Virus record (IMG/VR): IMGVR_UViG_3300032046_005540
Location: 104,268 to 168,267 of that record
Length of the DNA stretch: 64,000 bases
Strand: one strand, 5' to 3'
Source: a virus
The notes under the pieces are model-generated. The model had not been told where the DNA came from. It ran no database searches and saw only the letters and a list, made by a program, of their open reading frames with translations. A program made the position numbers and the translations under genes. The number at the start of each line of letters is the position of its first letter. The first letter of the stretch is position 1. Of this stretch, positions 1 to 64,000 are shown in pieces.

Positions 1-621
1 CATTGCAAGTTTTGAAGGAAATTGACCTCCAGTTGTTTGATCTAATTCAGTCATTCCATAAGGAATTCCTTTGTATTTTTCTGGATGTTCTTTTTTATCT
101 AAATATTCTTTCCATCTTATCTCAGGATCTTCATCAAGAAGAAGTCTACGAGTAACTTCATTTGAAGAATCGAATGTTTTAATATTTAAAATCTTTCCAG
201 TAATATCTGACAAAGAATTAGAAATATTTCGGTCATTTGCTAAATCTTCTACCATATCAAAAGCAGTATTGTATAGTTCTCTTTTAATTTCTAATTCTTT
301 CAACTCATCCAAATAAAACCTGAACCCAGAATCATCTACAAATGTTTTTGATAACTCTCCATGTAAAGTTAATAAAGTAAATTGAAGATCAGTAGAAAAC
401 TCTTTTTCATTTCTTTTCAAAAACTTCTCTAAAATATCGTAAGATAAAGTTTTATGATATTTTTCAAAATATCTACTTATTAAGTCAAATAACTTTTTAT
501 GATTTTCATCACAAAATGTTGAAACTTTAATTTTAGAAAGAGTTTCCTCTATATAACTAACATCTTTAAGTAGATATGAAAGAATAGTTTTTTCAACTAC
601 ATTATCATTAAATTTTACCAT
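1..621 (-). CDS. DnaB-like replicative helicase, N-terminal part (runs off the window)
   Basis: This open frame starts at an ATG at 621 and continues without a stop to base 1, giving the first 207 residues of a longer protein. The N-terminal ~110 residues are helical and open with a VVEKTILSYLLKD-like stretch, as in DnaB N-terminal domains. Residues 185-199 (GIPYGMTELDQTTGG) match the segment that begins the RecA-like motor domain of DnaB helicases (family pattern GIPTGFxxLDxxTGG). Walker A lies beyond the edge. DnaB helicases are hexameric 5'-3' unwinding motors at the replication fork. A DnaC-like loader is encoded 2.2 kb upstream (2777-3520), which fits a phage replisome module. Only the motor domain's missing part keeps this from being certain. 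Confidence 0.8.
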   Translation of the reverse strand, partial: MVKFNDNVVEKTILSYLLKDVSYIEETLSKIKVSTFCDENHKKLFDLISRYFEKYHKTLSYDILEKFLKRNEKEFSTDLQFTLLTLHGELSKTFVDDSGFRFYLDELKELEIKRELYNTAFDMVEDLANDRNISNSLSDITGKILNIKTFDSSNEVTRRLLLDEDPEIRWKEYLDKKEHPEKYKGIPYGMTELDQTTGGQFPSKLAM

Positions 622-623
622 AT

Positions 624-1361
624 TTATTCACTTTTTTTAGACTTTGGAAAGTTTACAAAAAATGGCATCGCAACATCAAAAGTAAGTCTTGGATCTTTAA
701 AACTTTTAACTACTTCATAATAAGATTTCAAAGGCATTCCATTCCACTTTTTTTCATTCCACAACTTATTTAACTTTGTACCCTTTGCAGGCCTACAATA
801 CATTGCGTGAACTTGAATAATATTAGGAAGAGACAAAGATTGTTCTAATGATTCTCTAAACTCCTTTATAGCAGTTTCATTATCTGTTACATAAGGTTTT
901 GCTAATATATAAATAATATACTCAAAATTTCTATTTTCACTAACTAACTTTTTTACATCTTCAAAATCAAAACCCTTTCCAATCTCTTTACTTCTATTAG
1001 GAAATACCGTCTCTAAACCAATACAAACTTCCATTTCAATTTCAGGTTTTTCATTTGGAATAAATTCAGGTCTTGATTCTACTCTTAATTTTTTAACGCC
1101 ATTTTCTTTTAAATACTTGATAACATCTCTCCAAGAAACTTGCATTTGTTCTAAATCAAAAAAGGATCCAGAATTAAAAATTCTAAAGTATTCAGGATAC
1201 CCTCCATATGTTTCTTTACATGTTTTGAATTGGTCCCAAATATCTTCAGGAGTTGTTTCTGGATCCGTATCTTTTTTGAATCCACAGAAAATGCATCTAC
1301 CCCATCTACAAGGCTTTACTCTTAAGCAAATTGTATTTTTATCCATCCAAACACATTTCAT
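624..1361 (-). CDS. Radical SAM enzyme resembling RaSEA (archaeosine synthase lyase subunit)
   Basis: The 245-residue protein has three cysteines as C18-x4-C23-x2-C26 (CRWGRCIFC), suited to bind a 4Fe-4S cluster for S-adenosylmethionine cleavage. Further along it carries SGSFFD (64-69), ESRPEF (95-100), IGLET (114-118) and a YILAKP strand (151-156). These blocks, in this order, are what I recall of the TIGR01210/RaSEA family. In archaea RaSEA acts with ArcS and cleaves the lysine adduct of preQ0 in tRNA to leave archaeosine. Here the gene overlaps a small coiled-coil gene, which overlaps an ArcS-like gene, so the two partners are adjacent. It is shorter than cellular RaSEA as I remember it, so it may be a minimal version. 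The substrate (DNA or RNA) is inference; radical SAM membership is secure. Confidence 0.75.
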   Translation of the reverse strand: MKCVWMDKNTICLRVKPCRWGRCIFCGFKKDTDPETTPEDIWDQFKTCKETYGGYPEYFRIFNSGSFFDLEQMQVSWRDVIKYLKENGVKKLRVESRPEFIPNEKPEIEMEVCIGLETVFPNRSKEIGKGFDFEDVKKLVSENRNFEYIIYILAKPYVTDNETAIKEFRESLEQSLSLPNIIQVHAMYCRPAKGTKLNKLWNEKKWNGMPLKSYYEVVKSFKDPRLTFDVAMPFFVNFPKSKKSE

Positions 1362-1506
1362 TCATATCCTCCCTCTCTTCTAATCTCCTCAACTCAATAT
1401 CTATCTCTTTAAGTTTTTTACTTTTTTTATCAAGTTCTTTTTCCAAATGAACAATTTGAAGTTCTAATTGACCTTTCTTTCTTTTCAAACAATTGTAGTC
1501 TTTCAT
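1339..1506 (-). CDS. Small coiled-coil protein between the ArcS-like and RaSEA-like genes
   Basis: A 55-residue open frame starts at the ATG at 1506, which overlaps the TGA stop of the ArcS-like gene (ATGA), and ends inside the RaSEA-like gene (23-nt overlap). The product is highly charged. Residues ~15-46 have a leucine/isoleucine heptad pattern (QLELQIVHLEKELDKK and following), so it probably forms a coiled coil. No enzyme motif is visible. The two-sided overlap suggests translational coupling and a structural or regulatory role in the same complex. That role is inference. Confidence 0.55.
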   Translation of the reverse strand: MKDYNCLKRKKGQLELQIVHLEKELDKKSKKLKEIDIELRRLEEREDMNEMCLDG

Positions 1507-2294
1507 ATTATCCCCTTTATTTTTTCAGCTTCGGTAGGAGTATCAATCCCACACAATTTAATAATTTCTAAAAATGGTTCATACCTATGAAAATTCCTAT
1601 ATTCGTCAAATTTATTAATTGAAAAATACTTTTTACATCTTAAATAAACTTGCCACAAATCCGGATACGAATTATTATATTTAAGAACAAACGGATGTTC
1701 CCAAAATTCTTCAGGAACTACTCCAATAGTAGTAATTACTACTTTATAATATTCGTCTAAATTTTCTATTTTCGCATATATCTCCTTATGAGTTTTTGAA
1801 GTGTTATAAGGTCTTTCAGCAGAACAAGACAAAAGTAAACATTTCTTTTTATCAGTTTTAAAACTACTCATTTGATCTAACAATTCACGAATATACAACC
1901 TATTATAAGAATGGAAACTTGATACCATTATCTTTTTATCTTCAGGTAAAATATCTTTAGTAACCCCTTTCAAATCAACTTGCATTAGAATATCAGAACA
2001 AATAGGAGTAAAAGAAGCAAACATTTCTATTAAATCACGAAGACAACCTTTTTCTTTTGCCCTCTCTATCCAATTCAAAATTTCTTCAATAGAATAAATA
2101 GACCATAATCCATAATTAATATCTTTGTGAACACTTTCTTTTTCAACCTCATGACCAAAATAAATCAAAAACGGAACTTGACTTAATGGTGCGTTCTTTA
2201 CAAACCACTTCTCTTTCAACCCACGAGAAGCAAAAGATTTGAGTGCGGTTCCATTATAAACAAAAGGATATTTTTTAAAATCAACGGTTTTCAT
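1503..2294 (-). CDS. ArcS-like protein (archaeosine synthase catalytic core, DUF5591-type)
   Basis: The 263-residue protein carries the signature C157-S-A-E-R161-P-Y163-N-T-S166-K-T-H169. This fits the archaeosine-synthase motif PC-x3-KPY-x2-S-x2-H, with Ser for Pro and Arg for Lys. Downstream it has VVITTIGVVPEE (185-196), the counterpart of the family's [VI]-x-[SG]-x3-GVVPxEL block, then a Pro/Tyr-rich segment. Cellular ArcS transfers lysine onto the nitrile of preQ0 in tRNA. Here the usual TGT-like and PUA domains are absent: the N-terminal ~140 residues are unlike those domains and are probably an own helical region. It overlaps the zinc-ribbon gene upstream and the coiled-coil gene downstream by 4 nt each. 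I am confident of the superfamily; the exact substrate is unknown. Confidence 0.75.
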   Translation of the reverse strand: MKTVDFKKYPFVYNGTALKSFASRGLKEKWFVKNAPLSQVPFLIYFGHEVEKESVHKDINYGLWSIYSIEEILNWIERAKEKGCLRDLIEMFASFTPICSDILMQVDLKGVTKDILPEDKKIMVSSFHSYNRLYIRELLDQMSSFKTDKKKCLLLSCSAERPYNTSKTHKEIYAKIENLDEYYKVVITTIGVVPEEFWEHPFVLKYNNSYPDLWQVYLRCKKYFSINKFDEYRNFHRYEPFLEIIKLCGIDTPTEAEKIKGII

Positions 2295-2461
2295 ATTGCC
2301 TTAATAAAAGTTTTTATTGCTTTACAAATTTCACAATGAGTAACAAAAGACTTTGCAGGTTTATTCTTTCTTTTAAATCCTAAAAATTTTCCTCTCCATT
2401 CCGCCACTATATCGATTTTTACATTACCACATTGCTCACATTTGTATGAAATAGCTTTCAT
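2291..2461 (-). CDS. Small zinc-ribbon protein
   Basis: A 56-residue open frame starts at an ATG at 2461, 7 nt after a strong GGAGGT site that lies in the tail of the upstream gene. It contains C8-x2-C11 (CEQC) and C43-x2-C46 (CEIC), a classical four-cysteine zinc ribbon separated by a basic segment (WRGKFLGFKRKNK). Its TGA stop overlaps the ArcS-like start as ATGA. The position makes it the first gene of the putative deazaguanine-modification operon. It could bind nucleic acid and present the substrate, but that is inference. Confidence 0.65.
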   Translation of the reverse strand: MKAISYKCEQCGNVKIDIVAEWRGKFLGFKRKNKPAKSFVTHCEICKAIKTFIKAI

Positions 2462-2462
2462 T

Positions 2463-2777
2463 TTATTTACCTCCTAAATTTTCAAATTCCTCGCAAGCTT
2501 TTTTAAAAACTTCTTTTTTTGTTTTTCTATTATAAATAAAACTTTTACTGCCTAAACATTCTTCTACTTCATTCTCTTCGATTTTTTTAAATATTATAAA
2601 TTCAGGTTCATAATATTTTGAATCTCCTCTACCACACCAAGCAGTTTTTCCACCTACCTTACATAACATACCAATTTCTGTTTCTTTTATAATTTCTACA
2701 TTCGCTCCGAAATCTACCCCAGGCACTTCTATACAATTTTTTCCTTTTTCGTTAGTATATCTTTTTATAGTAGCCAT
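2463..2777 (-). CDS. Hypothetical protein, 104 aa
   Basis: I do not recognise this protein. The N-terminal ~65 residues look like a small beta-barrel (alternating strands with VPGVDFGANVEII and MLCKVGGKTAWC). The C-terminal ~40 residues are charged and helical. Its ATG overlaps the TAA of the helicase-loader gene by one base (TAATG), so it is translationally linked to replication genes. Its last codons contain the ribosome binding site of the zinc-ribbon gene. No signal peptide or membrane segment is present. Confidence 0.6.
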   Translation of the reverse strand: MATIKRYTNEKGKNCIEVPGVDFGANVEIIKETEIGMLCKVGGKTAWCGRGDSKYYEPEFIIFKKIEENEVEECLGSKSFIYNRKTKKEVFKKACEEFENLGGK

Positions 2778-3520
2778 TATTTTTCTCCTAACAATTCTTT
2801 TTTAATATCTTTTAAAATCTCAGGACGAAAACTTTCACCAACTAAAGGAACATTGATCAATCTCTCTGAAAAAATTTCATAAATAGTTTTACCAAAGCCT
2901 TCTAAAACTTTTGAAGGTTCCTTATTAGAAGTTACAATAAATGGTTTTCCCGAATAATACCTTTTCTTAAACAACTCATCTAACAAAGTATCAATCAATT
3001 CTGTTTTATATTTTTTGTCTATTTCATCTACGAGTAAAAAATCCACATCTTCTATAATATAGAAAAGAAATTCTTTTGTTCTCATATCTCTTAATGCGGT
3101 ATGAGCTAAATTTATCAATTCCGAAAGAAGAATAAAATGAGCTTTATATTTTTGAGTCAAAGCCTTTTTCAAAATTGAACATCCAATAAAACTTTTACCA
3201 ACACCATAAGAACCATGAATAAACAAACCAGAACCTGTTTCGACAACTTTAGATAAATTTTCCGAATACTTACCAATAATTTCTAATGAACCGCTATTTT
3301 TATCTAAAAATGGTGAAGTAAAGTATTTAAAATCAAGTTCCAAATCCCAATAACTTCTAGGAATATTTGCATTAAGCATATCTACATAACGCCGAAACTC
3401 ATCAATACAACTACACAATTTAAAACCTTCAGGAGTTAAATAACGACCTTTACCTTCACATTTAGAACAATTGTCTAAAATCTTTATTTTTAATTTTTCT
3501 ACATCTTGAACGGAATACAT
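2777..3520 (-). CDS. DnaC/IstB-like AAA+ ATPase, probable helicase loader
   Basis: The 247-residue protein has a complete AAA+ core. Walker A is GSYGVGKS (103-110), Walker B is LLVDEID (162-168), the sensor-1 region is TSN (197-199), and the arginine-finger region is SERL (218-221). Before the core there is a small zinc-binding cluster, CSKC (18-21) and CSC (36-38). DnaC/IstB family loaders of this size and layout load DnaB-type helicases on DNA. A DnaB-like helicase gene lies 2.2 kb downstream in the same transcription direction, which supports this role. IstB-type transposition ATPase is the main alternative, but no transposase is nearby. Confidence 0.8.
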   Translation of the reverse strand: MYSVQDVEKLKIKILDNCSKCEGKGRYLTPEGFKLCSCIDEFRRYVDMLNANIPRSYWDLELDFKYFTSPFLDKNSGSLEIIGKYSENLSKVVETGSGLFIHGSYGVGKSFIGCSILKKALTQKYKAHFILLSELINLAHTALRDMRTKEFLFYIIEDVDFLLVDEIDKKYKTELIDTLLDELFKKRYYSGKPFIVTSNKEPSKVLEGFGKTIYEIFSERLINVPLVGESFRPEILKDIKKELLGEK

Positions 3521-3549
3521 TTATTCCTCTTTACTTTTATCAAAACAGA

Positions 3550-3705
3550 TTAATTACCTTCTTTAATTCCCAGTTCCTTCCATTCTCTTTTTTTCAATAT
3601 ATCACAAGCTTCACCTAAACATAAGTTAAATTTTTCACATATTTGACATATATCCAACCCTTCTTTGAATGCTTTATAAACTTGATCTTCTAATGTCTGT
3701 TCCAT
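3550..3705 (-). CDS. Small hypothetical protein, 51 aa
   Basis: The start chosen is the ATG at 3705, seven bases after AAAGGAGA; an upstream in-frame ATG at 3759 lies inside the L,D-transpeptidase gene and lacks such a site. The 51-residue acidic product has three cysteines (positions 20, 23 and 29) and a helix-turn-helix-like pattern (VYKAFKEGLDICQICEKF, then ACDILKKREW). It could be a small DNA-binding or regulatory protein. I cannot name a family. Confidence 0.5.
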   Translation of the reverse strand: MEQTLEDQVYKAFKEGLDICQICEKFNLCLGEACDILKKREWKELGIKEGN

Positions 3706-3716
3706 TTTTATCTCCT

Positions 3717-4259
3717 TTATCTTATAATAACCTTTGTTCCAACCATTACATTTCTCCATACTATTTCTAAATCTATATCCTCTAATCTAATACAACCATG
3801 CGAAACTCTTCCCTGAACTCTTGCTCCTCTAATACCATGAATTCCCACTTCACCTCCTAAATCTAACTTATACTTTCCTAAATGATTCCTTATAATTCTA
3901 CTTGGATCATTAGGTGGAGGAATTGGTTTTCCTTCTTCTATAAATGCCCAATCTGGTTTTCTCCAAATTGGATTTCGAATTTTAGCTACAACCTTTCTTT
4001 CTCCCGAAGGAGTTCCAAATTTCCAAACTTTGTTTCCATATTTAAGAATTTTCCCTGTTCCTATTCCACATTTAGCTTTCCAAATTGTATCAGCATCTAT
4101 TATCAAATATAAAGTCTGAGAGGTCTTATCAATTAATATATAAGTTTTAGTTGAGTCTATTGTTCGGTCATGGTAATCTACTATTCCAACTCCATAACTT
4201 TTTTGGAAGCTAAAAAGTAAACTAAAAATAATAAGACTTAAAAAAATAGTTTTAGACAT
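3717..4259 (-). CDS. Secreted L,D-transpeptidase (YkuD domain)
   Basis: The 180-residue protein begins with a signal peptide (hydrophobic residues 5-16, then SFQKSYG). The rest is a YkuD domain with catalytic H141 and S153-H154-G155-C156-x-R158. That is the conserved HG-(x)n-SHGCxR arrangement of L,D-transpeptidases, and C156 would be the nucleophile. These enzymes make 3-3 crosslinks or attach proteins to peptidoglycan in the periplasm. Two small membrane-protein genes lie directly upstream. A phage could use such an enzyme to reinforce or modify the host wall, for example against superinfection or to time lysis. The family call is firm; the purpose is inference. It implies a bacterial host. 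Confidence 0.9.
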   Translation of the reverse strand: MSKTIFLSLIIFSLLFSFQKSYGVGIVDYHDRTIDSTKTYILIDKTSQTLYLIIDADTIWKAKCGIGTGKILKYGNKVWKFGTPSGERKVVAKIRNPIWRKPDWAFIEEGKPIPPPNDPSRIIRNHLGKYKLDLGGEVGIHGIRGARVQGRVSHGCIRLEDIDLEIVWRNVMVGTKVIIR

Positions 4260-4270
4260 AATTCATCTAT

Positions 4271-4378
4271 TCAAGAAAATAACCAATCTATAAATTTACT
4301 AACAAACCACCAAATACCAAAAACCATTAATATACCTATAATAGGAATAAACAAAAGTAATACACCTTTAAATATCAT
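4271..4378 (-). CDS. Small single-span membrane protein, 35 aa
   Basis: This 35-residue open frame (ATG at 4378, TGA at 4271) overlaps the end of the preceding 53-residue membrane-protein gene. Residues 5-26 form one strongly hydrophobic segment (VLLLFIPIIGILMVFGIWWF), followed by a short polar tail. It sits immediately before the L,D-transpeptidase. Size and topology fit a holin- or antiholin-like peptide or a small inner-membrane regulator. No conserved motif identifies it. Confidence 0.45.
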   Translation of the reverse strand: MIFKGVLLLFIPIIGILMVFGIWWFVSKFIDWLFS

Positions 4379-4529
4379 ATACTTTTCCTTTTCGTTGTTT
4401 TCTTCTTATCAAAAAATACACTAACAAAAATACAATAACAACAGGATTTTGAATACATAACCAAAGAGTAGCTACACAAAGTATAATTGTTAAAAAGATA
4501 TGTAAAAATTTTAAAAATATATTAATCAT
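4368..4529 (-). CDS. Small membrane protein with two predicted spans, 53 aa (holin-like)
   Basis: The frame starts at an ATG at 4529 that overlaps the upstream TAA (TAATG) and ends at 4368. Residues 4-25 and 29-41 are hydrophobic spans, and the C-terminus is very basic (RRKQRKGK). Two spans and a basic tail are typical of small phage holins. With the 35-residue membrane gene and the L,D-transpeptidase it forms a three-gene envelope cassette. No endolysin is seen nearby, so a lysis role is only a suggestion. Confidence 0.5.
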   Translation of the reverse strand: MINIFLKFLHIFLTIILCVATLWLCIQNPVVIVFLLVYFLIRRKQRKGKVYDI

Positions 4530-4711
4530 TACTTTTCTTCTTTTTTCTTAAGACGAACAAATTTCATTCCTTGGTTTTCATAAACTTCAGCAGAACCTTC
4601 CAACAACAATATTGGTAATTCATTAAGATCCACAAATCCGTTTGAATATCTTCCATCAATCCAACGGATATCTTCTTTTTCTAAAATCTTCAAAATGTTC
4701 TTTTTTGTCAT
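4529..4711 (-). CDS. Hypothetical protein, 60 aa
   Basis: The start at 4711 is chosen because AAGGAGA lies six bases upstream; an earlier in-frame ATG at 4729 has no comparable site. The product is a small soluble protein with a helical N-terminus (KKNILKILEKEDIRWIDG) and a strand-rich end finishing in a lysine-rich tail. No family is recognised. It lies in a run of short early-type genes. Confidence 0.5.
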   Translation of the reverse strand: MTKKNILKILEKEDIRWIDGRYSNGFVDLNELPILLLEGSAEVYENQGMKFVRLKKKEEK

Positions 4712-4722
4712 TAGTTCTCCTT

Positions 4723-4953
4723 TTACCAATTAATGAAGTCATCTTTCTCTTTTGCAACCTCTTCGTTAAGAGAGTCTAAAGATATCTTTATACAATCTTT
4801 AAAACCATAAGCATACATTTTATCGTCTACAACTTCTCCCTTTTCGTCAAAAGCGAAGAATGAACCTACAAAACAAACTTCTCCTTTGTATTTCTCTATA
4901 AAATCTTCAATTGCTTTTTCTATTGCTTGAAAGTTATTTTTTGCTTTTTTCAT
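4723..4953 (-). CDS. Hypothetical protein, 76 aa
   Basis: The gene starts at an ATG at 4953 that follows GGAGGTGAATAAAA, placed inside the end of the preceding gene (20-nt overlap). The product is small and acidic. It has a basic-acidic helical N-terminus (residues 1-22), a beta-like centre (EVCFVGSFFAFDEKGEVV) and a polar end. I do not recognise it. The central pattern resembles small alpha/beta phage inhibitors or adaptors, but this is only an impression. Confidence 0.55.
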   Translation of the reverse strand: MKKAKNNFQAIEKAIEDFIEKYKGEVCFVGSFFAFDEKGEVVDDKMYAYGFKDCIKISLDSLNEEVAKEKDDFINW

Positions 4954-5506
4954 TTTTATTCACCTCCTCTTTTCCTAAAGATTTTTTCAACTTCTCTTTT
5001 AACTCTTCTCCAGATAATTGACTCTTCGGTAAATTTTCAATTTTAGTATCCTCTATCCTATTATACACCCTTTCACTTCGCTTGGAGACAAAATTTTTAT
5101 AATTTTTTAGTTGATCGTCACTTGTTATCAATCCCATCTTAATTTTGTAATTCTCGTTTGCAGTTTCAAATAAAAAATCAATAAAGTCCTTAAATTGTTC
5201 TTTGGATAAATTTTTGTTCCTTTTCCAAAAGTTAGTAATTTTGAACGCCTCCAACCTAAAGGAAGCTGAAGATTCCATAACATATGTTTCTCCATAAGCT
5301 TCTTTATACTTCTTTAGAAAATAACGGATAAAGTGTTGACAATTCCATTCTTCCACATGAATATTCAAATCCATATCTTTGTGGTTCTTTGTGGAAAACA
5401 CTTTAGGTTCTTCAAAGTCAAGCTGGTTCTTTAGGCGTTTAAGCTCCTTTTGCTGCTTTTCTAAAGTATGTAGTAGTAGGTTATATTCGATAGGGTCAAT
5501 TTGCAT
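4934..5506 (-). CDS. Hypothetical helical protein, 190 aa, possible replication accessory
   Basis: The N-terminal ~30 residues form a coiled coil (LLLHTLEKQQKELKRLKNQL). A globular helical middle with many aromatics follows (~50-140), then a lysine-rich disordered tail ending SGEELKEKLKKSLGKEE-like. No catalytic motif is seen. The architecture (short coiled coil, helical core, basic tail) and its position among helicase-loader and helicase genes would suit a replication initiator or loader accessory. That is inference only. Confidence 0.55.
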   Translation of the reverse strand: MQIDPIEYNLLLHTLEKQQKELKRLKNQLDFEEPKVFSTKNHKDMDLNIHVEEWNCQHFIRYFLKKYKEAYGETYVMESSASFRLEAFKITNFWKRNKNLSKEQFKDFIDFLFETANENYKIKMGLITSDDQLKNYKNFVSKRSERVYNRIEDTKIENLPKSQLSGEELKEKLKKSLGKEEVNKNEKSKK

Positions 5507-5526
5507 TTAAGTTTCTTATTCCACTT

Positions 5527-5847
5527 TTAATTTTGAAGATATTTATCTATTACCTTTTTAAACTCTTCGTTCATTAAAACATTATTTTTTTCAAGTAACT
5601 TTTCCGCTAACTCTTTAAAAATATCTAAAGGTAATCCCGTCCCTAAAAGCCCTTTTTTAAAAGGAACACTTTGTCCTTTTGCGTCTTTTACATTTTTCCA
5701 ATCTAATACACTATATTTTAAAAAAGTCAAAATTCGATTTATAGGGGAACCTTTTAATTTAAGCCAATTTATACCAGCTACAGGAGTAAGTTTTTGACAA
5801 ATAAAAGTTGCACCCTCAATTTCAATAGTAAATTTTTCATTAATCAT
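5527..5847 (-). CDS. Hypothetical protein, 106 aa, tail-assembly-chaperone-like pattern
   Basis: The protein opens with a beta hairpin (KFTIEIEGATFICQKLTP). It then has helices and a block VLDWKNVKDAKGQSVPF followed by LPLDIFKELAEKLLEK. Similar patterns (V-x-W-x-N-[VI] then VPF then a helix) occur in small tail assembly chaperones of siphoviruses and myoviruses. The location, far from the tail genes and among early genes, argues against a simple chaperone role. It may be a paralogue with another use. Treat the name as tentative. Confidence 0.4.
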   Translation of the reverse strand: MINEKFTIEIEGATFICQKLTPVAGINWLKLKGSPINRILTFLKYSVLDWKNVKDAKGQSVPFKKGLLGTGLPLDIFKELAEKLLEKNNVLMNEEFKKVIDKYLQN

Positions 5848-5903
5848 AAAATTATATTCTCCTTTCTATTCTATAAATAGTTATGAATAATCCCCTTTAT
5901 TTA

Positions 5904-6347
5904 TTATTTAATGATCTCTCGGTCTTCGGCAACCCAATCTAACCAACTAACTCCTGTATGGGGGTTATTTCCAGCATCAACCAAAAAATGTTTGAAATAT
6001 TTCTTCTCTGGATAGTTAAGGTTTGTTTGATTTAAGAATGCTTCTTTTGAATCAAATATCTCTATAAAAACCCATCCGTTACTCTCTGCCATATAGTTAG
6101 TTTTAAGATAAGAGGCAAGCGTTAGAACTTCTTCTTTAGTAGCTTTTTCAGATACTAAAATTACTTTTCGTGATCCAAGTCCATAGTCCCTAAATACTTC
6201 ATATTTAATGAGAAGTTGTTCTACTTTTTCTTGCAATTGATATTGCCCAGATGGCAAGTTGTTATTTTTAGGATCATTTCCACAAGAAAGACTGAAAAGA
6301 AATATTCCTAACAAAAAAATACCCAAAACTTCTTCTATCCATTTCAT
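5904..6347 (-). CDS. Predicted lipoprotein, 147 aa
   Basis: The start at 6347 is chosen because AAAAGGAGG lies just upstream and because it creates a proper signal peptide; the longer frame to 6425 overlaps the next gene. Residues 1-24 are a lipoprotein signal: a charged start, the hydrophobic run VLGIFLLGIFLF, then a lipobox-like SLSC with Cys24. The mature part (~120 residues) has a short Asn-rich linker and an alpha/beta domain with GSRKVILVSEKATKEE. It would be anchored in the envelope by lipid. With the upstream gene it forms a pair of exported phage proteins behind a phage promoter. Superinfection exclusion is a reasonable guess. Confidence 0.6.
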   Translation of the reverse strand: MKWIEEVLGIFLLGIFLFSLSCGNDPKNNNLPSGQYQLQEKVEQLLIKYEVFRDYGLGSRKVILVSEKATKEEVLTLASYLKTNYMAESNGWVFIEIFDSKEAFLNQTNLNYPEKKYFKHFLVDAGNNPHTGVSWLDWVAEDREIIK

Positions 6348-6373
6348 AACTTTTCCTCCTTTTTTTAATGCTT

Positions 6374-7081
6374 TTACATCCTTCCAATAGGTAGAACACA
6401 ACCAATACCTATACCTACATCCCAATTACCATGATTTTTAGAATACATATCATAACCAAAATTCAAATTTAAAGGGCCCATTCCAACAATACATCCAAAA
6501 GATATTCCTAATTTATTATTAGACTTCATTGATTCTTCATCTGGATTATCTTTAAGAAGATAGTCATTTTGCCAAACCCTAAATGTATCATCATGATATT
6601 TTCGATAATTTGTCCAACCATACCATCTTAAAGCCACATACGGGATTACTATATTACCCCCATATTTTTTAAAAATTTCTGGAGTATAGTTATCTCCCAA
6701 TAAAATAGAATGAGATACACCTATACCTACAGAACGAGATTCTTTTTGAATTCCCATGAATTTACTTTTATAAAAATGTTCCACTCTATCTATAGAAAAA
6801 TTATAAACTTTATTCTGATCAACAAATTTACTAACTTTCCCATCAAAATATAAACCCCACTCATGAGGTCCTGTAACTACAAAATAAAATCCTAAAGGTT
6901 GCTCTGGAAATCCTCCCACATAACCTACACCTATATAACTTGGGGTACTTTCCAACTCTGCTCCATGAGATTTTGAAACTCCTAACAAACATACACATCC
7001 TGCACATACACAGAATAACAAGAAAATCAATGCTAATACTACTCCTATTGTTGCTCCAAATCCTTTTCTTACACTACCCAT
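6374..7081 (-). CDS. Exported beta-rich protein, outer-membrane-barrel-like, 235 aa
   Basis: The protein has a positively charged start (GSVRKG) and a long hydrophobic signal or anchor (residues ~9-36, containing two Cys). About 190 residues of alternating beta strands follow, rich in aromatic and Gly residues, with repeated GIGVG, GISFG and GIGIG patterns near the end. That resembles small outer-membrane beta barrels. It starts 24 bases downstream of a conserved phage promoter and is followed by a predicted lipoprotein gene. A role in altering the host surface during infection is inference. No enzyme motif is visible. Confidence 0.55.
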   Translation of the reverse strand: MGSVRKGFGATIGVVLALIFLLFCVCAGCVCLLGVSKSHGAELESTPSYIGVGYVGGFPEQPLGFYFVVTGPHEWGLYFDGKVSKFVDQNKVYNFSIDRVEHFYKSKFMGIQKESRSVGIGVSHSILLGDNYTPEIFKKYGGNIVIPYVALRWYGWTNYRKYHDDTFRVWQNDYLLKDNPDEESMKSNNKLGISFGCIVGMGPLNLNFGYDMYSKNHGNWDVGIGIGCVLPIGRM

Positions 7082-7104
7082 GACTTACCTCCTTATTTAA
7101 TGTT

Positions 7105-7123
7105 AATATATTATACACAAAAT
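7105..7123 (-). promoter_or_regulatory. Phage promoter, copy 1
   Basis: The minus strand reads ATTTTGTGTATAATATATT here and contains a perfect TATAAT. The same 19-base core, allowing one mismatch, occurs at 8102-8120, 51218-51236 and 51602-51620, each time 20-40 bases before a gene start. Copies 1 and 2 also share a pyrimidine-rich CTCCT block just upstream. This copy precedes the gene ending at 6374. No clear -35 TTGACA is visible, so it may need a phage-encoded factor. Confidence 0.6.
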
Positions 7124-7162
7124 CATAGGAGGGAGTGCTATTTATTTACTTTTTTAAAGTCT

Positions 7163-7687
7163 CTATAATACAATTTTTAATACTTTCTTCTCCTTTAAAT
7201 CTAATTCATTCTCCAATCTACTATTCAAATGTCTTTTCATATCAAAACATCCTTTTGCCCCTTTAAACCAAAACTCAAATCTGTCTTCATGCAATTCTGC
7301 TTTTTTCAAAATTCTTTTTGTATTATGATAAGGAGCCAAAACAACAACCCGATTATATTTTGAAAAATCAGGGTGACTTTGTTTTATTTTTTCACTCATT
7401 TCATTCATAGTTTTCTTATTAAATTCATCAATTCGTTGCCTTTCTTCTTTAGATATATCTCTCATATATCGGGGGTATTCTTGCCAAGTATCATTGTATG
7501 GTTCAATTAAAGTATCAGGATTTAAAAACCCATATTTAGAAGATAAAATTACAATATCTGCTTTCAATTGTTCTGCGATACTTTTACATAATCTAAATTG
7601 AGGAGATATAGAATAACATTCTATCGCTTTTGTGGGTGCTTTTGTTTTACTTTTAGAACAACCAATAATACATAAAATTTTATTCAT
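7163..7687 (-). CDS. DUF6884-like protein, 174 aa
   Basis: The N-terminus reads as strand-C10-S-K-S-K14, followed by Y25-S-I-S28 and then VILSSKYGFLNP (46-57) with IEPYNDTW. This is the pattern I associate with the DUF6884 family, small proteins common in phages. The same order of motifs (CS-x3-K, a Tyr-x-x-Ser, then a hydrophobic strand ending in G-[FV]-[LV]-x-P) occurs in the ArcS-like protein at 1503-2294. I therefore suspect a shared fold, possibly related to nucleobase modification. The function is unknown. It is followed by an unannotated 80-base gap carrying promoter copy 1. Confidence 0.6.
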   Translation of the reverse strand: MNKILCIIGCSKSKTKAPTKAIECYSISPQFRLCKSIAEQLKADIVILSSKYGFLNPDTLIEPYNDTWQEYPRYMRDISKEERQRIDEFNKKTMNEMSEKIKQSHPDFSKYNRVVVLAPYHNTKRILKKAELHEDRFEFWFKGAKGCFDMKRHLNSRLENELDLKEKKVLKIVL

Positions 7688-7694
7688 TTCTAAC

Positions 7695-8075
7695 CTAACC
7701 TCTATTAAGTGGGGGGTGTGTAAAATGATCTCCTTCGAATTTTTTCAACAACATATTTTCTAAATCTCTCGCTTCTTTTTTAGTATCAACAGAAATAATT
7801 AAAACATACTTTTTCCCTTTTACTCGTAAAAATCTATTTATTCTTTTATTTGTTTCTTGAGATGGTCCAGGATTATAATATCCACTCCACCTTATTCTTA
7901 CATCATCGTCTGCTTTTCCAAGATATAAAATATCCGATCCTCCCACTGGATGATTAAGAACTTTATCCCAAAAAATAACATAAACCGCAGGGCATTTAGG
8001 AAATGTTCCAATGTTTTCCCTAGTAAGAAGAAAACATTTACACTCATACATTTCCTGTAACTCTTTGCTGTTCAT
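7695..8075 (-). CDS. GIY-YIG family nuclease-like protein, 126 aa
   Basis: The protein has the GIY-YIG strands as VYVI (31-34) and ILYLGKA (49-55). These are followed by an R-x-R pair (60, 62), a helix containing E106 (EARDLENMLL) and a C-terminal Asn in PPLNRG. These are the positions of the catalytic Tyr/Arg/Glu/Asn of the family. GIY-YIG domains cleave DNA in repair, recombination and homing enzymes. No extra DNA-binding module is attached, so it is not an obvious homing endonuclease. It is preceded by promoter copy 2 and followed 7 bases later by the DUF6884-like gene. Confidence 0.65.
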   Translation of the reverse strand: MNSKELQEMYECKCFLLTRENIGTFPKCPAVYVIFWDKVLNHPVGGSDILYLGKADDDVRIRWSGYYNPGPSQETNKRINRFLRVKGKKYVLIISVDTKKEARDLENMLLKKFEGDHFTHPPLNRG

Positions 8076-8101
8076 AATCTCCTCCTTTGTTTTTGTTCTT
8101 T

Positions 8102-8120
8102 AATCTATTATACACAAAAT
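8102..8120 (-). promoter_or_regulatory. Phage promoter, copy 2
   Basis: The minus strand reads ATTTTGTGTATAATAGATT, differing from copy 1 by one base. Upstream it shares a GCAyCT(n)CTCCT stretch with copy 1. It lies in the 112-base gap between the helicase gene and the GIY-YIG gene and would drive the latter, whose start has a strong GGAGGAG site. The rest of the gap is AT-rich without other recognisable signals. Confidence 0.6.
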
Positions 8121-8187
8121 ACAGGAGATAGATGCCCCCTATTATAATAAAATACAATAAAATCCACTAAATTTAACACTTTTATTA

Positions 8188-9669
8188 TCAACGTTTTACC
8201 TCTTTTATTACCACCCTAAACAATGCCTCTGATTTATAAAGTCTTTTCCGCTTATTACTATGAGTCTTTAAATACTTATAAGGATCAAGAAAGTCAACCA
8301 CTATCGCTGAAGTCTTTTCTTCAGTTTCTGTTTTGTAAGGTGTTAAACACCTAAGACGCTGAAATACTTTGATAGCAGACTTCCCTCCAGCAGCAATTAC
8401 TACAACATCTAAATTTTGAACGTCAATCCCCTCATCGCCTAAAGTTGTAATCAAACATAACAACCTTTTATCTTTTAAATCCTGAAATGTTTTTATTCTA
8501 AAATCAGTTTCGTCATTACCTTGTAAAAATATAGAGCTAGGAATTAACTCTTGAAGAATTTCTCCATGCTTTATTTTACTAACTAATACCATTGAAGACT
8601 TTCCTCTTTCCATCAAATTCTTTACCACTCTACTTATAATGTTATTACGAAGGGTATTCTCCACAATACATTCTTTATAAATCGTCGTATAAGCCTTACT
8701 TGAAGGTCCAATGTTTTTAGGAAGTTTAATTAAATGTATAGTAGGAGCAACTAAAAACCCACCTTTGATCAAGTCAGAATAACTAATTTCATATATCAAA
8801 GGACCAACTAAACCTTCAATATATAAATCAGTATTATCCTCTCTAAATAAAGTTCCACTTCCACCGATTATATATTCTGCTTCTTTAATTTGGGTTAAAA
8901 CAAATCTGTAACTTGCTGCCGAACAATGATGTGACTCGTCCACCCAAACAAATTTCATCTCCTTAATTAACTTTTTTACATTTTCTTTTTCAGCAACTTT
9001 TGTAAGAGAAACCTCTTTCTTTTCTTTAGGTTCTAATGTATACTTTTTATCATAAGCAGAAATTGCAGATTGAATTGTTATAATCGTAACTCCGTCAAAT
9101 TTAATATCACATTGACCATCTCCAACTATTCCTACAGGAACTTGAGGCAGAAACTTTTGAAACTTTTCTTTCGTTTGATATGCAATATCAATACTTTGAC
9201 AAAAAATAACAAAAGGAAAGATATTCAATCGGGCACAAACCATAGTCATTAATACCGTCTTTCCACTTCTAATCCTTGCCCAAATTCTTCCTCTTTTATG
9301 TTTTAGGATAGCTTCAACTGCATCCTTTTGATAAGGCCTTTCTTCAACACCTACTAACTCAAGAAGCTCTCCTTTTGTATAAATAGGTCTAAAATCTTCT
9401 ATTTCATATGGAATAGAACTAGATTTTAAAACTTCTAAAACAATTGGTAGATGACCAGTTAAAAACTTACCAGAAGCTTTTGAAAACAAATGTTGTTGCC
9501 CATCCCATTGTTCTCGAACATATTTATTTTTTGAGGTAGCTTTTATAAAGAAACTATGTTGCACTTCATAAGCAAGTAAATTGTAGAGATCTTCAAAAAT
9601 TTCTTTGGAAGGACTGAGAGGAATAAGTTGGGAATACACTACACCTATCTTTACTTTGTAATTTTCCAT
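8188..9669 (-). CDS. SF2 DNA helicase, UvsW-like
   Basis: The 493-residue protein shows a ~105-residue N-terminal region, then a helicase core. A Q-like RPYQKDAVEAIL motif lies at 111-122, Walker A is ARIRSGKT (131-138), motif II is DESH (244-247), and motif III is SGTLF. Late motifs follow: ITTLGDEGIDV and QRLRCLTP (motif VI with paired Arg). The layout matches UvsW-type phage helicases, which migrate branched DNA and unwind R-loops to switch from origin- to recombination-dependent replication. The DExH box is fully conserved. It is followed, after a gap, by promoter copy 2. RAD25/XPB-like repair helicase is the nearest alternative. Confidence 0.8.
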   Translation of the reverse strand: MENYKVKIGVVYSQLIPLSPSKEIFEDLYNLLAYEVQHSFFIKATSKNKYVREQWDGQQHLFSKASGKFLTGHLPIVLEVLKSSSIPYEIEDFRPIYTKGELLELVGVEERPYQKDAVEAILKHKRGRIWARIRSGKTVLMTMVCARLNIFPFVIFCQSIDIAYQTKEKFQKFLPQVPVGIVGDGQCDIKFDGVTIITIQSAISAYDKKYTLEPKEKKEVSLTKVAEKENVKKLIKEMKFVWVDESHHCSAASYRFVLTQIKEAEYIIGGSGTLFREDNTDLYIEGLVGPLIYEISYSDLIKGGFLVAPTIHLIKLPKNIGPSSKAYTTIYKECIVENTLRNNIISRVVKNLMERGKSSMVLVSKIKHGEILQELIPSSIFLQGNDETDFRIKTFQDLKDKRLLCLITTLGDEGIDVQNLDVVVIAAGGKSAIKVFQRLRCLTPYKTETEEKTSAIVVDFLDPYKYLKTHSNKRKRLYKSEALFRVVIKEVKR

Positions 9670-9674
9670 TTTAC

Positions 9675-9896
9675 TTAGACTTTTTCTACACCTTCTATAC
9701 TTTTAATAGAGTCTTTATAATACAAAACAGTTCTTTCTTTAATATAAGAATCCTTACTTGGTATAAACTTCATACCAATAGAATCTAAGTCATTCCAAAC
9801 AAGAATTCCAAAAAATAACTCTCCATTTTCATTTTTAAAAGTAACTTTTACTTTACTATTTATAAGAGAATCCAAAAATTCTTTACTATTCATCAT
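9675..9896 (-). CDS. Small protein with Sm-like barrel pattern, 73 aa
   Basis: After a short helix (EFLDSLINS) the protein has five predicted strands: KVKVTFKN, ELFFGILVWND, SIGMKFIP, ERTVLYYKD and SIKSIEG. The order helix, then V-x-V-x-F-x-[ND]-G-x-x-F-x-G-x-L, ending in I-x-x-I, resembles Sm/Hfq-type small barrels. That is a structural resemblance rather than a proven family. It starts with two consecutive ATGs inside the preceding gene (11-nt overlap) and lies 5 bases before the helicase gene. Confidence 0.45.
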   Translation of the reverse strand: MMNSKEFLDSLINSKVKVTFKNENGELFFGILVWNDLDSIGMKFIPSKDSYIKERTVLYYKDSIKSIEGVEKV

Positions 9897-10170
9897 ACAC
9901 CGCCTTTCTCATAGTATCTATATCATTTTGTGGAAATTCTTCACTTGTAAGATAAATAACACCAATAGGTGTTTCTACTAATACTTTCAAAAGAAGCCCT
10001 CGATAACTTGTACAATTTGTAAAATCAACCAAAGAACATTTCTCTTTTAAAATTTTTTGTAATTCCTCTAATGTATCCGGATGTAAATAAAGGTATTTAG
10101 GCCTTTCTCCAGTCGCTTCAATAAACTTTTCTATTGCTTCCTCTAATTTATCTAACATATAAGTATCCAT
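9886..10170 (-). CDS. Hypothetical protein, 94 aa
   Basis: The protein starts with a helix (MLDKLEEAIEKFIEATG). It continues with PKYLYLHPDTLEELQKIL and ends with a beta hairpin (LLLKVLVETPIGVIYLTSEEF). The strand-LHPxTLxxL-helix plus C-terminal [VI]-x-V arrangement occurs in several uncharacterised phage proteins. No catalytic residues stand out. It overlaps the next gene and so belongs to the helicase transcription unit. Confidence 0.55.
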   Translation of the reverse strand: MDTYMLDKLEEAIEKFIEATGERPKYLYLHPDTLEELQKILKEKCSLVDFTNCTSYRGLLLKVLVETPIGVIYLTSEEFPQNDIDTMRKAVYDE

Positions 10171-10215
10171 TTTTCTCCTTTACTTAAAATACAATCGCTA
10201 AACAAAACATTAACT

Positions 10216-10341
10216 TTATTTCTTTTCTTCTTTTGGATATAATCCTTTTTCTCGAAGGCGCTGTAATAAGTTTTCAAATGGTCTATAAGTATGGCCTTGT
10301 AGTCTTTTTTCTTTCTTTTCAAACCTTTTATCTTTATTCAT
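10216..10341 (-). CDS. Small basic protein, 41 aa
   Basis: An open frame from the ATG at 10341 to TAA at 10216 encodes a very basic 41-residue peptide (KRFEKKEKRLQGHTYRPFENL in part) with a probable helix at FENLLQRLREKGLYP. It starts 7 bases after the stop of the MTHFR-like gene with only a weak GAG ribosome binding site. The composition is coding-like and it fills an otherwise empty gap. It could be a nucleic-acid-binding peptide. It may also be non-coding. Confidence 0.35.
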   Translation of the reverse strand: MNKDKRFEKKEKRLQGHTYRPFENLLQRLREKGLYPKEEKK

Positions 10342-10348
10342 TTCTTAC

Positions 10349-11119
10349 TCACTTTATTTCTTTAAGATGATTAAACATAGATTGAGGAATCGATAAGTAA
10401 ACACCATCTACAATATTTTTAACAACATCAATAACCTTATTTGCTTGCAGTAAAGTATAAGTTGTAAAATCTTTATCCGAAATCTCTTTAAATGTATTTA
10501 AATAATCTTCAGGAATAACAACACCAGGAATTTTTGATAAATTATCTAAATGATTTTTAGATTTTGGAATCATTATACCTAATAACACAGGTAAATTATA
10601 TGGTTCTATTTCTTTTAAAAATTTTAATGCTTGACTTATAGTAAATACAGGTTGCGTTTGAAGGTAATCAGCACCAGCATCTATTTTACTTTGTAAATAT
10701 TTGTGATCTATATTATTCGGATCTACGGCAACACCAACCAAAATATTATAAGACTTTACTAACTTAATTACATCAACTATACACGCCCCACTCCAAAATC
10801 CTTTACTATGAGGATCCCCAGATAAAACAAGTATTATATTTACACCAATTGATGCTGCCTGAAGCATATCAGATCTTATTATAACTTCAGATCTCCCAGA
10901 AAGAGGATAATGAACAATTACTTTAAAGCCTTCGGATATCAAATATTGTGCAGTATAAAGAGCTGGTAATTTAGGTTTTCCCATTGGATTAGAAACAACA
11001 CTAATAGTATCAATACCTACTTCTTTAAGTATTTTAATATGTTGAGATAGTTCTTTTAAATTTCCACTACCCGGAGGAATAATTTCAACAACTTTTGTAA
11101 AATTTGAAAACAATTTCAT
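10349..11119 (-). CDS. Methylenetetrahydrofolate-reductase-like protein (MetF family)
   Basis: The 256-residue protein has family blocks in order. The EIIPPGSGN start (12-20) corresponds to the EVxPPR of MetF. LSGDPHSKGFWSGA (99-112) corresponds to the LRGDPP segment. DAGADYLQTQPVF (147-159) is the folate/FAD-side motif AGAxFxxTQxxF. LLGIMIP (179-185) and KIPGVVIPE (196-204) follow. Cellular MetF reduces 5,10-methylene- to 5-methyl-tetrahydrofolate. Length is slightly shorter than usual. Its start overlaps the stop of a glycosyltransferase gene (ATGA), tying it to the glycan island. Why a phage would carry it is unclear; methyl or one-carbon supply is a possibility. The fold is well supported; activity is not shown. 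Confidence 0.7.
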   Translation of the reverse strand: MKLFSNFTKVVEIIPPGSGNLKELSQHIKILKEVGIDTISVVSNPMGKPKLPALYTAQYLISEGFKVIVHYPLSGRSEVIIRSDMLQAASIGVNIILVLSGDPHSKGFWSGACIVDVIKLVKSYNILVGVAVDPNNIDHKYLQSKIDAGADYLQTQPVFTISQALKFLKEIEPYNLPVLLGIMIPKSKNHLDNLSKIPGVVIPEDYLNTFKEISDKDFTTYTLLQANKVIDVVKNIVDGVYLSIPQSMFNHLKEIK

Positions 11120-12105
11120 ATTTGCCTCATTACTTCTAAATATTGGTTAACTCTAGTGGTAATTGTATGATTTTTCATTACTTCTTCCTGACCACATTTT
11201 GCTATTTGTTCTCTTTCATCGTCATGTTCTAAATAATATATAACTTTAAATTTTAAATCTTCAATTGTTCCATCATAAGTTACTAAATGTTTCCCAGGAA
11301 TAAAAAACTTTTCAAGATTATCCATAGGAGGACAAATGAAAAAACATCCACAACCCATTGCTTTAAAAATTCTATCCGAAATTTTCCAACCCATATTATC
11401 TTTTATTACATGAAGAGTATCAAATGTTATTTTAGATTGCCTATAAACATTAGTCATTTCAGAACCATAAAGACATTGGTCGGAAGAATTTTCAGATATA
11501 TTTCCAATAACCTTAACTTTACAAAAATCTTTTAAAGTATTAATACATTCCTCTCTCCTAAAAATGTTACGGCCTCTTTGCGAATTGCCTATAAAACAAA
11601 TGTCATAAATTTCATAATTAGTATCTAACCTTTCAATTAAAGGTTTATAATATGTTTGATCATAATATTGGGGCAAAAACACTGCATTTTTTGCATAATC
11701 TTTTAATATTTCTGCCATTCCTTCAACTGATGTTATAATTAAATCAAATACTCCTTTATATCTACCCCAATATCCTAAATCATTTTTTGGTTTATAAGCA
11801 TCAGCATTCCATAAAACTAACTTAAATCCCAATTGTGATATTTTTTCAAAAAACTCTCTTGGTTCAACTCCTGCTCCAGTTACAAATACATAATCTGGAT
11901 TAAATAATTTTACTGATTCAACCATATGAGTTTCATAGTTATATTTGGCAGTACCAGGAGGCAAAGGATGTTCATAGGGTAAACATCTTTCTGGCTCAAT
12001 TAAACATTTAACTAAAACTTCATAGCCCAAATCTTTCATTTCCCGAGCAATCAAAAGACCATTTTGATAAGGCAAATTACAATAAACAAATGTTACTATT
12101 TTCAA
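11116..12105 (-). CDS. Glycosyltransferase, CgeB-like
   Basis: The 329-residue protein has a two-lobed GT-B look: a short N-terminal strand-helix start (KIVTFVYCNLPYQNGLLIA), a middle VFVTGAGV and LVLWNADAY block, and a C-terminal lobe. That lobe has ICFIGNSQRGRNIFR, then SDRIFKAMGCGCFFICPP and LVTYDG followed by a YYLEHDDEREQIA helix. These blocks are typical of the CgeB/Glyco_trans_1_2 family, which includes a Bacillus spore-surface glycosyltransferase. Close paralogues lie at 13124-14080, 14077-15018 and 23351-24280. Stops and starts overlap on both sides. Donor and acceptor are unknown. Confidence 0.75.
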   Translation of the reverse strand: MKIVTFVYCNLPYQNGLLIAREMKDLGYEVLVKCLIEPERCLPYEHPLPPGTAKYNYETHMVESVKLFNPDYVFVTGAGVEPREFFEKISQLGFKLVLWNADAYKPKNDLGYWGRYKGVFDLIITSVEGMAEILKDYAKNAVFLPQYYDQTYYKPLIERLDTNYEIYDICFIGNSQRGRNIFRREECINTLKDFCKVKVIGNISENSSDQCLYGSEMTNVYRQSKITFDTLHVIKDNMGWKISDRIFKAMGCGCFFICPPMDNLEKFFIPGKHLVTYDGTIEDLKFKVIYYLEHDDEREQIAKCGQEEVMKNHTITTRVNQYLEVMRQI

Positions 12106-13127
12106 AAATCACCCCCATCAATCACTTTTTGAAAAACATCTAAATACTGGGATTTTAAAACATTCCAAGAAAATTTATTCTCAATAATTTCTCTATTCCT
12201 TTTAGATACTTCTTTTAAATCAATGTTCATTACAAAATTTATCTTAAAAACGAAATCATCTAAATCTGGTTCATAAACAACCTTTTCTTCACCAAAATGT
12301 GAATTATTTTTAACTTTTATAAGAAATTTTTTATCTTCAACAACTTCATTCATTGGAGGAGCATCAGTTGTTATAACAGGAAAACCACAAGCCATTGCTT
12401 CATATATAGGAAGGCCATTTCCTTCAAAATGTGATGGTGCTAAATAAATATCTCCTTCTTTATAAAGATCCATTATTTCAGGTTTTTCACCTACTCTTAA
12501 ATCAACACCCTCAAGGCAGCCATATTTTTCAAGAGGAACTTGAGAATTTATAATTAACTTCACCTTCTCTTTATCTAACTTTTGAAAAGCTCTTAAAACT
12601 AAATCAGTACCTTTTCTTTTAAAATCTACATAACCAGCATTATGTAATAATACTTTGTTTTCCCCTCTTTGAATAAATTTAAAATAATCTGTATCAATAG
12701 GATAAGGTAAATAATAACATTTCCATCCTTTAGATTTTATTATATTATAACTCCACTTATTAACACAAAGCCACAAATCTACAAAATCTTTATACTTTTC
12801 AAGAATAGGTGTTCTTACACTATCTAACATAGGAATATAAACAATTTTAATTCCTTTTTCTTTTAAAATTTTTAAATAATCCCAACAAAAAGGATATTCT
12901 ATTATCAAAACAACATCTAAACCAAAATTTATAAATTTTTCTAAAGCTTCTTTACTCAGATTTTCTTTTGAAGTTATTACAAAACTACATCTTAAATCAT
13001 TTAAATTAGTGCCTTTTGCTTCCCATCTTATAACAAGTTGACTATTAATTTCAAGATGTTTCCTAAAAAATTTTAACATTACTCCTAAACCAGAGTTATT
13101 AGCATATCCTATTGTGCCTATTCTCAT
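12102..13127 (-). CDS. Glycosyltransferase family 4-like
   Basis: The 341-residue protein has a Rossmann-like N-terminal half (LRCSFVITSKEN, DVVLIIEYPF) and a canonical GT4 C-terminal lobe. That lobe shows LLHNAGYVDFKRKGTDLVL, then GDIYLAPSHFEGNGLPIYEAMACGFPVIT, which contains the E-x7-E nucleotide-sugar-binding motif (E in FEGN and E in YEAM). GT4 enzymes are retaining transferases using activated sugars. It differs from its CgeB-like neighbours and overlaps both by 4 nt. The acceptor is unknown. Confidence 0.8.
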   Translation of the reverse strand: MRIGTIGYANNSGLGVMLKFFRKHLEINSQLVIRWEAKGTNLNDLRCSFVITSKENLSKEALEKFINFGLDVVLIIEYPFCWDYLKILKEKGIKIVYIPMLDSVRTPILEKYKDFVDLWLCVNKWSYNIIKSKGWKCYYLPYPIDTDYFKFIQRGENKVLLHNAGYVDFKRKGTDLVLRAFQKLDKEKVKLIINSQVPLEKYGCLEGVDLRVGEKPEIMDLYKEGDIYLAPSHFEGNGLPIYEAMACGFPVITTDAPPMNEVVEDKKFLIKVKNNSHFGEEKVVYEPDLDDFVFKINFVMNIDLKEVSKRNREIIENKFSWNVLKSQYLDVFQKVIDGGDF

Positions 13128-14080
13128 AATTTTAGTTTTTTCTTAATAATTGAAAGGTATCTACCAACACTTTTATCAATAGTATATTTATCAAAAATTT
13201 CTTTTTGCCCTTTTAATGCTATCTTTTCTCTCGCATCTTCGTGTTTTAAATAATAATCAATTTTCTCTAACATTTCTTCTTTAGTATGAAAAACATCAAG
13301 ATGTTTTTTAAGAATAAAAAGCTCTTCAATTCCTGGAATATATTCAGTTAAAAGAAAACATCCACATCCCATAACCTGATACATTCTAACAGAAAATTGT
13401 AGGTTGTAATTTAATTCTCCTCCAGAAATCATATTCAAACCTATTTTAGATTTCTTATAACAATCTGCTATAAATTTTCCATCATAATTAATAACACTTC
13501 CTAAAGAACTAAATCCCCATCCAACAATTATTGTTCTATATCCCTTTTTAACTATTTCTTTAAGGTATTCTTCTCTTTGTAGAGAACAAGGCGTTTTATT
13601 ACCTACAAAAATAACATCATCTGCTTTTGCTAAAATATTATCTGATTTATAATAAGTATGATCAAAAAAATGAGGACTCCAAACAACTTTATCTGTATAA
13701 GGTTTTGCAATCTCAATATGCCCTTTCATTGTAGTTATAAATAAATCAATAATATCAAACGCTTCTAAAAATAAATGTTTTGAATTTTTTTGATTAAGCC
13801 AATAAGCATCTGGATGCCATATTACAATTTTTGCTCCCAAACTTTTTAAACATTTAATAATATCAAAGCCTCGATTTATTCCTCCAGTCTGAAATACAAA
13901 ATCAGGTTTAAATTCTAAATAAAGAATTCTAATTTGTTCTGCTGATTGATCAAAAAATCCAATAACAATTTCATGCCCTTGTCTTTTTAACTCTTCTACA
14001 ATTCTAATACCATCCTGATATTCATTCAAACCATTGCAAGTTTTAAAAGGAAACCTTTTTACAATCACTAATATCTTCAT
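13124..14080 (-). CDS. Glycosyltransferase, CgeB-like (paralogue)
   Basis: This 318-residue protein is clearly paralogous to the next upstream gene (14077-15018). Both share KPDFVFQTGG/QPDFVFQTGM, KIVIWHPDAYWL/KLVMWYPDAYWL, a TDKVVW(S/A)PH(F/Y)FD block, QVMG(C/S)GCFLLTEYIP and HLDVFHTKEEM. The pair looks like a recent tandem duplication followed by divergence. The CgeB-type GT-B fold predicts sugar transfer to protein or glycan. The gene overlaps both neighbours by 4 nt (ATGA), so translation is coupled. Confidence 0.75.
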   Translation of the reverse strand: MKILVIVKRFPFKTCNGLNEYQDGIRIVEELKRQGHEIVIGFFDQSAEQIRILYLEFKPDFVFQTGGINRGFDIIKCLKSLGAKIVIWHPDAYWLNQKNSKHLFLEAFDIIDLFITTMKGHIEIAKPYTDKVVWSPHFFDHTYYKSDNILAKADDVIFVGNKTPCSLQREEYLKEIVKKGYRTIIVGWGFSSLGSVINYDGKFIADCYKKSKIGLNMISGGELNYNLQFSVRMYQVMGCGCFLLTEYIPGIEELFILKKHLDVFHTKEEMLEKIDYYLKHEDAREKIALKGQKEIFDKYTIDKSVGRYLSIIKKKLKL

Positions 14081-15018
14081 AAATATACTCTCTTTTTAAT
14101 TACATCTAAATATTGATTTACACGGGCATCAATGTCATGTTTTTCCATTACCTCTTGATATCCTTGTATAGCTATTTTTTCTCTAATCTTTGGATGTTCC
14201 AAATAATAATCAATTTTTTCTATCATTTCTTCTTTAGTATGGAAAACATCGAGGTGAACTCCAGGAATAAACATTGTTTCAATATTAGGAATGTATTCAG
14301 TTAAAAGGAAACATCCACTTCCCATAACTTGATACACTCTAACTGAAAATTGTAAATCACAATTAAATATACCTCCAGAAACTATATTTAATCCTATTTT
14401 AGAACTTTTATATGCTTTCGCAATATGCTCTCCATTCCAATCTGCTTTAGTTTCTTCATCATTAATAGTAAAACCATGCCCGACAACTTTTAACTTATAC
14501 TTTTTCTCAAGCTCTTTTAAATATTCTTCTCTTTGAGGAGATGCTTCAGTTTTTCCTCCAATAAAACAAATGCCATTTTCTTGCTTAATATTCTTATTTG
14601 TTTTAAAAAAAGTTGAATCAAAATAGTGAGGAGCCCAAACTACCTTATCAGTATAAGATTTTGAAACTTCAACATGACCTCTCATTGTAACTAAAAACAA
14701 ATCAAACACGTTAAAAGCATCTAAAAAATAAGATCTGGAAGGTTCTCTAAATAACCAATAAGCATCAGGATACCACATTACTAATTTTGCACCTAAATCT
14801 TTTAAACTATTTTGAACTCCAAGGTTACCTTTTGAATGTCCCATTCCTGTTTGAAATACAAAATCAGGCTGAAATTTTCTATATCTTGATATATAATCTT
14901 CTATTGATTTTCCAAAAGAAGCAGTATGAGTTTCATGACCCAATCGAGATAACGACTCTTGTATTCGTATTCCATCAGAAAAAGAATTTTTAGTTTCTAT
15001 GATTAACATTATTTTCAT
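14077..15018 (-). CDS. Glycosyltransferase, CgeB-like (paralogue)
   Basis: The start at 15018 is preferred: it gives MKIMLIIETKNSF, which aligns with the starts of the paralogues, and a GAAGG site precedes it. The frame can be extended to 15078, but only into the upstream gene. The 313-residue product matches the 13124-14080 protein block by block, including DAYWL, TDKVVWAPHYFD and GSGCFLLTEYIP. The C-terminal helix VNQYLDVIKKR corresponds to the family end. It follows the FkbM-type methyltransferase gene with a 2-base gap. Confidence 0.75.
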   Translation of the reverse strand: MKIMLIIETKNSFSDGIRIQESLSRLGHETHTASFGKSIEDYISRYRKFQPDFVFQTGMGHSKGNLGVQNSLKDLGAKLVMWYPDAYWLFREPSRSYFLDAFNVFDLFLVTMRGHVEVSKSYTDKVVWAPHYFDSTFFKTNKNIKQENGICFIGGKTEASPQREEYLKELEKKYKLKVVGHGFTINDEETKADWNGEHIAKAYKSSKIGLNIVSGGIFNCDLQFSVRVYQVMGSGCFLLTEYIPNIETMFIPGVHLDVFHTKEEMIEKIDYYLEHPKIREKIAIQGYQEVMEKHDIDARVNQYLDVIKKRVYL

Positions 15019-15020
15019 AT

Positions 15021-15767
15021 TTACATACCTTCTACAAAAGGATCTACATCTCTCCATAAGAGTAAAATACATGGCCAATCTTTAGTTTTATTCATTAATT
15101 GTTTACTAGATCTTAAATCAATTATACCATCCTTACATATTCTACCATATGAAAAACCTAATTTTTCAACTAAATTAAAAAATTGTAATTCAGTAAAACC
15201 AGCTAATTCGTAATGACGATTACTGAGTTCACACACCATTACTAATTTAGAACTGCGATTAATAAGATTTTGAAGTCCTTCAATTACCCCAACCTCAGCA
15301 CCATCTACAACAATTTTAATAAAATCTGCTTTCTCAACATTTTGTAAAATATCATCTCCAACAGCTACTTCTAAATCTAATTCTTTTTTATTTTTATAAT
15401 AAGAAACTCCAGTCTTATTATGTAATCCAAAATTAAAAGGTTTAATATTTTTATATAATTCTGAATTCTTTACAAGAACCTCATAAGTACCGAAAAATGG
15501 TTCAAAAGCATAAATAATTCCTGTTTCTCCTATTTTTTGAGAAGCCATTACAGAATATATTCCTACATTTGCACCAACATCAATACAAGTCATTCCTGGT
15601 TTTAAATATTTACCTACAACATCAAGTTTTTCATTTTCATAAGTACCTAACTTAATACATTTGCTAACAAAATAATCACTACCCACTCTAACTTTTTCAT
15701 CTTTTTTGGCTTCATCATCTTTATCAAGAAGCCACATTTTTCCTACAAAAGTATCAACTAATTCCAT
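15021..15767 (-). CDS. FkbM-type SAM-dependent methyltransferase
   Basis: The start at 15767 is chosen because AAGGAGAATAATA precedes it. A longer frame to 15815 would read through the upstream gene's end. The 248-residue protein has motif I as CIDVGANVGIYSV, the post-I acidic strand as IIYAFEPF, and KIVVDGAEVGVIEGL. These are typical of FkbM methyltransferases (usually IDVEGxExxVLxG). FkbM enzymes O-methylate sugars or small molecules. Lying among glycosyltransferases, it probably methylates a sugar hydroxyl of the glycan built by this island. The variant VDGAE replaces the usual DVEGxE. Confidence 0.75.
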   Translation of the reverse strand: MELVDTFVGKMWLLDKDDEAKKDEKVRVGSDYFVSKCIKLGTYENEKLDVVGKYLKPGMTCIDVGANVGIYSVMASQKIGETGIIYAFEPFFGTYEVLVKNSELYKNIKPFNFGLHNKTGVSYYKNKKELDLEVAVGDDILQNVEKADFIKIVVDGAEVGVIEGLQNLINRSSKLVMVCELSNRHYELAGFTELQFFNLVEKLGFSYGRICKDGIIDLRSSKQLMNKTKDWPCILLLWRDVDPFVEGM

Positions 15768-15778
15768 TATTATTCTCC

Positions 15779-16519
15779 TTACGGTTTTTGTAAAACTACT
15801 CCTACAGGCATGCATCTCGACACATACATTGGATATGTTTTACAAAATTTTGAAAAAAGAGTATCAAAATTATCAAAATTATCTTTATCATTTAATAATT
15901 TTAAACCAGTATCTTCAATTAATTCTTTAATTTTGTCTGGAGTATAACATGTAATAATTGGATCCGCAGGACTTCCATACCATGTCTTAAACTCTTTGTA
16001 AGCTTCTAAAGTAAAAACAATTCTACCCCCAGGTTTTAAAATTCTATCTAATTCTTTAAATATAATTTTTGCATCTTCTATTGGATTATGCTCTAAAGAA
16101 CTACAAGAAACAATATGATCAAAAAAATTACTTTCAAAATTTGTACATTTTAAATTTTGACAAGAAAATCTCAGGTCTACATCAAATTGTTTTTCTTTTT
16201 CTTTTGACCACTCTTCAATATGACTACCTCTTCTATCTACAGTATATAATTCATAACGTTTTGCTAAAAAAATTTGAAAAACTCCTCTACCACATCCAGC
16301 ATCCAAAATTTTATCTTTTGGAAGAAATGCAGCCTCTGGTATTGCTTTTACTGGAAGATGCCAGTATATCCAAGGATAGTCTAACATATATTGGCTTATA
16401 GCAAGGCTTTCTTCAGCTTCTTTAATGCTATGGCTTGTTCTACATATTTCAATCAATTCCTCATTTACTCTTTGATATTCAAATGTATTTTTCAAATCAA
16501 TATCTAATAATTCTATCAT
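15779..16519 (-). CDS. SAM-dependent methyltransferase (class I, type 11)
   Basis: The 246-residue protein has motif I ILDAGCGRGVFQI, an acidic post-I residue in YTVDRRG, motif II-like HIVSCSSLEHNP and motif III ILKPGGRIVFTLEA. These are standard for class I methyltransferases. It is a clear paralogue of the upstream gene at 16537-17259; both start MIELL and share ISxYMLDYPWI and a PIITCYT block. The gene ends with CCGTAAGGAG, which doubles as the ribosome binding site of the FkbM gene. The substrate is probably a sugar or glycan, by context only. Confidence 0.75.
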   Translation of the reverse strand: MIELLDIDLKNTFEYQRVNEELIEICRTSHSIKEAEESLAISQYMLDYPWIYWHLPVKAIPEAAFLPKDKILDAGCGRGVFQIFLAKRYELYTVDRRGSHIEEWSKEKEKQFDVDLRFSCQNLKCTNFESNFFDHIVSCSSLEHNPIEDAKIIFKELDRILKPGGRIVFTLEAYKEFKTWYGSPADPIITCYTPDKIKELIEDTGLKLLNDKDNFDNFDTLFSKFCKTYPMYVSRCMPVGVVLQKP

Positions 16520-16536
16520 TATTTTACTCCTCTTAT

Positions 16537-17259
16537 TTATTTTGTTTTTGAAAAAATTACTCCTAAAGGAATAAATTCCCTACTTTTACATACCGAATAT
16601 TCATTAAATATATCTACAATAATTTCTTCAATTTGATTAAAATTATTACCAGAATTAAACAAATATAAATTTGTATTTTCAATTAATTCTTTTATTTCTT
16701 TTTCAGTATAACAAGTTATAATAGGATCTCTAACAGATGGATAAATAACTTTAAATTTTTTCCAAGCAACCAAAGTAAAAATAATTAATCCCCCAGGCTT
16801 CAAAATTCTATCCATTTCTTTAAATATTAATTTAACATCCTCAAAAGAATTATGTTCTAATGAACTACATGAAACTATATAATCAAAAAAATTATCTTCA
16901 TAATTAGTATTTTTTAAATTTTCTTCTTTAAAATTAATTTTTATATTAAATTGTTTTTCTCTTTTTACTATCCAAGAATTATAGATTTCTTTTCTCTTAT
17001 CACAATTATAAACTTCTGCTCCTTCCAAAGCTAAATATAATTGAAGCGTTCCTATTCCTCCTCCAGCATCCAAAATTCTCTTTCCTGAAATTTCTGGTAA
17101 ATGAATTATAATCCAAGGATAATCAAGCATATATGATGATATTGCTAATCCTTTTTTACCTTGCAATTTAGTTACTTGTGTATAAATATTAAGTAATTTT
17201 TTACTTATTTCTTGATATTCTTTTCTATTTTTAATGTTAGAGTTTAATAACTCAATCAT
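16537..17259 (-). CDS. SAM-dependent methyltransferase (tandem paralogue)
   Basis: The 240-residue protein has motif I ILDAGGGIGTLQL, the acidic post-I strand YNCDKRK, YIVSCSSLEHNS, and ILKPGGLIIFTLVA. It aligns along its whole length with the next gene downstream (15779-16519), so the two arose by tandem duplication. Its ATG overlaps the stop of the aminotransferase gene by one base. Two similar methyltransferases may act on different positions of one sugar, or one may be drifting. No motif residue is lost. Confidence 0.75.
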   Translation of the reverse strand: MIELLNSNIKNRKEYQEISKKLLNIYTQVTKLQGKKGLAISSYMLDYPWIIIHLPEISGKRILDAGGGIGTLQLYLALEGAEVYNCDKRKEIYNSWIVKREKQFNIKINFKEENLKNTNYEDNFFDYIVSCSSLEHNSFEDVKLIFKEMDRILKPGGLIIFTLVAWKKFKVIYPSVRDPIITCYTEKEIKELIENTNLYLFNSGNNFNQIEEIIVDIFNEYSVCKSREFIPLGVIFSKTK

Positions 17260-18503
17260 TATTCTCCTCCATATACTTTATTTACAATTTCAATCAAATT
17301 TTCCGAAACATAATCAATTTCAGACATTGTTATTTCTGTTGCAGTAGGGATATAAAATCCTGTTTCCATATATTCTTCAGCTTTTGGATATCTTTGTCCT
17401 TTAAATTTTTCATAATAAACTGGCTGAAGATGCATTGGAACAAAAAAAGGTCTTGTTTGAATTCCTTTATCCGCTAACATCTTTCTTACTAAATTTTTCT
17501 TTCTACCATCTCTAGGAGATAAAATCACCTCAAACATCCAACAAACTGGACATACATCTGACTCTGGAGGATAGTTTGGTATTACTATGTGCTTTTCTCC
17601 TTGAAAATTTCTAATATATGAATTCCTTGTTATCTTCCTTCTCTCTATTATTTCATCTAATCTTACTAATTGAGCCCTTCCCAAAGCTGCCTGAAGAGCA
17701 GTTAATCTATAATTAAATCCAACAAGTCTATGATAATAATGTCTTTCAGAACCAAAAGCATGATTTATTAAAGTTCTAACACGATTAGCAACATCAGCAT
17801 CATTTGTTGTAATCATTCCTCCTTCCCCGCATGAGACTAATTTCGATGCGTGTAAAGAATATGCAGCAATATCTCCTATTCCTCCAACTATCTTACCTTT
17901 ATAAGATGCGCAATGACCTTCAGCAGCATCTTCAACTACAAGGAGATTATAGTTATTTGCAATTTCTAAGATTTTTTCCATCTTACAAGGATACCCAGAA
18001 ATATGAACTGGAATAATTGCTTTTGTTTTTTTAGTAACTTTATTTTCAATTTTATTCACATCAATATTTAAATGTTCATCAGCATCTACTAAAACTGGAG
18101 TAGCTCCACAATAAATTACTGTTGCAATAGTAGCTATAAAAGTATAAGCTGGAATAATAACTTCATCTCCAAGTCCTATACCAAAAGTTGTTAATGCTAA
18201 ATGTAAAGCGCTAGTTCCATTAGAACAAGCTACTGCATAATTAACGTCCATCTTATCAGCAAATTCTTTTTCAAACTTTTTCACTTCTGGCCCTATGGAA
18301 GAAATCCATCCAGACTCTACTACATCATAAATGTATTTCTTTTCCAAACTACCAATAAAAGGTTCACAAACATAAATTTTAGCTTTCCCCATTGGTCTTT
18401 TATCTTTCAAAATTTCTTTAACTTCAGGTTCAATATCTGGAAAAACTAATCCAAGTTCTTTTTCAAATTCCATAGAAGCTTTTTCAGGCAATTTTAAAAG
18501 CAT
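17259..18503 (-). CDS. DegT/DnrJ/EryC1/StrS-type PLP-dependent sugar aminotransferase
   Basis: The start at 18503 follows a GGAAAG site; the frame extends to 18536 only by entering the upstream gene. The 414-residue protein shows SNGTSALHLAL (94-104) for phosphate binding and VVEDAAEGHCASYKG (189-203). The Schiff-base lysine K221 lies in YSLHASKLVSCGEGGM. Late motifs GFNYRL and ALQAALGRAQL follow. This family transfers an amino group to keto-sugars, for example in perosamine or viosamine synthesis. It adds about 40 extra N-terminal residues to the usual family start. It suggests that the island makes an amino sugar, although the matching dehydratase is not in the window. Confidence 0.88.
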   Translation of the reverse strand: MLLKLPEKASMEFEKELGLVFPDIEPEVKEILKDKRPMGKAKIYVCEPFIGSLEKKYIYDVVESGWISSIGPEVKKFEKEFADKMDVNYAVACSNGTSALHLALTTFGIGLGDEVIIPAYTFIATIATVIYCGATPVLVDADEHLNIDVNKIENKVTKKTKAIIPVHISGYPCKMEKILEIANNYNLLVVEDAAEGHCASYKGKIVGGIGDIAAYSLHASKLVSCGEGGMITTNDADVANRVRTLINHAFGSERHYYHRLVGFNYRLTALQAALGRAQLVRLDEIIERRKITRNSYIRNFQGEKHIVIPNYPPESDVCPVCWMFEVILSPRDGRKKNLVRKMLADKGIQTRPFFVPMHLQPVYYEKFKGQRYPKAEEYMETGFYIPTATEITMSEIDYVSENLIEIVNKVYGGE

Positions 18504-18516
18504 TTTTTCTTTCCTT

Positions 18517-19020
18517 TTATTTAATAGCCACAACACAAATATTAGTTTGAGAACAATGCCGACTATAAGGGGGTTTATTAATTTGTTTTATATTTTTAAA
18601 TCCCGCTTCTGTCATAAACATAGAAAGATATTCAAAATCAAATGCTATGTATTTACGCATTCCTTCTTCATCCTTTCCAAAGAACCCCTGAACTAATCTT
18701 CCCATTGGAAGTATTCCATCAATAACTGGAATTTTTCCAGCAAGATATTGTTGCATAATAGGAACCATATTATCTACTTCTATAATAATTTGACTTCCAG
18801 GTTTTAAAACACGATACCAATTTTTTAAAGCAATTGACACATTACTTCTTGAAAAAGTATGTAAACAATGAGATGCATAAATAAAATCCACAGAATTATT
18901 TTCAAAAGATTTCAAATAAATAATATCTTCAATCTGAACACCTTCAAAAGGGACAAGGTCAATGTTTATAAACCCAGGAAGAATTGTTTTATGACAACCA
19001 AGATTTAGTTTTATTTCCAT
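18517..19020 (-). CDS. Small SAM-dependent methyltransferase (COG4627-like)
   Basis: The 167-residue protein opens with KLNLGCHKTILPGFINIDL, a compact motif I plus acidic loop, followed by SVDFIYASHCLHTF and RVLKPGSQIIIEVD. This minimal arrangement is typical of COG4627 predicted methyltransferases found in polysaccharide clusters. A similar protein is encoded at 24289-24807. It lies between the aminotransferase gene and an interrupted methyltransferase gene. The substrate is unknown. Confidence 0.7.
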   Translation of the reverse strand: MEIKLNLGCHKTILPGFINIDLVPFEGVQIEDIIYLKSFENNSVDFIYASHCLHTFSRSNVSIALKNWYRVLKPGSQIIIEVDNMVPIMQQYLAGKIPVIDGILPMGRLVQGFFGKDEEGMRKYIAFDFEYLSMFMTEAGFKNIKQINKPPYSRHCSQTNICVVAIK

Positions 19021-19032
19021 TCTTTTTTTTCT

Positions 19033-19617
19033 TTAAATATTAATTTCAATCAAAAAAGCACGTTTTCCAGTTGGAATATCTATTTTCTTTGCTATTATAC
19101 GTTTAATTTTATAAGGCTTATTAATAAATTCAAAATCTTTTTCTAAGAAAAAGTGTTTATGATCTGGGCTCCAAAAACTGCCCAAAACTAGAGTAGTTAA
19201 AACAACTTTATGTTTAGCTAATTTTATCATATTAAAAATAGCCTTTTTATAATCCACAATATGTTCAACAACCTCAAGGGCAACCACAACATCATACGAT
19301 TTTGATAAATTAACATTAAGTATATCTTGAAGATAAAAAGTATAATCATAATTTTTCTCTTTACAAACTTCCTTCATTGTTACTAAATCATCTTCTTTAA
19401 TATCCAACATTTCAACTTTTTTCCCTCGACTTAATAAATATAAAGAAAAATCTCAAAGTCCTGGGCCAACCTCTAAAAAAGTATCAAATGGATTTATAAT
19501 TTCAAGAACTCTTTGATGTAATTCACTTAAAGGGGCTTGTCCATATTCATCCCACCCTTCTTCAAAAGGTTTTTCTAACATTGCATATAAACAATCTTTA
19601 GTAGAATATTTTATCAT
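19033..19617 (-). pseudogene. SAM-dependent methyltransferase interrupted by an in-frame TGA
   Basis: Reading from the ATG at 19617, which overlaps the upstream stop as ATGA, gives a coherent methyltransferase with motif I FLEVGPGL. A TGA at 19453-19455 then falls exactly where family members have Gly (GPGxGxFS). Reading continues in the same frame with DFSLYLLSRGKKVEML, a second acidic motif, VVVALEVVEHI and a normal end at 19033. The TGA looks like a single G-to-T change of GGA. The downstream part could restart at the ATG at 19410 but would lack motif I. It is therefore a recent nonsense mutation, a sequencing error, or, less likely, recoding. Other genes use TGA as a true stop. Confidence 0.7.
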
Positions 19618-20672
19618 TTTATAATCTTTTCTAAAATAGTAAGAATTTGTTGAGCTACTACATTAGGGGCAGCATTATTTTTTATCCATTCGTGTCCTTC
19701 TGTAGCAAAGGCTACCGCCTCTTCGTAGTTACTATAAATCCACTTTATCTTATCCCCCATTGCTTGCCAATATCCTGGTTCTATATAATATGAATATGAT
19801 CCTTCAGTAACTCTTTGAACAGGATAATCAAATATAATTGAAGGTTTCTTACAATATAATGCTTCTGTCGAAGGAGTACCAGCAGCAGTGTCCCACATTT
19901 GAGTAAAAATATGAAGTTTACATTTCTTCATCAATTCTGCTTTTTTCTTATCCTGAATATATCCTAAAAACTCCACATCTGCTCCTAAATCTTTTGTAAG
20001 TTTTTCTAATTCTCCTCTTAAACCCCCATCAGAAGCAATTACTAACTTCTTACCCGCGTAATGGCAAGCTCTAATTGCAAGATCAACTCTTTTCATAGGA
20101 GCTAATCTACTAACCATAAAAATAAAATTTTCTGTTTCTTGCCCAGGAATTAAATCAAAAAGTTCTATATCCGTTGGATAAAAATTACAAAAACAATCCT
20201 TTCTTCCAATTAATTTTTTAACCTGTTCTGGAATAACTGGATTTATTCCAGTTAAATAATTAATTTTTTTATAAGCTTCTAAAAAAGGTCTTTGAATTAT
20301 ACAAAGGCGTTGATATTCTTGAGGAGAAATATATTCTAAATTTGAGCCTTCAGCAATATCAAGAATTTGTTGTAAAGCAGGAATTTTATATCTTTCTTGG
20401 TATTTAAAAGTTTCTATAGAACTTCCTTGCTGAGTTCCAAAAATTACATTAAACTTTTCGCTTTGCCAAATATTTTCAAATTCACTCCAAGTATAAAAAC
20501 GAATATTATTTTTAGTAAATTCATCATCATTAGTTCTATCCGAAACAGCATTGCTATACTGCGGATTAATGAAAACAACATTATGCCCTTGTTTTGAAAA
20601 ATAAATTGAATACTTGTTTAACTGTACAATATTCCCTGATGAAATTACTAATATTTTCATTTTATTTTCCAT
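19614..20672 (-). CDS. Glycosyltransferase, GT4-like
   Basis: The 352-residue protein has an N-terminal Rossmann half (KILVISSGNIVQLNKYSIYFS, FNVIFGTQQG) and a C-terminal half with FIFMVSRLAPMKRVDLAI, VEFLGYI and HIFTQMWDTAAGTPSTEALYCKKPSIIFD. The final block holds the E of the GT4 nucleotide-sugar site (STEAL), though the first Glu of E-x7-E is replaced. It overlaps its upstream neighbour by 11 nt and the interrupted methyltransferase by 4 nt. A second start (MKILV, 4 codons in) is possible. Donor sugar and acceptor are unknown. Confidence 0.75.
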   Translation of the reverse strand: MENKMKILVISSGNIVQLNKYSIYFSKQGHNVVFINPQYSNAVSDRTNDDEFTKNNIRFYTWSEFENIWQSEKFNVIFGTQQGSSIETFKYQERYKIPALQQILDIAEGSNLEYISPQEYQRLCIIQRPFLEAYKKINYLTGINPVIPEQVKKLIGRKDCFCNFYPTDIELFDLIPGQETENFIFMVSRLAPMKRVDLAIRACHYAGKKLVIASDGGLRGELEKLTKDLGADVEFLGYIQDKKKAELMKKCKLHIFTQMWDTAAGTPSTEALYCKKPSIIFDYPVQRVTEGSYSYYIEPGYWQAMGDKIKWIYSNYEEAVAFATEGHEWIKNNAAPNVVAQQILTILEKIIK

Positions 20673-21648
20673 TCAACACCTCTTCATAAACTTTAGAATA
20701 TTGTCTACCAATTGTTTCATATGAAAAATATTTTTCAATCCATTTTCTAGCTCTATTTTCAAGATCATATGAAAAATCATAATCTTTAATAATTTTTATA
20801 AGATCATTTCCAAGAGTTTCCTCAGATGAACTTAATACAGGAATATGTTCCCCAATTTTTCCATCAGAAAGTTCCATACACCTTTTTTCACTAACATAAG
20901 TAACTACAGGAATTCTCATAGCCATTGCCTCAAGACTAGACCTGCCAATATAACCAACAATCTTACTAATCTTAATTCCATGATAATAACAACTTGAAGT
21001 GCTAAGACGCTCCAAAAATTCCTTATGAGAAATTGCTTTAGATGCATTATCCCAACATATTTCTTTTTTTCCTAAAATATGTTTTTCAAATAACTCTCTA
21101 TCTTCTTGGGAAGTTCTAAATGCAAATCCAAAATAAGTCGTAATTTTACCAGTCATTTTTATATAGCTTGGAATCAAAGATTTTGTATCTACAGCATGAG
21201 GAATAAATGTAGAATCTATTCCATCTTTAAATCTTAACATAGGATTTTGAACAACCAATTTCCATCCTTTAGATTTCATAATTGGATTTAATACTTTATG
21301 ATCGTTTCTATATTCTGTTCCAGTCATTGTAACTACAATTGGTTTGTCTAAAGGAATTTCAATTCCTGACCAATCAGAATTTGTAGGAATATTATTCCAC
21401 ACATTAATAATATCAGCACTTCTTATTAAATCCATAACCAAATCATAATTTTCAAGTTTATTAGCAACTGCTCCAGGATGAGAATAACAATGGCATGGAA
21501 TTATAATATCATGAGGAAAATCCCAAGGATGCTTACTAAGAGAGATATGCCTTGTATAGAACTCCTCAGAAACTGAATTTACTGCTTTTGAAACTTGACA
21601 ACCAGATCCCGCATAATCACTTTGACATAAAATTACAACATTTTTCAT
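20662..21648 (-). CDS. Glycosyltransferase-like protein, GT-B type
   Basis: The 328-residue protein has a start typical of GT-B lobes (NVVILCQSDYAGSGCQVSKAV). It continues with IVVTMTGTEYRND, VVQNPML, STFIPHAVDT and a C-terminal VGYIGRSSLEAMAMRIPVVTYVSEK. The last block holds the conserved E in SSLEAMAMRIPVV, as in GT4 proteins. It resembles the other GT4-like members of this island only distantly. It overlaps the upstream glycosyltransferase by 4 nt and the downstream one by 11 nt. Confidence 0.65.
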   Translation of the reverse strand: MKNVVILCQSDYAGSGCQVSKAVNSVSEEFYTRHISLSKHPWDFPHDIIIPCHCYSHPGAVANKLENYDLVMDLIRSADIINVWNNIPTNSDWSGIEIPLDKPIVVTMTGTEYRNDHKVLNPIMKSKGWKLVVQNPMLRFKDGIDSTFIPHAVDTKSLIPSYIKMTGKITTYFGFAFRTSQEDRELFEKHILGKKEICWDNASKAISHKEFLERLSTSSCYYHGIKISKIVGYIGRSSLEAMAMRIPVVTYVSEKRCMELSDGKIGEHIPVLSSSEETLGNDLIKIIKDYDFSYDLENRARKWIEKYFSYETIGRQYSKVYEEVLNGK

Positions 21649-22577
21649 TTCACCAATTCCTCTAAAATACCTTTAGCTATATTAAAATTTATTTTTAATA
21701 CTTTTTGAGAAACATTATAACTTGCCTCACAAAGATCAGTATAAAGATCTGGAGAACTCAAAATTAAATCTATTCTCTTTTTTATTTCAACAGAATTATT
21801 TGGATTTTTAACTTTACATATTTCACTTAACATATACTCATAAGAATACCAATATACAGAAGGACTAACAATTACTGGTATTTTAAGTAACCCCAATTCT
21901 AATACAAAATAGCAAAAGCTTTCTGATAAAGATACTTGAAGACCTAATTTCATTCCTCGAAGTATATTATAATATTTTTCATTAGATACCCAATCAGACC
22001 AAATCCAATCTTGTTTAAAAAGAGATTTACTTAATTCAAACAATTCTGGTTTAGAACCAAAAGTATATAACCCTTCATCTTTATATTTTGAAGTTGCTAC
22101 CGCTAAAGCCTGATTATAAAAATTTTTGTTTCCTCTATTTATTCCTCCACAGCATATTCCTCTTCTACTTTCAAATTGAGGTTCAGGTAATTTTTTATTA
22201 AACAATGGGGGAAGCCATTTAATTTTATCTCCCCAAATAGAACTTAAAGCATCTGCATCTGGTTTATGAAGTAAAAACAAATAATCTAAAATACCTTTGT
22301 TTACTTCTTGGATTTTTCCATTCAACAAATTCAATTCATTTGAAAATTCACACTGAAGAATTGGCGAGCAAAAAAGGAAACTTGTTTTATAATTAAAATC
22401 TTCTTTTCTTAAAGGGCTATAACCGAAACCGATAACTAATTTTGTATCAGGAGTTGGATTAAAGGTTTCAAATGTTTGAAGTTCAACTTCTGGAATTAAA
22501 CTCAACCCCTCAAAACACGAAAAAGCTCCCCCAAAACCAAGACATTGTTTTGGTATAACTGCAATAATTTTAGGCAT
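21645..22577 (-). CDS. Glycosyltransferase-like protein, paralogue of 25507-26448
   Basis: The 310-residue protein shares several blocks with the protein at 25507-26448: LFCSP(I/L), a DY(L/I)FLL strand, a LPP turn, (V/I)S(L/F)SESF followed by an aromatic, and IPV/IPS-V-VSPS with a WY. The C-terminal S-ESF-x-Y-x3-ELxxLxIPVIVSPS block is a GT4-like nucleotide-sugar site. Its ATG directly follows the stop of a homing endonuclease gene (no gap), so that gene has been inserted between this gene and the next glycosyltransferase. Substrates are unknown. Confidence 0.65.
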   Translation of the reverse strand: MPKIIAVIPKQCLGFGGAFSCFEGLSLIPEVELQTFETFNPTPDTKLVIGFGYSPLRKEDFNYKTSFLFCSPILQCEFSNELNLLNGKIQEVNKGILDYLFLLHKPDADALSSIWGDKIKWLPPLFNKKLPEPQFESRRGICCGGINRGNKNFYNQALAVATSKYKDEGLYTFGSKPELFELSKSLFKQDWIWSDWVSNEKYYNILRGMKLGLQVSLSESFCYFVLELGLLKIPVIVSPSVYWYSYEYMLSEICKVKNPNNSVEIKKRIDLILSSPDLYTDLCEASYNVSQKVLKINFNIAKGILEELVK

Positions 22578-23351
22578 CTATTTTCCTATATAAGGTTTTA
22601 AATATTGAACAATTCTTTCTGTATTATTTAAAATATCGTTTTCCCAAAATCTTAATAAAATAAAATTACTTTCTTTTGCTATTTGCTTATGTTTCTCTTC
22701 TCTTTGTTTATTTTTTATTTGAACAAAATTTAATTTTTCAAATTTTTTAGGATTCCCATGCCAATAGTCTCCATCAACTTCAATGAGAATGTTAGTATTT
22801 GAAAGATGAAAGTCAAAAAGATGATTTCCTAATCGAAATTGATGTTCAAAAGGAATACCTAAAGAATTTAATATTTCTTTCATTTTTAATTCAGGTTTAG
22901 TATCTTTATAAGGGCCTTTATAATTTTTCATTTTAAATAAAACTGATTCTCGCATTTTTTGTTTTGCCTCTTCAGAATTAATAAAACCCAAAGTTTCTTT
23001 TCTTTTTAAACGAGCTTTACTTAACTTTTGTTTTGTTTCATCAGAACGAAGTTTACTATATTTAGCTACTCTTTCATCTGTTTCTTTTGTTAGATCTTTA
23101 TTCCAAGCCTGCTTACCATACATAGGATTATTTTTACCAGATTGATTTCTTCCATACATAGGATTCTTATCACCTTTATTAGCACAACTATAACATCTAA
23201 TAGATTTTCTATCAATTTCTTTCCCGCAATCAATACAATATAAAGGATATTTTCCAGACCAAAGAGGATTTAATTCTCCTTTTTTTGCACAAGAAGAACA
23301 ACGTTTTCCAAATCCTTTAATTTCTTTTTCACAATCTATACACTTATTCAT
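22578..23351 (-). CDS. Free-standing homing endonuclease, EDxHD (Vsr-like) family
   Basis: The 257-residue protein begins with two zinc ribbons (CIDC-CSSC at 3-20 and CIDC-CYSC around 39-55). Next come NUMOD-type modules (GDKNPMYGRN, GKNNPMYGKQAWNKDLTKE, SEEAKQKM). The catalytic domain shows Glu in PELKMKEIL, Asp in LFDFHL, EVDGDYWH and a final RFWENDIL. This E-D-(x)H-D order is that of the Vsr-like EDxHD homing nucleases. It sits between two glycosyltransferase genes, with its start overlapping the upstream stop by one base. Such genes spread by cutting DNA that lacks them. Four close paralogues occur in this window. Confidence 0.85.
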   Translation of the reverse strand: MNKCIDCEKEIKGFGKRCSSCAKKGELNPLWSGKYPLYCIDCGKEIDRKSIRCYSCANKGDKNPMYGRNQSGKNNPMYGKQAWNKDLTKETDERVAKYSKLRSDETKQKLSKARLKRKETLGFINSEEAKQKMRESVLFKMKNYKGPYKDTKPELKMKEILNSLGIPFEHQFRLGNHLFDFHLSNTNILIEVDGDYWHGNPKKFEKLNFVQIKNKQREEKHKQIAKESNFILLRFWENDILNNTERIVQYLKPYIGK

Positions 23352-24280
23352 TATAATACCTTCTCAATTTCCTTTAAATATTCCCGAACTCTAATATTAA
23401 TTGTATGGTCTTCTAAAACTCTCTGTTGACCACTTCTTGCTATTTGTTCTCTTTCATCTTCATGCTCCAAGTAGTAATCAATCTTATCATATAAATCTTT
23501 TTCACCATCAAATACTACTAAATGTTTTCCATTATCAAATAATTGATTTAAATCTATAATATTTTGAGTTAAACAAAACGATCCACAGCCTAAAATCTTA
23601 TATATACGATCAGACATTTGAAGAGAACAAGGATTTAGCACTGTAATAAAATTCAAAGCAATTTTTGAATTCCTATATATATTTGCAATTTCTTTAGTTT
23701 CCACAGCAATACTTGGAACATTAAATCCTCTTCCAACAACTTTTATTTTATATTTTTCATACAACTTAGGAATACACTCATTCCGATCTGGAGAAATACC
23801 CCCGTTATTATTTCCGATAAAACATATATTATATATTTCACATTTTGGATCCAATCTTTCAATATTTGGTTTATAATAAGTTTGATCATAATATTGAGGT
23901 CCCCAAACAACTTTTTTAGCAAAACCTTCAAGTTGAGGAACAATTCCTTTTACTGCAACTAAAATTAAATCAAACTTTCCTTTTACCTGTTTAAAAAACT
24001 CAGTATCTGGAGAAAAGGTAGGCCCATACGCATCTGGATACCATAAAACTAATTTATGTCCTAATTGTTTTAAAGGCAATAAATGTTGAGGAGAAGCAGT
24101 TCGTCCACCACATTGTAAAACGAAATTAGGTTTATATTGTTCTACACTTTTAACAATTTCAGAAGAAGGAGCACCGACTGGGAAAGTAAAAACTTCATGT
24201 CCTTCTTCTCTAAAAACTCTCGCCATAAGCAAACCATTCTGATTTGTCGAGTGTAAAGGAGCTAAAATAAATATTTTCAT
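23351..24280 (-). CDS. Glycosyltransferase, CgeB-like
   Basis: The start at 24280 is preferred because GAGGA lies 7 bases before it and the product begins MKIFILAPLHSTNQNGLLMA like its paralogues; the frame extends to 24292. The 309-residue protein matches the 11116-12105 protein: NGLL(I/M)A near the start, KLVLWYPDAYGP, a DQTYYKP-x-IERLD segment, ICFIGN, SDRIYKILGCGSFCLTQ, and YYLEHEDEREQIA. It overlaps no gene upstream beyond the ribosome binding site. CgeB-type sugar transfer is inferred. Confidence 0.75.
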   Translation of the reverse strand: MKIFILAPLHSTNQNGLLMARVFREEGHEVFTFPVGAPSSEIVKSVEQYKPNFVLQCGGRTASPQHLLPLKQLGHKLVLWYPDAYGPTFSPDTEFFKQVKGKFDLILVAVKGIVPQLEGFAKKVVWGPQYYDQTYYKPNIERLDPKCEIYNICFIGNNNGGISPDRNECIPKLYEKYKIKVVGRGFNVPSIAVETKEIANIYRNSKIALNFITVLNPCSLQMSDRIYKILGCGSFCLTQNIIDLNQLFDNGKHLVVFDGEKDLYDKIDYYLEHEDEREQIARSGQQRVLEDHTINIRVREYLKEIEKVL

Positions 24281-24288
24281 TTTAATCC

Positions 24289-24807
24289 TCAATAAGGATA
24301 AATTTTCGAAATCTTTTTTGCTTGAACACCTAAATCATAAAAATATGCATTAGATCTTGGATCTCTTCCACCAATTTCAAAACCAGCACTTTCAACCAGG
24401 TCATCTAATCTTTTTCTGTCAAATGTTAATCGATGAACATTCTCTCCATACTCTTGATTTCCAAATAGTAATCTACTAAATTCTGCACAAGGTATTTTAC
24501 CTTCTATATAATCTTTAGCAATTTTTTCAGCATCAGGACAATAAATTCTCAATACCCCTTCTGATTTCAAAATTCTATACCACTCTGCTAATGTTTTTAT
24601 TATTTTATTTGGATGAATATGCTCTATTGTATGAGATATTCTAATTTCATCTACTGAGTCATCTTTAAACATTGGTAAGTCTGTAATATCATGTATAATA
24701 TCAACTCCCGGAAGATTCCTTATATCAATATTAGTAAAACCTATTAATATAGGAGATCCAGGACCTCCTTCATACTTTTCTGCTCCTCCTAAATTTAATT
24801 TCAACAT
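24289..24807 (-). CDS. Small SAM-dependent methyltransferase (COG4627-like)
   Basis: The 172-residue protein starts LKLNLGGAEKYEGGPGSP and continues with GFTNIDIRN, SVDEIRISHTIEHI and RILKSEGVLRIYCPD. These are the SAM-binding loop, acidic residue and later motifs of a compact methyltransferase. It is similar in plan to the one at 18517-19020 but only distantly alike. A homing endonuclease gene lies directly upstream and its stop overlaps this start by 7 nt. The likely target is a sugar, by context. Confidence 0.7.
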   Translation of the reverse strand: MLKLNLGGAEKYEGGPGSPILIGFTNIDIRNLPGVDIIHDITDLPMFKDDSVDEIRISHTIEHIHPNKIIKTLAEWYRILKSEGVLRIYCPDAEKIAKDYIEGKIPCAEFSRLLFGNQEYGENVHRLTFDRKRLDDLVESAGFEIGGRDPRSNAYFYDLGVQAKKISKIYPY

Positions 24808-25505
24808 ATTTTTCCCAAAACTTCAATTTCTTTTAAATCTTTTATAACAATCAATTTTAAATCTTTATATCCATATTCATTTAACAATTTTCTTCTTTTT
24901 GTATAATACTGTTTATCAGTTAATTTAAAATCAAATGAATGAAATTCAACTACAATTTTATCATTTATTAAAAAATCAAACCTATTTAAAAAATTATGTT
25001 TAACTTTAAAACCTAATTCTTTTAGTTTTATATAACAATCTTTTTCTGATAAAGAAGGGAAAAATTCATTGTCATAATAACATTTCTTACCATGACTATT
25101 TCTTAATGAGCGTTGGATAGCTTCTGGAGTACTATATATAAAATTTTCTCTTTTTTTCAATGTATCACTAATTTTCTTTTTTGTTTTTTCAGAATGGGGA
25201 ATATCTTTATTCCAAGAAGATATGCCTATATGAGATTTGCTCATATTTCTTTTCCATTCTTTAGAAAAAGGAGGACGTTTTTTACCTTTTCTTGACTTAC
25301 TTATTTTTTCTCTAACTTCTGGTCTTTTTGCCGGATTATTTTCACCAACAAGTTTTCCTTTATTCTTTTTACTTATTTTCATTTTTGTTTTATTAGAATG
25401 ATGTTCCCCATAAAAAGGATTTCTTACACCTTTGTGAGAACAAACAGCACATCTCTTAGCTAATCTACTAATTTCTTTTTCACAATCAATACAATAATTT
25501 TTCAT
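24801..25505 (-). CDS. Putative homing endonuclease, zinc ribbon plus NUMOD, second type
   Basis: The 234-residue protein has a zinc ribbon (CIDC at 5-8, CAVC at 19-22) and repeated NUMOD3-like modules (RNPFYGEHHSNKTKMKISKK, GENNPAKRPEVREKISKS, WNKDIPHSEKTKKKIS). Its C-terminal domain is different from the EDxHD group. It shows FPSLSEKDCYIKLKELGF, FDFLINDKIVVEFHSFD and LKLIVIKDLKEI, suggesting a PD-(D/E)xK-like or Vsr-like active site (E, D, E-x-H). A close relative is encoded at 55644-56204. It lies between a glycosyltransferase and a methyltransferase gene, overlapping the latter's start by 7 nt. Confidence 0.7.
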   Translation of the reverse strand: MKNYCIDCEKEISRLAKRCAVCSHKGVRNPFYGEHHSNKTKMKISKKNKGKLVGENNPAKRPEVREKISKSRKGKKRPPFSKEWKRNMSKSHIGISSWNKDIPHSEKTKKKISDTLKKRENFIYSTPEAIQRSLRNSHGKKCYYDNEFFPSLSEKDCYIKLKELGFKVKHNFLNRFDFLINDKIVVEFHSFDFKLTDKQYYTKRRKLLNEYGYKDLKLIVIKDLKEIEVLGKIC

Positions 25506-25506
25506 A

Positions 25507-26448
25507 TTATATTTTTTCTAAAAGCTTTACAACTTTATTATTATTATTTTCCATCACTGAAACTGCTATATTCTTTGATAAGATACACAAATCTTTATAC
25601 AAAATAGAATCAAAATAAATTTTTTTGATCTTCTCTCCTATTAAAATAGGGTTATCAAGATTTTCAATAAAACAAAACTTTTTTAAAGTAGAATCTTCAA
25701 CATACCAAGATATACTAGGACTAACAACTGAAGGAATACTCAACATTGCAAGTTCCCAAGTCGAATAATTAAAACTTTCGCTAAACGAAATCTGTATTCC
25801 CAATCTTACAGTATTCATTAAATCTAAAAGTTGTTGCCTTTGTAATCTTGGGTATAACGTAATATTCTTCATATCAAATAAATTTGCAAAAAATTGGCAC
25901 ATTTGAACTTTTTCTTGTCCTGTTATAACAAAAGGATCTTCAACGCTTGAATATTTTATTGCTCCAAACATTGTTGCTAAATTTTTATGTTTATCTGAAG
26001 TCCCAAAAAAACAAATACTTTTCCTATCTTCTACATTAAAACTATTTTTTGGTTGCAAATCCCATTGTAAAGCAGGAGGTAAATAAATAATTTTTTCATT
26101 TTTAAAAAGATAAGTTAGCCTTTCTGAAAGTAAAAATATATAATCAATATCTCCACTTTTTAACATATTCTTATATCTTAACAAAGCATCCAAATCCCCA
26201 TTCAAACTTGAAGGAACCACATGAGCCTGAGCTAAAGGAGAACAAAAAAGAACTCCTATTTTCCTTCCTTTCTTCCTTAATCTCAATAAATCAATTTCTC
26301 CAATACCACAAGAAATAATCAAATCTCCATCTTGATCTTGGAGTTGTTCCCAAGGAATATGTTTAGTTTTCCCAGTAACTTCTAAATGTTTTAAGGCCCA
26401 ATAAGCACCAGTATCTTGCCATGCTTGAGGGCAGGTTGTAATTATCAT
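25507..26448 (-). CDS. Glycosyltransferase-like protein, paralogue of 21645-22577
   Basis: The 313-residue protein shares LFCSPLA, DYIFLL, IYLPPAL, QISFSESFNYSTWELAMLSIPSVVSPS and WYVEDS with the protein at 21645-22577, at equivalent places. The N-terminus (IITTCPQAWQDTGAYWALKHL) is shorter. The C-terminal half has a GT-B look, with CFFGTSDKHKNLATMFGA binding region and the SESF-x-Y-x3-E site. A homing endonuclease gene starts one base after its stop, so it is again adjacent to a selfish gene. Donor and acceptor are unknown. Confidence 0.65.
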   Translation of the reverse strand: MIITTCPQAWQDTGAYWALKHLEVTGKTKHIPWEQLQDQDGDLIISCGIGEIDLLRLRKKGRKIGVLFCSPLAQAHVVPSSLNGDLDALLRYKNMLKSGDIDYIFLLSERLTYLFKNEKIIYLPPALQWDLQPKNSFNVEDRKSICFFGTSDKHKNLATMFGAIKYSSVEDPFVITGQEKVQMCQFFANLFDMKNITLYPRLQRQQLLDLMNTVRLGIQISFSESFNYSTWELAMLSIPSVVSPSISWYVEDSTLKKFCFIENLDNPILIGEKIKKIYFDSILYKDLCILSKNIAVSVMENNNNKVVKLLEKI

Positions 26449-26462
26449 ATTTTTTTACTATT

Positions 26463-26642
26463 TTAACTGCTCAAAGCAATTAGTTCACAAAGTTCGTCTA
26501 TGTTTTCTCTTATTTTTCTAATTTCTTCTTTAATCAATCCCCTTATATCTGGTTCTTTATAGGGTAATCCTTCTGTATACAACTCAATTTCTTGAATATT
26601 AAGTTGCAATTTTGTTATTAACATCCCAAATTTAGATATCAT
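26463..26642 (-). CDS. Small helical protein, 59 aa
   Basis: The frame from the ATG at 26642 (preceded by AAAAGGAGAT) to TAA at 26463 encodes 59 residues. It has a hydrophobic-polar helix pattern (MLITKLQLNIQEIELY, then LIKEEIRKIRENIDELCELI). The second helix looks like a coiled coil. It overlaps the preceding gene by 11 nt. No family is recognised; a small adaptor role is possible. Confidence 0.5.
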   Translation of the reverse strand: MISKFGMLITKLQLNIQEIELYTEGLPYKEPDIRGLIKEEIRKIRENIDELCELIALSS

Positions 26643-26979
26643 TATTATCTCCTTTTGGTCCTTTATAATATGTCCCTATCTTTTTTCTATATGCTTTTAC
26701 TCTCCTATATAAAACTTTTGAAAGTTCTTCTGCCTGTTCAGCATTTAACAAAATTTCATCGAAACTAAGTTCAGGTGTTTTCCATCCTTTAATATATTGC
26801 CAACATCTTTTTACCCTTTGCCACAAATTAGCAGGATCACTATATTGAATTTCAAAATAAAATACATCATCATTTTCATAAAATTTTTTATCTACACGAA
26901 CAACCATTTTATCTTCACATCCGGCACACGAACAGTATAATTCAAGTAGATCATCATAATAAGGTTTTATGGTTTTCAT
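26632..26979 (-). CDS. Hypothetical protein, 115 aa
   Basis: The protein has a Cys-rich start (YCSCAGCEDK, residues 15-24) that could bind zinc, then a beta-rich segment (MVVRVDKKFYENDDVFYFEIQY). Helices with Trp-rich ends (LWQRVKRCWQYIKGW) follow and a helix EQAEELSKVLYRRVKAY. This plan occurs in small uncharacterised phage proteins, but I know no function. It lies between two glycosyltransferase genes, close to a short helical gene, and could be a regulatory insertion. Confidence 0.5.
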   Translation of the reverse strand: MKTIKPYYDDLLELYCSCAGCEDKMVVRVDKKFYENDDVFYFEIQYSDPANLWQRVKRCWQYIKGWKTPELSFDEILLNAEQAEELSKVLYRRVKAYRKKIGTYYKGPKGDNNDI

Positions 26980-26992
26980 AAAGTCTCCTAAT

Positions 26993-27937
26993 TCAATTTA
27001 TAACTTTTTCAAAAATTTGTTTCCATTTATAAATAAATCGTTCAGGGGGAAATACTTCTTTAACAAGTTGTTTTCCTCTTTGCCCAATTTTTTTTGCTCT
27101 CTCTGGATTTTCTAGTAACTCAATTATCTTTTTTCTTAAATCAGTAGCATTATTTGAAGTTAAAGCATTTATTCCATCTTTTAACAACAAATGCATTTCG
27201 CAACAATCTGTTGAAACTACGGGTGCACCAACTGCCATTGCCTCTAGCAAACTCATAGGAATGGGGGAGGCTGTGGCGGAATTAAAGTAAGCCCCAGCTT
27301 TTACTAATAGCTTTTTTATTTCATCATTGGGCATTAATCCTTTACAAGCCTCCCCTATATTTTCATTACTATAACCATAAACTCTAACATCTTTTAATCC
27401 CCAAGTTGAATTAACCCAAAGTAAATAACCACAACACCAATCTCTGTTTGGAAATTCGTTGCAAACAGTTATTATTGACTTTTCTCCTCCTTCATAATTT
27501 GGAAATTCATTTACATCTATTGCATGATAAATTACAGAATTTTTATCATCCTCTTTCATTCCCCAAGCTTGCATACTTGATTTTGTTATAAAAATAGTAT
27601 GATCAATAAATTTCTCTCTGTTTTCTTTCCAAGTATTCACATTCCAATCGTTATATGGCCAAGTATGCTCTGTAAAAACTCTTGGAATTAATTGAAAACC
27701 TTCCTCATAAGAAGAAATAATAGTTGGATGACGATGAATAAGCATTAAATCAAAATCTTTTTGTTTATCTAAAGCTTCTTCTTTAGAAATCTCAAAAACA
27801 TTATTGGGTTTTGATACTTGTTCATCCCAACAAACTTTATTATTCTCATCTATAATATGATAAAATTCAACTTCTAGAATAGAAGCTAAATTCTTCTGAT
27901 ATGTAGAATGGGCGAAATGGGATAAAATTTTTAACAT
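26993..27937 (-). CDS. Glycosyltransferase, GT4-like
   Basis: The 314-residue protein has KILSHFAHSTYQKNLASIL at its start, FDLMLIHRHPT, HTIFITKSSMQAW, SVIYHAIDVNEFP and a C-terminal lobe with GAYFNSATASPIPMSLLEAMAVGAPVVSTD. The last block is the GT4 nucleotide-sugar site (Ser where the first Glu usually is, Glu in LLEAM). The end, ERAKKIGQRGKQLV, is a typical terminal helix. It follows the next gene with a 3-base gap. The substrate is unknown. Confidence 0.75.
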   Translation of the reverse strand: MLKILSHFAHSTYQKNLASILEVEFYHIIDENNKVCWDEQVSKPNNVFEISKEEALDKQKDFDLMLIHRHPTIISSYEEGFQLIPRVFTEHTWPYNDWNVNTWKENREKFIDHTIFITKSSMQAWGMKEDDKNSVIYHAIDVNEFPNYEGGEKSIITVCNEFPNRDWCCGYLLWVNSTWGLKDVRVYGYSNENIGEACKGLMPNDEIKKLLVKAGAYFNSATASPIPMSLLEAMAVGAPVVSTDCCEMHLLLKDGINALTSNNATDLRKKIIELLENPERAKKIGQRGKQLVKEVFPPERFIYKWKQIFEKVIN

Positions 27938-27940
27938 TAT

Positions 27941-29095
27941 TTATATATTCTCCAAAAACAAATTTAATCTCTCAGCACTTTCTGTCCAAGTCAATTTTCT
28001 ATCTATAAGTTCTTGTCTTTGCTCCAATGCTTTTTCTTTAGCCATTTCATTCTTTTCAAATGAACGAACCATTACTCTCTCAAACTCTTGCCAGTCAGGA
28101 ATTGTAATTTGTTGTGGCGGCTCGTAGACGTGTTGCCAGAAAAGTTCTCTACGTAATTGTTCCCATTTATAGTTTAAAATAACAGTTTTCTCTGGATTTA
28201 AATATGTATCAGGAGCAGTTCCTCCAGTTGTAATTATAGGTAACCCACTTGCTATTGCTTCTATAATAGGCATTCCAAAAGCTTCTCCTGAACTTGGCAA
28301 AATAAACACATCAGCATTATGATACAATTTACTCATATCTTCTGGTGTTAATGCCCCATGAACTAAATAAACTTTAGGCCCCTCCCCCAAACCTAATCCA
28401 GCGTGATTTCTTACAGCATTTATTTTTTCAATACATTGAATTTTATCAATAGTCCCAGCACCTTTTCCATATACTTTTAAAATTAAACCAACATCTTTAT
28501 TAGTTCTAAATGTTTTAAGAAAAGATAAAATCATTTGAGATATATTTTTACGATCTCCAGGAGTCCATTGACCAATACTTAAAAAATTAAATTTTGTAGA
28601 AATTTCTTCTTTTGGAAGTAAAGGTTGTTTATCTAAAGTATACATATCAAAATCAACTCCAAATGGAATTGTAGTAATAGGAACCTTAACACCACTTTCC
28701 ATAAATGTCTTTACATTAAAAGGTGTAGGAACTATACATCCATCTAAACGATTTAAAATATAAGCCCAAGTTGGAGTAATTTTATCAGTTTCCAGCATAG
28801 TAAATCCAAAATATTTTTTATAATTATGAGGCCATTGAAATTCAATAGGAATAGACATATGAATAAGAATACTTTCTTCAGGAGGGTATTCTTTTCTTCG
28901 TAGGAGATCAAGAATTTCACGATCTTCAGGAGATAATTCAATATCTCCAGCAGTTAACCATTGAAGATTTTGTAAAGCAATATCGTAGGAATCTTTGTAT
29001 TTTTTATAAAAAGCTAAAATCAAACTTCTACTTACTGAACCATACCCTGAAAAATTATCTACAGTGGCTCTAAACACTACTTTCTTTTTATTCAT
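27941..29095 (-). CDS. Glycosyltransferase family 4
   Basis: The 384-residue protein is a clear GT4 member: FRATVDNFSGYGSVSRSL at the start, the FNFLSIGQWTPGDRKNISQMI block, VYLVHGALTPEDMSKLYHNADVFILPSSGEAFGMPIIEAIASGLPIIT with complete E-x7-E (E in GEAF, E in IIEA), and a C-terminal helix. Residues 60-100 hold VLIHMSIPIEFQWPHNYKKYFGFTMLETD, a pattern seen in GT4 sugar transferases for glycoprotein or polysaccharide. The sequence is the most canonical of the set. A 43-residue gene lies just upstream. Confidence 0.85.
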   Translation of the reverse strand: MNKKKVVFRATVDNFSGYGSVSRSLILAFYKKYKDSYDIALQNLQWLTAGDIELSPEDREILDLLRRKEYPPEESILIHMSIPIEFQWPHNYKKYFGFTMLETDKITPTWAYILNRLDGCIVPTPFNVKTFMESGVKVPITTIPFGVDFDMYTLDKQPLLPKEEISTKFNFLSIGQWTPGDRKNISQMILSFLKTFRTNKDVGLILKVYGKGAGTIDKIQCIEKINAVRNHAGLGLGEGPKVYLVHGALTPEDMSKLYHNADVFILPSSGEAFGMPIIEAIASGLPIITTGGTAPDTYLNPEKTVILNYKWEQLRRELFWQHVYEPPQQITIPDWQEFERVMVRSFEKNEMAKEKALEQRQELIDRKLTWTESAERLNLFLENI

Positions 29096-29122
29096 CTATA
29101 CTCTCCTTCTTCTATTTCTTTT

Positions 29123-29254
29123 CTAAAGACAATGAACATATCTAACTACAATTTTCTTTGGGCTAATTTTTATTAGTCCCTTTTTGTTTAATATTAATGT
29201 ATTTCTAATTTCTATTCTACCCAAATCACGGTCAATTATTATATTAGATCTCAT
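29123..29254 (-). CDS. Small basic beta-rich protein, 43 aa
   Basis: An open frame from ATG at 29254 (AAAGGAATTAAA upstream) to TAG at 29123 encodes a 43-residue product with three alternating strand-like segments (NIIIDRDLGRIEIRN, TLILNKKGLIKI, KKIVVRYV). The regular pattern suggests a small folded beta protein. It fills the gap between two glycosyltransferase genes. No function is known, and evidence beyond reading frame and ribosome binding site is thin. Confidence 0.45.
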   Translation of the reverse strand: MRSNIIIDRDLGRIEIRNTLILNKKGLIKISPKKIVVRYVHCL

Positions 29255-29270
29255 TTTAATTCCTTTCTTT

Positions 29271-30488
29271 TTATTTTGTTTCTGGAATTGTGGTAATTGT
29301 GTATTGAGGATATTTTTTCCAACTTACTACAGTTTCTTTCAAAACATTTTCAATATTTTCAACCATCTTCTCTGAAGAATAATTATCAACAATATGTTGT
29401 CTACATTTAGATGCCTTATCTTTTAACAATTCCTTATTAGAATAAGCTTCCTCTAAAGCTTCTAATACATCTTCATCCGATACAAATCTTTGATCAATAT
29501 AAGGAACTTGTTGACTACCAAATTGACTAATAACTTTAGGTTTAACTAACCAACCATTTTCTTCTGTAATTATTCCACCAGATCCAGCGGTCTCTGCGGC
29601 TATACATGGCGTTCCACAAGCCATAGATTCAGCTAAAGGTAATCCAAAACCTTCTGCATATGCAATGTTTATACTTATATCAAACATATTATATAAATGA
29701 GTTAAAAAAGTATCATCCTGACCTCTTGGTTCACTCACCGCAACTGGAAGATCTGGATATAATGTATTTCGAAGATATAACAAATTAGTTCCTTCAGGAT
29801 CAAAAGGACTTGAATGCAAAAACAATAAAACATCTTTTTTATCTTTTGCAAATTTTGAAAATATTCTATAAAGATCTAATATTCTTTTACGTAAAATATT
29901 TCTTCCTACATATCCAACTATAAATTTAAAATCTACAAGTTGAGGTTGATTTTTAAAAATCTCTTTTTTAAAATTAGAAACTGTTTCCTCTGGAAGAATT
30001 TTAAACACTTCAGTATTTACTCCCATAGGAGCATAAAAAATAGGGGTATCTTTATAATTATTGATTAGTAATTCATAAATAAATTTAGATCCGGCGGCAA
30101 TTGCATCTGTAGAACGGTAAAATATAGTATTAAATTTAGGAAAAGGTTGATCATCCCATAAATGATAGAAAACTAAAGGGCAAGCATTACGAATTTCATT
30201 ATCAATTTCAAAAACATGAGTTAAATGTCTTGGATCCGAATTTATAATCATTACATCTGGTTTATGTTCTTTTAAAACAAAACGGATATCATTAATGTTC
30301 GCATAATTATAAACAGAGTAAAGCACCATCCCATTCCAAGGATATGCTTTAAAAGGTCCTGGATTTATAGAACCTGCAAGTATAATAATTTGATGACCTT
30401 TTGCTCTTAAACCTGTTAACAAATCTTTTCCTACTTTACCATAACCAGTTGGAATTGTAGGGGAATCAGAAAGGTATAAAATCTTCAC
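29271..30488 (-). CDS. Glycosyltransferase family 4 with a GTG start
   Basis: The start is GTG at 30488, placed 6 bases after AAAGGAGGC. The 405-residue protein has KILYLSDSPTIPTGYGKVGKDLL at its start, DVMIINSDPRH, FKFIVGYVGRNILRKRILDL and a C-terminal DISINIAYAEGFGLPLAESMACGTPCIA with both Glu of the GT4 E-x7-E motif. It is the first gene of the glycan island, directly after the fibre genes with an 88-base gap that holds no clear terminator. The alternative start codon may lower its expression. Donor and acceptor are unknown. Confidence 0.85.
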   Translation of the reverse strand: MKILYLSDSPTIPTGYGKVGKDLLTGLRAKGHQIIILAGSINPGPFKAYPWNGMVLYSVYNYANINDIRFVLKEHKPDVMIINSDPRHLTHVFEIDNEIRNACPLVFYHLWDDQPFPKFNTIFYRSTDAIAAGSKFIYELLINNYKDTPIFYAPMGVNTEVFKILPEETVSNFKKEIFKNQPQLVDFKFIVGYVGRNILRKRILDLYRIFSKFAKDKKDVLLFLHSSPFDPEGTNLLYLRNTLYPDLPVAVSEPRGQDDTFLTHLYNMFDISINIAYAEGFGLPLAESMACGTPCIAAETAGSGGIITEENGWLVKPKVISQFGSQQVPYIDQRFVSDEDVLEALEEAYSNKELLKDKASKCRQHIVDNYSSEKMVENIENVLKETVVSWKKYPQYTITTIPETK

Positions 30489-30576
30489 TAAAGCCTCCTT
30501 TGACTTTAATTAACTTTATTTTAAAAATACTCCATCACTATTAAATACAATTCAAAACCTCTATTTTAACAAAATT

Positions 30577-31488
30577 TTATGTTACATGAATGATAACACC
30601 ACCAACAGAAGTAGAACCTCCTACAATTGTATAAATTCTAATAAAATACAAAGAAGTAACGGATAATGTAGATATAGGAAGAAGTAAATCATAAAAACCA
30701 CTACCTGCTGGAAAACTTGTAGAAGTTGTAAGAACTACACTTTCTGTTAATGAATTAAGAATATCAACTTGAAGAGTTCCCGGAGCAACAGCAGTCAAAA
30801 CATAAAATCTTACAGTCATAAGAGTACTATCTGCTGAATGTTTATATGCTATTTCAGCTTTCTTTCGTGTTCCACTATTATCAACCCAATACATAGGCCA
30901 AGCCATATTATTTAAAACAGTGCCTGCTTGACGATCTTTATTCCAAGCTTCATCAACTATTGGAATCGCAACTAATTGAGATCTTAATAACAAAAGAGGA
31001 CGTTGATCTGCGCCTAAATAAGATAAACATATTCCTCCACTTTCATCACTAGGAGCAGAACCTTCTCTAAGAATTCTATAACTATCATATGCTCTAGTAT
31101 AATGAAAGGCTCCACTATCATCATTTTCAGAAATACTATATTGCACATCATAATAAATATTTACATAATCTCCAGAACCACTTGCTGTTTTTGAAGGCCA
31201 AGCTGGATGATAGTAAGGATCAGTAGCAATACTACCACTTGCAGTTATACTATCTGGAACATATATTATTCTCCCATATTTATCAATAGCAATTCCTGAA
31301 TTAACAACACTTCCACTAACTTGTAAATCATTATAGGATAAAGAAGGTATTGCAACTCCAGGCTGTTCTATAAGAGCAGCTAAAGTATCCCTAAATAATC
31401 TAATTTTTGAATATTCTATATTATTAAGATCCTGTTCAAAAACATTTTGATCTTCAAAAAATATACTTTTAAAACCATTGTAAGACAT
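30577..31488 (-). CDS. Tail fibre-type protein, paralogue 3
   Basis: The start at 31488 is preferred (GTGGAGGGTATA upstream); the frame extends to 31506 inside the upstream gene. The 303-residue protein shares a conserved N-terminal ~165 residues with the two upstream genes: FFEDQ, DLNNIEYSK, QPGVAI, DKYGRIIYVP, SGSIATDPYYHPAWP, YVNIYYD-QYSI-DD and YTRAYDSYRI. The C-terminal ~90 residues form a different beta sandwich (MTVRFYVLTAVAPGTLQVDIL and LTSLYFIRIY). Conserved anchor plus variable tip is the usual layout of phage adhesins or appendages. It is the last virion gene before the glycan island. Confidence 0.7.
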   Translation of the reverse strand: MSYNGFKSIFFEDQNVFEQDLNNIEYSKIRLFRDTLAALIEQPGVAIPSLSYNDLQVSGSVVNSGIAIDKYGRIIYVPDSITASGSIATDPYYHPAWPSKTASGSGDYVNIYYDVQYSISENDDSGAFHYTRAYDSYRILREGSAPSDESGGICLSYLGADQRPLLLLRSQLVAIPIVDEAWNKDRQAGTVLNNMAWPMYWVDNSGTRKKAEIAYKHSADSTLMTVRFYVLTAVAPGTLQVDILNSLTESVVLTTSTSFPAGSGFYDLLLPISTLSVTSLYFIRIYTIVGGSTSVGGVIIHVT

Positions 31489-31502
31489 TATACCCTCCAC
31501 AA

Positions 31503-32510
31503 TCAAATAACATCAATAACCATCTCTGAAATCATAGCAACATCTGTTGGATTAACATTTGCTAAAGATACGGTAACATCATATAATACATTAGATAGTA
31601 AAGTTGTAGGTAAATTAATAGAAAAAGAATAACTTCCAGCACCCGCAAAATTATAAGTATCAAAAACAGTAGCAATTATAACCTTAACACTTCCGGGATC
31701 AGAAGCTGCAGAAGCCGTAAAATGAATATTCACTTGTGCTTCTCCATAATATCTAAAAGATGTTCTTGCTTTTAAAATAAGAACTCCCGTGTCTGGTCCT
31801 AAATCTCCAGATTGCCATGCAATAGCAGCAAAAGAATTATTAGCAACATCTGTTGCAACAATTGATTTTCTAAAAATTTCCCTTGCTGGTGTAGTAAATG
31901 TTTGTATAGCACATAATAAAAGAGGTCGAATATCATTAATACTTCCACTACTTGGTATATCTCCATCAGTATTAATAGGAAAACTTGCTAAACATAAACC
32001 ACCACTATTTTCACTAGGTAAAACATTCTCAACAGAAATCCTATAACTATCATATTCCCTAGTATAAAAAGAGGTCCCTTCATCATTTGTTCCTGAAATA
32101 CCCTGTTGAGTTGTATAATAAATATTTACATAATATGTAGTAAGTTCTTCCGGTAATTGATTATGAGCAATATTTTGCCTATCTGGCCATGCTGGATGGT
32201 AATAAGGATCAGTATAAATACTACCACTTGCAGCAGTAGAACTAGGAACATAAATTAATCTACCAAATTTATCAACAGCATATCCAGGATTAATAGTAAA
32301 ATGTTTTGCATCAACATATTCTACTTTCAACGCAGACTCACTAAGAGAATGTATTGCTACTCCAGGTTGTATTATCATTGACTTAATAGAATTTCTAATA
32401 GTTTCAAGTTTTGTATATTCTATATTATTAAGATCTTGAGAATACATTAGTTGATCGTCAAAGAATTTACTTCCAGCACCTCTATAAAGATCAGTAATAG
32501 TTAATACCAT
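31503..32510 (-). CDS. Tail fibre-type protein, paralogue 2
   Basis: The 335-residue protein has the shared N-terminal module with FFDDQLMYSQDLNNIEY, IQPGVAIHSLSESALKV, NPGYAVDKFGRLIYVP, GSIYTDPYYHPAWP, YYVNIYYTTQQGI and FYTREYDSYRISVE. It has a variable C-terminal beta sandwich (RSSFRYYGE-like strands and a NVLYDVTVSL end). It is closer to paralogue 1 upstream than to paralogue 3 in the LKVEYVDAKHFTINPG block. Virion location is inferred from the position after baseplate J and gpI-like genes. Receptor specificity is unknown. Confidence 0.7.
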   Translation of the reverse strand: MVLTITDLYRGAGSKFFDDQLMYSQDLNNIEYTKLETIRNSIKSMIIQPGVAIHSLSESALKVEYVDAKHFTINPGYAVDKFGRLIYVPSSTAASGSIYTDPYYHPAWPDRQNIAHNQLPEELTTYYVNIYYTTQQGISGTNDEGTSFYTREYDSYRISVENVLPSENSGGLCLASFPINTDGDIPSSGSINDIRPLLLCAIQTFTTPAREIFRKSIVATDVANNSFAAIAWQSGDLGPDTGVLILKARTSFRYYGEAQVNIHFTASAASDPGSVKVIIATVFDTYNFAGAGSYSFSINLPTTLLSNVLYDVTVSLANVNPTDVAMISEMVIDVI

Positions 32511-32519
32511 TTTTCCTCC

Positions 32520-33566
32520 TCAATCTACATCAATAACAAGATCTCTTACATAAAAAGTTCCCGCATACGTAAAAGTTCGCATCCAAATTTCTACAGAATA
32601 CAAAGTACTTGGAGTTAATCCAGAAACATCTAAAGAAAAATCACATATCTGAGAATTAACAATAACATTATAAGAACCCGAAGTCATTAAAATATGTCCT
32701 GGACTAGTATAAATATAAGCATAAACATATGCATTAGTTGAAGGTTGAGAATAACTTGGAACACAAAATCTAACATTCATTGCTGTTGATCCCGAACGAT
32801 GTTGATAACTAATATCAGCTTTTGTTTGATTATATGCAGTTGCAGTTGCTGCCCAATAATTATTACTAGCCAACGCATTTGCTAAATTAGTAGCTATTCG
32901 GGACAATGCAAAAACTCTTCGAGAACTTGGAACAGAACCACTCGCAGCTACATTTGAATATACTTCCAAAAGAGGTCTCATATCAGTAATTTCGCTAAAT
33001 CTAATATTACCACTATTATTTACTTCAAAACTACCTAAACATACTCCTAAACTTCCTGACCCAAAACTACTTGAAGTTCCAGCTTGAAAATCTTCACAAG
33101 CAATATAATAACTATCATAATCACGAGTATAATAAGATTCTCCTTCATCATCCGATTCAGTAATATCTTGTTGAGTGTTATAATAAATATTTACATAATA
33201 TCTTGTAGAAACACTTGGCACTTTGCTATGAGGTAAATTTTCTCTATCAGGATATTTTGGATGATACTCTGGATCGTCAATAGTATTTCCATATTGAGAA
33301 ACATCATTTGGAACATAAATTAATCTACCAAATTTATCTATTGCAAATCCTGGATTAACAGTAAAATGTTTAGAATCAACATATTCTACTTTCAAAGAGG
33401 AATCAGAAAGAGACTCGATAGCTACTCCAGGCTGTTTTATACAAGCAGCTAATGAATCTCGAATAGTTTTAAGTTTTGTATACTCAATGTTATCGAGATC
33501 TCTATGAATATAATTAACATATTGATCATTAAAAAATATACTTCCAGCACCTTCATATGATACCAT
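32520..33566 (-). CDS. Tail fibre-type protein, paralogue 1
   Basis: The 348-residue protein has FFNDQYVNYIHRDLDNIEYTKL, IKQPGVAIESLSDSSLKV, NPGFAIDKFGRLIYVP, DPEYHPKYPDRENLPHSKVP, YYVNIYYNTQQDI and YYTRDYDSYYIACED. The C-terminal ~130 residues form a different sandwich with many Ser and Gly. It is preceded by a good AAAGGAG site. Three such genes in tandem could build a heterotrimer or provide three alternative tips. The domain plan is clear; function is inference. Confidence 0.7.
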   Translation of the reverse strand: MVSYEGAGSIFFNDQYVNYIHRDLDNIEYTKLKTIRDSLAACIKQPGVAIESLSDSSLKVEYVDSKHFTVNPGFAIDKFGRLIYVPNDVSQYGNTIDDPEYHPKYPDRENLPHSKVPSVSTRYYVNIYYNTQQDITESDDEGESYYTRDYDSYYIACEDFQAGTSSSFGSGSLGVCLGSFEVNNSGNIRFSEITDMRPLLEVYSNVAASGSVPSSRRVFALSRIATNLANALASNNYWAATATAYNQTKADISYQHRSGSTAMNVRFCVPSYSQPSTNAYVYAYIYTSPGHILMTSGSYNVIVNSQICDFSLDVSGLTPSTLYSVEIWMRTFTYAGTFYVRDLVIDVD

Positions 33567-33578
33567 TTTTTAACTCCT

Positions 33579-34988
33579 TTACAAAATAATAGATGTATAA
33601 TATGGATCTGCAGAACCACTTTCATATGCTTTTACTGAAAACTGGTGTAATTTAAAACTATCAACAAACCAAGTAAATACATGCACTCTATATTGATAAT
33701 ATCTTTCAACGCTTCCTTTATAAATAACTTGCCCTGAATATACTTCTGACCAAGCACCAGCTGGAGGTAAAGCGTTAAATGATCTTGCTTCAACTCTAAT
33801 TTGGCAATCATACCCTAAATCTGGAACCCAATCATAAGCCCAATCATAATCACTATAAATTAAATTAGATTCTGTAAGATCAATTATAGGACTTGTATAA
33901 ATATTATTAACAATAGCCCCACTTGATTTTACAAAACCCCCAGTTCCAGGAACAGTCATTGTAGTTGAACCACTAAAAGCAGAATCAATAGTTGGAACTA
34001 AATTACCAACTGCTCCACAACTAACTTCAAATACACTTGGATCATAAAAAGAACCACTCGAACCAGAACTAAGTTGAGCTGTTGTTGTTACTGCAGAATA
34101 ATAATTTTCATAATAAACTCTTAAATCAGTATGAGCAGGCTTTACATCTCTCAATGCCTTTTCAATAGCAGTTTGCCTATCTTTTTGAGGTTCAGGTAAC
34201 CAAACAATAATATCTGCTGCAAACTTTCCTTCTAACTTATCATATAATCTTGTATTTTTCCCAAGCTTACTAAAAGTAACTACATAATTACTTCCTGAAG
34301 AAAAACTATGTGGAGGTGCAGTAATTGGATAATAAACTAATAAATAATCCCACCAAGAACCTCCGTAATAATTAGTAAGAATTTGAGTTAAATCAGCAGA
34401 ACCTGATTCTAAAAGTAAAGCACCACTCCATTCATTTTTAAACCAATTTTTACCAGCATCTATAATATAATACGGACTAGTACTAGCAACAGAAACAACT
34501 CCTATCTCTGTTTTCAATTTCCAACGTGGTATTTGATAATATTCTTTTGTATCTGGAGTTATTAAAGTAAAAGCGTGCCCTACTCTTTTCATTGCATTAA
34601 TAGTTCCTCCAGTCATTGCTGCTTGCATTAAAAAGTTTATTTCCTTTCGATAACTTGGAATAGATCCAGATCCATAATAACCAATTATATAAGAACCAGA
34701 CGCATAAGAACCTGAAAGAGGAGTATATAAATCTTCATTAGCATTTTGGTAGAAAAACTTTCGTTGCCCAAAATATGTTCCAAAATTATCATAAAGCTTT
34801 TGAGTAGAAGCAGTATCAATACTTAAATCCTCATACACTTCTTCAAGATCAATACTTCCTGAAGCAAATTCATTCGCATACGTTCTGATAACTTTGTATA
34901 GATGAGTATCATCAGAAAAATATGCTGCATAGTATTTAGTTATTAAACCACGTAATTTTTTTATAAAAGAATTTAACGAGGTAGCCAT
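33579..34988 (-). CDS. Baseplate-associated protein, gpI-like position, 469 aa
   Basis: The N-terminal ~150 residues are helical, with LRGLITKYYAAYFSDDTHLYKVIRTYANEF and a DLSIDTASTQKLYDNFGTYFGQRK block. This resembles phage tail protein I-type wedge proteins that follow baseplate J. The rest is beta-rich with ten Ser-Gly-Ser tripeptides and a late DWVPDLGYDCQIRVEARSFN sandwich. The order J, then this gene, then fibres, matches the P2-type J-I-H arrangement. Therefore it is likely the connector between wedge and fibres. The exact family is not certain. Confidence 0.6.
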   Translation of the reverse strand: MATSLNSFIKKLRGLITKYYAAYFSDDTHLYKVIRTYANEFASGSIDLEEVYEDLSIDTASTQKLYDNFGTYFGQRKFFYQNANEDLYTPLSGSYASGSYIIGYYGSGSIPSYRKEINFLMQAAMTGGTINAMKRVGHAFTLITPDTKEYYQIPRWKLKTEIGVVSVASTSPYYIIDAGKNWFKNEWSGALLLESGSADLTQILTNYYGGSWWDYLLVYYPITAPPHSFSSGSNYVVTFSKLGKNTRLYDKLEGKFAADIIVWLPEPQKDRQTAIEKALRDVKPAHTDLRVYYENYYSAVTTTAQLSSGSSGSFYDPSVFEVSCGAVGNLVPTIDSAFSGSTTMTVPGTGGFVKSSGAIVNNIYTSPIIDLTESNLIYSDYDWAYDWVPDLGYDCQIRVEARSFNALPPAGAWSEVYSGQVIYKGSVERYYQYRVHVFTWFVDSFKLHQFSVKAYESGSADPYYTSIIL

Positions 34989-34997
34989 TATTACTCC

Positions 34998-36410
34998 TTA
35001 ACTTTTTACAGAAACAGTAACTACTCCAGCTTGGGCATAAGAATCCCAAGGAATTACTAAATTCCCATCTGCATCTTGTGTAATATTTCCAGTTGCTATA
35101 TTTTCTTGAAACTTTGTAAGAGGAACTAAAACATCATCTACTCCTTCAACTGCAGCAATTATTGCTATAATATCTGACTGCTGAACTTCCTGGCCAATTA
35201 AATAACTATTTAGTTTTTCTGTTATTGCAGTTTGAACGCTTGTAGCTAAAGTTGAAGCATCATACCCAGCAAATAATTCAACAGTAGCAGTAACATCTAT
35301 CCAGCGAACTTTTGCTTCCTTAACTAAAACATCTGCACCAACAATCTTTGCACTATCTCCATCAACTGCTGCCTGTAAAGTAGAAATTAATGCATTATAT
35401 ACATAAGTTATTATAATAGTTTCACCATCAGCAAGAATTGGTAAAAAGTAAAATTCATCATTACCACGAACCGACCCAGCATAAACACTAGAATCTTTTA
35501 CAATAGTATAATGAGTACCTTCAGTTAAATTTCCAGTAACACTTCCAACAGCAGAAAAACTTCCACTTACTGTATAAAGATGAACTGGTTGTGAATTAAA
35601 AGTATGATAGTCTGCTCCAGAATAATAAATAAAAGTATCAATTGATTGATTAGAAACTCCACCTCTTACATAAATATCGACAGCACCAAAAGATGATCTT
35701 AATGTATATGCTTCCCCAGGACCTACAACTAAAGCATCTGTAACATTTTCATCTTTCATTACTTGTTCATAATAACCTGCCTTTGTTCCTACATTATTTC
35801 CTAATAAAACACTTTTTACTCGTAATGTTAAAGCTGAAATAGATTCTTCATCTTCTCCTGTAGTTATTGTAGCTTCATTAAAACATCCAGAAACATCTGC
35901 AACAGCAGTAACTAAAACACAAATAGCACCAGCATCAACATTAGCTTGGGATCCTCCAGCAACTGCTCTTATTGGAGCTTCTGCTTCCCACTGACCAGTA
36001 TCAGGATTAAAACTTCCAGGATTTGATATAGTAACAGTTTGTAATGTAACAAATTGTTGAGCACCAACTTCTGCTCCAGGTTTAGTACTTATTGTAGTTC
36101 CTGCTGGAATAGTTGCAGTAGTTCCAGATCTATTATAAAAAGTTACTGTTCCTGTTGCCCGAACTGCGGCTTTTCTTTCCAGTTGTAAATTCTCTGCTAA
36201 TTTTACTAAATCATCTGTAGAAGCTAAATCTGGAGATTGAGCTTTCGAAATTACATCCAATTCAGCATAAAAATTATCTAATTCATTTGCAACCGGATTA
36301 ATTATAACATCTCTTGTAAAAGTTCCTTCTTTCGTGTCCACACTTGGATGTAGCCTTTTCAAAAAGTTAATCATACTTTGAACAATATTTGAAAAACTCT
36401 TTCTCGCCAT
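34998..36410 (-). CDS. Baseplate J-like protein
   Basis: The 470-residue protein starts with a helical arm (SFSNIVQSMINFLKRLHPSVDTKEGTFTRDVIINPVANEL) and DLASTDDLVKLAENLQLERKAAVRATGTVTF. It then has TIPAGTTISTKPG, VAGGSQANVDAGAI and the VSGCFNEATITTGEDEESISALTLRV segment. These are the diagnostic blocks of Baseplate_J proteins, which form the wedge that ties hub to fibres in contractile tails. Length is typical. It lies after the gp25-like genes and before the gpI-like gene, as in P2-like and many other myophages. Confidence 0.9.
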   Translation of the reverse strand: MARKSFSNIVQSMINFLKRLHPSVDTKEGTFTRDVIINPVANELDNFYAELDVISKAQSPDLASTDDLVKLAENLQLERKAAVRATGTVTFYNRSGTTATIPAGTTISTKPGAEVGAQQFVTLQTVTISNPGSFNPDTGQWEAEAPIRAVAGGSQANVDAGAICVLVTAVADVSGCFNEATITTGEDEESISALTLRVKSVLLGNNVGTKAGYYEQVMKDENVTDALVVGPGEAYTLRSSFGAVDIYVRGGVSNQSIDTFIYYSGADYHTFNSQPVHLYTVSGSFSAVGSVTGNLTEGTHYTIVKDSSVYAGSVRGNDEFYFLPILADGETIIITYVYNALISTLQAAVDGDSAKIVGADVLVKEAKVRWIDVTATVELFAGYDASTLATSVQTAITEKLNSYLIGQEVQQSDIIAIIAAVEGVDDVLVPLTKFQENIATGNITQDADGNLVIPWDSYAQAGVVTVSVKS

Positions 36411-36422
36411 AAATTTCTCCTT

Positions 36423-37334
36423 TTATAAAGAAACACTGCCTTGTAATATTGCCATAGATCCTTCAACATTTGTTATTCTTACTTTAAAACCTAATTGCCT
36501 TGGATCTCCTTCAATTTCATAAATTTCAATATTTTCTATTTTATCAATTAATTCTTTTAAAGAAAATTTATATCCTCTCTCAATACCATCACGTTGTAAA
36601 TAACGTAATCTTAAAACAGCATCCATAATAGACTGTTTTAATTTAGTCTCTCGAAATCCTTCAGTTTGTAATGCTCCTACACTATTAATAACATAAGATC
36701 CATAATCTGCATAAAATGGATTATCACCTTTAGAAGTTATTGTAATTTTTACTAATTCTTGCAAAAGTTTTTCTACTTCACTAACAGTAAGAACATCGCC
36801 CAAAGGACTAAATTTTATATCATAATAAAAACCTTTTCCTAAACATCTTGGACAAGTATTTAAAGTAAATTTTCCGCTTGGTAAATTGTGATCACAAATA
36901 TGCTCTAATTTAACATCATACAATACTAATTTTGTTTCATCTTTAGTTTTTAAACTAAAATTTGAAACAACTTTTGAAATTTTTGCAAACGAAAAAGAAT
37001 CTGGCGATGTTGCTGGAATAATTTTTGCATCTGATAAAATAATCTGTTGTCTTATATAAAAAACAGAGGCATCAGATATAATCGTTTGTTGCAAGGTACT
37101 TATAATATTAGCATTTGATATAATTAATTGTTGAACTCCTGTTTTAATATTAGCATCAGATAAAATAATTTGCTGAATATTTTCAACTAAAATATTAGTA
37201 TCAGATATAATTAATTGTTGAATCGTTACTTTTATATTTGCATCTGAAGTAATTAATTCTTGCCGTGTTTGAGGAACAAATTCATATGCACCTATATCAT
37301 ATCCACATATTTGTATTGGTCTAACATGAATCAT
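36423..37334 (-). CDS. Wedge protein with 15-residue repeats and a gp25-like domain
   Basis: The 303-residue protein is a mosaic. Residues 1-23 (ending GYDIGAYEFVPQT) look like the cap of a beta-helix domain. Residues 24-109 are six repeats of the QQ-x-I-x-SDANI type. From ~145 on is a domain with a cysteine knuckle (CDH then CPRCLGKGFYYD) and a gp25-like end (LQELVKITITSKGDNPFYADYGS, then LKELIDKIENIEIYEIEG). The same terminal domain closes the protein at 38341-41052. gp25-like proteins are the core of the baseplate wedge. Position before baseplate J agrees. The cysteines suggest a zinc site. Confidence 0.6.
   Translation of the reverse strand: MIHVRPIQICGYDIGAYEFVPQTRQELITSDANIKVTIQQLIISDTNILVENIQQIILSDANIKTGVQQLIISNANIISTLQQTIISDASVFYIRQQIILSDAKIIPATSPDSFSFAKISKVVSNFSLKTKDETKLVLYDVKLEHICDHNLPSGKFTLNTCPRCLGKGFYYDIKFSPLGDVLTVSEVEKLLQELVKITITSKGDNPFYADYGSYVINSVGALQTEGFRETKLKQSIMDAVLRLRYLQRDGIERGYKFSLKELIDKIENIEIYEIEGDPRQLGFKVRITNVEGSMAILQGSVSL
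37008..37265 (-). repeat. Six copies of the 14-15-residue QQxIxSDANI repeat
   Basis: The units read RQELITSDANIKVT, IQQLIISDTNILVEN, IQQIILSDANIKTG, VQQLIISNANIIST, LQQTIISDASVFYI and RQQIILSDAKIIPAT. They match the unit that is repeated 58 times in the protein at 60918-63788, about 24 kb away. Here the unit length alternates between 14 and 15 residues. Confidence 0.85.
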
Positions 37335-37345
37335 ATTATATCCTC

Positions 37346-38344
37346 TTACAAAGGTCGTGTATTACCATCATGATCGGTGTATATTCCAACATCTGTAGCA
37401 GTGCTTATACAAGGAGAAGATCCTAATAAATAATAATCTGAATTCGAAACGTCAAAAAATTTTGGATCTCCTTCTTTTCCATTAGCTTCCTTCCCATTTA
37501 AAGAACCCGAGCCCGCCTGAAATACTGTTAAATTATCAAATTCACAATCTCCTGCTTCAACCCAAACATCCACATAAACAAATTGCCCATTAGTATATTG
37601 ATAAAAATTATAATCTATATGAAATTTATTATTCCAATCAGATACATGTTGGGGGTAATACTTAATCAAATAATAACTCAAAGAACTTAAAACTCCAGCA
37701 AAAATATTATTTTTAATATATATATCAAATAATGCATTATTTGGAGAATATATCACTAAACATTGAGTATTATAGCTTGCATCCTTATCTGTTCCGAAGA
37801 CAGTATTATAATAAAAATGCCCTGTTTCACCATTAACAAAATAAAATGCTACAGCAGGTACAGAATGAATTTTGCCTTCTGCAAAAATATTATTATAAAC
37901 CTGAACCTGATTACATCCATAACCCCCGCCCCCAAATTGAGAGGAATATTTTGTTCTACAATTTCTAACTATTGTATATATACCTACAATACTCACATCA
38001 TTAATAGCACTACTCCCATTATCAACATAAAACCCATCCATAGTAATATAATCTCTTTGAAAATTTGCTCTTTTAATTTTGATTTCTCCTGAATCTCCTG
38101 TATAAATTCCAAATCTATCAGCAATATATTCTATTCTACTTCCAGAACTACCATTATTTACAGGTTGAATTCCTCTTTCTATATCAGTTGACTCAAGATA
38201 ATAAGAACCTGATCCAACATATACAGTATCTCCAGCAACCATATTCATATTAGCATTTCTTAGAGTCTTCCAGGCTCCACTTCCACTCAGCCCATTATTG
38301 TAATCACTTCCACACCATCGTCTAATATAATAAGTGTAAGTCAT
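37346..38344 (-). CDS. Parallel beta-helix protein, 332 aa
   Basis: The protein opens with YYIRRWCGSDYNNGLSGSGAWKTLRNAN and GDTVYVGSGSYY, the hallmark start of phage and bacterial right-handed beta-helix domains (DGLSxxxAWKT, then G-D-x-[VI]-Y-[VI]-G-x-G-x-Y). It continues with coil-like repeats (VRNCRTKYSS, QVQVYNNIF, FYYNTVFG) and ends SPCISTATDVGIYTDHDGNTRPL. The usual DIGAYE closing motif is missing here but stands at the start of the next gene, which suggests a split of one ancestral protein. Such helices bind or cut glycans. No catalytic residues are evident. Confidence 0.65.
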   Translation of the reverse strand: MTYTYYIRRWCGSDYNNGLSGSGAWKTLRNANMNMVAGDTVYVGSGSYYLESTDIERGIQPVNNGSSGSRIEYIADRFGIYTGDSGEIKIKRANFQRDYITMDGFYVDNGSSAINDVSIVGIYTIVRNCRTKYSSQFGGGGYGCNQVQVYNNIFAEGKIHSVPAVAFYFVNGETGHFYYNTVFGTDKDASYNTQCLVIYSPNNALFDIYIKNNIFAGVLSSLSYYLIKYYPQHVSDWNNKFHIDYNFYQYTNGQFVYVDVWVEAGDCEFDNLTVFQAGSGSLNGKEANGKEGDPKFFDVSNSDYYLLGSSPCISTATDVGIYTDHDGNTRPL

Positions 38345-41052
38345 ACTAACACCTTCCCAGTAATTTCTAACTCTTTTCCTTCTACTGTCAAAATATATAT
38401 TGTGAATTCTAACTCCGTAGTAGAAATTTCTGTGATTTCAACTTTTTTAACACTGTCAATCAATTCTCTCGGCGAAAAATAACCGTCTCCAACACCTTTG
38501 TTTGCTTCTCTTTTTTGATATTTCATTAAATTAAAAATAGAATTTAGTAAATCTGATTTTATTATTGGTTTTAAATCATCTATTGGAACTTGTCCTACCC
38601 TCTTTTTAAGATTTGCTCCATATTCAGGGTGAAAAGGATTAAAATCTGTTATTGTAATCTTTTCTAATTCTTGAGCCAATTTTGTTTCATCCCATACTTG
38701 AGGAACTAATCCTCCAGCATCAAATTGAATATCATAATAAAAACCAGTTCCTAAACATCTAGGACAAGTATTTAAAGTAAATTGACCTCTATTTGGTAAA
38801 TAATGAGTACAAGGCCATTTTAATTGAGGTTCTCTATAAGGAGTTCTACGTATTAAAATAGGCCCTATTTTAGGAATACTCCAAGCAAATGGAGGTTCTA
38901 TAGGTTTTATAAAAACTTCATCACATCCAATATCAAATCCAAGTCCCATCGGGCGATTTTGTAAATCATAATCAATATAAACACCTACATTATAAGAAGA
39001 CCCATCCCAATCTGTCCATTGTATAAGTGCATTATCAACACAAGGAGAAAGCACTTTTATATGAAATCCATCTCCTTCAAACAAAGGATTTCCTTCATAA
39101 GAATTTAAATCTTGAGATGATCCTGATTGCCATAAAGTTAAAGTATCCCAATAGTTTGCTCCTTCATATGCAAATACTTGTCCCACATCTCCATATTGAT
39201 AAAAGTTACCATCAAAAATACATTCATCAATAGAACCTGCTGGTATTGAAATAACGGGGTCTGATCCAACGGAAGGAGCACTACTTTCTTTTACACATTT
39301 CATTATATTATTTATAACTATATCATACCTACTACCATTAAAACAATAACCTCCTACAACTGCTCTTCCATGGGGATGAATAAAAGTATTATGAAAATAA
39401 AAATTAGCACAACCATTTGCAGTATACATTGCATATCTAGCATAATTTATTGCTCCAAAAAATGGACTCGCCCACGCTACGTTATTAATAAATTTACATC
39501 CCCAAACCCCACCACAAAAAAATCCATGATCCACTCTACATTGTTCAAATTCTAACCCATGTCCTCCCCAAGATACTACTCCTGCATGTACAGTATCAAT
39601 ATATGTAAAAAAATCATAAAAATAAATATTAGAAACTCTAATATGGTGTCTTGGCATCGTAAGATAATAAGGGTATTGGGCAGACATATTTAAAAAGAAT
39701 TTTATTTTTATATCTCCAGGAAGATCTCCAGTATAAATTCCTTTTTTATCTCCTACCCACGTGGTATATGATCCTGAAATTGATGCATAAAAGCCTTCAT
39801 CATATGTTCCAGAACCTATATATACAATATCATAAGGGCTAACAGTATCTGTAGCTTTCCTAATAGTTTTCCAAGCATTACTTGGACTTAAACCATCATT
39901 TGCATTATCTCCACTTGTTCTTACATAATAAGTTTTAGTATAAAGTTCTGGAATATCTTGAAATTCATAACATCCTTTACAAACTGAAGATCCAGATCTT
40001 AAATTATATTCTATATCAAAATATGGAACAAGACCAAATGATCCAGTTGGAGCACCTGTGTTTACACAAGGAGATAAATTAAATAACTTGTACCCAGATG
40101 CATTTTGATAAAATCCTCTTAAATATGTCCATCCTTCTGTAGCATTTCCATCTAATCCTGTATCTGCTTGCCACTGTGTTAAATTTTTTATACCATAACC
40201 AAAATTTCCTTCATAATATTCATAATGATTATAATCACAATATTGCCAAATTACATTTCCTCCACAGTAATAATTATATACTCCACCACATTTATTACTA
40301 AAATTAATGAAAATATTATTAATGCTTGAAACATATATTGGATCAGTTGCAGTCATAGCAACCACTCCAGTCACCCCGACCACAGCAGACATTTGCAAAG
40401 TGCAATTAATTATTTTTAAATCAATAGCTACATGAAAAGAATTGTTATTATTTGAGGAAACACACCCAATAATTTTTTCTGCATAACCCAATAAACAATT
40501 TGTAAATTGACCATTGGCATTACCAATACCACTACTTTCTGCAATTTTACATTTATCTAAATATCCTATACAATTTCCAGGATTTTTACCAACAGAACTT
40601 TCTATATTTACCGAACCTCCATAATAATAAATCCCTCCAGACCATACACCATAATGTGAAAAAATATCAAAACCCTCAACATTTATAACAGCATCTTGAA
40701 TTATAACAAAATCAACTTGCACAGGTCCAGGAGTATCATCTGTAAGCCATTGACAATTTGGATCTGCTAAAAAATAAACAGGAATTGTTGAAAGCCCTCC
40801 TTGTTTTGCCCAGATATGGTTTCCTGTAGAACTATAAGGATCTTCTCCAGATGTATAAGTTCCAGGACCTACATGAATAGTATCTCCTTCTCTTATAATT
40901 CCTGAATAAATTGCTGCATTACACGGAGCAAATGTCTGCCAAGCATCGTCTTTACTAGTTCCACTATTTGAATCATTTCCATTTTGTTTAGAAATATACC
41001 AATCGGCAGCTATTTCAGCGTTAGAAGTAATAATTTGTTGTTTAATAACCAA
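38341..41052 (-). CDS. Large wedge/tailspike mosaic: two beta-helix domains plus gp25-like domain
   Basis: The 903-residue protein starts with one copy of the phage repeat unit (KQQIITSNAEI). A first beta-helix begins YISKQNGNDSNSGTSKDDAWQT and GDTIHVGPGTYTSG and ends near YNLRSGSSVCKGCYEF. A second begins YYVRTSGDNANDGLSPSNAWKTI and YIGSGTY and ends near GFDIGCDEV. The last ~165 residues have CTHYLPNRGQFTLNTCPRCLGTGFYYD and FHPEYGANLKKRVG, a gp25-like wedge domain with a cysteine knuckle. The same knuckle occurs in the protein at 36423-37334. It probably links the wedge to a glycan-binding spike. Its start overlaps no other gene; its stop overlaps the next gene by 4 nt. Confidence 0.65.
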   Translation of the reverse strand: MVIKQQIITSNAEIAADWYISKQNGNDSNSGTSKDDAWQTFAPCNAAIYSGIIREGDTIHVGPGTYTSGEDPYSSTGNHIWAKQGGLSTIPVYFLADPNCQWLTDDTPGPVQVDFVIIQDAVINVEGFDIFSHYGVWSGGIYYYGGSVNIESSVGKNPGNCIGYLDKCKIAESSGIGNANGQFTNCLLGYAEKIIGCVSSNNNNSFHVAIDLKIINCTLQMSAVVGVTGVVAMTATDPIYVSSINNIFINFSNKCGGVYNYYCGGNVIWQYCDYNHYEYYEGNFGYGIKNLTQWQADTGLDGNATEGWTYLRGFYQNASGYKLFNLSPCVNTGAPTGSFGLVPYFDIEYNLRSGSSVCKGCYEFQDIPELYTKTYYVRTSGDNANDGLSPSNAWKTIRKATDTVSPYDIVYIGSGTYDEGFYASISGSYTTWVGDKKGIYTGDLPGDIKIKFFLNMSAQYPYYLTMPRHHIRVSNIYFYDFFTYIDTVHAGVVSWGGHGLEFEQCRVDHGFFCGGVWGCKFINNVAWASPFFGAINYARYAMYTANGCANFYFHNTFIHPHGRAVVGGYCFNGSRYDIVINNIMKCVKESSAPSVGSDPVISIPAGSIDECIFDGNFYQYGDVGQVFAYEGANYWDTLTLWQSGSSQDLNSYEGNPLFEGDGFHIKVLSPCVDNALIQWTDWDGSSYNVGVYIDYDLQNRPMGLGFDIGCDEVFIKPIEPPFAWSIPKIGPILIRRTPYREPQLKWPCTHYLPNRGQFTLNTCPRCLGTGFYYDIQFDAGGLVPQVWDETKLAQELEKITITDFNPFHPEYGANLKKRVGQVPIDDLKPIIKSDLLNSIFNLMKYQKREANKGVGDGYFSPRELIDSVKKVEITEISTTELEFTIYILTVEGKELEITGKVLV

Positions 41053-41061
41053 AGTATCTCC

Positions 41062-41580
41062 TTACATCACATTTAAAAGTTCAATCCAGCGATCTATTAA
41101 AGCTAATCGAGCCGTTAATTGTTGTTGTGCCCTTGTTGATAAATTTAAAGCCGCATTCGCACTGTTCAGGCGATAGTGTATTTCTGATAAAATATCCTCC
41201 ACATCTGAGAATCCTTCTATCCTTAATCCAGAAACTCCTGCTCCTTTAATCATACTTCGTAACAATTCTTGTAGTTGTGGGCAGTTTTGTACTACATCTC
41301 CGAAATGAGTTACATTAATTATATTTTTCACTGCTCCTAATTTATTGCCAACTGCAACAAACAAATTGTTAAATTTTTCCGAAAGCATATTATTTCTCTG
41401 AATTTGAAAAGCCAATTTGTTTACTTTTAGTTCTAACAAACTTCTTTGCTGTTGCAAAAATAGTTTCAAAGCATTTCGAACAGGATAAGATAAAGATAAA
41501 AGGGCAACAAGGAAACAAGTAGAAAATCCTGTTTTTTTATGAAGTTCATCGACTAATTCCTGTGTTATAGTATCAATCAT
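41062..41580 (-). CDS. Helical baseplate-region protein, 172 aa, unknown
   Basis: The protein is almost entirely helical: VDELHKKTGFSTCFLVALLSL, PVRNALKLFLQQQRSLLELKVNKLAFQIQRNN, and a C-terminal YRLNSANAALNLSTRAQQQLTARLALIDRWIELL. Long amphipathic helices without other motifs suggest a structural or assembly role. It lies between the spike (with an inserted homing endonuclease gene) and the wedge-type proteins, so a wedge or hub component is likely. I recognise no family. Confidence 0.5.
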   Translation of the reverse strand: MIDTITQELVDELHKKTGFSTCFLVALLSLSYPVRNALKLFLQQQRSLLELKVNKLAFQIQRNNMLSEKFNNLFVAVGNKLGAVKNIINVTHFGDVVQNCPQLQELLRSMIKGAGVSGLRIEGFSDVEDILSEIHYRLNSANAALNLSTRAQQQLTARLALIDRWIELLNVM

Positions 41581-41610
41581 TTTTTTCCTAAATTTTTTAT
41601 TTGTTTATTT

Positions 41611-42717
41611 TTATATTACAATTCTTAACTCATTTTTTACTTCTTCTGCATTATTCAAAATATCATCTTCCCAAAACCTTAATAAAACAAATCCACTATC
41701 TTTTGCTACCTTATTTTTAATAAAATCTCTTTGTTTTATTTCTTTTTGCCTTTCATTTAATTTACTAAACTTTTTAGGATTCCCATGCCAGTAGTCTCCA
41801 TCTACTTCTACCAAAATGTTTGAATTACTAATATAAAAATCAAATGAATATCCTTTCAAACGATATTGATGTTCAAAGGGAATGTTTAATTCATTAAGAA
41901 TCTCTTTCATTTTAAGTTCTGGTTTAGTATCTTTAAAAGGACCTTTATACTTTTTTATATTTTGTGCTCCTATTTCTTTATACGTCCTTAAAACATACCC
42001 ATTTCTTTTAACAACACTTGTTATCGTAGCATTACCACAACTCCACTTTTGTGCTAAAGTAGTAGTGCTTGGCTTCTCTTCTGAAAAATATTCATTACAA
42101 ATTTCTACTTCTTGTTCTTTTGAAAATTTATGTTTCTTTTGTTTTGTTTCCTCAGAAAATTTTCTACCTGTTAATGTTTTACTTATTTTTTCTTTTGTAA
42201 CATTGAGCATAGGGTTATGTTTTTTACCTTTAGTTGAATTACTTACTTTTTTTACTCTTTCATCAGTTTCTTTAGTAAGGTCTTTATTCCAAGCTTTACG
42301 TCCCATACAAGATATACTTAAATTATTTCTTTGTTCTTCAGAACGTTTTTGTCCTTTAAGTTTATCACTTCCTCTTCTTACTCTTTCATCTGTTTCTTTT
42401 GTTAATCCAATATTCCAAGCTTTTTGACCTTTGTGACATTCACTACTATTTCTTAATTTATATCCATTCTTTTTAATGATATTACTTATAGTTACATTAC
42501 TACAATTCCATTTTTTAGCTAAAACATATGTGTTTACTTTTTTATCAGAAAAATATTCAGCACAAATTTGCAATTCTTGCTCTTTTGTAAATGTACAAAG
42601 GTTTCTTTTATGTTCTTCAGAAAGAGGAATATTCTTATTCCAGGCTTTTTGACCTTTATGTGATATACTTGATTTTCTTTTATGTTCTTCAGTTTGTTTA
42701 TACCCTTTTATAAACAT
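41611..42717 (-). CDS. Free-standing homing endonuclease, EDxHD family, 368 aa
   Basis: The protein begins with NUMOD-type modules (GYKQTEEHKRKSSISHKGQKAWNK). Two helix-turn-helix units follow: EQELQICAEYFSDKKVNTYVLAKKWNCSNVTISNIIKKNGYKLR and a second with KPSTTTLAQKWSCGNATITSVV. More NUMOD modules (GRKAWNKDLTKETDERVKK) lie between them. The catalytic end has PELKMKEIL, YSFDFYI, EVDGDYWH and RFWEDDIL, as in its four paralogues. It separates the spike gene (12 bases upstream) from the helical baseplate gene. Its stop is 31 bases before the next start, the only one of the seven that leaves a gap. Confidence 0.85.
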   Translation of the reverse strand: MFIKGYKQTEEHKRKSSISHKGQKAWNKNIPLSEEHKRNLCTFTKEQELQICAEYFSDKKVNTYVLAKKWNCSNVTISNIIKKNGYKLRNSSECHKGQKAWNIGLTKETDERVRRGSDKLKGQKRSEEQRNNLSISCMGRKAWNKDLTKETDERVKKVSNSTKGKKHNPMLNVTKEKISKTLTGRKFSEETKQKKHKFSKEQEVEICNEYFSEEKPSTTTLAQKWSCGNATITSVVKRNGYVLRTYKEIGAQNIKKYKGPFKDTKPELKMKEILNELNIPFEHQYRLKGYSFDFYISNSNILVEVDGDYWHGNPKKFSKLNERQKEIKQRDFIKNKVAKDSGFVLLRFWEDDILNNAEEVKNELRIVI

Positions 42718-42729
42718 ATGTCTTTCCTA

Positions 42730-43827
42730 TCATTCTAACTTAACTTTTGTAGATATTTCATTAATAGATTGTTGAACTGGAACACCAGTAAATCCTGAAG
42801 CTGGGTCAGGATGTGTATGCCCATTATAAGTAGTTATAAAATCTGAAAGAACCACAGCCTTTTCGTTTCCTGCTCCCCCCAACAATATATTATCACAAAC
42901 TACTTTTAGTTTTTTATCATTTGCAAGTGACATGGAAACATTCCCTTCCTTGTCTACTGTAAATTCAAATCCTATAGTGCTTTTGGTTCTTATTTGAATA
43001 CATATTTCGTTTCCAGATTCTGCGTGGTTGTCAGTGGTTTCTTCCGGTGAATATACAGTATTTAACCCAGAACCAGTCCTTTTAATTTTCGTTCCTAGAA
43101 TAACTTCAACAAATGGATTATCTACTTCAGGAGCTGTAGTAGGATCTACATCTGCTGTTTCCAAAACTCTTAATCTAAATTCTGTAAATGCTTTACCTCC
43201 ATTTAAAATAGAAGTATTATTCCTTGTAACTAAAACCATTTCTGAATTCTGAGTAGGATCTGGATATGTAGGCATTTCCCGTTTCACTAAACCAAAATCA
43301 AGAACTCCAGCTTCAGTAGTACATTGATAAGTCATACTATTTTGATGAATTACATTATCAGTAGGATCTAATTCCCACCAATCTCCAGTTCCGTCTCGAA
43401 AAACAATTTTCCCAGAGTTTGACATATAAATTTCAGATCCTGTAGGAATAGGAATAGGAAATTGTTGATTTTGATCCGTTTCAAAACCAGAATAACTTCT
43501 CCAAAGTTTTTCTCCTGGTTGTAATTGTTTAGCCTCTCCTGCTTGAACTTGTTTAGCATACCCTATAGGCATATATCTATCAATTTCAGGAATATCTCCT
43601 TCTCTCATCGCAACAAGTATAACTGCTCCTGGAACTGGAAAATCAAAAGAACCAAATGCTGCTTGACTTATAACAATATTATCTCTTCCACTTGGATGAT
43701 CTAACCATTTAATAGCAACAGTCCCTTTTTCAGCATTTACACTTGTTATAACTGCAAGACGATGATATGGAGTTCTAGATAGTAAATGTCCACCAAAAGG
43801 TCTCTCATTTGGAAAGTATCTCCTCAT
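42730..43827 (-). CDS. Baseplate spike protein with OB-fold and HxH tip
   Basis: The 365-residue protein begins with a strand-rich OB-like domain (HRLAVITSVNAEKGTVAIKWLDHPSGRDNIVISQAAFGS and PVPGAVILVAMREGD). The middle is beta-rich. It ends with repeated strand segments and GHTHPDPASGFTGVPVQQSINEIS. The HTH metal-binding motif near the end is typical of gpV/gp45-like spikes, where an iron ion closes the tip. This protein would form the membrane-piercing spike. It overlaps the hub gene's stop by 4 nt (ATGA). Confidence 0.75.
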   Translation of the reverse strand: MRRYFPNERPFGGHLLSRTPYHRLAVITSVNAEKGTVAIKWLDHPSGRDNIVISQAAFGSFDFPVPGAVILVAMREGDIPEIDRYMPIGYAKQVQAGEAKQLQPGEKLWRSYSGFETDQNQQFPIPIPTGSEIYMSNSGKIVFRDGTGDWWELDPTDNVIHQNSMTYQCTTEAGVLDFGLVKREMPTYPDPTQNSEMVLVTRNNTSILNGGKAFTEFRLRVLETADVDPTTAPEVDNPFVEVILGTKIKRTGSGLNTVYSPEETTDNHAESGNEICIQIRTKSTIGFEFTVDKEGNVSMSLANDKKLKVVCDNILLGGAGNEKAVVLSDFITTYNGHTHPDPASGFTGVPVQQSINEISTKVKLE

Positions 43828-46205
43828 GACTTAACTCCTCCCCCTCTTATAGTTAACTTTGCTTTAGTATAAGGTTCTGGATCTACAAAACCTGTTTCTC
43901 CTCGAACCATACAATATCTCAAAGGGTCTTTTCCTTCTACATAACCTATAGGTTGATATTTAGAAATTTCATCTTCTACAGAAACATTAAGTGAGACCAA
44001 TCCATAATAATGTGTTTCGTATTGACCACCTTTAGATTTTATTTTCACAAAATCTGCATCGCTTTCTATAACAATTCCATTATGAGTTGCATATACTTCA
44101 GCTTGTTTTACTTTTAAAGTCGGATTTGTTAATTTTAAAGAGCTTAAATCTATTCCGTTAGGTAATTGTTCATTTTCTCCCGAACTATTAACTCTATATC
44201 TTGTTTGCCCTGGATAAGAAGTTTCAACCTTATTATTATTGGAAGCACCAAAAGGCCAAATAAGAGGATCATCTTTACTACTTTTTGAAGTAACTGCTGC
44301 ATGAACAGCTGTTGATTCCATAGTAACATTTCTTCTTCCAACTTCTCCATCAGTAGCAGAATATCGAGTATACGCTAAAGTTTCTGGAAGACGTTCCCAA
44401 GGCTTTCTTCCATAAGTTAATCCTAAAGTTGTAGTAAATGTTTCACCAAAAGCAAAATTATGAGTTATTGAATGAACATAATATATCATATTACGAAAAG
44501 GTATATATACTGGCATTGCCATTCTTATTTCAGGTCTTCCAACTATTGTAATAGTTCCAGTTCTTCTTTCCGCAAATGTTCTAAAAAGTAATGATTGTGC
44601 ATAATAATAACAATCAGCAGCAGTTCTTACAAATGGATGACTTACCGTAAGCATTCTTCTACCATATTTAAAAATAAGTCCAGAATCCTCATAAAAATTT
44701 ACATAATTAAAAGGATATTGGACTCCTTCAATCATATCCATCTGCCCTACAACTAAAATAGAAGTAATTAAAGATTCATCACTTTCGGTATTCCCCCAAC
44801 TAAGAATATCTTCATTTCTCAAAATATAAACTTCCGGTATATCTTCAGTAAGTATATGTCTATTATCAAATCTTGGTTGATGATACCAAATATCTCCATT
44901 AGCATCAGCATAAAATTCAAAATTAGATGTTTTTGCTATTTCATAAATAATTTCTAAATGAGTTCTATATTCATTATCATAACTATCATAAGTAGTTCTA
45001 GCAAATCTTTTATAAGGAGTCTTTTGTAATTCTCCCATATCAGAATATTCTTGCTTTTCCATAGGAATTTGAATATGTATTCTTGATTTCTGAAACAACT
45101 TATCCAAATCAGATACATCTTCACTTACAACAATTCCTTCTTTAGTATTTTCAAAAGTAAGAGGACTAAGAATAGGAGTTTTTCCTCTAACTGAAGTAAA
45201 AAGTAAAGAAGACTCAGGACTTAACATAGGATTAAATTCAAATTCGCCAACTCCCCTCACTTTTAAACCTTCTGCGTCAATTCCCCCTAAAACTAAAAGT
45301 TTAATAATCTGCCAAGGTTCCATACCAGTAAAACGCTTCGACCACATTCTCATAGTATCAGCACCAGCATCTGGAAGACCTTCAGTAAGAGTTGAAGGAT
45401 TTACATTAGCATAAGTCATTTTTAACCATTTAGTAACATCTTCTCCAGAAATTGTTATTTTTGAAAAATTTTCAGAGTATTCATCACTAATTGAATTTAC
45501 AATTCCAGTAAAAGCAACAATATATTCATAAGGAATGCTTTCATTATAAAATCTTCGAGAAAATAAAACTACAACCCGATCCATAGGACTAAAAACACAT
45601 CTTCCCTGATCCACCATTCCTTCATATTTTTCATAAAAATCTAAATTTGGACGAGAGTCTTTAACAACAGAGTCAAGATCCGTTCCTGTTAACTCAACAA
45701 AAGTATCAACACTTTCTAATTGTTCTTTTGCATGTTCTTCTAACCATTCTTTATTTTGAGCTTTTTTCCAATAACCAATAAGACCATCTTTTTTATTTTG
45801 ATATCTTTCTAAAATACAAACATCTCCATTAGGTAAAAGAAAAAATCTCTTAAACTCTTCGTGATTTAACCACTCTAAAGCATTTTTATAAGGATAAGAA
45901 GATTTTAATGAAACTGATTTTTTTCCATATATATCTAAAGGAGGATCATTTAAATTTTTAATTTCAAAATCAAGATCATCTTTTATAAAATATCTTTCGT
46001 TTTTGTTATTTAAAGTAATACTAAATGTTCCTGGTTGAGAAGTAATATTTAAAGTAGTATTAATACTAATAATATCACTTATATCCGGAGCGACAATTTT
46101 TTTAGCCTCTCTTAACTTTCCGGAGCCAGTCCATTTTTCATCTAAAAAATAAACAAGAGCTTTTGGAAAATAATGATTAATTCTATGTTTAGTTTCATCT
46201 ATCAT
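43824..46205 (-). CDS. Baseplate hub protein with degenerate M23 peptidase-like C-terminus, 793 aa
   Basis: The N-terminal ~600 residues are rich in strands and resemble gp27/gpD-type hub modules (ITSQPGTFSITLNNKNERYF, FTGIVNSISDEYSENFSKITISGEDVTKWLKMTY). A late C-terminal domain (~650-790) has LIWPFG, GIDLSSLKL, VYATHNGIVIESD, THYYGLVSLNVSVEDEISKYQPIGYV and CMVRGE. That is the M23/LysM-type lasso core, but the H-x3-D metal site (here NGIDLSS) and HxH end (here RGETG) are degenerate. It therefore probably binds rather than cuts peptidoglycan. It lies just upstream of the spike gene, as hubs do. Confidence 0.7.
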   Translation of the reverse strand: MIDETKHRINHYFPKALVYFLDEKWTGSGKLREAKKIVAPDISDIISINTTLNITSQPGTFSITLNNKNERYFIKDDLDFEIKNLNDPPLDIYGKKSVSLKSSYPYKNALEWLNHEEFKRFFLLPNGDVCILERYQNKKDGLIGYWKKAQNKEWLEEHAKEQLESVDTFVELTGTDLDSVVKDSRPNLDFYEKYEGMVDQGRCVFSPMDRVVVLFSRRFYNESIPYEYIVAFTGIVNSISDEYSENFSKITISGEDVTKWLKMTYANVNPSTLTEGLPDAGADTMRMWSKRFTGMEPWQIIKLLVLGGIDAEGLKVRGVGEFEFNPMLSPESSLLFTSVRGKTPILSPLTFENTKEGIVVSEDVSDLDKLFQKSRIHIQIPMEKQEYSDMGELQKTPYKRFARTTYDSYDNEYRTHLEIIYEIAKTSNFEFYADANGDIWYHQPRFDNRHILTEDIPEVYILRNEDILSWGNTESDESLITSILVVGQMDMIEGVQYPFNYVNFYEDSGLIFKYGRRMLTVSHPFVRTAADCYYYAQSLLFRTFAERRTGTITIVGRPEIRMAMPVYIPFRNMIYYVHSITHNFAFGETFTTTLGLTYGRKPWERLPETLAYTRYSATDGEVGRRNVTMESTAVHAAVTSKSSKDDPLIWPFGASNNNKVETSYPGQTRYRVNSSGENEQLPNGIDLSSLKLTNPTLKVKQAEVYATHNGIVIESDADFVKIKSKGGQYETHYYGLVSLNVSVEDEISKYQPIGYVEGKDPLRYCMVRGETGFVDPEPYTKAKLTIRGGGVKS

Positions 46206-47762
46206 TTATAAATTTACCTCAAACTTTTGGCCTTTGTCATTATACATTATATATGATTTTTTTCTCATATTTAAACTACTAATTTTTAGATTACTTAATT
46301 CATCAAAAAAAGAAGCATCAAAATCTATTATCAAATAATCTCCATACTTACCCCCAAGTGAATGAGCGGTATTTATTACTTGATCTATTGCAATCATTTT
46401 CTCTTGAGGAGTTTTAGCTTGTTCTAACATATTTTTAAATTTTTTAAACAATTGAACTCTACTTCCTTTCCAGTAACCTAAAGTAGTCAAAAATCCAGAA
46501 ATTACTCGATCAAGAAGTTCTTCGTCATAAATACCTTTTGCTTCTTGAATATATAATCTTCTTACTTCTTGTTTTGTAACATAAACCCAAGAACCAAGGG
46601 GTGGAGAGTTAGGATCAATATTTTCTTCACCATTTGCTTTTTTCCTCATATTTAAACTAAATGATATTCCTTCCAATTCTTTTACTCTTTCTTTAGCTTC
46701 TCTACGAACATTGGGATCTGGATCTTTTGTTAATTCTTCTAATGTTATTGGAAAAGTTCCCCGGTTAGTAGCAACCCGATAACGAATTTCAGGATCTGGA
46801 TTTTTAGCAAGTTCTGCTAAAGCTTCAGGAGGAGTAGAAGGATTATAGGCAATATTCATAAGGATATTTTCATTTTTATCTTTTGCAAGTTCTGCTAAAG
46901 CTTCAGGAGGAGTAGAAGGATTATAGGCAACAAACCAACGAATATAATAATCTTTATTTTTTGATAATTCAGCTAAAATTTCTGGAGGTGTTGTAAGACT
47001 TTCTGCAACACTCCAACGAACATCTTCATCTTCATCTTTTGCTAATTCTCTAAATACTTCAAGAAAAGCATTAGGACTTTTTACTAATTTTATTTTCTCA
47101 GATTCAGGTATAGTTAAATATTCTTCTGGGGCTACAACTTCCTGACCTCTTATTTGTAAATCTTCTGTTACAAACTTTTGAATATCAGAAGAAAGATATG
47201 GAATTAGTTGTTCTGGAGTAGCTTGGGCTTTAATATTTAAAGCATCTGAAAACCATTTTTCAACTTTAGGAAAATCGTGAAAAATTAGCCCCTTACTATG
47301 TTCAATGTCATTAATGTGATCTATTATAATTATAAGTTGTTTAGTATCAGCCGTATTAATTAGTTGAATTAAAGATTCAGTAATATCTTCCCAAGCAAAA
47401 CCCCAAAATCCTTTTTTCCATCTTCCCGTTTTATATATATAAGCAATTTGCTCTAAAGTTAAATCTTTAATTTTTATATTTCGATGTATAAGATCCTTCA
47501 ATTCAAATCCAAGTTCTTTTTTCCAATTTTTTTGACCACCAACTAAATAAGTTTCAAACCACTTTTCTAATTCAGCATAAACCATTTTTGTAATTAAAGG
47601 AACATATTCTTCTTTTACTTGCTGAACAATCATATCTTTATATTCTTTAGCATAAGGATTTTGTTCTAAATATTGAGCAGAAAGAAGGCTAACACCATAA
47701 AAATCAAAAAATAGTTGTTTATCAAGTTGAGAGGTTTTACGAAAACTTAATGAATATAACAT
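46206..47762 (-). CDS. Virion protein with HEAT/LRV-like repeats, 518 aa
   Basis: Residues ~225-375 are tandem ~24-28-residue repeats with the pattern VAYNPSTPPEALAELAKDxDxxI-R (three very regular copies plus two divergent ones). This is the leucine-rich-variant/HEAT-like type. The protein also contains a LSFRK start, FSLNMRKKA in the middle and ISSLNMRKKS near the end, followed by IMYNDKGQKFEVNL. The last ~14 residues resemble the end of the 89-residue protein at 51312-51581 (MYNDRGYKFEIVI). The N-terminal and C-terminal flanks both have a 'IDH/IDQ-x-IN-x-x-HS-x-G' helix. The role in the tail is unknown. Confidence 0.55.
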   Translation of the reverse strand: MLYSLSFRKTSQLDKQLFFDFYGVSLLSAQYLEQNPYAKEYKDMIVQQVKEEYVPLITKMVYAELEKWFETYLVGGQKNWKKELGFELKDLIHRNIKIKDLTLEQIAYIYKTGRWKKGFWGFAWEDITESLIQLINTADTKQLIIIIDHINDIEHSKGLIFHDFPKVEKWFSDALNIKAQATPEQLIPYLSSDIQKFVTEDLQIRGQEVVAPEEYLTIPESEKIKLVKSPNAFLEVFRELAKDEDEDVRWSVAESLTTPPEILAELSKNKDYYIRWFVAYNPSTPPEALAELAKDKNENILMNIAYNPSTPPEALAELAKNPDPEIRYRVATNRGTFPITLEELTKDPDPNVRREAKERVKELEGISFSLNMRKKANGEENIDPNSPPLGSWVYVTKQEVRRLYIQEAKGIYDEELLDRVISGFLTTLGYWKGSRVQLFKKFKNMLEQAKTPQEKMIAIDQVINTAHSLGGKYGDYLIIDFDASFFDELSNLKISSLNMRKKSYIMYNDKGQKFEVNL

Positions 47763-47771
47763 TTTATCCTC

Positions 47772-48608
47772 CTAATCACTTTTTCTTTCTCCTTCAGCAA
47801 GTTGACGTAAATATTTCAAAGTATCCGCATTACGAACAAGAGTTTGCTGTATTTCTTGTTGAGCTCTACTAACAGAAGTTGCTTCATATTCTACTGCAAA
47901 TTCTACTCTATATTCAAACTGAAAAGGTTTTTCTCCAACTTCTTCATATCCAAAACTTCTTAAGTGCCCTACAAAAATATTTCCTCTATATTCTAACCCT
48001 AACATTTGCATAAAACCAAGTTCTTGTTGAGTTTGATCTTCTTCATATAATATTTCAAAATCTTTAAATATCCTATAAGCTTCAGAATTATCTTCTGTTG
48101 GACTTGGAATATCGGTTATTGATTGAACATTTTCTGGAGGAGTCGGAGTTACATTTCCAGTCGTTCCTCCAAACGCAATAGTAGATATATCTGGTCCCCA
48201 ATGTTGAAATTCAAAACCACCTCTAGTTCTTATTTTAGTAATTAATTTATTTTTTGCAATGCTAATATTTCGAGGATTTATGTGAAAAGTAAAATATGCC
48301 TTGGCCCCAACATTTTCTTCTTTCTCTTTTCCCATTACATCAAATCTTTCACTATTTCTTATAATAAAAGGAGTATTTTTTTCATCAACATCTCTATAAA
48401 CTCTATAAACCATACCAGCATCTACTTTTTTAGTTAAATCAGTATCATCATTAATTTTTTCCATTGATCCTTCAATAATATATTCTGCTCCTCTTGGAAA
48501 TAATGGATTACTTCGAGTGGCTACATTTATATATCCAGAAACCGTTGCTCCTTTTTCTTCCCTTACTTTATTTAATTTCCAAATTCTTATAATTTCTCTT
48601 TTTCCCAT
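47772..48608 (-). CDS. Baseplate or tail-hub protein, 278 aa
   Basis: After an N-terminal ~105-residue beta-rich part there is FTFHINPRNISIAKNKLITKIRTRGGFEFQHWGPDISTIAFGGTTG. This block (FxINP then K, then T-x-GG-x-x-x-x-x-WG and a GTTG turn) is typical of baseplate hub or Dit-like proteins of contractile and related tails. It ends with MQMLGLEYRGNIFVGHLRSFGYEEVGEKPFQFEYRVEFAVE. Position between tape measure and hub is consistent. A 9-base gap separates it from the HEAT-like repeat gene. Confidence 0.65.
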   Translation of the reverse strand: MGKREIIRIWKLNKVREEKGATVSGYINVATRSNPLFPRGAEYIIEGSMEKINDDTDLTKKVDAGMVYRVYRDVDEKNTPFIIRNSERFDVMGKEKEENVGAKAYFTFHINPRNISIAKNKLITKIRTRGGFEFQHWGPDISTIAFGGTTGNVTPTPPENVQSITDIPSPTEDNSEAYRIFKDFEILYEEDQTQQELGFMQMLGLEYRGNIFVGHLRSFGYEEVGEKPFQFEYRVEFAVEYEATSVSRAQQEIQQTLVRNADTLKYLRQLAEGERKSD

Positions 48609-48630
48609 AAATTACCTTTCATTTACTTTT

Positions 48631-50589
48631 TTATGCCCCTCCATGTATTAAATCAGAAATACTTGGCTGTTTTCCTAAAGGAATTGCGATTATTGGAAAT
48701 TTTATAATAATTTCTTCCTTACCTTTTGTTATCTCCGGAATCCCCGCTTCTATTGTTCTTATTCTTTCGAGGGGAAGAGCTCGTTCACCAACCCCTTTTC
48801 TATATTTTTCATAAGTATAAGCAATTTCCCTTTTTAAATCTTCAGGAGAAAGATATCCTCCTTTTACTTCTTCCATAGCTTTTCGTGCAAGTCTTTCTTC
48901 ACCAGTTTCACGTAATCTTTGAGCTCCTAATAGTCCTGTTAATGCAGTATATTCTCCTGCTGCAGTTGTTTTTAACCATTCCTTTTTTTCTCTTTCTTCT
49001 GCTTTTGTTTTAGCCCATTCCTGAGCCGCTGTAACAGCTTTCACAACTTGGTCAAGAGATATCATAGAAGTGGTAAGTAAAGCTAAATAGGGTATTAACC
49101 TTGCAAATCCCAAAGTAGTAGCTCCTAATCCAGCTCCAAGTCCTGCTGCTCCGACACCTAATCCTCCAGCACCTCCACCAAATCCTACTCCTCTTAAAGC
49201 TAAAGCAGTCATTATAGCTCCAGGGACAGCACCTAAAACAGCACCTCCAATACCTCCAGCAGCACCAGCAACCCCTCCTAACCCTTGGGATCTCAAATAA
49301 TCCATAAATTGTAAGAAAGGATAATACCATTCTCGCATTCCTTTAGTACTTGTTTCCATCGTCTTTCTTAATTCATCAAGAGCATTAGTAAGTTCTTGTG
49401 TAGGAGTTTTCATTTCCTCAATAGACTTTGTAAAAACTTCACCACCTTTTTCTAATGTGGGGACTACTCGTTGAAATTGCATAAGTTCCATATCCATAAA
49501 TTGTTTAAAACCTATAGATTGTATTGCTTTATTAGAAAACATTTTTAAGGTTTCTTTTCCAGCAATTGCGAAAACTTGCCCAAAAAGCTCTGGAGCGGCT
49601 GTTGTTTGAAAAACATCTGCCTGCTGCGCAACTCCTAAACCTCTGAAGGTAGAAGCCTCCCCATATCTTTTTTTAGCTGCCACATCTAATGCTTCTTTAG
49701 TTTCGGGAGAAACATCTTCCCAAGCTCTGCCCAACATCATTGCCATTTTTACTCTAAGGTTGAACCCTCCTGCAGTCATTTGAGATTGAGCTAATGTTTG
49801 CATAACATTTTGTGCTTCTCTTGCGGTTATAGTTCCTTTCTTTAAATCATCAGTAAATAAATTCGTAAATGCCATTGCATCACGAATTGAAAAACCATAT
49901 TGTTGTATTTGAGAAGTCAACCCAAAAACAGTATTTTTATAAAGTTCTAAAGGAACTCCCGCGGCCGCTGCATTCAAAGCCATTGTTTCATAAGAATCAG
50001 CAATATTATCTATTGACATTCCTAGTTGTTCATGCATAGTAACAAAATCTCTTGGAAAAGACTTACTTATGCCTAAAGAATATTTAACAAAAAGAGGAAG
50101 CATTTGATTAATTTCTTGTTCCGACCACATCCTCTGCTCAGTTAACGCTTTCATAATCTCTTCAGCCGCAGATCTTGCTGCTTTACCTCCCATCCCGGAA
50201 GCCGTAGAAAGTTGCTCATAATATTTAGTAATTGATACTACACCTATTCCAAGAGCTCTATTTAATTCAGACTGTTTCTTTTCAAGGTTGTCCATTTCTC
50301 GCAACATTACTGCCATACCACCAACTGCTAAACCTAATCTTGTAGTAAATAAATGTAATTGTTGGGAATTCTCAAAGATAAGAGGTCCAAGTCTTGCACT
50401 CTCTTTATTCATGACCCCAAGCTGATTTAAAAAGGTATTAATATGCCCCCCAGCATAAGACCAGCCAAAGAGTCTAAATAAAGCTTCGAAAGAATTTGTT
50501 AAAGTAGTAACACCTACAGCAGCTTCTTTTCCACCAGGCCCTAACTTACCTAATTGTTCTGACATTCCAGCTAATTCTTCACCAACCAT
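48631..50589 (-). CDS. Tail tape measure protein, 652 aa
   Basis: The protein is largely helical, with Ala- and Gly-rich stretches and a membrane-like hydrophobic segment in the second half (residues ~435-510, with GLGGVAGAAGGIGGAVLGAV and LIPYLALLTTSMISL). These traits, its position after sheath, tube and chaperones, and its length fit a tape measure. If one residue spans about 1.5 Angstrom, it predicts a tail near 100 nm. A strong terminator sits just before its start, so it is likely transcribed from its own or a readthrough signal. Ribosome binding site AAAGGAG precedes the ATG. Confidence 0.75.
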   Translation of the reverse strand: MVGEELAGMSEQLGKLGPGGKEAAVGVTTLTNSFEALFRLFGWSYAGGHINTFLNQLGVMNKESARLGPLIFENSQQLHLFTTRLGLAVGGMAVMLREMDNLEKKQSELNRALGIGVVSITKYYEQLSTASGMGGKAARSAAEEIMKALTEQRMWSEQEINQMLPLFVKYSLGISKSFPRDFVTMHEQLGMSIDNIADSYETMALNAAAAGVPLELYKNTVFGLTSQIQQYGFSIRDAMAFTNLFTDDLKKGTITAREAQNVMQTLAQSQMTAGGFNLRVKMAMMLGRAWEDVSPETKEALDVAAKKRYGEASTFRGLGVAQQADVFQTTAAPELFGQVFAIAGKETLKMFSNKAIQSIGFKQFMDMELMQFQRVVPTLEKGGEVFTKSIEEMKTPTQELTNALDELRKTMETSTKGMREWYYPFLQFMDYLRSQGLGGVAGAAGGIGGAVLGAVPGAIMTALALRGVGFGGGAGGLGVGAAGLGAGLGATTLGFARLIPYLALLTTSMISLDQVVKAVTAAQEWAKTKAEEREKKEWLKTTAAGEYTALTGLLGAQRLRETGEERLARKAMEEVKGGYLSPEDLKREIAYTYEKYRKGVGERALPLERIRTIEAGIPEITKGKEEIIIKFPIIAIPLGKQPSISDLIHGGA

Positions 50590-50606
50590 AAAACTCCTTT
50601 ATAAAT

Positions 50607-50643
50607 AAAAAAAAGCAGGTAACCTATAAAAGCATTACCTGCT
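50607..50643 (-). terminator. Intrinsic terminator upstream of the tape measure gene
   Basis: On the minus strand AGCAGGTAA pairs perfectly with TTACCTGCT across a 12-base loop and is followed by eight T. It lies between the gene at 50700-51194 and the tape measure start. It would limit transcription from the upstream promoters into the tape measure. A second such signal lies at 52286-52319. Confidence 0.8.
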
Positions 50644-50699
50644 TTGAGTTCTTCTCAAAAGCTTGGTTATTTATAAAATCTTCGTTCAAAAAACTTTGT

Positions 50700-51194
50700 T
50701 CAAAAAACCTCGTTCAACATCCCATTTGATAATAAATTTTCATAAACCTCTTTAAAAGATTGCAAAAATTCTTTTTCAGAGTAACTATCTTCAAGGTCAT
50801 CTTCACAGAGGATTTCATAATAACGGCGGGCTAATTCATCCTTAGTAAATCCCGGATGGTTTTTAATTTGGCAAAGAACTGTCGAAGGACTTACTATTCC
50901 TTTATTTAACGGTAGTTTTTCAAAATATTTATGCCCTTTAGCAGTTATTACAGGAACTTTCTCCATTTCATTTTCCTTCACAATTTCATCAGAAGGGTCT
51001 AAACATTCTGGTTTAAAAAGAAGATGCCATGCCGAAGTATCACGAGTTCTATCTAACCTTACTTCAATTATAGAAGGAAAAATAGCTACTACTGTTCCTG
51101 TTTTTCCTACAGGATCAACAATACCATTATCTCCATTACGGGCTCTTTCATTAATCTTAACCTTCATTCTTCCCTTTACTTCACTTTGTTTCAT
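50700..51194 (-). CDS. SH3-like barrel protein, 164 aa
   Basis: Residues ~8-70 have a small-barrel pattern: MKVKINERARNGDNGIVDPVGKTGTVVAIFPSIIEVRLDRT and WHLLFKPECLDP. This resembles KOW/SH3-like barrels. Residues 84-164 are helical, with PVITAKGHKYFEKLPL and a LNEVF end. It is preceded by promoter copy 3 and a strong GGAGGAG site, and followed by an intrinsic terminator, so it forms a one-gene transcription unit inside the tail cluster. Function is unknown; a regulatory or accessory gene is likely. Confidence 0.55.
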   Translation of the reverse strand: MKQSEVKGRMKVKINERARNGDNGIVDPVGKTGTVVAIFPSIIEVRLDRTRDTSAWHLLFKPECLDPSDEIVKENEMEKVPVITAKGHKYFEKLPLNKGIVSPSTVLCQIKNHPGFTKDELARRYYEILCEDDLEDSYSEKEFLQSFKEVYENLLSNGMLNEVF

Positions 51195-51217
51195 CTCTCC
51201 TCCTTATTTTATTGTTC

Positions 51218-51236
51218 AATATATTATACACAAAAT
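51218..51236 (-). promoter_or_regulatory. Phage promoter, copy 3
   Basis: The minus strand reads ATTTTGTGTATAATATATT with a perfect TATAAT. It is identical to copies 1 and 4 over 19 bases. Copies 3 and 4 also share about 33 further bases on the upstream side (a TTTTCTTTAA run and beyond), so they arose by duplication. It precedes the gene at 50700-51194. No -35 box is obvious. Confidence 0.6.
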
Positions 51237-51311
51237 TTAAAGAAAAGAACAATTTTCTTAGATATAATCCTTTTTGATTTTGGGGTATAATTAAAGACAT
51301 TTTACTACCTC

Positions 51312-51581
51312 CTAAATAACTATTTCAAACTTATATCCTCTATCATTATACATTGTAATTTTTTTAGATTGCTTTCTTTTAATAATGCTACTACAAGAAG
51401 ACCAATAAATGTTATTTTGTAATTTTTCTTTAGGTTCATTCTTCTTATTTGAACACATCCCCCACAATATAAGAAAGGCTAATCCAACAGGAGTTACTGC
51501 AACTCCTACAATAAGTATAATAAAAAGAATTACAAAAAATCCTTTGCATAATTTTTCTATTATATTTAAAAAGTTTAACAT
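51312..51581 (-). CDS. Small membrane protein with two hydrophobic spans, 89 aa
   Basis: Residues 13-42 (GFFVILFIILIVGVAVTPVGLAFLILWG) form a long hydrophobic stretch, probably two short spans or one long one. A polar, Cys-containing tail follows, ending KRKQSKKITMYNDRGYKFEIVI. The last ~14 residues resemble the end of the HEAT-like repeat protein at 46206-47762 (IMYNDKGQKFEVNL). It starts 20 bases downstream of promoter copy 4 with a GGAG site. It could be an anchoring or signalling tail shared by two phage proteins. Confidence 0.5.
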   Translation of the reverse strand: MLNFLNIIEKLCKGFFVILFIILIVGVAVTPVGLAFLILWGMCSNKKNEPKEKLQNNIYWSSCSSIIKRKQSKKITMYNDRGYKFEIVI

Positions 51582-51601
51582 TTATTGCTCCTTTCTTATC
51601 T

Positions 51602-51620
51602 AATATATTATACACAAAAT
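51602..51620 (-). promoter_or_regulatory. Phage promoter, copy 4
   Basis: The minus strand reads ATTTTGTGTATAATATATT, identical to copies 1 and 3. The duplicated stretch (51602-51653) is nearly the same as 51218-51270 and reaches into the end of the gene at 51641-52276. It would drive the 89-residue membrane-protein gene. It is inside the tail cluster, so this region has at least two extra promoters and two terminators. Confidence 0.6.
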
Positions 51621-51640
51621 TTAAAGAAAAGAGTAACTTT

Positions 51641-52276
51641 TTACATATAATCCATCTCAACACTATCCCCTTCATCCTGACTTTCAAGATATTCTTGAGT
51701 TTTTTCATCAAACAAAACATTTTCTCGAGTGCTTTCTTCTGATTGTTTTACTCGATCATACAACTCTTTATCTAACCAAGGCTGCAACATTTCAAAAACA
51801 TTTTTAATTAATTCAACTATGTATTTATTTTTATCTTTATTACTTTTTACTGAATTATAAAAGATCCACAACAATTGAGCATTATTATATTTTGAAGAAT
51901 TTAAAACTTTATCAATTCCAGAACTTTTAGATACTTCCCATAAAAACTTAGATTGAACATCATTCTCTACAATATCCTCAACTATTTTATTTAAACCTTT
52001 AATCCATTCATTGTAAACTTTAGTATACTTTTCAAATATTTTATCAACTACAAAAAAGTTTAAAGATCTTAAAAAAGCTTCTTTTTCTTTCTCAGATTTA
52101 TTTGGAATAATCAAAACAGAAGCTAAAAGTTTAACACATTCCTCTAAAGTCTGAGGAAAAGGTTTTTCATCAATTTTTAAAGTTAAAGACCAATCAACTT
52201 TTTTAAAAGGTTTAATTGTTATTACAGGTAATATATTTTCAAAAATAGCATTTTTTACTTGCTCTTTACTAAACAT
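51641..52276 (-). CDS. Hypothetical tail-region protein, 211 aa
   Basis: The protein is mostly helical and acidic, ending in a polar, acidic tail (EESTRENVLFDEKTQEYLESQDEGDS). Its N-terminal ~55 residues are beta-containing (ILPVITIKPFKKVDWSLTLKIDE), then helical. It lies between the tube-side chaperone candidate and the tape measure, the usual place of the second tail assembly chaperone. An intrinsic terminator separates it from the gene upstream, and there is no sign of the -1 frameshift fusion seen in lambda-like G/GT pairs. GGAG precedes its start. Confidence 0.5.
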   Translation of the reverse strand: MFSKEQVKNAIFENILPVITIKPFKKVDWSLTLKIDEKPFPQTLEECVKLLASVLIIPNKSEKEKEAFLRSLNFFVVDKIFEKYTKVYNEWIKGLNKIVEDIVENDVQSKFLWEVSKSSGIDKVLNSSKYNNAQLLWIFYNSVKSNKDKNKYIVELIKNVFEMLQPWLDKELYDRVKQSEESTRENVLFDEKTQEYLESQDEGDSVEMDYM

Positions 52277-52285
52277 AAATTCTCC

Positions 52286-52319
52286 AAAAAAAAGCGAGCA
52301 GTTTTCTATTTCTGCTCGC
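52286..52319 (-). terminator. Intrinsic terminator between two tail genes
   Basis: On the minus strand GCGAGCAG pairs with CTGCTCGC across a 10-base loop, followed by eight T. The stem overlaps the stop of the gene at 52306-52869. It would attenuate transcription between the tube-side genes and the tape-measure-side genes. It is one of the strongest hairpins in the window. Confidence 0.85.
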
Positions 52320-52869
52320 CTTTAGGTTCTACATAAGCTCTAACTTGAACAGAAGGATCTTTAGATTCTTCATCAAGCTTTTTTACTTCTTCAACAACTT
52401 TTTGTGCTTCTACTTCTTTTTCTTTTGTTTCTTCCTTAGTCTCTTCTCCTTTTCCCAATAAAAAAGTTTGTTGTTCTTCTTGCAATTTATTATACTCAGC
52501 ATCGATAACATTTACAACAACTGAATCCCACTTTTTAATAAGGATTTTTTTATAATCAAGAACCGAAATAGCAGTTTCCTTATCAAGATCGTGATCCTTA
52601 TTATAAGCATCCACTTGTTCCTGAGTAATAAAAGGTTCTCCATTAATAGAAATTATACATCTTGCAAGCAATTCAACTTTAGCAAGCCAAGCAATTACAC
52701 TAAAAGGAGTATCTGCAAGAGCTTTTGCTATCTCAATATTCTTTCCTACATCTAACAACTCAATTTCAACTTCCCAATCTTGAACTTTGGATCCTTTCCA
52801 AGTTCTAAAAGGTTTAACTTTTTTCTTTGCCATACGAGTTATGTATGTCAAAACTTCACCATAATTCAT
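52306..52869 (-). CDS. Probable tail assembly chaperone, 187 aa
   Basis: After an N-terminal ~30 residues (or a start at the internal Met of MAKKKVKPFRTWKGSKVQDW) there is a helical domain with ALADTPFSVIAWLAKVELLARCIISINGEPF and LDYKKILIKKWDSVVVNVIDAEYNKLQEE. The rest is a charged, low-complexity tail (KEETKEKEVEAQKVVEEVKK). Position directly after the tube gene and the helical-plus-acidic-tail plan suit a tail assembly chaperone. I cannot prove a family. The stop lies within the terminator hairpin. Confidence 0.5.
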   Translation of the reverse strand: MNYGEVLTYITRMAKKKVKPFRTWKGSKVQDWEVEIELLDVGKNIEIAKALADTPFSVIAWLAKVELLARCIISINGEPFITQEQVDAYNKDHDLDKETAISVLDYKKILIKKWDSVVVNVIDAEYNKLQEEQQTFLLGKGEETKEETKEKEVEAQKVVEEVKKLDEESKDPSVQVRAYVEPKGEQK

Positions 52870-52897
52870 TTCTTCCTCCTTTACTTTAATAAACTAA

Positions 52898-53380
52898 TTA
52901 TGCAACCCGAGTAGGTCTTACCGTCATTGTTTCAACATTAGTAATTGCTCCTGTAGAAATAGTTTTACCCCAATCAGTAATCCAACAATCCTCATAAGTT
53001 GTATAAACAATTCCTGCATTACCATCAGCCTTCCCCGGAGGACCAGTTACCGCATTATTAAAAAGATTTGTTTGCGGATGATGAATTGCTTCTTTAATAT
53101 CTACAGATCTAATTTGATTTTGAATATCTTTAGTCACAATTCCGAAATGATCAAACAAAACTTTATTATATAATCGAACTTTCTCAAGTCTTATTGTATA
53201 ATCAGTAACTCCAGGAACGATCTCTTTTATTTGGCCTCCGTTAGTTGCGATTTCTCTTACAACATCAACCGTCCTTGTTTGCGTTGGATTAAAACTTCGA
53301 AGAGTACCAACAGGAATATCATCGATAGATACATCATAGGAAAACCATACTTCGCTAGCAGTGAATGGAAGTCTTGCCAT
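52898..53380 (-). CDS. Tail tube protein
   Basis: The start at 53380 (MARLPFTASEV) is chosen because a perfect GGAGGTG lies 7 bases before it. An upstream in-frame ATG at 53395 has no such site. The 160-residue protein has the tube pattern: an IDDIPVGTLRSFNPTQTRTV strand, a VREIATNGGQIKEIVPGVTDYTIRLEKVRLYNKVLFD hairpin, and a late YTTYEDCWITDW and TISTGAITNVETMTVRPT strand. This resembles P2-type and gp19-like tubes. The preceding homing endonuclease gene runs over this start. Confidence 0.8.
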   Translation of the reverse strand: MARLPFTASEVWFSYDVSIDDIPVGTLRSFNPTQTRTVDVVREIATNGGQIKEIVPGVTDYTIRLEKVRLYNKVLFDHFGIVTKDIQNQIRSVDIKEAIHHPQTNLFNNAVTGPPGKADGNAGIVYTTYEDCWITDWGKTISTGAITNVETMTVRPTRVA

Positions 53381-54260
53381 AATTTTCACCTCCAATTAAA
53401 TTTTTTAATTTCATTTTTACTTCTTCAGTATTATTCAAAATATCATCTTCCCAAAATCTTAGAAGAATGAAGTTATTGCTTTTAGCTACTTCATTATGTT
53501 TAATATCTCTTTCTTTTACTTTTAATTGCATTTTATTTAACTTTTGAAACTTTAAAGGATTACTATGATAGTAATCTCCATCTACTTCTATAAGAACATT
53601 AGAATTGAGAATATGAAAATCAAATAAACAATGCTCAAGTCGATATTGATGTTCAAAAGAAATGTTTAAAGAAGTCAAAATCTCTTTCATTTTAAGTTCA
53701 GGTTTTGTATTTGTAAAAGGACCTGAATGATTTTGAATATGAAGTAATGCACTTTTACTCATTTTTTCTTTTGTTTTTTCAGAATGAGGCCCTAATTTTT
53801 TACCTTCACGAGATTTTGATTGTTTTCTTTTTATTTCAGAAGCTTTCTCTTCCCCATAAAATTCTTCATAAGTTTTTTCTCTTCGAGGACCTCCTATTTT
53901 TTCACAAGATTCTTTAGGCCAATTCTTTTTATGAGGTCGCGGAGGTTTTCTATTTCTTTGTGCTTCTAAAAAATTAACCCGAAAAACAGGGTCAGACATT
54001 GTTTTTTTAACACTCTTACTTGTTTTTTCGTGCTCTTCTTTTCGAGACCATCTAACAAAAGAACTTGCTTTTAACTTTTTTTTATGTTCTTCAGATTTTG
54101 GCTTACCTTTATTTGCTTCACTTTTTGATCTTGTAGGAATATTATATTTTCGCATCCACCGTAACACAGTTGCATCTGAAATATCTAACAAATTTCCAAT
54201 TTGTTTTAATGTTAATCGTTTTCGAATATAATATTCTTCGAGTATTTCTTTACTTATCAT
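53355..54260 (-). CDS. Free-standing homing endonuclease, EDxHD family, 301 aa
   Basis: It begins with a helix-turn-helix (KEILEEYYIRKRLTLKQIGNLLDISDATVLRWMRKYN) and NUMOD-like modules (GKPKSEEHKKKLKASS, PHSEKTKEKMSKSALL). The catalytic domain has PELKMKEIL, LFDFHI, EVDGDYYH and RFWEDDIL. Its last 26 bases overlap the tail tube start, including that gene's ribosome binding site, so the endonuclease coding end carries the tube's translation signal. It sits between sheath and tube genes, which are otherwise adjacent in myophages. Confidence 0.85.
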   Translation of the reverse strand: MISKEILEEYYIRKRLTLKQIGNLLDISDATVLRWMRKYNIPTRSKSEANKGKPKSEEHKKKLKASSFVRWSRKEEHEKTSKSVKKTMSDPVFRVNFLEAQRNRKPPRPHKKNWPKESCEKIGGPRREKTYEEFYGEEKASEIKRKQSKSREGKKLGPHSEKTKEKMSKSALLHIQNHSGPFTNTKPELKMKEILTSLNISFEHQYRLEHCLFDFHILNSNVLIEVDGDYYHSNPLKFQKLNKMQLKVKERDIKHNEVAKSNNFILLRFWEDDILNNTEEVKMKLKNLIGGENYGKTSIHC

Positions 54261-54283
54261 TTTAATCCTTATAATTATTAAAA

Positions 54284-55654
54284 TTACACATACAAATAAA
54301 AAGTCACGCGAATGTAGTCAAGTGGATAAAGGAACTTTATTGCACCGGTCACGTCTACTTGTCTTGGATCTACTAAACTTTGAACCGCCTTAATTGGAAC
54401 CTCTCCAGTTAGGGGATCTGTTTTTGTTCCATAAGCATAAATATATCCATTTCTAACCATTGCGTTCCAAATAGCCTTTAATGCTTCTTCAACCAATCCA
54501 GGAGTTTCTGGCCCTATCACAATTCCTTTACCAATAAACCTTTCATCAAGTTTATTTCTTGTAATCCTGCGAACATAATCATCACTTGCTATAATAGAAA
54601 CTTCAACCGTATCCGCAGAAGTTGGATCAGTAGTTAAAGCATGTCTAACTTTTACAACTCCAGACACACTATAACACACCAAAACTCCATTTGCTCCTAG
54701 CCGATTCATATCATATGGTTCATATTCCTCATCTAAAAGAGAGAAGCCTACAAGAGTTTTTCCTGTTACTGGATATACAACTTTCTCTTGACTCGTAATA
54801 GCACCAGCAACTGCGGCCGCTATATAAGAACCATCTAAAGTCAAATCATTTCTATCCACATTATCTCCAGGAAATACTAAAATAGCACGACTACTTGCTA
54901 ATGCGTTTGCTTTAGTAATATGATTATCAACAGTCGAAGAAGAGCTCATTCCCAAAATACATTCTCTTTCATGTCCAATTAAAGGTTGAGATTCTAACAA
55001 ACAATGATTAACAAAATAAGCTTGTTGTGTAGAATCAACGGTAATTGGAACTACATATGCAACATTCTTTTTCTTTCTTAACTTGTTTACTGCAGTTTGC
55101 CAATCAGAATCAGCAGAACCACTAACTTGAACACACATAACAGCAGGAGCACCATTTTCTAATGCTAAATTTGCAGCCATTGTCATAGAACCATCAGCGG
55201 CTGCACTTTCCTCTCCATAAAAAGCAAGCACATCATCTGAATCTACAAACGTTGTAGGATCAAACTGAGTTGCATCTACTGGATAGGTATAAGAAACATA
55301 ATATGTTTCTCCTTCTCTTGGCTGACCATCTCCAGGAGTTCCACTATTCCATTCTATATATCCTAAATTATTCTCATCAGTTCCAGCACCATAAGTCCAA
55401 TTTCCTATCCAATTTGAATAACTTCCAGAAACACCAGGAATAGCAGCAACTTGACTAACAGTAACATTAAAATGTTGTAAAAAATCTTGATTTGAAGACC
55501 CAGAACCAGCTGCTCTGACCACAGCTTCATCTATTACTGTTCTAATACTTGGACCAGTTGCTATAATTGCTGGAATTCTGACCTCCTCAGAAATATTAAT
55601 TATTCTTTGATTAGCAATACTAACGACTTCCACTCCAGGACTTTTATATACCAT
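54284..55654 (-). CDS. Contractile tail sheath protein
   Basis: The 456-residue protein opens with MVYKSPGVEVVSI, the SPGVxV start typical of sheath proteins. The middle has an ATFVDSDDVLAFYGEE turn and a NGAPAVMCVQVSGSADSDW strand. Its second half has SRAILVFPGDNVDR, SYIAAAVAGAI, DEEYEPYDMNRLGANGVLV and IYAYGTKTDPLTGEVP followed by LDYIRVTFYLYV, typical of the sheath C-terminal domain. It contracts to drive the tube through the envelope. A perfect GGAGG lies upstream and overlaps the end of the homing endonuclease gene. Confidence 0.9.
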   Translation of the reverse strand: MVYKSPGVEVVSIANQRIINISEEVRIPAIIATGPSIRTVIDEAVVRAAGSGSSNQDFLQHFNVTVSQVAAIPGVSGSYSNWIGNWTYGAGTDENNLGYIEWNSGTPGDGQPREGETYYVSYTYPVDATQFDPTTFVDSDDVLAFYGEESAAADGSMTMAANLALENGAPAVMCVQVSGSADSDWQTAVNKLRKKKNVAYVVPITVDSTQQAYFVNHCLLESQPLIGHERECILGMSSSSTVDNHITKANALASSRAILVFPGDNVDRNDLTLDGSYIAAAVAGAITSQEKVVYPVTGKTLVGFSLLDEEYEPYDMNRLGANGVLVCYSVSGVVKVRHALTTDPTSADTVEVSIIASDDYVRRITRNKLDERFIGKGIVIGPETPGLVEEALKAIWNAMVRNGYIYAYGTKTDPLTGEVPIKAVQSLVDPRQVDVTGAIKFLYPLDYIRVTFYLYV

Positions 55655-56204
55655 TTGAAACCTCCTTTAATAAATTATTTTCGATTTCTTTTAAATTCTT
55701 TATAACAATCAATTTTAAATTTTTATATCCATAATTATCTAATAATTCTCTCCTTTGCATATAATACAAATCATCTGTTAACCTTTTTATATCAAAAGGA
55801 TGAAACTCAACTACAATTTTATCATTTACTAAAAAATCAAATCTTCCTTCAAAATTATGTTTAACTCTAAACCCCAATTCTTTTAATTTTATATAACAAT
55901 CCCTTTCTTGTAAAGAAGGAAAAAATTCATTATTATAATAACAGTTAGTACCAAAACCATTTTTTAAAGCTTTTTGGATTCTTTCCGGAGTCAATGCTTT
56001 TTGTTTTGTTGCTTCATAACAAGGTCTATGTTTACCATAATTAGGATTGTTTTTACCAGAATAATGATTATGTTTACCTATATTTCCTACACGGCATTTT
56101 TCTTTTGCTTCTTCTGTTTGTTTATGTCCTTTCTTTGAACAACTACGGCATCTTTTCGCATATCTACTAATTTCTTTATTACAATCTATACATTTATTTT
56201 GCAT
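55644..56204 (-). CDS. Putative homing endonuclease, second type, 186 aa
   Basis: The protein has a zinc ribbon (CIDC and CRSC, residues 5-22), NUMOD modules (GHKQTEEAKEKC, GKNNPNYGKHRPCYEATKQ) and the C-terminal nuclease-like domain. That domain has FPSLQERDCYIKLKELGF, FDFLVNDKIVVEFHPFD and LKLIVIKNLKEIE, nearly identical in plan to that of the gene at 24801-25505. Its end overlaps the sheath start by 11 nt, including the sheath's GGAGG site. It lies between a neck protein gene and the sheath gene. Confidence 0.7.
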   Translation of the reverse strand: MQNKCIDCNKEISRYAKRCRSCSKKGHKQTEEAKEKCRVGNIGKHNHYSGKNNPNYGKHRPCYEATKQKALTPERIQKALKNGFGTNCYYNNEFFPSLQERDCYIKLKELGFRVKHNFEGRFDFLVNDKIVVEFHPFDIKRLTDDLYYMQRRELLDNYGYKNLKLIVIKNLKEIENNLLKEVSNGI

Positions 56205-56224
56205 TTTTAACTCTCAAAATATTT

Positions 56225-57301
56225 TTAAGGATCAAAACTCTTAATATCCGGTACAACTTTCTTTACAGTATCTGCTCTAAAATCCTCCTGCCAGAACCCG
56301 TAAACCTCCACAGTATATAAAACTGAAAATATTCTATCATTTCCTCTTTCTCTTACACTTTCTGCTGATTCTGAAATATTTATAATTTTAACACCAACTT
56401 CAGTAGTCTCACTCATAAAATCGAAATCAACATTCAATGTTGGAGGATATGTTATTGCTTCTTTTCTTTTTAAATCAGCATGTTTTAAAGCATTTAAATA
56501 CATAAAAACAATATTTTTTACAGAACGCATACTATGAATATCTTTTGCTTCAATTCTAAATATTAAATTTGACTTAATTCCTCCTCCTAATCTTATATAA
56601 ACTGGGCCTTGAACTACTGCGAAAAGAGTTGAGCTAGATGATAAACTCCAAGCTCCTGAACCATATTTAGTAGCCAAATAAGGATATGGAGTTAAAGTAG
56701 CATCTGGATTTGTATCTTTTGCAACATAATATATGCAATCACTTGGCGCTTCTAAAGTTAAAAAATATAATTGATTTTGTAACAAAGTAATTTGTGGATA
56801 TAACTCACACCACTTCCACACAAAATCGGTATCCTCAAAAGCATCTATAGTTCCAGAAGCAATTGCAACTCCTGGAAAACTTGCACTTGCTGAAGATAAA
56901 TTTAAAGTTATATCTCCATTCAATCTACTTGCATATTTTAAAGCAATTCCTACATCTCTTAATTTCAAATCTTCATTTAACTGAATCCCAAACGCACGTT
57001 TATACCCATTTCCTAAAATTTCATAAGATAAAGGTTGAGATCCAAATCTTTCACTTATCCATAAATTATCTACTCTATCATTTATTGCCCAAGGATCACC
57101 AGCACCAGGTCCTCCTTCAATTGAAATATATGGATAGTTTTCAGGTTCCCTTGGTAAATGATCATACACCTGAGGCGTGTTTCCTTCAGTTAATTCTACT
57201 ACTTCGTTATCCTCATTCACCCAAATCGTATTTTGAGCAAATATCTTTCGAAATGATTTTGCAAAATAGTCTATAATATCATGCATCTGCAAATATTTCA
57301 T
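56225..57301 (-). CDS. Neck/tail-terminator-type protein with inserted beta-sandwich, 358 aa
   Basis: The N-terminal ~110 residues and C-terminal ~115 residues look like one domain (YPYISIEGGPG; SVKNIVFMYLNALKHADLKRKEA; FSVLYTVEVYGFWQED), as in tail terminator or neck proteins. Between them (~115-240) is an extra beta-sandwich: AFGIQLNEDLKLRDVGIALKYA, GDITLNLSSA, FPGVAIASGTID and LYFLTLEAP. This insert resembles the adhesin-type sandwiches of the fibre proteins. Position directly before the sheath fits a tail terminator. It overlaps the homing endonuclease gene by 4 nt. Confidence 0.55.
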   Translation of the reverse strand: MKYLQMHDIIDYFAKSFRKIFAQNTIWVNEDNEVVELTEGNTPQVYDHLPREPENYPYISIEGGPGAGDPWAINDRVDNLWISERFGSQPLSYEILGNGYKRAFGIQLNEDLKLRDVGIALKYASRLNGDITLNLSSASASFPGVAIASGTIDAFEDTDFVWKWCELYPQITLLQNQLYFLTLEAPSDCIYYVAKDTNPDATLTPYPYLATKYGSGAWSLSSSSTLFAVVQGPVYIRLGGGIKSNLIFRIEAKDIHSMRSVKNIVFMYLNALKHADLKRKEAITYPPTLNVDFDFMSETTEVGVKIINISESAESVRERGNDRIFSVLYTVEVYGFWQEDFRADTVKKVVPDIKSFDP

Positions 57302-58236
57302 AAGATTTTCCCCAAAATATTTTTAATATTTTCTATATTATTTAAAATATCGTCTTCCCAAAATCTTAGAAGAATAAAGTTATTATTTATAGCTATTTCA
57401 TTGCATCTATTATCTTTTTCTTTTTGTTCTAATTGCATTTTGTTCAATACTGAATATTTTTTAGGATTTCCATGGTACCAATCTCCATCAACCTCTATTA
57501 AAACATTAGTATTTAAAATATAAAAGTCAAAATTATGATTTCCCAATCTAAATTGATGTTCAAAAGGAATGTTTAATTCATTAAGAATTTCTTTCATTTT
57601 AAGTTCTGGGGCAGTATCTTTATAAGGCCCATGTTGAGTTTTTATCCGAATTAAAGCACTTTTACTCATTTTTTCTTTAGTTTCATTAGAAAAAGGACTA
57701 TGGTTTTTATGCATCTTCTTTTTTGTTATAATAGAAGGGTGTTTATTTTCTAATTTTTTACTCATTTTTTCAACTCGTTCATCTGTTTTTCTTGTAAGAT
57801 TTTTATTCCAAGCTTTGCGACCTTTTCGAGATATGCTCATATTTCTTTTCCATTCTTCAGAAAAAGGAGGACGTTTTTTACCTAATTTTTTATCTCTCAT
57901 TTTTTGTTTTGCTTCTTCAGTATGTTTTTTATTTTTGCTTTTCATTGTTATACTTTGTTTTCTTTTTTGTTCTTCAGATTTAGGTTTACCTTTATTTTTT
58001 TCGCTTATTTTCTTTTTTGTTTCCTCAGATCGAGGTTTATTATAAAAAGGGTGATTTTTACCACTTATTGCTTCACTATGTGTTCTTAATTTGTAATTGT
58101 TTCTTATAATAATTTTTCTGATAGTTTCTGGAACACAAGTCCACTTCTTAGCTAAAATAGTAGTACTTGGTTTTTCTTCTGAAAAATATTCATTACAAAT
58201 TTGTTGTTCTTCCTCTTTTGAAAATATTTTTTGCAA
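57298..58236 (-). CDS. Free-standing homing endonuclease, EDxHD family, probable TTG start
   Basis: The frame extends up to an ATG at 58284, but the paralogue at 59115-60095 starts MKNLFTKEQEKQI, and the equivalent here is a TTG at 58236 (LQKIFSKEEEQQI) with AAAGGG upstream. The protein has one helix-turn-helix (KPSTTILAKKWTCVPETIRKI), NUMOD modules, and a catalytic end with PELKMKEIL, NFDFYI, EVDGDWYH and RFWEDDIL. It overlaps the stop of the terminator-like gene by 4 nt and lies between two neck genes. Confidence 0.8.
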   Translation of the reverse strand: MQKIFSKEEEQQICNEYFSEEKPSTTILAKKWTCVPETIRKIIIRNNYKLRTHSEAISGKNHPFYNKPRSEETKKKISEKNKGKPKSEEQKRKQSITMKSKNKKHTEEAKQKMRDKKLGKKRPPFSEEWKRNMSISRKGRKAWNKNLTRKTDERVEKMSKKLENKHPSIITKKKMHKNHSPFSNETKEKMSKSALIRIKTQHGPYKDTAPELKMKEILNELNIPFEHQFRLGNHNFDFYILNTNVLIEVDGDWYHGNPKKYSVLNKMQLEQKEKDNRCNEIAINNNFILLRFWEDDILNNIENIKNILGKIL

Positions 58237-58249
58237 TTTTAAACCCTTT

Positions 58250-59128
58250 TTACAAAGTTTCAACCCTTTTATATCTAACGTCATTTTTTTCTAATAATAT
58301 AACTTCAAATTCTTGATGCAAGAAAATCCCGCGAAGGAAACTATCCATTTTATTCACTATCTCATATACCTTATCTACATTATCCCCAATAGTCCCTTTT
58401 ATTATATCGTAGTTTTTAACATAAGGAGTTGATAACGCCCAATGGCGATTCTTTTGCTGTTCAACAAGCCCTTCTTTATTTAAAATAATTCTATAATCAG
58501 TTTTAGGTACTCGAACTAAAATTGTATTCGCAGGATTATATTTAGAAGCAACACAATTATATTTAACCCAACCTATAGGAAATCCCGCTCCATAACAAAT
58601 TTCACAATTCATATCTGGCTGATTAGTAGAATAATCTACACATTCACATAATACTTTATATGAATAAGTTATAGCCCCTGAAGGAATGTATCCAGAATTC
58701 AAATAAAGCTTTATTTGTTTTTTTGTAGAAACTCCTACTCCTACAATTTCTTCTAAAGCAAATTCATTATCATATAATAAATCATTTTTATCAAAAACTC
58801 TTACTAATGGAATTCCACTTTCAAACAAAGAAAAAGATCCAGAACCATCATTAGTATAACTTCTCAAATCTGGATGATTAGCATCTCCTGGACTCCACAA
58901 AATTTTCATATGCTGAGGAGTTGTTTGATCCCAAGATGAAATAGTTCCATTAACCACACTTCCGGAGGTCATTCTTTGATATAAATAGAATGGTTCACCA
59001 CCTAAAACTATTTGCAAAGAATGATTTTCTTTTATATAATCTAAAACTTCTTTATCTAAACCTAGTCCACAATCTTCATATAAAGGCTCATTTAACTGTA
59101 ATGGATTACTACTATTATAAATAGGCAT
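58250..59128 (-). CDS. Neck or tail-completion protein with Cys cluster, 292 aa
   Basis: The 292-residue protein starts PIYNSSNPLQLNEPLYEDCGLGLDKEVLDYI. It has Ser-Gly-Ser turns and a cluster CECVDYSTNQPDMNCEICYGAGFPIGWV (four Cys, zinc-type). Phage neck and baseplate proteins with a C-x2-C-x-G-x-GF pattern are known, and a similar knuckle occurs in the wedge proteins here. The last ~110 residues are mostly strands. Position before the terminator-like gene suggests head-tail joining. Its start is overlapped by 14 nt of a homing endonuclease gene. Confidence 0.5.
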   Translation of the reverse strand: MPIYNSSNPLQLNEPLYEDCGLGLDKEVLDYIKENHSLQIVLGGEPFYLYQRMTSGSVVNGTISSWDQTTPQHMKILWSPGDANHPDLRSYTNDGSGSFSLFESGIPLVRVFDKNDLLYDNEFALEEIVGVGVSTKKQIKLYLNSGYIPSGAITYSYKVLCECVDYSTNQPDMNCEICYGAGFPIGWVKYNCVASKYNPANTILVRVPKTDYRIILNKEGLVEQQKNRHWALSTPYVKNYDIIKGTIGDNVDKVYEIVNKMDSFLRGIFLHQEFEVILLEKNDVRYKRVETL

Positions 59129-60095
59129 TACTTATTCTTTCTTGTAAAATGTTTTTTACTTCTTTTGCATTATTTAAAATATCATCTTCCCAAAAACGTA
59201 AAAGAATAAATCCTTTATCTTTTGCTAATTGTTCGTTTTTAATATCTCTTTGTTTAGTTTCTTTTTGTATTTTATTTAATTTAATAAACTTTTTAGGGTT
59301 GCTATGCCAATAGTCTCCATCTACTTCTATAAGAATATTGGTGTTTAAAATATGAAAATCATATAAATGATTTCCTAATCTAAATTGGTGGCCAAAAGGA
59401 ATATTAAGAGATGTTAATATTTCTTTCATTTTAAGTTCTGGTTTAGTATCTTTAAAAGGTCCTAAATTAGTTCGAGACAATGCTTTTTCTCTCATTTTCT
59501 GTTTTTCTTCCTCAGAACGTTTTTGTCCTTTCTTTTTTTCGCTTGCTCTTTTTATTCTTTCATCTGTTTCTTTTGTTAGGCCTATACTCCAAGATTTTTG
59601 TCCTAAATGAGAATCATGCATTTTTTGTTTTGTTTTTTCTCCTTTGTGAGAGTCACTATAAGTTCTTAATTTATATCCATTTTTTATAATAATATTTCTA
59701 ATAGTTGCGTGGTTACATTTCCACTTCTCACCTAAAACTGTAATACTGGGGCTTTCTTTTGAAAAATATTCTTTACAAATTTGATGTTCTTCTTCTTTTG
59801 TAAATATGCATCGTTTTCTTTTTATTTCTTCAGGTATTTTACGTCCTTCTAAACTTTTGCTTATTTTTTGCAACCCTTTATTAGTTTCTTTTGTAAACCC
59901 TTTACTCCAAGATTTTTGTCCTATATGAGATTCACTTAAATTTCTTAAAACATAACCGCTTCTTCGAATAACATTTTGAATAGTTGCTCCGTCACAATTA
60001 TATTTTTTAGCTAAAGTAGCAGTACTTGGTTTTCTTTCAGAAAAATAATCACTACAAATTTGTTTTTCTTGTTCTTTTGTAAATAGGTTTTTCAT
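59115..60095 (-). CDS. Free-standing homing endonuclease, EDxHD family, 326 aa
   Basis: It carries two helix-turn-helix units (KPSTATLAKKYNCDGATIQNVIRRSGY and SPSITVLGEKWKCNHATIRNIIIKNGY), NUMOD modules (GQKSWSKGFTKETNKG, GQKSWSIGLTKETDERIKR), and a catalytic end with PELKMKEIL, LYDFHI, EVDGDYWH and RFWEDDIL. It separates two neck-region genes, with a 23-base gap upstream and a 14-nt overlap downstream. It is closest in plan to the 41611-42717 enzyme. Confidence 0.85.
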   Translation of the reverse strand: MKNLFTKEQEKQICSDYFSERKPSTATLAKKYNCDGATIQNVIRRSGYVLRNLSESHIGQKSWSKGFTKETNKGLQKISKSLEGRKIPEEIKRKRCIFTKEEEHQICKEYFSKESPSITVLGEKWKCNHATIRNIIIKNGYKLRTYSDSHKGEKTKQKMHDSHLGQKSWSIGLTKETDERIKRASEKKKGQKRSEEEKQKMREKALSRTNLGPFKDTKPELKMKEILTSLNIPFGHQFRLGNHLYDFHILNTNILIEVDGDYWHSNPKKFIKLNKIQKETKQRDIKNEQLAKDKGFILLRFWEDDILNNAKEVKNILQERISNAYL

Positions 60096-60118
60096 AATGT
60101 TTAATTACTTCTTAAATA

Positions 60119-60907
60119 TTATTGACTTCCAGCAAATTTGCTACAACCCCTGAGGGCCCGGCTGAGCGATCTAGGAAAACCAACAGTTGAAGAAAATAAT
60201 CCTCGCATTCCTACATGATTAAATGCATACATCTGTTTTACTTTTCTTATTCTTTCTTGATATGCTGAAGCTAAAGATGAATAAATCGATAAATACTTTC
60301 CAGATCTATCTCTGGTAATACTTATTCCATTATCATTATATGCAAAATGTTTTCCAGCTTCTAATATTTCCAAACCAATTAAAGCGTGAATAATTGCTCC
60401 TAATTCAACTTCTCTATAATAAACTGTAGGTAGCGTTTTAAAACTAAACGCTGTTACCAATGGCGGCTCGGCATTAAACCAATCCAACCCATTTTGTAAA
60501 AAGTCCAACATTTCTCTATCACTTAAATATTTATTTCTATATCCTCCAGCATCTAAATGCATATACAATTTAGATCGCATAGCATCTAATAAAGCACCTT
60601 CTACAATAGCTTCTGCTGGATCTTTTAATTTACAAATATTAGGAACATCTTGAGTAGTATATACACCATTAATCCATCCAGACCACCATGCACCATAATA
60701 GCCATAATCCCAACTTGCATCAGGAGTTATTGAATAGTAATATATTCCTGTAGAATCATGAATACCTACTCCTGAAGCTATCTTTAAGGTTCCGTCTTGA
60801 TACATAATCTTTACAGTTACGGAACCGGAAGCATCTATTAAATTAAAATTATTATCTTTAAATTCTGCCCAAAGTCTTTCTGCCTGACCTCTAAATATAA
60901 ATTGCAT
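60119..60907 (-). CDS. Head-tail connector-type protein, 262 aa
   Basis: Residues 1-85 form a beta sandwich (AERLWAEFKDNNFNLIDASGSVTVKIMYQDGT, STGIYYYSITPDA, GYYGAWWSGWING) like the N-terminal domain of BppU-type or neck proteins. Residues ~95-245 are helical, with LLDAMRSKLYMHLDAGGYRNKYLSDREMLDFLQNGLDWF and VELGAIIHALIGLEILEAGKHFAYNDNG. Such a sandwich plus helical core occurs in uncharacterised phage neck proteins. Position between the repeat protein and the neck genes agrees. The family name is uncertain. Confidence 0.5.
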   Translation of the reverse strand: MQFIFRGQAERLWAEFKDNNFNLIDASGSVTVKIMYQDGTLKIASGVGIHDSTGIYYYSITPDASWDYGYYGAWWSGWINGVYTTQDVPNICKLKDPAEAIVEGALLDAMRSKLYMHLDAGGYRNKYLSDREMLDFLQNGLDWFNAEPPLVTAFSFKTLPTVYYREVELGAIIHALIGLEILEAGKHFAYNDNGISITRDRSGKYLSIYSSLASAYQERIRKVKQMYAFNHVGMRGLFSSTVGFPRSLSRALRGCSKFAGSQ

Positions 60908-60917
60908 GAATTATCCT

Positions 60918-63788
60918 TTAATTTATATTTTGATTTTTCTTACCATCTGTCGAATCAATGTATCCTTCATTTTCTTTTGTTTGTATATAATTTTCATCAC
61001 CTAACGTAGACTGAATATTTCCTTCTTCTTTTCCTGACTGAATAGAACCTTCTTCACCTCTTGTAGATTGAATAAAAGGTTTTTCTCCTTTGCTATCAAT
61101 CTGTCCTTGACCTTTACCTCCTATAAAAGCATTTGAAGTTATAACTTGTTGAATTCTTCCAACAATAATATTTGTATCAGATGTAATTAACTGTTGAAGG
61201 GTTACAAAATAAATATAAGCATCAGAAGTAATTACTTGCTGATTATTTAAAACTTCAATATTAGCATCAGATGTAATTACTTGTTGAAGGGTTGCAAAAT
61301 AAATATAAGCATCTGAAACAATTATCTGTTGATTATTTAAAACTTTAACATTAACATCAGATATAAGTATCTGCTGGATATTTGGAATTACTACATTAGC
61401 ATCAGAAACAATTATTTGCTGATTACTAGGAATTACAACATTGGAATCAGATATAATCTGTTGTTGAACATTATATTTTAAAACATTAGCATCAGATGTA
61501 AGTATCTGTTGTTGTAAAATTATTACATTGGAATCAGATGTAATTGTTTGTTGTTTATTAAGAATTACTACATTAGCATCTGAAGTAATTAATTGTTGTC
61601 CTAGTAATATAATATAAGCATCAGATGTAATTATTTTTTGAGTTGTAGCAAAAATATCAGCATCAGAAGTAAGAGTCTGTTGTTTATTTAAAATTACTAC
61701 ATTAGTATCAGATTCTATCGTTTGCTGAATATTTAAAGTTTTAATATTAGCATCTGAAGTAATTACCTGTTGAATATTTAAAACTTTAATATCAGCATCA
61801 GATACAATAATTTGCTGCCTACTTATAGATACAACATTACTATCAGAAGTAATTAATTGTTGTTGCTGAGGAATTATTACATTAGCATCTGAAATAATTA
61901 TTTGCTGATGCTCTAAAGTTTTAACATTGGCATCTGACTCTATAGTCTGCTGCTTGTTTAAAACTTCAATATTAGCATCAGATATAAGTAGTTGCTGTTT
62001 ATTTACAACTACAACATTAGTATCTGAAATAATTGTTTGTTGATGGCCTAAAGTTTTAACGTTAGAATCAGATTCTATAGTCTGCTGCTTGTTTAAAACT
62101 TCAATATTAGCATCAGATACAATTATCTTTTGTATATTCTGTTTAAAAATATTAGCATCTGATATAATGATTTGTTGATTATCAAGAATTACTACACTAG
62201 CATCAGATTTTATTACCTGCTGTGTGTTCCTTCTTAAAATATCTGCATCAGATGTAATTAATTGACGTACAAACAATTTTGAAATACTTGCATCTGATAT
62301 AATTAACTGCTGTGTGTTCCTTCTTAAAATATCTGCATCAGAAACAATTATTTGTTGTTGGTCTAAAGTCTTAACATTAGCATCAGATAATATAGTCTGC
62401 TGAATGCTTAAAGTCTTAACATTAGCATCAGATACAATTATCTGCTGATTACTAGGAATTAAAACATTAGCATCAGATACAATTATTTGTTGATTATCAG
62501 TTTCAACTACATTAGCATCAGAAGTAATTATCTGTTGTATATTCTGTTTTAAAATATTAGTATCAGATGTAATTGTTTGTTGTTTATTAAGAACTACTAC
62601 ATTAGCATCTGATAATATCGTTTGCTGTTTATTAGAAATTAAAACATTAGTATCTGATAATATAATCTGTTGTGTATTTTCTTTAACTACATTAGCATCT
62701 GATATAATTATCTGTTGAACATTCTCAGTTACTATATTAGTATCTGAATTTAAAGTCTGTTGATTATTTAAAACTTTAATATTAGTATCAGAAACAATTG
62801 TCTGTTGTTTATTTTCAATTATTATATTGCTATCTGAAACAATTATCTGTTGTTTATTCTCAATTAGTACATTACTATCAGATCCAAGTATTTGCTGAAT
62901 GTTTTCCGTTTTAACATTAGCATCTGTTATAAGTATCTGTTGCTTATTTAGAACTACAACATTAGCATCTGAAATAATTATCTGTTGAACATTTAAAACT
63001 TTAACATTAGCATCAGAAACAATTATCTGCTGATTGCTTAAAGTCTTAACATTAGCATCAGAAACAATTATCTGCTGATTATTAGGAATTACAACATTGG
63101 CATCTGAATTAATAATCTGTTGAACATTTTCAGTTACTATATTAGCATTAGAAGTAATTATCTGTTGATTATTTAAAACTTCAATATTAGCATCTGATAA
63201 TATAGTCTGTTGAATGTTTTCAACTTTAATAACAGCGTCTGAATTAATAATCTGCTGAACATTTTCAGTTACTATATTAGTATCTGAAACAATTATCTGC
63301 TGTTTATTTAAAACTTTAATATTAGTATCAGAAGTAATTGTCTGTTGAATGCTTAAAGTCTTAACATTAACATCAGATAATATAGTCTGCTGAATGCTTA
63401 AAGTCTTAACATTAGCATCAGATAATATAGTCTGCTGATTACTAGGAATTAAAACAGTAGCATCAGAAACAATTATCTGCTGATTGCTTAAAGTCTTAAC
63501 ATTAGCATCAGAAACAATTATCTGCTGATTGCTTAAAGTCTTAACATTAGCATCAGATAATATAGTCTGCTGATTACTAGGAATTAAAACATTAGCATCA
63601 GATAATATAGTCTGCTGATTACTAGGAATTAAAACAGTAGCATCAGAAACAATTATTTGTTGTTGGTCTAAAGTCTTAACATTAGCATCAGATCTAATTA
63701 ATTGCTGTTTTGTTTGTATTTCTCCAGTTCCATCCCAGATACGTCCATCATCCCATTTGTTTATGTCCCAAATATAGATATTAGTCAT
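60918..63788 (-). CDS. Giant repeat protein, 58 copies of a 15-residue unit, 956 aa
   Basis: Residues 1-26 (TNIYIWDINKWDDGRIWDGTG) are Trp-rich. Residues 27-893 consist of 58 units of 15 residues (three are 14 residues), consensus (N/K/V)QQ(I/T)I(V/L/T)SDANVKTLN. Residues 894-956 are six shorter, acidic units of the type I(Q/D)S-x2-GEEG. The fixed hydrophobic and Asn/Ser positions predict a long beta-solenoid rather than disorder. It is encoded directly before neck genes. It is probably a virion component, such as a decoration, whisker or fibre shaft. No family is recognised. The same unit recurs in two baseplate proteins. Confidence 0.6.
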   Translation of the reverse strand: MTNIYIWDINKWDDGRIWDGTGEIQTKQQLIRSDANVKTLDQQQIIVSDATVLIPSNQQTILSDANVLIPSNQQTILSDANVKTLSNQQIIVSDANVKTLSNQQIIVSDATVLIPSNQQTILSDANVKTLSIQQTILSDVNVKTLSIQQTITSDTNIKVLNKQQIIVSDTNIVTENVQQIINSDAVIKVENIQQTILSDANIEVLNNQQIITSNANIVTENVQQIINSDANVVIPNNQQIIVSDANVKTLSNQQIIVSDANVKVLNVQQIIISDANVVVLNKQQILITDANVKTENIQQILGSDSNVLIENKQQIIVSDSNIIIENKQQTIVSDTNIKVLNNQQTLNSDTNIVTENVQQIIISDANVVKENTQQIILSDTNVLISNKQQTILSDANVVVLNKQQTITSDTNILKQNIQQIITSDANVVETDNQQIIVSDANVLIPSNQQIIVSDANVKTLSIQQTILSDANVKTLDQQQIIVSDADILRRNTQQLIISDASISKLFVRQLITSDADILRRNTQQVIKSDASVVILDNQQIIISDANIFKQNIQKIIVSDANIEVLNKQQTIESDSNVKTLGHQQTIISDTNVVVVNKQQLLISDANIEVLNKQQTIESDANVKTLEHQQIIISDANVIIPQQQQLITSDSNVVSISRQQIIVSDADIKVLNIQQVITSDANIKTLNIQQTIESDTNVVILNKQQTLTSDADIFATTQKIITSDAYIILLGQQLITSDANVVILNKQQTITSDSNVIILQQQILTSDANVLKYNVQQQIISDSNVVIPSNQQIIVSDANVVIPNIQQILISDVNVKVLNNQQIIVSDAYIYFATLQQVITSDANIEVLNNQQVITSDAYIYFVTLQQLITSDTNIIVGRIQQVITSNAFIGGKGQGQIDSKGEKPFIQSTRGEEGSIQSGKEEGNIQSTLGDENYIQTKENEGYIDSTDGKKNQNIN
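61110..63710 (-). repeat. 58 tandem 45-bp coding repeats
   Basis: The DNA is a run of 45-base units (three are 42 bases), for example TTAGCATCAGATAATATAGT on the plus strand, that code for the 15-residue repeat. Copies near 63361-63700 are almost identical at the DNA level, and those near 61200-62400 are more divergent. This suggests recent expansion at the 5' end of the gene. Coding register is kept in all units. Confidence 0.95.
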
Positions 63789-63842
63789 AGAATTGACCTT
63801 TTAAATCTATTTGATTAGATTATTTTTTAATTTTTACTCATT

Positions 63843-63995
63843 CTAATCTTTATTCGTTTTCAAAAACAACTTACCATCAGGAAATATTTGCAAAATCCTT
63901 TGAAAGTTTTTACCATTAACTAAAGTTTGCCATCCTAAAAGATACGAATGAATTTTAGGCTCTTCTAATTTTTGAACAGTAAAATTCGTCTGCAT
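63843..63995 (-). CDS. Small protein, 50 aa, possibly longer beyond the edge
   Basis: An open frame from the ATG at 63995 to TAG at 63843 encodes 50 residues (QTNFTVQKLEEPKIHSYLLG, LVNGKNFQRILQIFPDGKLFLKTN) with a beta-strand pattern. The frame stays open to the window edge, so the real start may lie beyond base 64000. It lies 54 bases before the giant repeat gene. No family is recognised. Confidence 0.45.
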   Translation of the reverse strand: MQTNFTVQKLEEPKIHSYLLGWQTLVNGKNFQRILQIFPDGKLFLKTNKD

Positions 63996-64000
63996 TCTTT

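Follow-up and report, generated by a model that had tools for sequence, protein, structure and literature searches.

Can a phage make archaeosine by the archaeal route, with an ArcS-type and a RaSEA-type enzyme, and would it use this route on its own DNA? The question is raised by a small gene group near one end of the DNA analysed here (the window), which comprises the final 64,000 bases of a virus record of 168,267 bases (G000; IMGVR_UViG_3300032046_005540, positions 104,268 to 168,267). Judging by matches to tail sheath and terminase, along with DNA polymerase, DnaB and DnaC-like genes, we identify G000 as a contractile-tailed phage. A preliminary description of the window reported four overlapping or abutting genes (zinc ribbon, ArcS-like, coiled coil and radical SAM). 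All four reading frames are indeed found in place on the minus strand (Table 1), overlapping by 4, 4 and 23 bases in this order, and 2 bases separate the radical SAM gene from the DnaB helicase gene downstream of it. The sequence motifs listed in that description (C-x3-RPY-x2-S-x2-H, GVVPEE, C-x4-C-x2-C, SGSFFD, ESRPEF and IGLET) are likewise all present in the translations.

Table 1. Genes of the ArcS/RaSEA locus and related genes elsewhere in the record. Positions refer to the window, or to the whole record where preceded by G000.
Feature	Position	Strand	Remarks
Zinc-ribbon ORF, 56 aa	2291..2461	minus	overlaps ArcS start; only sub-threshold zinc-ribbon matches
ArcS-like protein, stand-alone core, 263 aa	1503..2294	minus	PF17884, NF040592, NF053620, PDB 2q07
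Coiled-coil ORF, 55 aa	1339..1506	minus	between ArcS and RaSEA
RaSEA-like radical SAM protein, 245 aa	624..1361	minus	TIGR01210, PDB 6p78
DnaB-type replicative helicase, N-terminal part	1..621	minus	G000:103497-104888; neighbour downstream of RaSEA
DnaC-like helicase loader	2777..3520	minus	phrog_50, E=8e-30; other flank of the ArcS/RaSEA slot (context only)
DUF6884 protein	7163..7687	minus	PF21818, 60.3 bits (gathering score 30)
DpdA2-like putative transglycosylase, 264 aa	G000:86431-87225		tblastn homologues in phage preQ0 clusters
DUF366 protein	G000:96539-97108	same as ArcS/RaSEA	downstream of ArcS/RaSEA
QueC, 228 aa	G000:97447-98133	same as ArcS/RaSEA	150.3 bits, at its cut-off
Phosphoribosyltransferase	G000:98136-98603	same as ArcS/RaSEA	between QueC and QueE
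QueE	G000:98603-99274	same as ArcS/RaSEA	phrog_2076, E=3e-35
RNase HII	G000:99271-99972	same as ArcS/RaSEA	
FolE2	G000:100233-101102	same as ArcS/RaSEA	252.7 bits, cut-off 215
QueD	G000:101053-101481	same as ArcS/RaSEA	PF01242, E=3.5e-30

The ArcS-like protein matches the Pfam family DUF5591 (PF17884) with 35.2 bits (E=1.3e-8), above the gathering score of 26 bits, over profile positions 12-66 of 150 only. Two NCBIfam models, NF040592 (52.9 bits, E=2.3e-14, profile positions 208-344 of 575) and NF053620 (E=6e-13), are also matched in the core segment alone and below their equivalog cut-offs of 440 and 600 bits. The proposed placement in the ArcS family is thus borne out by the Pfam profile and by sub-cut-off matches to the more specific models. 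Among solved structures, the protein matches AF0587 (2q07, E=2e-6). The ArcS signature motif is PC-x3-KPY-x2-S-x2-H. The phage protein carries CSAERPYNTSKTH (C-x3-RPY-x2-S-x2-H) as well as GVVPEE, and over the whole signature it reads SCSAERPYNTSKTH, compared with PCSAKRPYNVSKTH in the copy of a sister phage, G001 (IMG/VR contig 3300032046_006283, 73 kb). Arginine replaces lysine in both phages, and serine replaces proline in the window copy. Neither a TGT-like N-terminal part nor a C-terminal PUA domain was found in the protein by Pfam, and an AlphaFold model based on two sequences was unusable (pLDDT 39). We propose that this protein carries out the amidine-forming step between lysine and preQ0, lysine transfer being an inference from family membership.

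The radical SAM protein matches the RaSEA model TIGR01210 over profile positions 16-244 of 313 with 105 bits (E=4.4e-30), the next best family, TIGR01212 (MnmL/YtqA), reaching only 27.7 bits. Its placement in the RaSEA family is therefore upheld, though the score stays under the equivalog cut-off of 212 bits. As no match of either protein reaches such a cut-off, we keep the names ArcS-like and RaSEA-like. The [4Fe-4S] cluster motif CRWGRCIFC (C-x4-C-x2-C; C18, C23 and C26) is invariant in the window phage and G001, and the protein also carries SGSFFD, IGLET and ESRPEF, the last of which we take to be a RaSEA motif. By homology, the product is proposed to cleave the C-N bond of the lysine adduct with formation of archaeosine; conversion of preQ0-Lys is inferred.

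This assignment can be questioned. If the protein were not a true RaSEA and its chemistry were nearer to that of queuine lyase, the final base would be a lysine conjugate or another derivative. The score lies far below the TIGR01210 cut-off, and the closest solved structure is that of queuine lyase (6p78, E=7.7e-10), likewise a radical SAM enzyme of 7-deazaguanines. Queuine lyase obtains 64.9 bits with TIGR01210, so this profile alone cannot separate RaSEA from its relatives and the assignment has to lean on the pairing with ArcS and on ESRPEF. Over the same fragment, however, the phage protein reaches 81.4 bits, and ESRPEF is absent from queuine lyase. In two phages its gene adjoins that of ArcS, each time at a different locus, and it is ArcS that provides the substrate of RaSEA. 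Nor were queuine-making genes seen: QueF (PF14489) and TGT (PF01702) were searched for in the G000 record without a match, which makes dPreQ1 or queuine products less likely. We consider a lyase-like activity quite unlikely and continue to treat the protein as RaSEA-like.

G001 is the only relative found for RaSEA (its copy scores 79.5 bits with TIGR01210), and comparison with it is informative on the unity of the locus. Protein identity between the two phages is 75% for ArcS and 68% for RaSEA, compared with 71% for DnaB, 73% for the DnaC-like loader, 63% for the DpdA2-like protein, 58% for the NMP-kinase-like protein and 51% for nucleoside diphosphate kinase (NDK); in the preQ0 region it is 65% for QueC, 64% for the phosphoribosyltransferase, 50% for QueE, 73% for FolE2, 49% for QueD and 60% for DUF366. 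In the window phage the ArcS/RaSEA slot has DnaB on one side and the DnaC-like loader on the other. The corresponding slot of G001 holds a reading frame for an MT-A70-like methyltransferase and small ORFs instead, and its ArcS and RaSEA genes, still adjacent, are flanked by an SbcC-like gene on one side and one for a probable single-strand-binding-type protein on the other. Since adjacency has been kept through relocation, there is good evidence at the level of gene order that ArcS and RaSEA form a functional pair.

Both genes are under purifying selection as estimated from the two genomes, with dN/dS of 0.150/0.964 (about 0.16) for ArcS and 0.232/0.948 (about 0.24) for RaSEA. These values bear on the view that the pair is a decaying or incidental acquisition from archaea without a present function. 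The window RaSEA does start about 60 residues later than its G001 counterpart, as might be expected of a decaying gene, but the reading frames are open, the metal-binding and motif residues are intact and both genes are kept in two divergent phages, which leaves such a view hardly credible.

The small neighbours fare differently. The earlier suggestion that they belong to the arrangement is not supported by the sister phage: no convincing G001 homologue exists for the coiled coil (best E=0.04) and none for the zinc ribbon (E>=1), so these two ORFs probably do not belong to the conserved module. The DUF6884 protein also lacks a convincing homologue in G001. The same domain has been described for DpdC from the dpd islands of bacteria (PMC11888242), and the protein is a possible accessory whose membership is not shown. 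A kinship between ArcS and the DUF6884 protein, both nitrile-acting, was considered as well and dropped, as profile comparison gave nothing.

Archaeosine synthesis requires preQ0, and the preliminary description called for a search for FolE, QueC, QueD and QueE in the rest of the genome. All are present just outside the window, downstream of the ArcS/RaSEA pair, FolE being of the FolE2 type, and by sequence assignment G000 encodes the whole pathway from GTP to preQ0. FolE2 and QueC reach their equivalog cut-offs, while QueD and QueE remain below theirs and are called by Pfam or PHROG. Sigma-like and primase-like genes lie between QueD and DnaB.

The search for an inserting enzyme was only partly successful: a DpdA2-like gene is present outside the window on the same strand as the pair, but neither TGT (PF01702) nor DpdA (NF041059) profiles match it, and no other Pfam family does. 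NF041059 also misses the phiST, immuto and nt-1 proteins. By tblastn the predicted protein is related to those of Weizmannia phage Youna2 (2e-19), Cellulophaga phage phiST (gp042, 3e-9) and Flavobacterium phage immuto (annotated DpdA, "DNA guanine transglycosylase", 2e-7), as well as Bacillus phage BSP7, Vibrio phage D479, Chryseobacterium phage MA9V-3 and Aeromonas phage Ahp1. In the regions fetched, FolE is located near these homologues, in several cases together with QueD, QueE and QueC. A profile built from nine members gave a weak score of 13.3 bits with nt-1 DpdA2, reached by none of 2000 shuffled sequences; the score of E. coli TGT was reached by 27 and that of 9g DpdA by 184 of 2000 shuffles. 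The ordered motifs MDNG/LDN, PD, QGK, HxLG and RSxDSS resemble DSG, FG(I)IQG, LMGVG and DCV/DSS of TGT and DpdA, although this is a motif reading only. An AlphaFold model of the G001 protein from a single sequence was unusable (pLDDT 36). The gene is likely to encode a DpdA2-type transglycosylase; its link to TGT rests on the motifs and the weak profile match, and the activity is inferred.

Taken together, these genes suggest the following scheme. FolE2, QueD, QueE and QueC would convert GTP to preQ0, which the small DpdA2-like transglycosylase would then exchange for guanine in DNA. The ArcS-like protein would join lysine to the preQ0 nitrile, and the resulting preQ0-Lys amidine would also stop reversal of the base exchange, as for ArcTGT on tRNA; in Thermococcus, the back-exchange is blocked by the lysine adduct (PMC11298593). 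Finally, the RaSEA-like protein, acting with ArcS, would cut off the lysine side chain to leave the archaeosine formamidine. In T. kodakarensis, lysine transfer by ArcS depends on its being complexed with RaSEA, and ArcS substrates include the bare preQ0 nucleoside or its 5'-monophosphate, so the archaeal enzyme needs no tRNA fold (PMC11298593). DNA modified in this way would be expected to withstand host restriction enzymes: phage 9g DpdA, together with a G+-forming enzyme, yields dG+ in plasmid DNA and protects it from EcoRI (PMC6884629).

The same chemistry could also operate on nucleotides before replication, with the DpdA2-like protein or the phosphoribosyltransferase making a preQ0 nucleotide, ArcS and RaSEA modifying it and the NMP-kinase-like protein and NDK raising it to a dNTP for the phage polymerase. 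A P-loop kinase-like gene (AAA_28, AAA_18 or DNMK) indeed adjoins the DpdA2-like gene or lies close to it in the window phage, G001 and several other phages, and is followed by NDK in the first two; dNMP kinases are, however, often carried by phages for other reasons. The phosphoribosyltransferase gene sits between those for QueC and QueE, yet its product could equally salvage the guanine that base exchange sets free. The preQ0 nucleoside 5'-monophosphate is accepted by archaeal ArcS as a minimum substrate, but with a very high Km of 433 uM (PMC11298593), and the characterised phage DpdA enzymes act on existing plasmid DNA (PMC6884629). We regard modification of free nucleotides as unlikely, while not dismissing it.

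Another possible target of the pair is the tRNA of the host or of the phage during infection. Every ArcS or RaSEA protein characterised so far has tRNA as its substrate, and there are two tRNA genes in the record. On the other hand, the ArcS-like protein lacks PUA and TGT domains, no TGT is matched in the record, the phage has a DpdA2-like gene such as occurs in the 7-deazaguanine clusters of phages, and the genes around the cluster serve replication (DnaB, primase, DnaC-like, RNase HII). A role in tRNA modification therefore appears very improbable to us.

Overall, we consider it probable that the phage turns guanine of its own DNA into archaeosine (dG+) by the two-step lysine route, with DNA as substrate, the sequence of the reactions, their product and the advantage to the phage all being inferred. 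The presence of the genes, their family relationships, synteny and selection are supported by sequence. Against the scheme stand the scores of both key proteins, which remain below equivalog cut-offs, and an inserting enzyme that escapes both transglycosylase profiles. The preliminary description, which had put forward the lysine route, perhaps on DNA, would have been refuted if profiles had placed neither protein in the ArcS or RaSEA families, or if virion DNA and host tRNA showed no deazaguanine and no preQ0 pathway existed in phage or host; the profiles place both proteins and the pathway is encoded by the phage itself. Together with the DpdA2-like gene these results favour the idea, the chemical product remaining an inference.

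No RaSEA was found by tblastn in 50,697 phage records or in plasmids. Motif scans of IMG/VR for distant RaSEA sequences found only G001 and could have missed more diverged copies; in one of them a RaSEA-like row served as a pattern aid only. The literature searched contained no link between RaSEA and phages, although an earlier mention is not excluded. The novelty lies in ArcS and RaSEA occurring as a pair beside a viral preQ0/DpdA2 set, a variation on the 7-deazaguanine modification of phages. Archaeosine was long thought to be confined to archaeal tRNA. The short stand-alone versions of both enzymes may also be of use for structural work.

Compared with the archaeal tRNA pathway (ArcTGT, ArcS, RaSEA), the phage shares an ArcS core with C-x3-[KR]PY-x2-S-x2-H adjoining a RaSEA-family radical SAM gene and, as proposed, the same lysine-adduct chemistry. 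Its proteins differ in being short (263 and 245 aa), ArcS being without TGT-like and PUA parts; no ArcTGT was found, and the target is likely to be DNA.

A small ArcS within a preQ0 cluster is shared with Vibrio phage nt-1, which has preQ0 genes and DpdA2. The nt-1 protein (VPFG_00169, 226 aa, beside QueD and FolE) is the sole NF040592 match in that phage and also stands alone, so the stand-alone ArcS core cannot be counted as a new arrangement, as had been suggested. Its presence in nt-1 was reported and the function of phage ArcS left open by the authors (PMC6884629). Unlike the window phage with its RaSEA-like partner, nt-1 gave no match to TIGR01210 anywhere in its genome. In the DNA of nt-1 dPreQ0 predominates, and dG+ accounts for about 0.02% of G (PMC6884629). 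The presence of ArcS without a RaSEA match would explain this near-absence of dG+; the example of the window phage points to a missing second enzyme in nt-1, whose DNA may contain an unmeasured lysine adduct. Vibrio phages GR7B and GR11A similarly have an ArcS-core-like gene adjoining QueC-like genes, but no RaSEA match; their cluster has a KamA-family lysine 2,3-aminomutase-like radical SAM gene instead. We speculate, with slightly more doubt than confidence, that the window phage is the first virus with the full archaeal ArcS and RaSEA route to archaeosine, moved from tRNA to DNA, and that the ArcS-only phages (nt-1, GR7B and GR11A) bear 7-deazaguanine conjugated with lysine or beta-lysine. 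If so, DNA bases decorated with amino acids have been overlooked since nobody looked for that mass.

With Enterobacteria phage 9g (FolE, QueD, QueE, Gat-QueC, DpdA) the window phage has in common phage-encoded preQ0 synthesis, a DNA-inserting enzyme and dG+ as the end product, the latter two being inferred for the window phage. At 228 aa, QueC of the window phage has about half the length of Gat-QueC from 9g (5207-6622), and its FolE is of the FolE2 type. Whereas in 9g Gat-QueC alone forms G+, the window phage would use ArcS and RaSEA, and this pair would constitute a second, independent phage solution for dG+.

A P-loop kinase-like gene adjoins or lies close to the DpdA2-like (putative transglycosylase) gene again in several unrelated phages, and since this proximity recurs, it hints at a nucleotide-level route.

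The preQ0 cluster holds a phosphoribosyltransferase gene with a counterpart in the sister phage; the immuto phages likewise include a phosphoribosyltransferase in their own cluster. The enzyme may serve to salvage the guanine that base exchange sets free, or to form a preQ0 nucleotide. The DUF366 gene is also kept in the sister phage and its product, of unknown function, is possibly part of the 7-deazaguanine set.

One window phage protein carries the DUF6884 domain, which the DpdC proteins of bacterial dpd islands are reported to have (PMC11888242); this protein could add a second preQ0 derivative. No counterpart of its gene was found in the sister phage. An extended run of genes resembling, by eye, glycosyltransferases and methyltransferases (window about 11100-31500) is perhaps involved in surface or base glycosylation.

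Features of the window phage (G000; pieces L006, L007), its sister phage (G001; L040) and Vibrio phages GR7B (L011) and GR11A (L012)
Feature	Location	Remark
P-loop NMP-kinase-like gene	G000:87240-87773 (L006)	adjoins DpdA2-like gene
Nucleoside diphosphate kinase gene	G000:88054-88473 (L006)	after P-loop NMP-kinase-like gene
QVWSQVENQVRNQV-repeat protein	G000:88983-90137 (L006:12983-14137)	long repeat tract
DUF366 gene	G000:96539-97108 (L007:1539-2108)	PF04017, E=3e-54; between QueC and dUTPase-like gene
Phosphoribosyltransferase	G000:98136-98603 (L007:3136-3603)	within preQ0 cluster
DUF6884 protein	window 7163-7687	
Homing-endonuclease-like/HTH paralogues	G000:2784-3575, 59343-60248, 64949-65776, 69170-70207, 163382-164362, others	
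KamA-family lysine 2,3-aminomutase-like radical SAM gene	L011:18788-19936; L012:18751-19899	
MT-A70-like adenine methyltransferase reading frame	G001:67777-68325 (L040)	between DnaB and DnaC-like gene

Many paralogous homing-endonuclease-like or HTH proteins (types FTxEQExQIC..YFS and CIDCxKEIS..AKRC) are dispersed over both phages, and one of them apparently sits within the terminase ORF, which is 1078 aa long with an endonuclease-like insert. The QVWSQVENQVRNQV-repeat protein has a sister counterpart with 62% identity.

In GR7B and GR11A, an ArcS-like gene, two QueC-like genes and the KamA-family gene (TIGR00238 in GR7B, 231.8 bits, cut-off 199.2) cluster together. Given this clustering, ArcS may attach beta-lysine to preQ0 there.

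In the window phage, DnaB and the DnaC-like gene flank ArcS/RaSEA, the proposed last steps to archaeosine, whereas the sister phage carries the MT-A70-like reading frame at this place; we read it as an exchangeable DNA-modification slot.

Follow-up and report, generated by a model that had tools for sequence, protein, structure and literature searches.

An inherited glycosyltransferase island ending in an MTHFR gene adjoins the putative fibre genes of a myovirus

Large glycan gene clusters in phages have been described in cyanophages, with the Prochlorococcus phage P-SSM2 harbouring 24 LPS genes in two clusters and S-SSM7 and S-SM2 being comparable, as stated in the paragraphs of PMC2984593 devoted to these phages. 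The large myophage genome and the long run of glycosyltransferase (GT) and sugar-modifying genes are features which those clusters (PMC2984593, same paragraphs) share with the island analysed here. Complete cyanophage clusters, however, contain epimerase/dehydratase and nucleotidyltransferase genes according to the pertinent section of PMC7824862, whereas PF01370 is without a match here; equally, they are situated near hli03/phoH and tRNAs in the genomes treated in the pertinent part of PMC3037559, whereas the present island directly follows putative fibre genes and is distinguished by a fixed 13-gene core and a methylenetetrahydrofolate reductase-like (MTHFR) gene. Whether such large phage glycan clusters are functional or stuffer is stated to be unknown in that part of PMC3037559. 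In mycobacteriophages, glycans have been located on capsid and tail tube proteins (Freeman et al. 2023, as summarised in a passage of PMC12619734). Compared with this virion glycosylation, the present locus is a full GT island and known from genes alone. The mycobacteriophages concerned reportedly possess few GTs.

Among cellular systems, bacterial flagellin glycosylation islands combine cytoplasmic GTs, a DegT aminotransferase and methyltransferases beside the gene of the decorated filament protein; being cellular and not viral, they resemble the present island in layout only. The cultured Flavobacterium phage vB_FspM_immuto (NC_055915; 160 kb) is similar in that a single block of its genome encodes GTs, WecE-type aminotransferases and a methyltransferase and in that it has a 7-deazaguanine DNA pathway (DpdA, QueF/GTP cyclohydrolase), but it has fewer GTs, including the GT2 family, possesses an epimerase and a pilin-glycosylation-type protein, is no more than about 30% identical in the matched GT and lacks an annotated MTHFR in the 31 kb examined. 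Microcystis phage Mel-JY01 likewise has GTs and a methyltransferase together, the first GT being preceded at about 3.5 kb by an S-adenosylmethionine synthase, and is as such another phage that pairs methyl supply with a glycan block; in contrast to the present locus, the block is smaller, consists of other genes and has the SAM synthase instead of MTHFR and methionine synthase. Large phage glycan clusters are already known from P-SSM2 and immuto, and the conserved core together with the built-in methyl supply is the new part.

The window, a stretch of 64,000 nucleotides, belongs to a 168 kb myovirus record (G000), in which the island occupies positions 10349-30488 of the window, about 20 kb. 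Its 23 genes, with a broken methyltransferase counted as one, encode 12 GTs, six methyltransferases, a DegT aminotransferase, an MTHFR, two homing endonucleases and a small open reading frame; as in phage LPS-type glycan clusters, the GTs form a contiguous block, 12 in 20 kb. The original prediction of a single co-oriented, overlapping set is borne out by a location of all 23 genes on the minus strand, to which the coordinates below refer, and by an overlap or a distance of at most 20 nt in 20 of the 22 adjacent gene pairs. Its enzyme list was recovered as well: of the 12 GTs, Pfam accounts for 10, a predicted fold for another and alignment for the paralogue of the latter, and Pfam also bears out the aminotransferase (PF01041, 1e-110) and the MTHFR-like enzyme (PF02219, 4e-18); the number of six methyltransferases held, their intactness did not, as one has an in-frame TGA. 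Missing from that list were the two NUMOD3 homing endonucleases and the small open reading frame.

The same island is found in two other phage records, G001 and contig C133 of G003 (hereafter the relatives, given in this order), flanked by the fibre genes on one side and by the same helicase on the other. Eleven GTs, one methyltransferase and the MTHFR constitute a 13-gene core of reciprocal best matches that follows one order in the three full islands with 48-80% identity among them, and a partial relative, L042, carries the first part of the island with the first five core genes. The dN/dS ratio amounts to 0.17-0.50 over 34 island ortholog pairs, similar to the flanks (0.16-0.63 over 14 pairs). 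Chance is excluded because the identical 13-gene order occurs in three records and, judged on sequence, the island is an inherited pathway because of 13 reciprocal best matches, one order and this range of dN/dS. Homologues that might have been absent or decayed in related genomes are neither, as two full islands and a partial one under purifying selection were recovered. That three diverged phages maintain the 13-gene core in order and under purifying selection is an argument for function in one lineage.

That the GT genes are stuffer or decaying cargo, acquired to fill a large head and sharing no function, as raised for cyanophage clusters in the relevant passage of PMC3037559, can hardly be sustained against the fixed 13-gene order, the dN/dS of 0.17-0.50 and the tight overlaps, and we consider it very improbable. 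Two homing endonuclease insertions and one methyltransferase stop codon can be brought forward in its favour; the endonucleases, however, are intergenic and the adjoining reading frames stay open. Both are NUMOD3 enzymes without a counterpart in the islands of the relatives, one at 24801..25505 (PF07460 3e-9) and one with an additional DUF559/Vsr-like domain at 22578..23351 (PF07460 2e-8; PF04480 5e-7), and as their genes lie cleanly between their neighbours, they are free-standing; surrounding group I introns were rejected, with no Rfam match in the window. The small open reading frame (26632..26979), without a Pfam or PHROG match, is shared only by C133 (61% to c25218).

Starting at the fibre-proximal end, the first island gene encodes a GT4-type core GT (29271..30488; PF00534 4e-14; phrog_2170 glycosyltransferase 1.5e-36; reciprocal best matches of 74% and 79% in the relatives), to be followed by a second GT4-type core GT with an E-x7-E motif (27941..29095; PF00534 9e-14; 78% and 80% identity in the relatives, 76% in L042) and a GT4/CgeB-like core GT (26993..27937; PF00534 6e-14; PF13524 2e-10). 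Further core GTs of the GT4 type are located at 19614..20672 (PF00534 2e-21; relatives 66% and 62%) and 12102..13127 (PF00534 2e-18; phrog_2170 3e-32; relatives 64% and 65%), so that the Pfam cut-off of PF00534 is passed by five GTs, with 26993 passing that of PF13524, too. The latter cut-off, and no other Pfam, is passed by four CgeB-type GTs, three of them core genes at 23351..24292 (4e-26; relatives 80% and 70%), 13124..14080 (1e-22; 76% and 63%) and 11116..12105 (1e-27; 74% and 67%), and one, at 14077..15078 (2e-26; 73% to g23364), present in two of the three islands. A GT4-like core GT (20662..21648; 53% and 48% to the relatives) stays below the cut-offs with PF00534 at 7e-5 (22.9 bits, under the 26.4-bit cut-off) and TIGR03088 at 2e-6. 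The remaining two core GTs, 21645..22577 (relatives 75% and 67%) and 25507..26448, gave no match in the Pfam scan. For 21645, the predicted structure is a GT-B fold (AlphaFold2, pLDDT 81, pTM 0.82), with sucrose-phosphate synthase, WaaG, MshA and BshA as the best PDB matches in Foldseek at E values of 3e-9 and weaker; 25507 is its paralogue with 29% identity, and an E-x7-E motif, at 224 in 25507, is common to both in the alignment. Ten GTs by Pfam, the fold of 21645 and the paralogy of 25507 therefore add up to twelve.

Of the sugar-modifying enzymes, only one short SAM-dependent methyltransferase (24289..24807; PF08241 1e-6; relatives 57% and 66%) belongs to the core. A second short one (18517..19020; PF08241 1e-8; 49% to g17285) is accessory in two of three islands, and the suspicion that these two are fragments was rejected, since the copies of the relatives are about equal in length. 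Two longer enzymes are paralogues with 49% identity, 16537..17259 (PF08241 2e-15; reciprocal best match c15243) and 15779..16519 (PF13649 5e-15; reciprocal best match g22648), and each relative has a counterpart of either one or the other. An FkbM-type methyltransferase (15021..15815; PF05050 1e-9; 72% to g16543) is again accessory in two of three. The interrupted accessory methyltransferase (19033..19617) has its TGA at 19455-19453, at a site where the intact G001 counterpart of 194 aa has a glycine encoded by GGA. Recoding was rejected, as TGA is a common stop codon (TAA 120, TGA 40 and TAG 26 across seven sequence pieces), and the TGA is therefore read as a stop; one substitution away from GGA, it reflects either a genuine nonsense mutation or a mistake in the assembly.

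The DegT/DnrJ/EryC1/StrS sugar aminotransferase (17259..18536; PF01041 1e-110, 370.7 bits), accessory in two of three islands and 59% identical in G001, has perosamine synthases as its closest solved relatives (PDB 3bn1, 4e-86), and a lysine, presumably the PLP-lysine, is aligned in the block preceding EGGM in the PDB alignment. Neither DegT nor FkbM was found in the C133 island. The anticipated complex, methylated amino-sugar glycan is still the best reading, with conserved homologues, but its amino-sugar part hinges on a gene that only two of three islands possess.

The last island gene encodes a core single-domain MTHFR of the YitJ type (10349..11119; PF02219 4e-18, 66.3 bits with a curated cut-off of 24; NF006396 8e-36, below cut-off, the NCBIfam equivalog cut-offs not being reached), with 64% and 66% identity in the relatives. 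It matches the MTHFR Pfam and a YitJ-like profile and differs from YitJ in being without the homocysteine methyltransferase half; E12, D102 and Q156, which we take to be the catalytic Glu, Asp and Gln, are kept in all five aligned sequences. In the three full islands it is located directly after core GT 11116, the two genes overlapping by 4 nt in the window. Both relatives in addition possess a cobalamin-independent methionine synthase (MetE) which, unlike the usual enzyme, is split into two adjacent genes, a catalytic and an N-domain-like one; in G001 this pair is part of the island, in C133 it comes just after the MTHFR gene. The best PDB match of the C-domain is 2e-69, and HICYGDF, LDLE and PDCG in both catalytic copies preserve the HxC, E and C positions, presumably the zinc ligands. 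In the record of the window, the profile searches for methionine synthase (PF01717, PF02574) and SAM synthetase gave no match, and the methyl branch must therefore rely on host enzymes there.

Because both relatives add the split methionine synthase, the role of MTHFR, for which the original prediction gave no reason, is likely explained: the gene content suggests that the island likely includes a branch from folate to methionine, by which its methyltransferases would be supplied. A more specific form, in which an own one-carbon economy would lead from MTHFR, joined in two relatives by the split MetE, via methionine and SAM to a heavily O-methylated tail or fibre oligosaccharide built on a fixed line of about a dozen GTs, is put forward tentatively. 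Alternatively, MTHFR might have nothing to do with sugar methylation and serve either general infection metabolism, through methionine or through SAM used in DNA methylation or for polyamines, or the folate balance. The link to sugar methylation comes from gene context and the window record is without a methionine synthase, which would suit such a role; MTHFR, however, adjoins core GT 11116 in all three islands, with the 4-nt overlap, and the MetE pair is placed inside or directly behind the island. We regard this alternative, which can hold alongside other readings, as quite conceivable, if short of probable. No earlier report of MTHFR and MetE in a phage glycan cluster was found in open-licence PMC text. 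Among phage records, the two top-scoring matches to MTHFR look bacterial, with yitJ beside metH or purL, and were not taken as phage precedent; the MetE matches in 10 records (short unannotated, Salmonella, Acinetobacter) were likewise set aside, being taken as bacterial from names and sizes only. Feeding of sugar methylation by the MTHFR/MetE pairing would provide a concrete, testable reason for phage methyl-donor metabolism.

Integrating these observations, a cytoplasmic, methyl-fed phage glycan assembly line that most likely decorates a virion protein, probably one of the tail or fibres, appears to us about evenly poised between right and wrong. Up to 12 GT-B glycosyltransferases would add sugars stepwise to an acceptor in the infected cytoplasm, using host nucleotide sugars as donors; DegT would convert a 4-keto-6-deoxy nucleotide sugar of the host into one amino sugar, several SAM-dependent methyltransferases would cap sugars, and MTHFR, in the relatives with the split methionine synthase, would push one-carbon units to methionine and then SAM. 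We infer the enzymes' membership of one pathway, their donors, the route of the methyl groups and, most of all, the acceptor. The acceptor would most likely be a virion protein, probably a tail or fibre protein encoded just upstream, as putative fibre genes directly precede the island on the same strand in four of four records, so that the GTs are encoded next to structural genes, as would be expected of a virion protein glycosylation system. The fibre model itself is weak (pLDDT 62), with a carbohydrate-binding-module-like C-terminus only in lower-ranked Foldseek rows, and was dropped as support for its low confidence.

The main rival is a remodelling of the host surface, whereby the GTs would elongate or cap a lipid-linked glycan of the host (LPS, capsule), which the host would then export as a barrier to superinfecting phages or grazers; such a function has been proposed for cyanophage LPS clusters, and for P-SSM2-type clusters in the relevant sections of PMC2984593 and PMC7824862. 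WaaG, an LPS core enzyme, is among the best folds of GT 21645, and as cytosolic GT4s such as WaaG use lipid-linked host glycans, such a target is compatible with absent membrane proteins. Against it, no candidate for a flippase, polymerase, ligase or membrane export was seen in the island, as the highest 19-residue hydropathy peaks among the 23 ORFs, DegT (1.84) and GT 21645 (1.72), lie in soluble folds; this was a plain hydropathy scan and, of the broken methyltransferase, took in only the part that follows the stop codon. Furthermore, unlike in complete cyanophage clusters, no PF01370 epimerase/dehydratase is present in G000 or G001 (nor on C133, though 17 matches occur in G003), and the core is fixed in three of three islands, whereas the surface-diversification argument in PMC7824862, in the section concerned, was built on sporadic presence and polymorphism. 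Between L042 and the window, the first GTs are better conserved (73-76% identity) than the fibres (45-56%), a pattern unfavourable to a host-strain-specific surface antigen. We hold host-surface remodelling to be a serious possibility, albeit a doubtful one.

A third option, which we consider improbable, is that the GTs build glycans on modified bases in the DNA of the phage. Phage GTs can hypermodify DNA (Pyle et al. 2024, in the lines of PMC12619734 citing it). The phage has its own base-modification pathway, with QueD in both relatives, too, in a separate 7-deazaguanine locus of FolE2, QueD (PTPS), a QueE-like radical SAM protein assigned by position only, QueC and an ArcS-like protein; DpdA did not show up in a Pfam scan of 47 non-island ORFs, the ArcS-like protein being all that was seen. 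These deazaguanine genes, however, lie outside the island, and a set of 12 GTs and six methyltransferases is to our knowledge larger than that of any known DNA glycan. As PF00303 thymidylate synthase/hydroxymethylase is absent from all three records or genomes searched (G000, G001, G003), there is no classical hydroxymethyl-pyrimidine acceptor, and pyrimidine DNA glycosylation appears unlikely; a glycosylated 7-deazaguanine would still be conceivable. Among the targets left open by the original prediction, virion, DNA and host surface, hydroxymethyl-pyrimidine DNA is hence disfavoured, with virion and host surface being inseparable by sequence.

The gap between fibre genes and island contains a conserved non-coding element, TGTATTTAATA (30539..30549, minus strand), similar in the same gap of four of four records and a candidate promoter or leader. 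A role as general phage late promoter is unsupported, with a next-best match of 16.8 versus 23-33 for the four gap copies, no enrichment over shuffles in the whole window and the most similar L010 match within a coding region; equally, a promoter scan of 29000-38500 yielded 59 hits versus 52.1 in shuffles (sd 7.9), no clear excess. With respect to provenance, C133 sits in a MAG named Candidatus Cloacimonadota, the baseplate protein occurs in 1 of 124 genomes of the phylum, and the placement is possibly a binning error; a host donor of MTHFR was not found in Candidatus Cloacimonadota, where weak, partial profile matches occur in 10 of 121 genomes excluding C133. Among more remote phages, no GT block is annotated in the 49 kb of Myrna examined, the annotation of the Virus Rctr197k stretch is almost all hypothetical, and the matches found for tail sheath and baseplate, in Mycobacterium cluster C and Bacillus phage G, indicate distant kinship only.

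Large glycan clusters in phages are already known, and what is new in this virus record is a fixed core of 13 genes with a built-in folate-methyl branch. Cyanophage P-SSM2 carries 24 LPS genes in two clusters (PMC2984593), large cyanophage clusters have been described more widely (PMC7824862), and their function as opposed to a role as stuffer is left undecided in PMC3037559. Close homologues of four island proteins were not found by tblastn in 50,697 phage records, where the CgeB-type protein 11116 (genes are named by window start) matched one record with 29% covered, glycosyltransferase 29271 matched 14 (best 30%), FkbM 15021 three (best 26%) and the DegT aminotransferase 85, every one below 60%.

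The virus record is 168,267 bp long and, judged by sheath and baseplate genes, a myovirus; the window covers its right-hand 64 kb. Among the 186 ORFs of at least 80 aa in seven pieces (of which the last two overlap), the minus strand carries 181, and the genetic code looks standard. Transcription runs from right to left with structural genes first, followed by fibres, island and helicase: baseplate J (34998-36410) is followed by gene 33579 and by three putative fibre genes, paralogues of one another (32520, 31503 and 30577; 38-41% alike), directly before the island, and the helicase (8188-9669) follows it. The island (30488-10349) comprises 23 genes, with 20 of 22 adjacent pairs overlapping or at most 20 nt apart. 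Within the gap between the fibres and the first glycosyltransferase, a short non-coding element around TGTATTTAATA (window 30539-30549, minus strand) occurs in all four records, in contig C133 with two mismatches or one shifted base of the 11-mer. With at most one mismatch, the 11-mer occurs 6 times in the window where 8.7 are expected, which is no enrichment; by its position, the element is a possible island promoter.

Ten of the 12 island glycosyltransferases match a Pfam glycosyltransferase family, nine above the curated cut-off. No such match exists for 21645 and 25507, mutual paralogues with a common E-x7-E motif; the predicted structure of 21645 is a confident GT-B fold (pLDDT 81.4, pTM 0.82), its best PDB matches being GT4-type enzymes such as WaaG, MshA, BshA and PimA. 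The island equally encodes six SAM methyltransferases including one of FkbM type, one DegT aminotransferase with perosamine synthases as nearest solved structures (4e-86) and one single-domain methylenetetrahydrofolate reductase (MTHFR), closest by profile to the YitJ type and with residues E12, D102 and Q156 kept in five of five aligned sequences. One methyltransferase (19033-19617, minus strand) is broken by an in-frame TGA at 19455-19453, where the relative G001 has a GGA glycine codon and an intact protein of 194 residues. The remaining island genes are a small ORF without assigned role and two NUMOD3 homing endonucleases, both free-standing.

Searching a viral collection with island proteins identified IMGVR_UViG_3300032020_000845 (G001) and IMGVR_UViG_3300032046_006290 (L042), the record end of which falls inside the island; a single scan, over 84,980 species genomes, added JAGMCF010000218.1 (C133, a contig of genome G003). 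A further relative, L009, shows 93% identity in the sheath and terminates short of the island, and L039 and L040 gave a partial helicase match of 30%. In G001 and C133 the island is flanked, as in the window, by fibre genes and helicase, and 13 window genes have a reciprocal best hit in each, in unchanged order and with 48-80% identity: the glycosyltransferases 29271, 27941, 26993, 25507, 23351, 21645, 20662, 19614, 13124, 12102 and 11116, methyltransferase 24289 and MTHFR 10349. The first five are present in order in L042. DegT, FkbM, glycosyltransferase 14077 and methyltransferases 18517 and 19033 are common to the window and G001 only, with FkbM and 18517-type genes at other positions within the G001 island, so that tailoring genes move while the core stays; the island homing endonucleases are absent from both relatives' islands. 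Pairwise dN/dS (Nei-Gojobori) is 0.17-0.50 for 34 island pairs and 0.16-0.63 for 14 flanking pairs. Conserved core order and a range similar to the flanks mean that the island is inherited and selected along with the phage and is not recent cargo. The C133 island also encodes an N-acetylglucosamine deacetylase of PIG-L type (L026:1057-1680, plus strand), a hint that the glycan of that relative includes an N-acetylated sugar.

MTHFR is present in all three full islands, and two of them additionally encode methionine synthase (MetE) halves without window counterpart, within the island in G001 (18825-19793, 19787-20770) and just past MTHFR with one small ORF intervening in C133 (9211-10221, 10218-11213). 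One gene of each pair is a MetE catalytic domain (PF01717, 3e-88 and 1e-80; in the PDB, the G001 copy best matches MetE, 2e-69) and the other best matches the MetE N-domain (PF08267). The HxC, E and C positions, which we take to be zinc ligands, are kept in the catalytic copies; the N-domain-like copies are without HxC. As a search of the window's record found no PF01717, PF02574 or SAM synthetase, the host must complete the path there. MTHFR, with or without MetE, would increase methionine and SAM supply for sugar methylation; in Mel-JY01 phage, a SAM synthase lies approximately 3.5 kb from a glycosyltransferase and methyltransferase block. MT835862 and MW495066 are labelled as phage, yet look bacterial around their MTHFR match (yitJ beside metH or purL).

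Concerning the target, glycosylation of hydroxymethyl-pyrimidines is unlikely, since none of G000 (the window's record), G001 and G003 has a PF00303 homologue. Sugar donors must be host-derived, as PF01370 has no match in G000 or G001. Because hydropathy revealed no membrane candidate among island proteins and the island follows the fibres, glycosylation of a virion protein is favoured, only moderately, over host-surface remodelling. Outside the island, FolE2 (L015:233-1102), QueD (L015:1053-1481), a radical SAM protein (L014:18603-19274), QueE-like from its position adjoining QueC (L014:17447-18133), and an ArcS-like protein (window 1503-2294) constitute a 7-deazaguanine pathway, probably serving phage DNA. 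Both G001 and C133 have QueD and lack the ArcS-like gene. Phage sets of such genes place deazaguanines in DNA (PMC6884629, the available text of which has 0 occurrences of 'glycosyl'). The scanned ORFs yielded no DpdA, which accompanies a glycan block in Flavobacterium phage immuto.

In addition to the island's own pair, homing-type endonucleases are numerous genome-wide, with intergenic HNH/NUMOD3/DUF559 genes at window 53355-54260, 57298-58284 and 59115-60095, L010:2784-3575, 11164-12147 and 13684-14505, and L013:9170-10207 and 13069-14064. An intein (splicing domain and LAGLIDADG) resides in a 1078-residue protein (L013:242-3478, minus strand), and a family A DNA polymerase (L014:12615-15134, minus strand) is fused to an N-terminal uracil-DNA glycosylase domain. 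A protein of 3263 residues (L012:8395-18186, minus strand) has no Pfam match. A long fibre- or spike-like protein, cut by the left end of the record (L010:1-2787, minus strand), contains about nine near-identical repeats of the 'SGSVLKSLRVQNNE' type, and the third fibre gene of L042 (6512-8575, plus strand) encodes 687 aa versus about 309, with an insertion between conserved ends.
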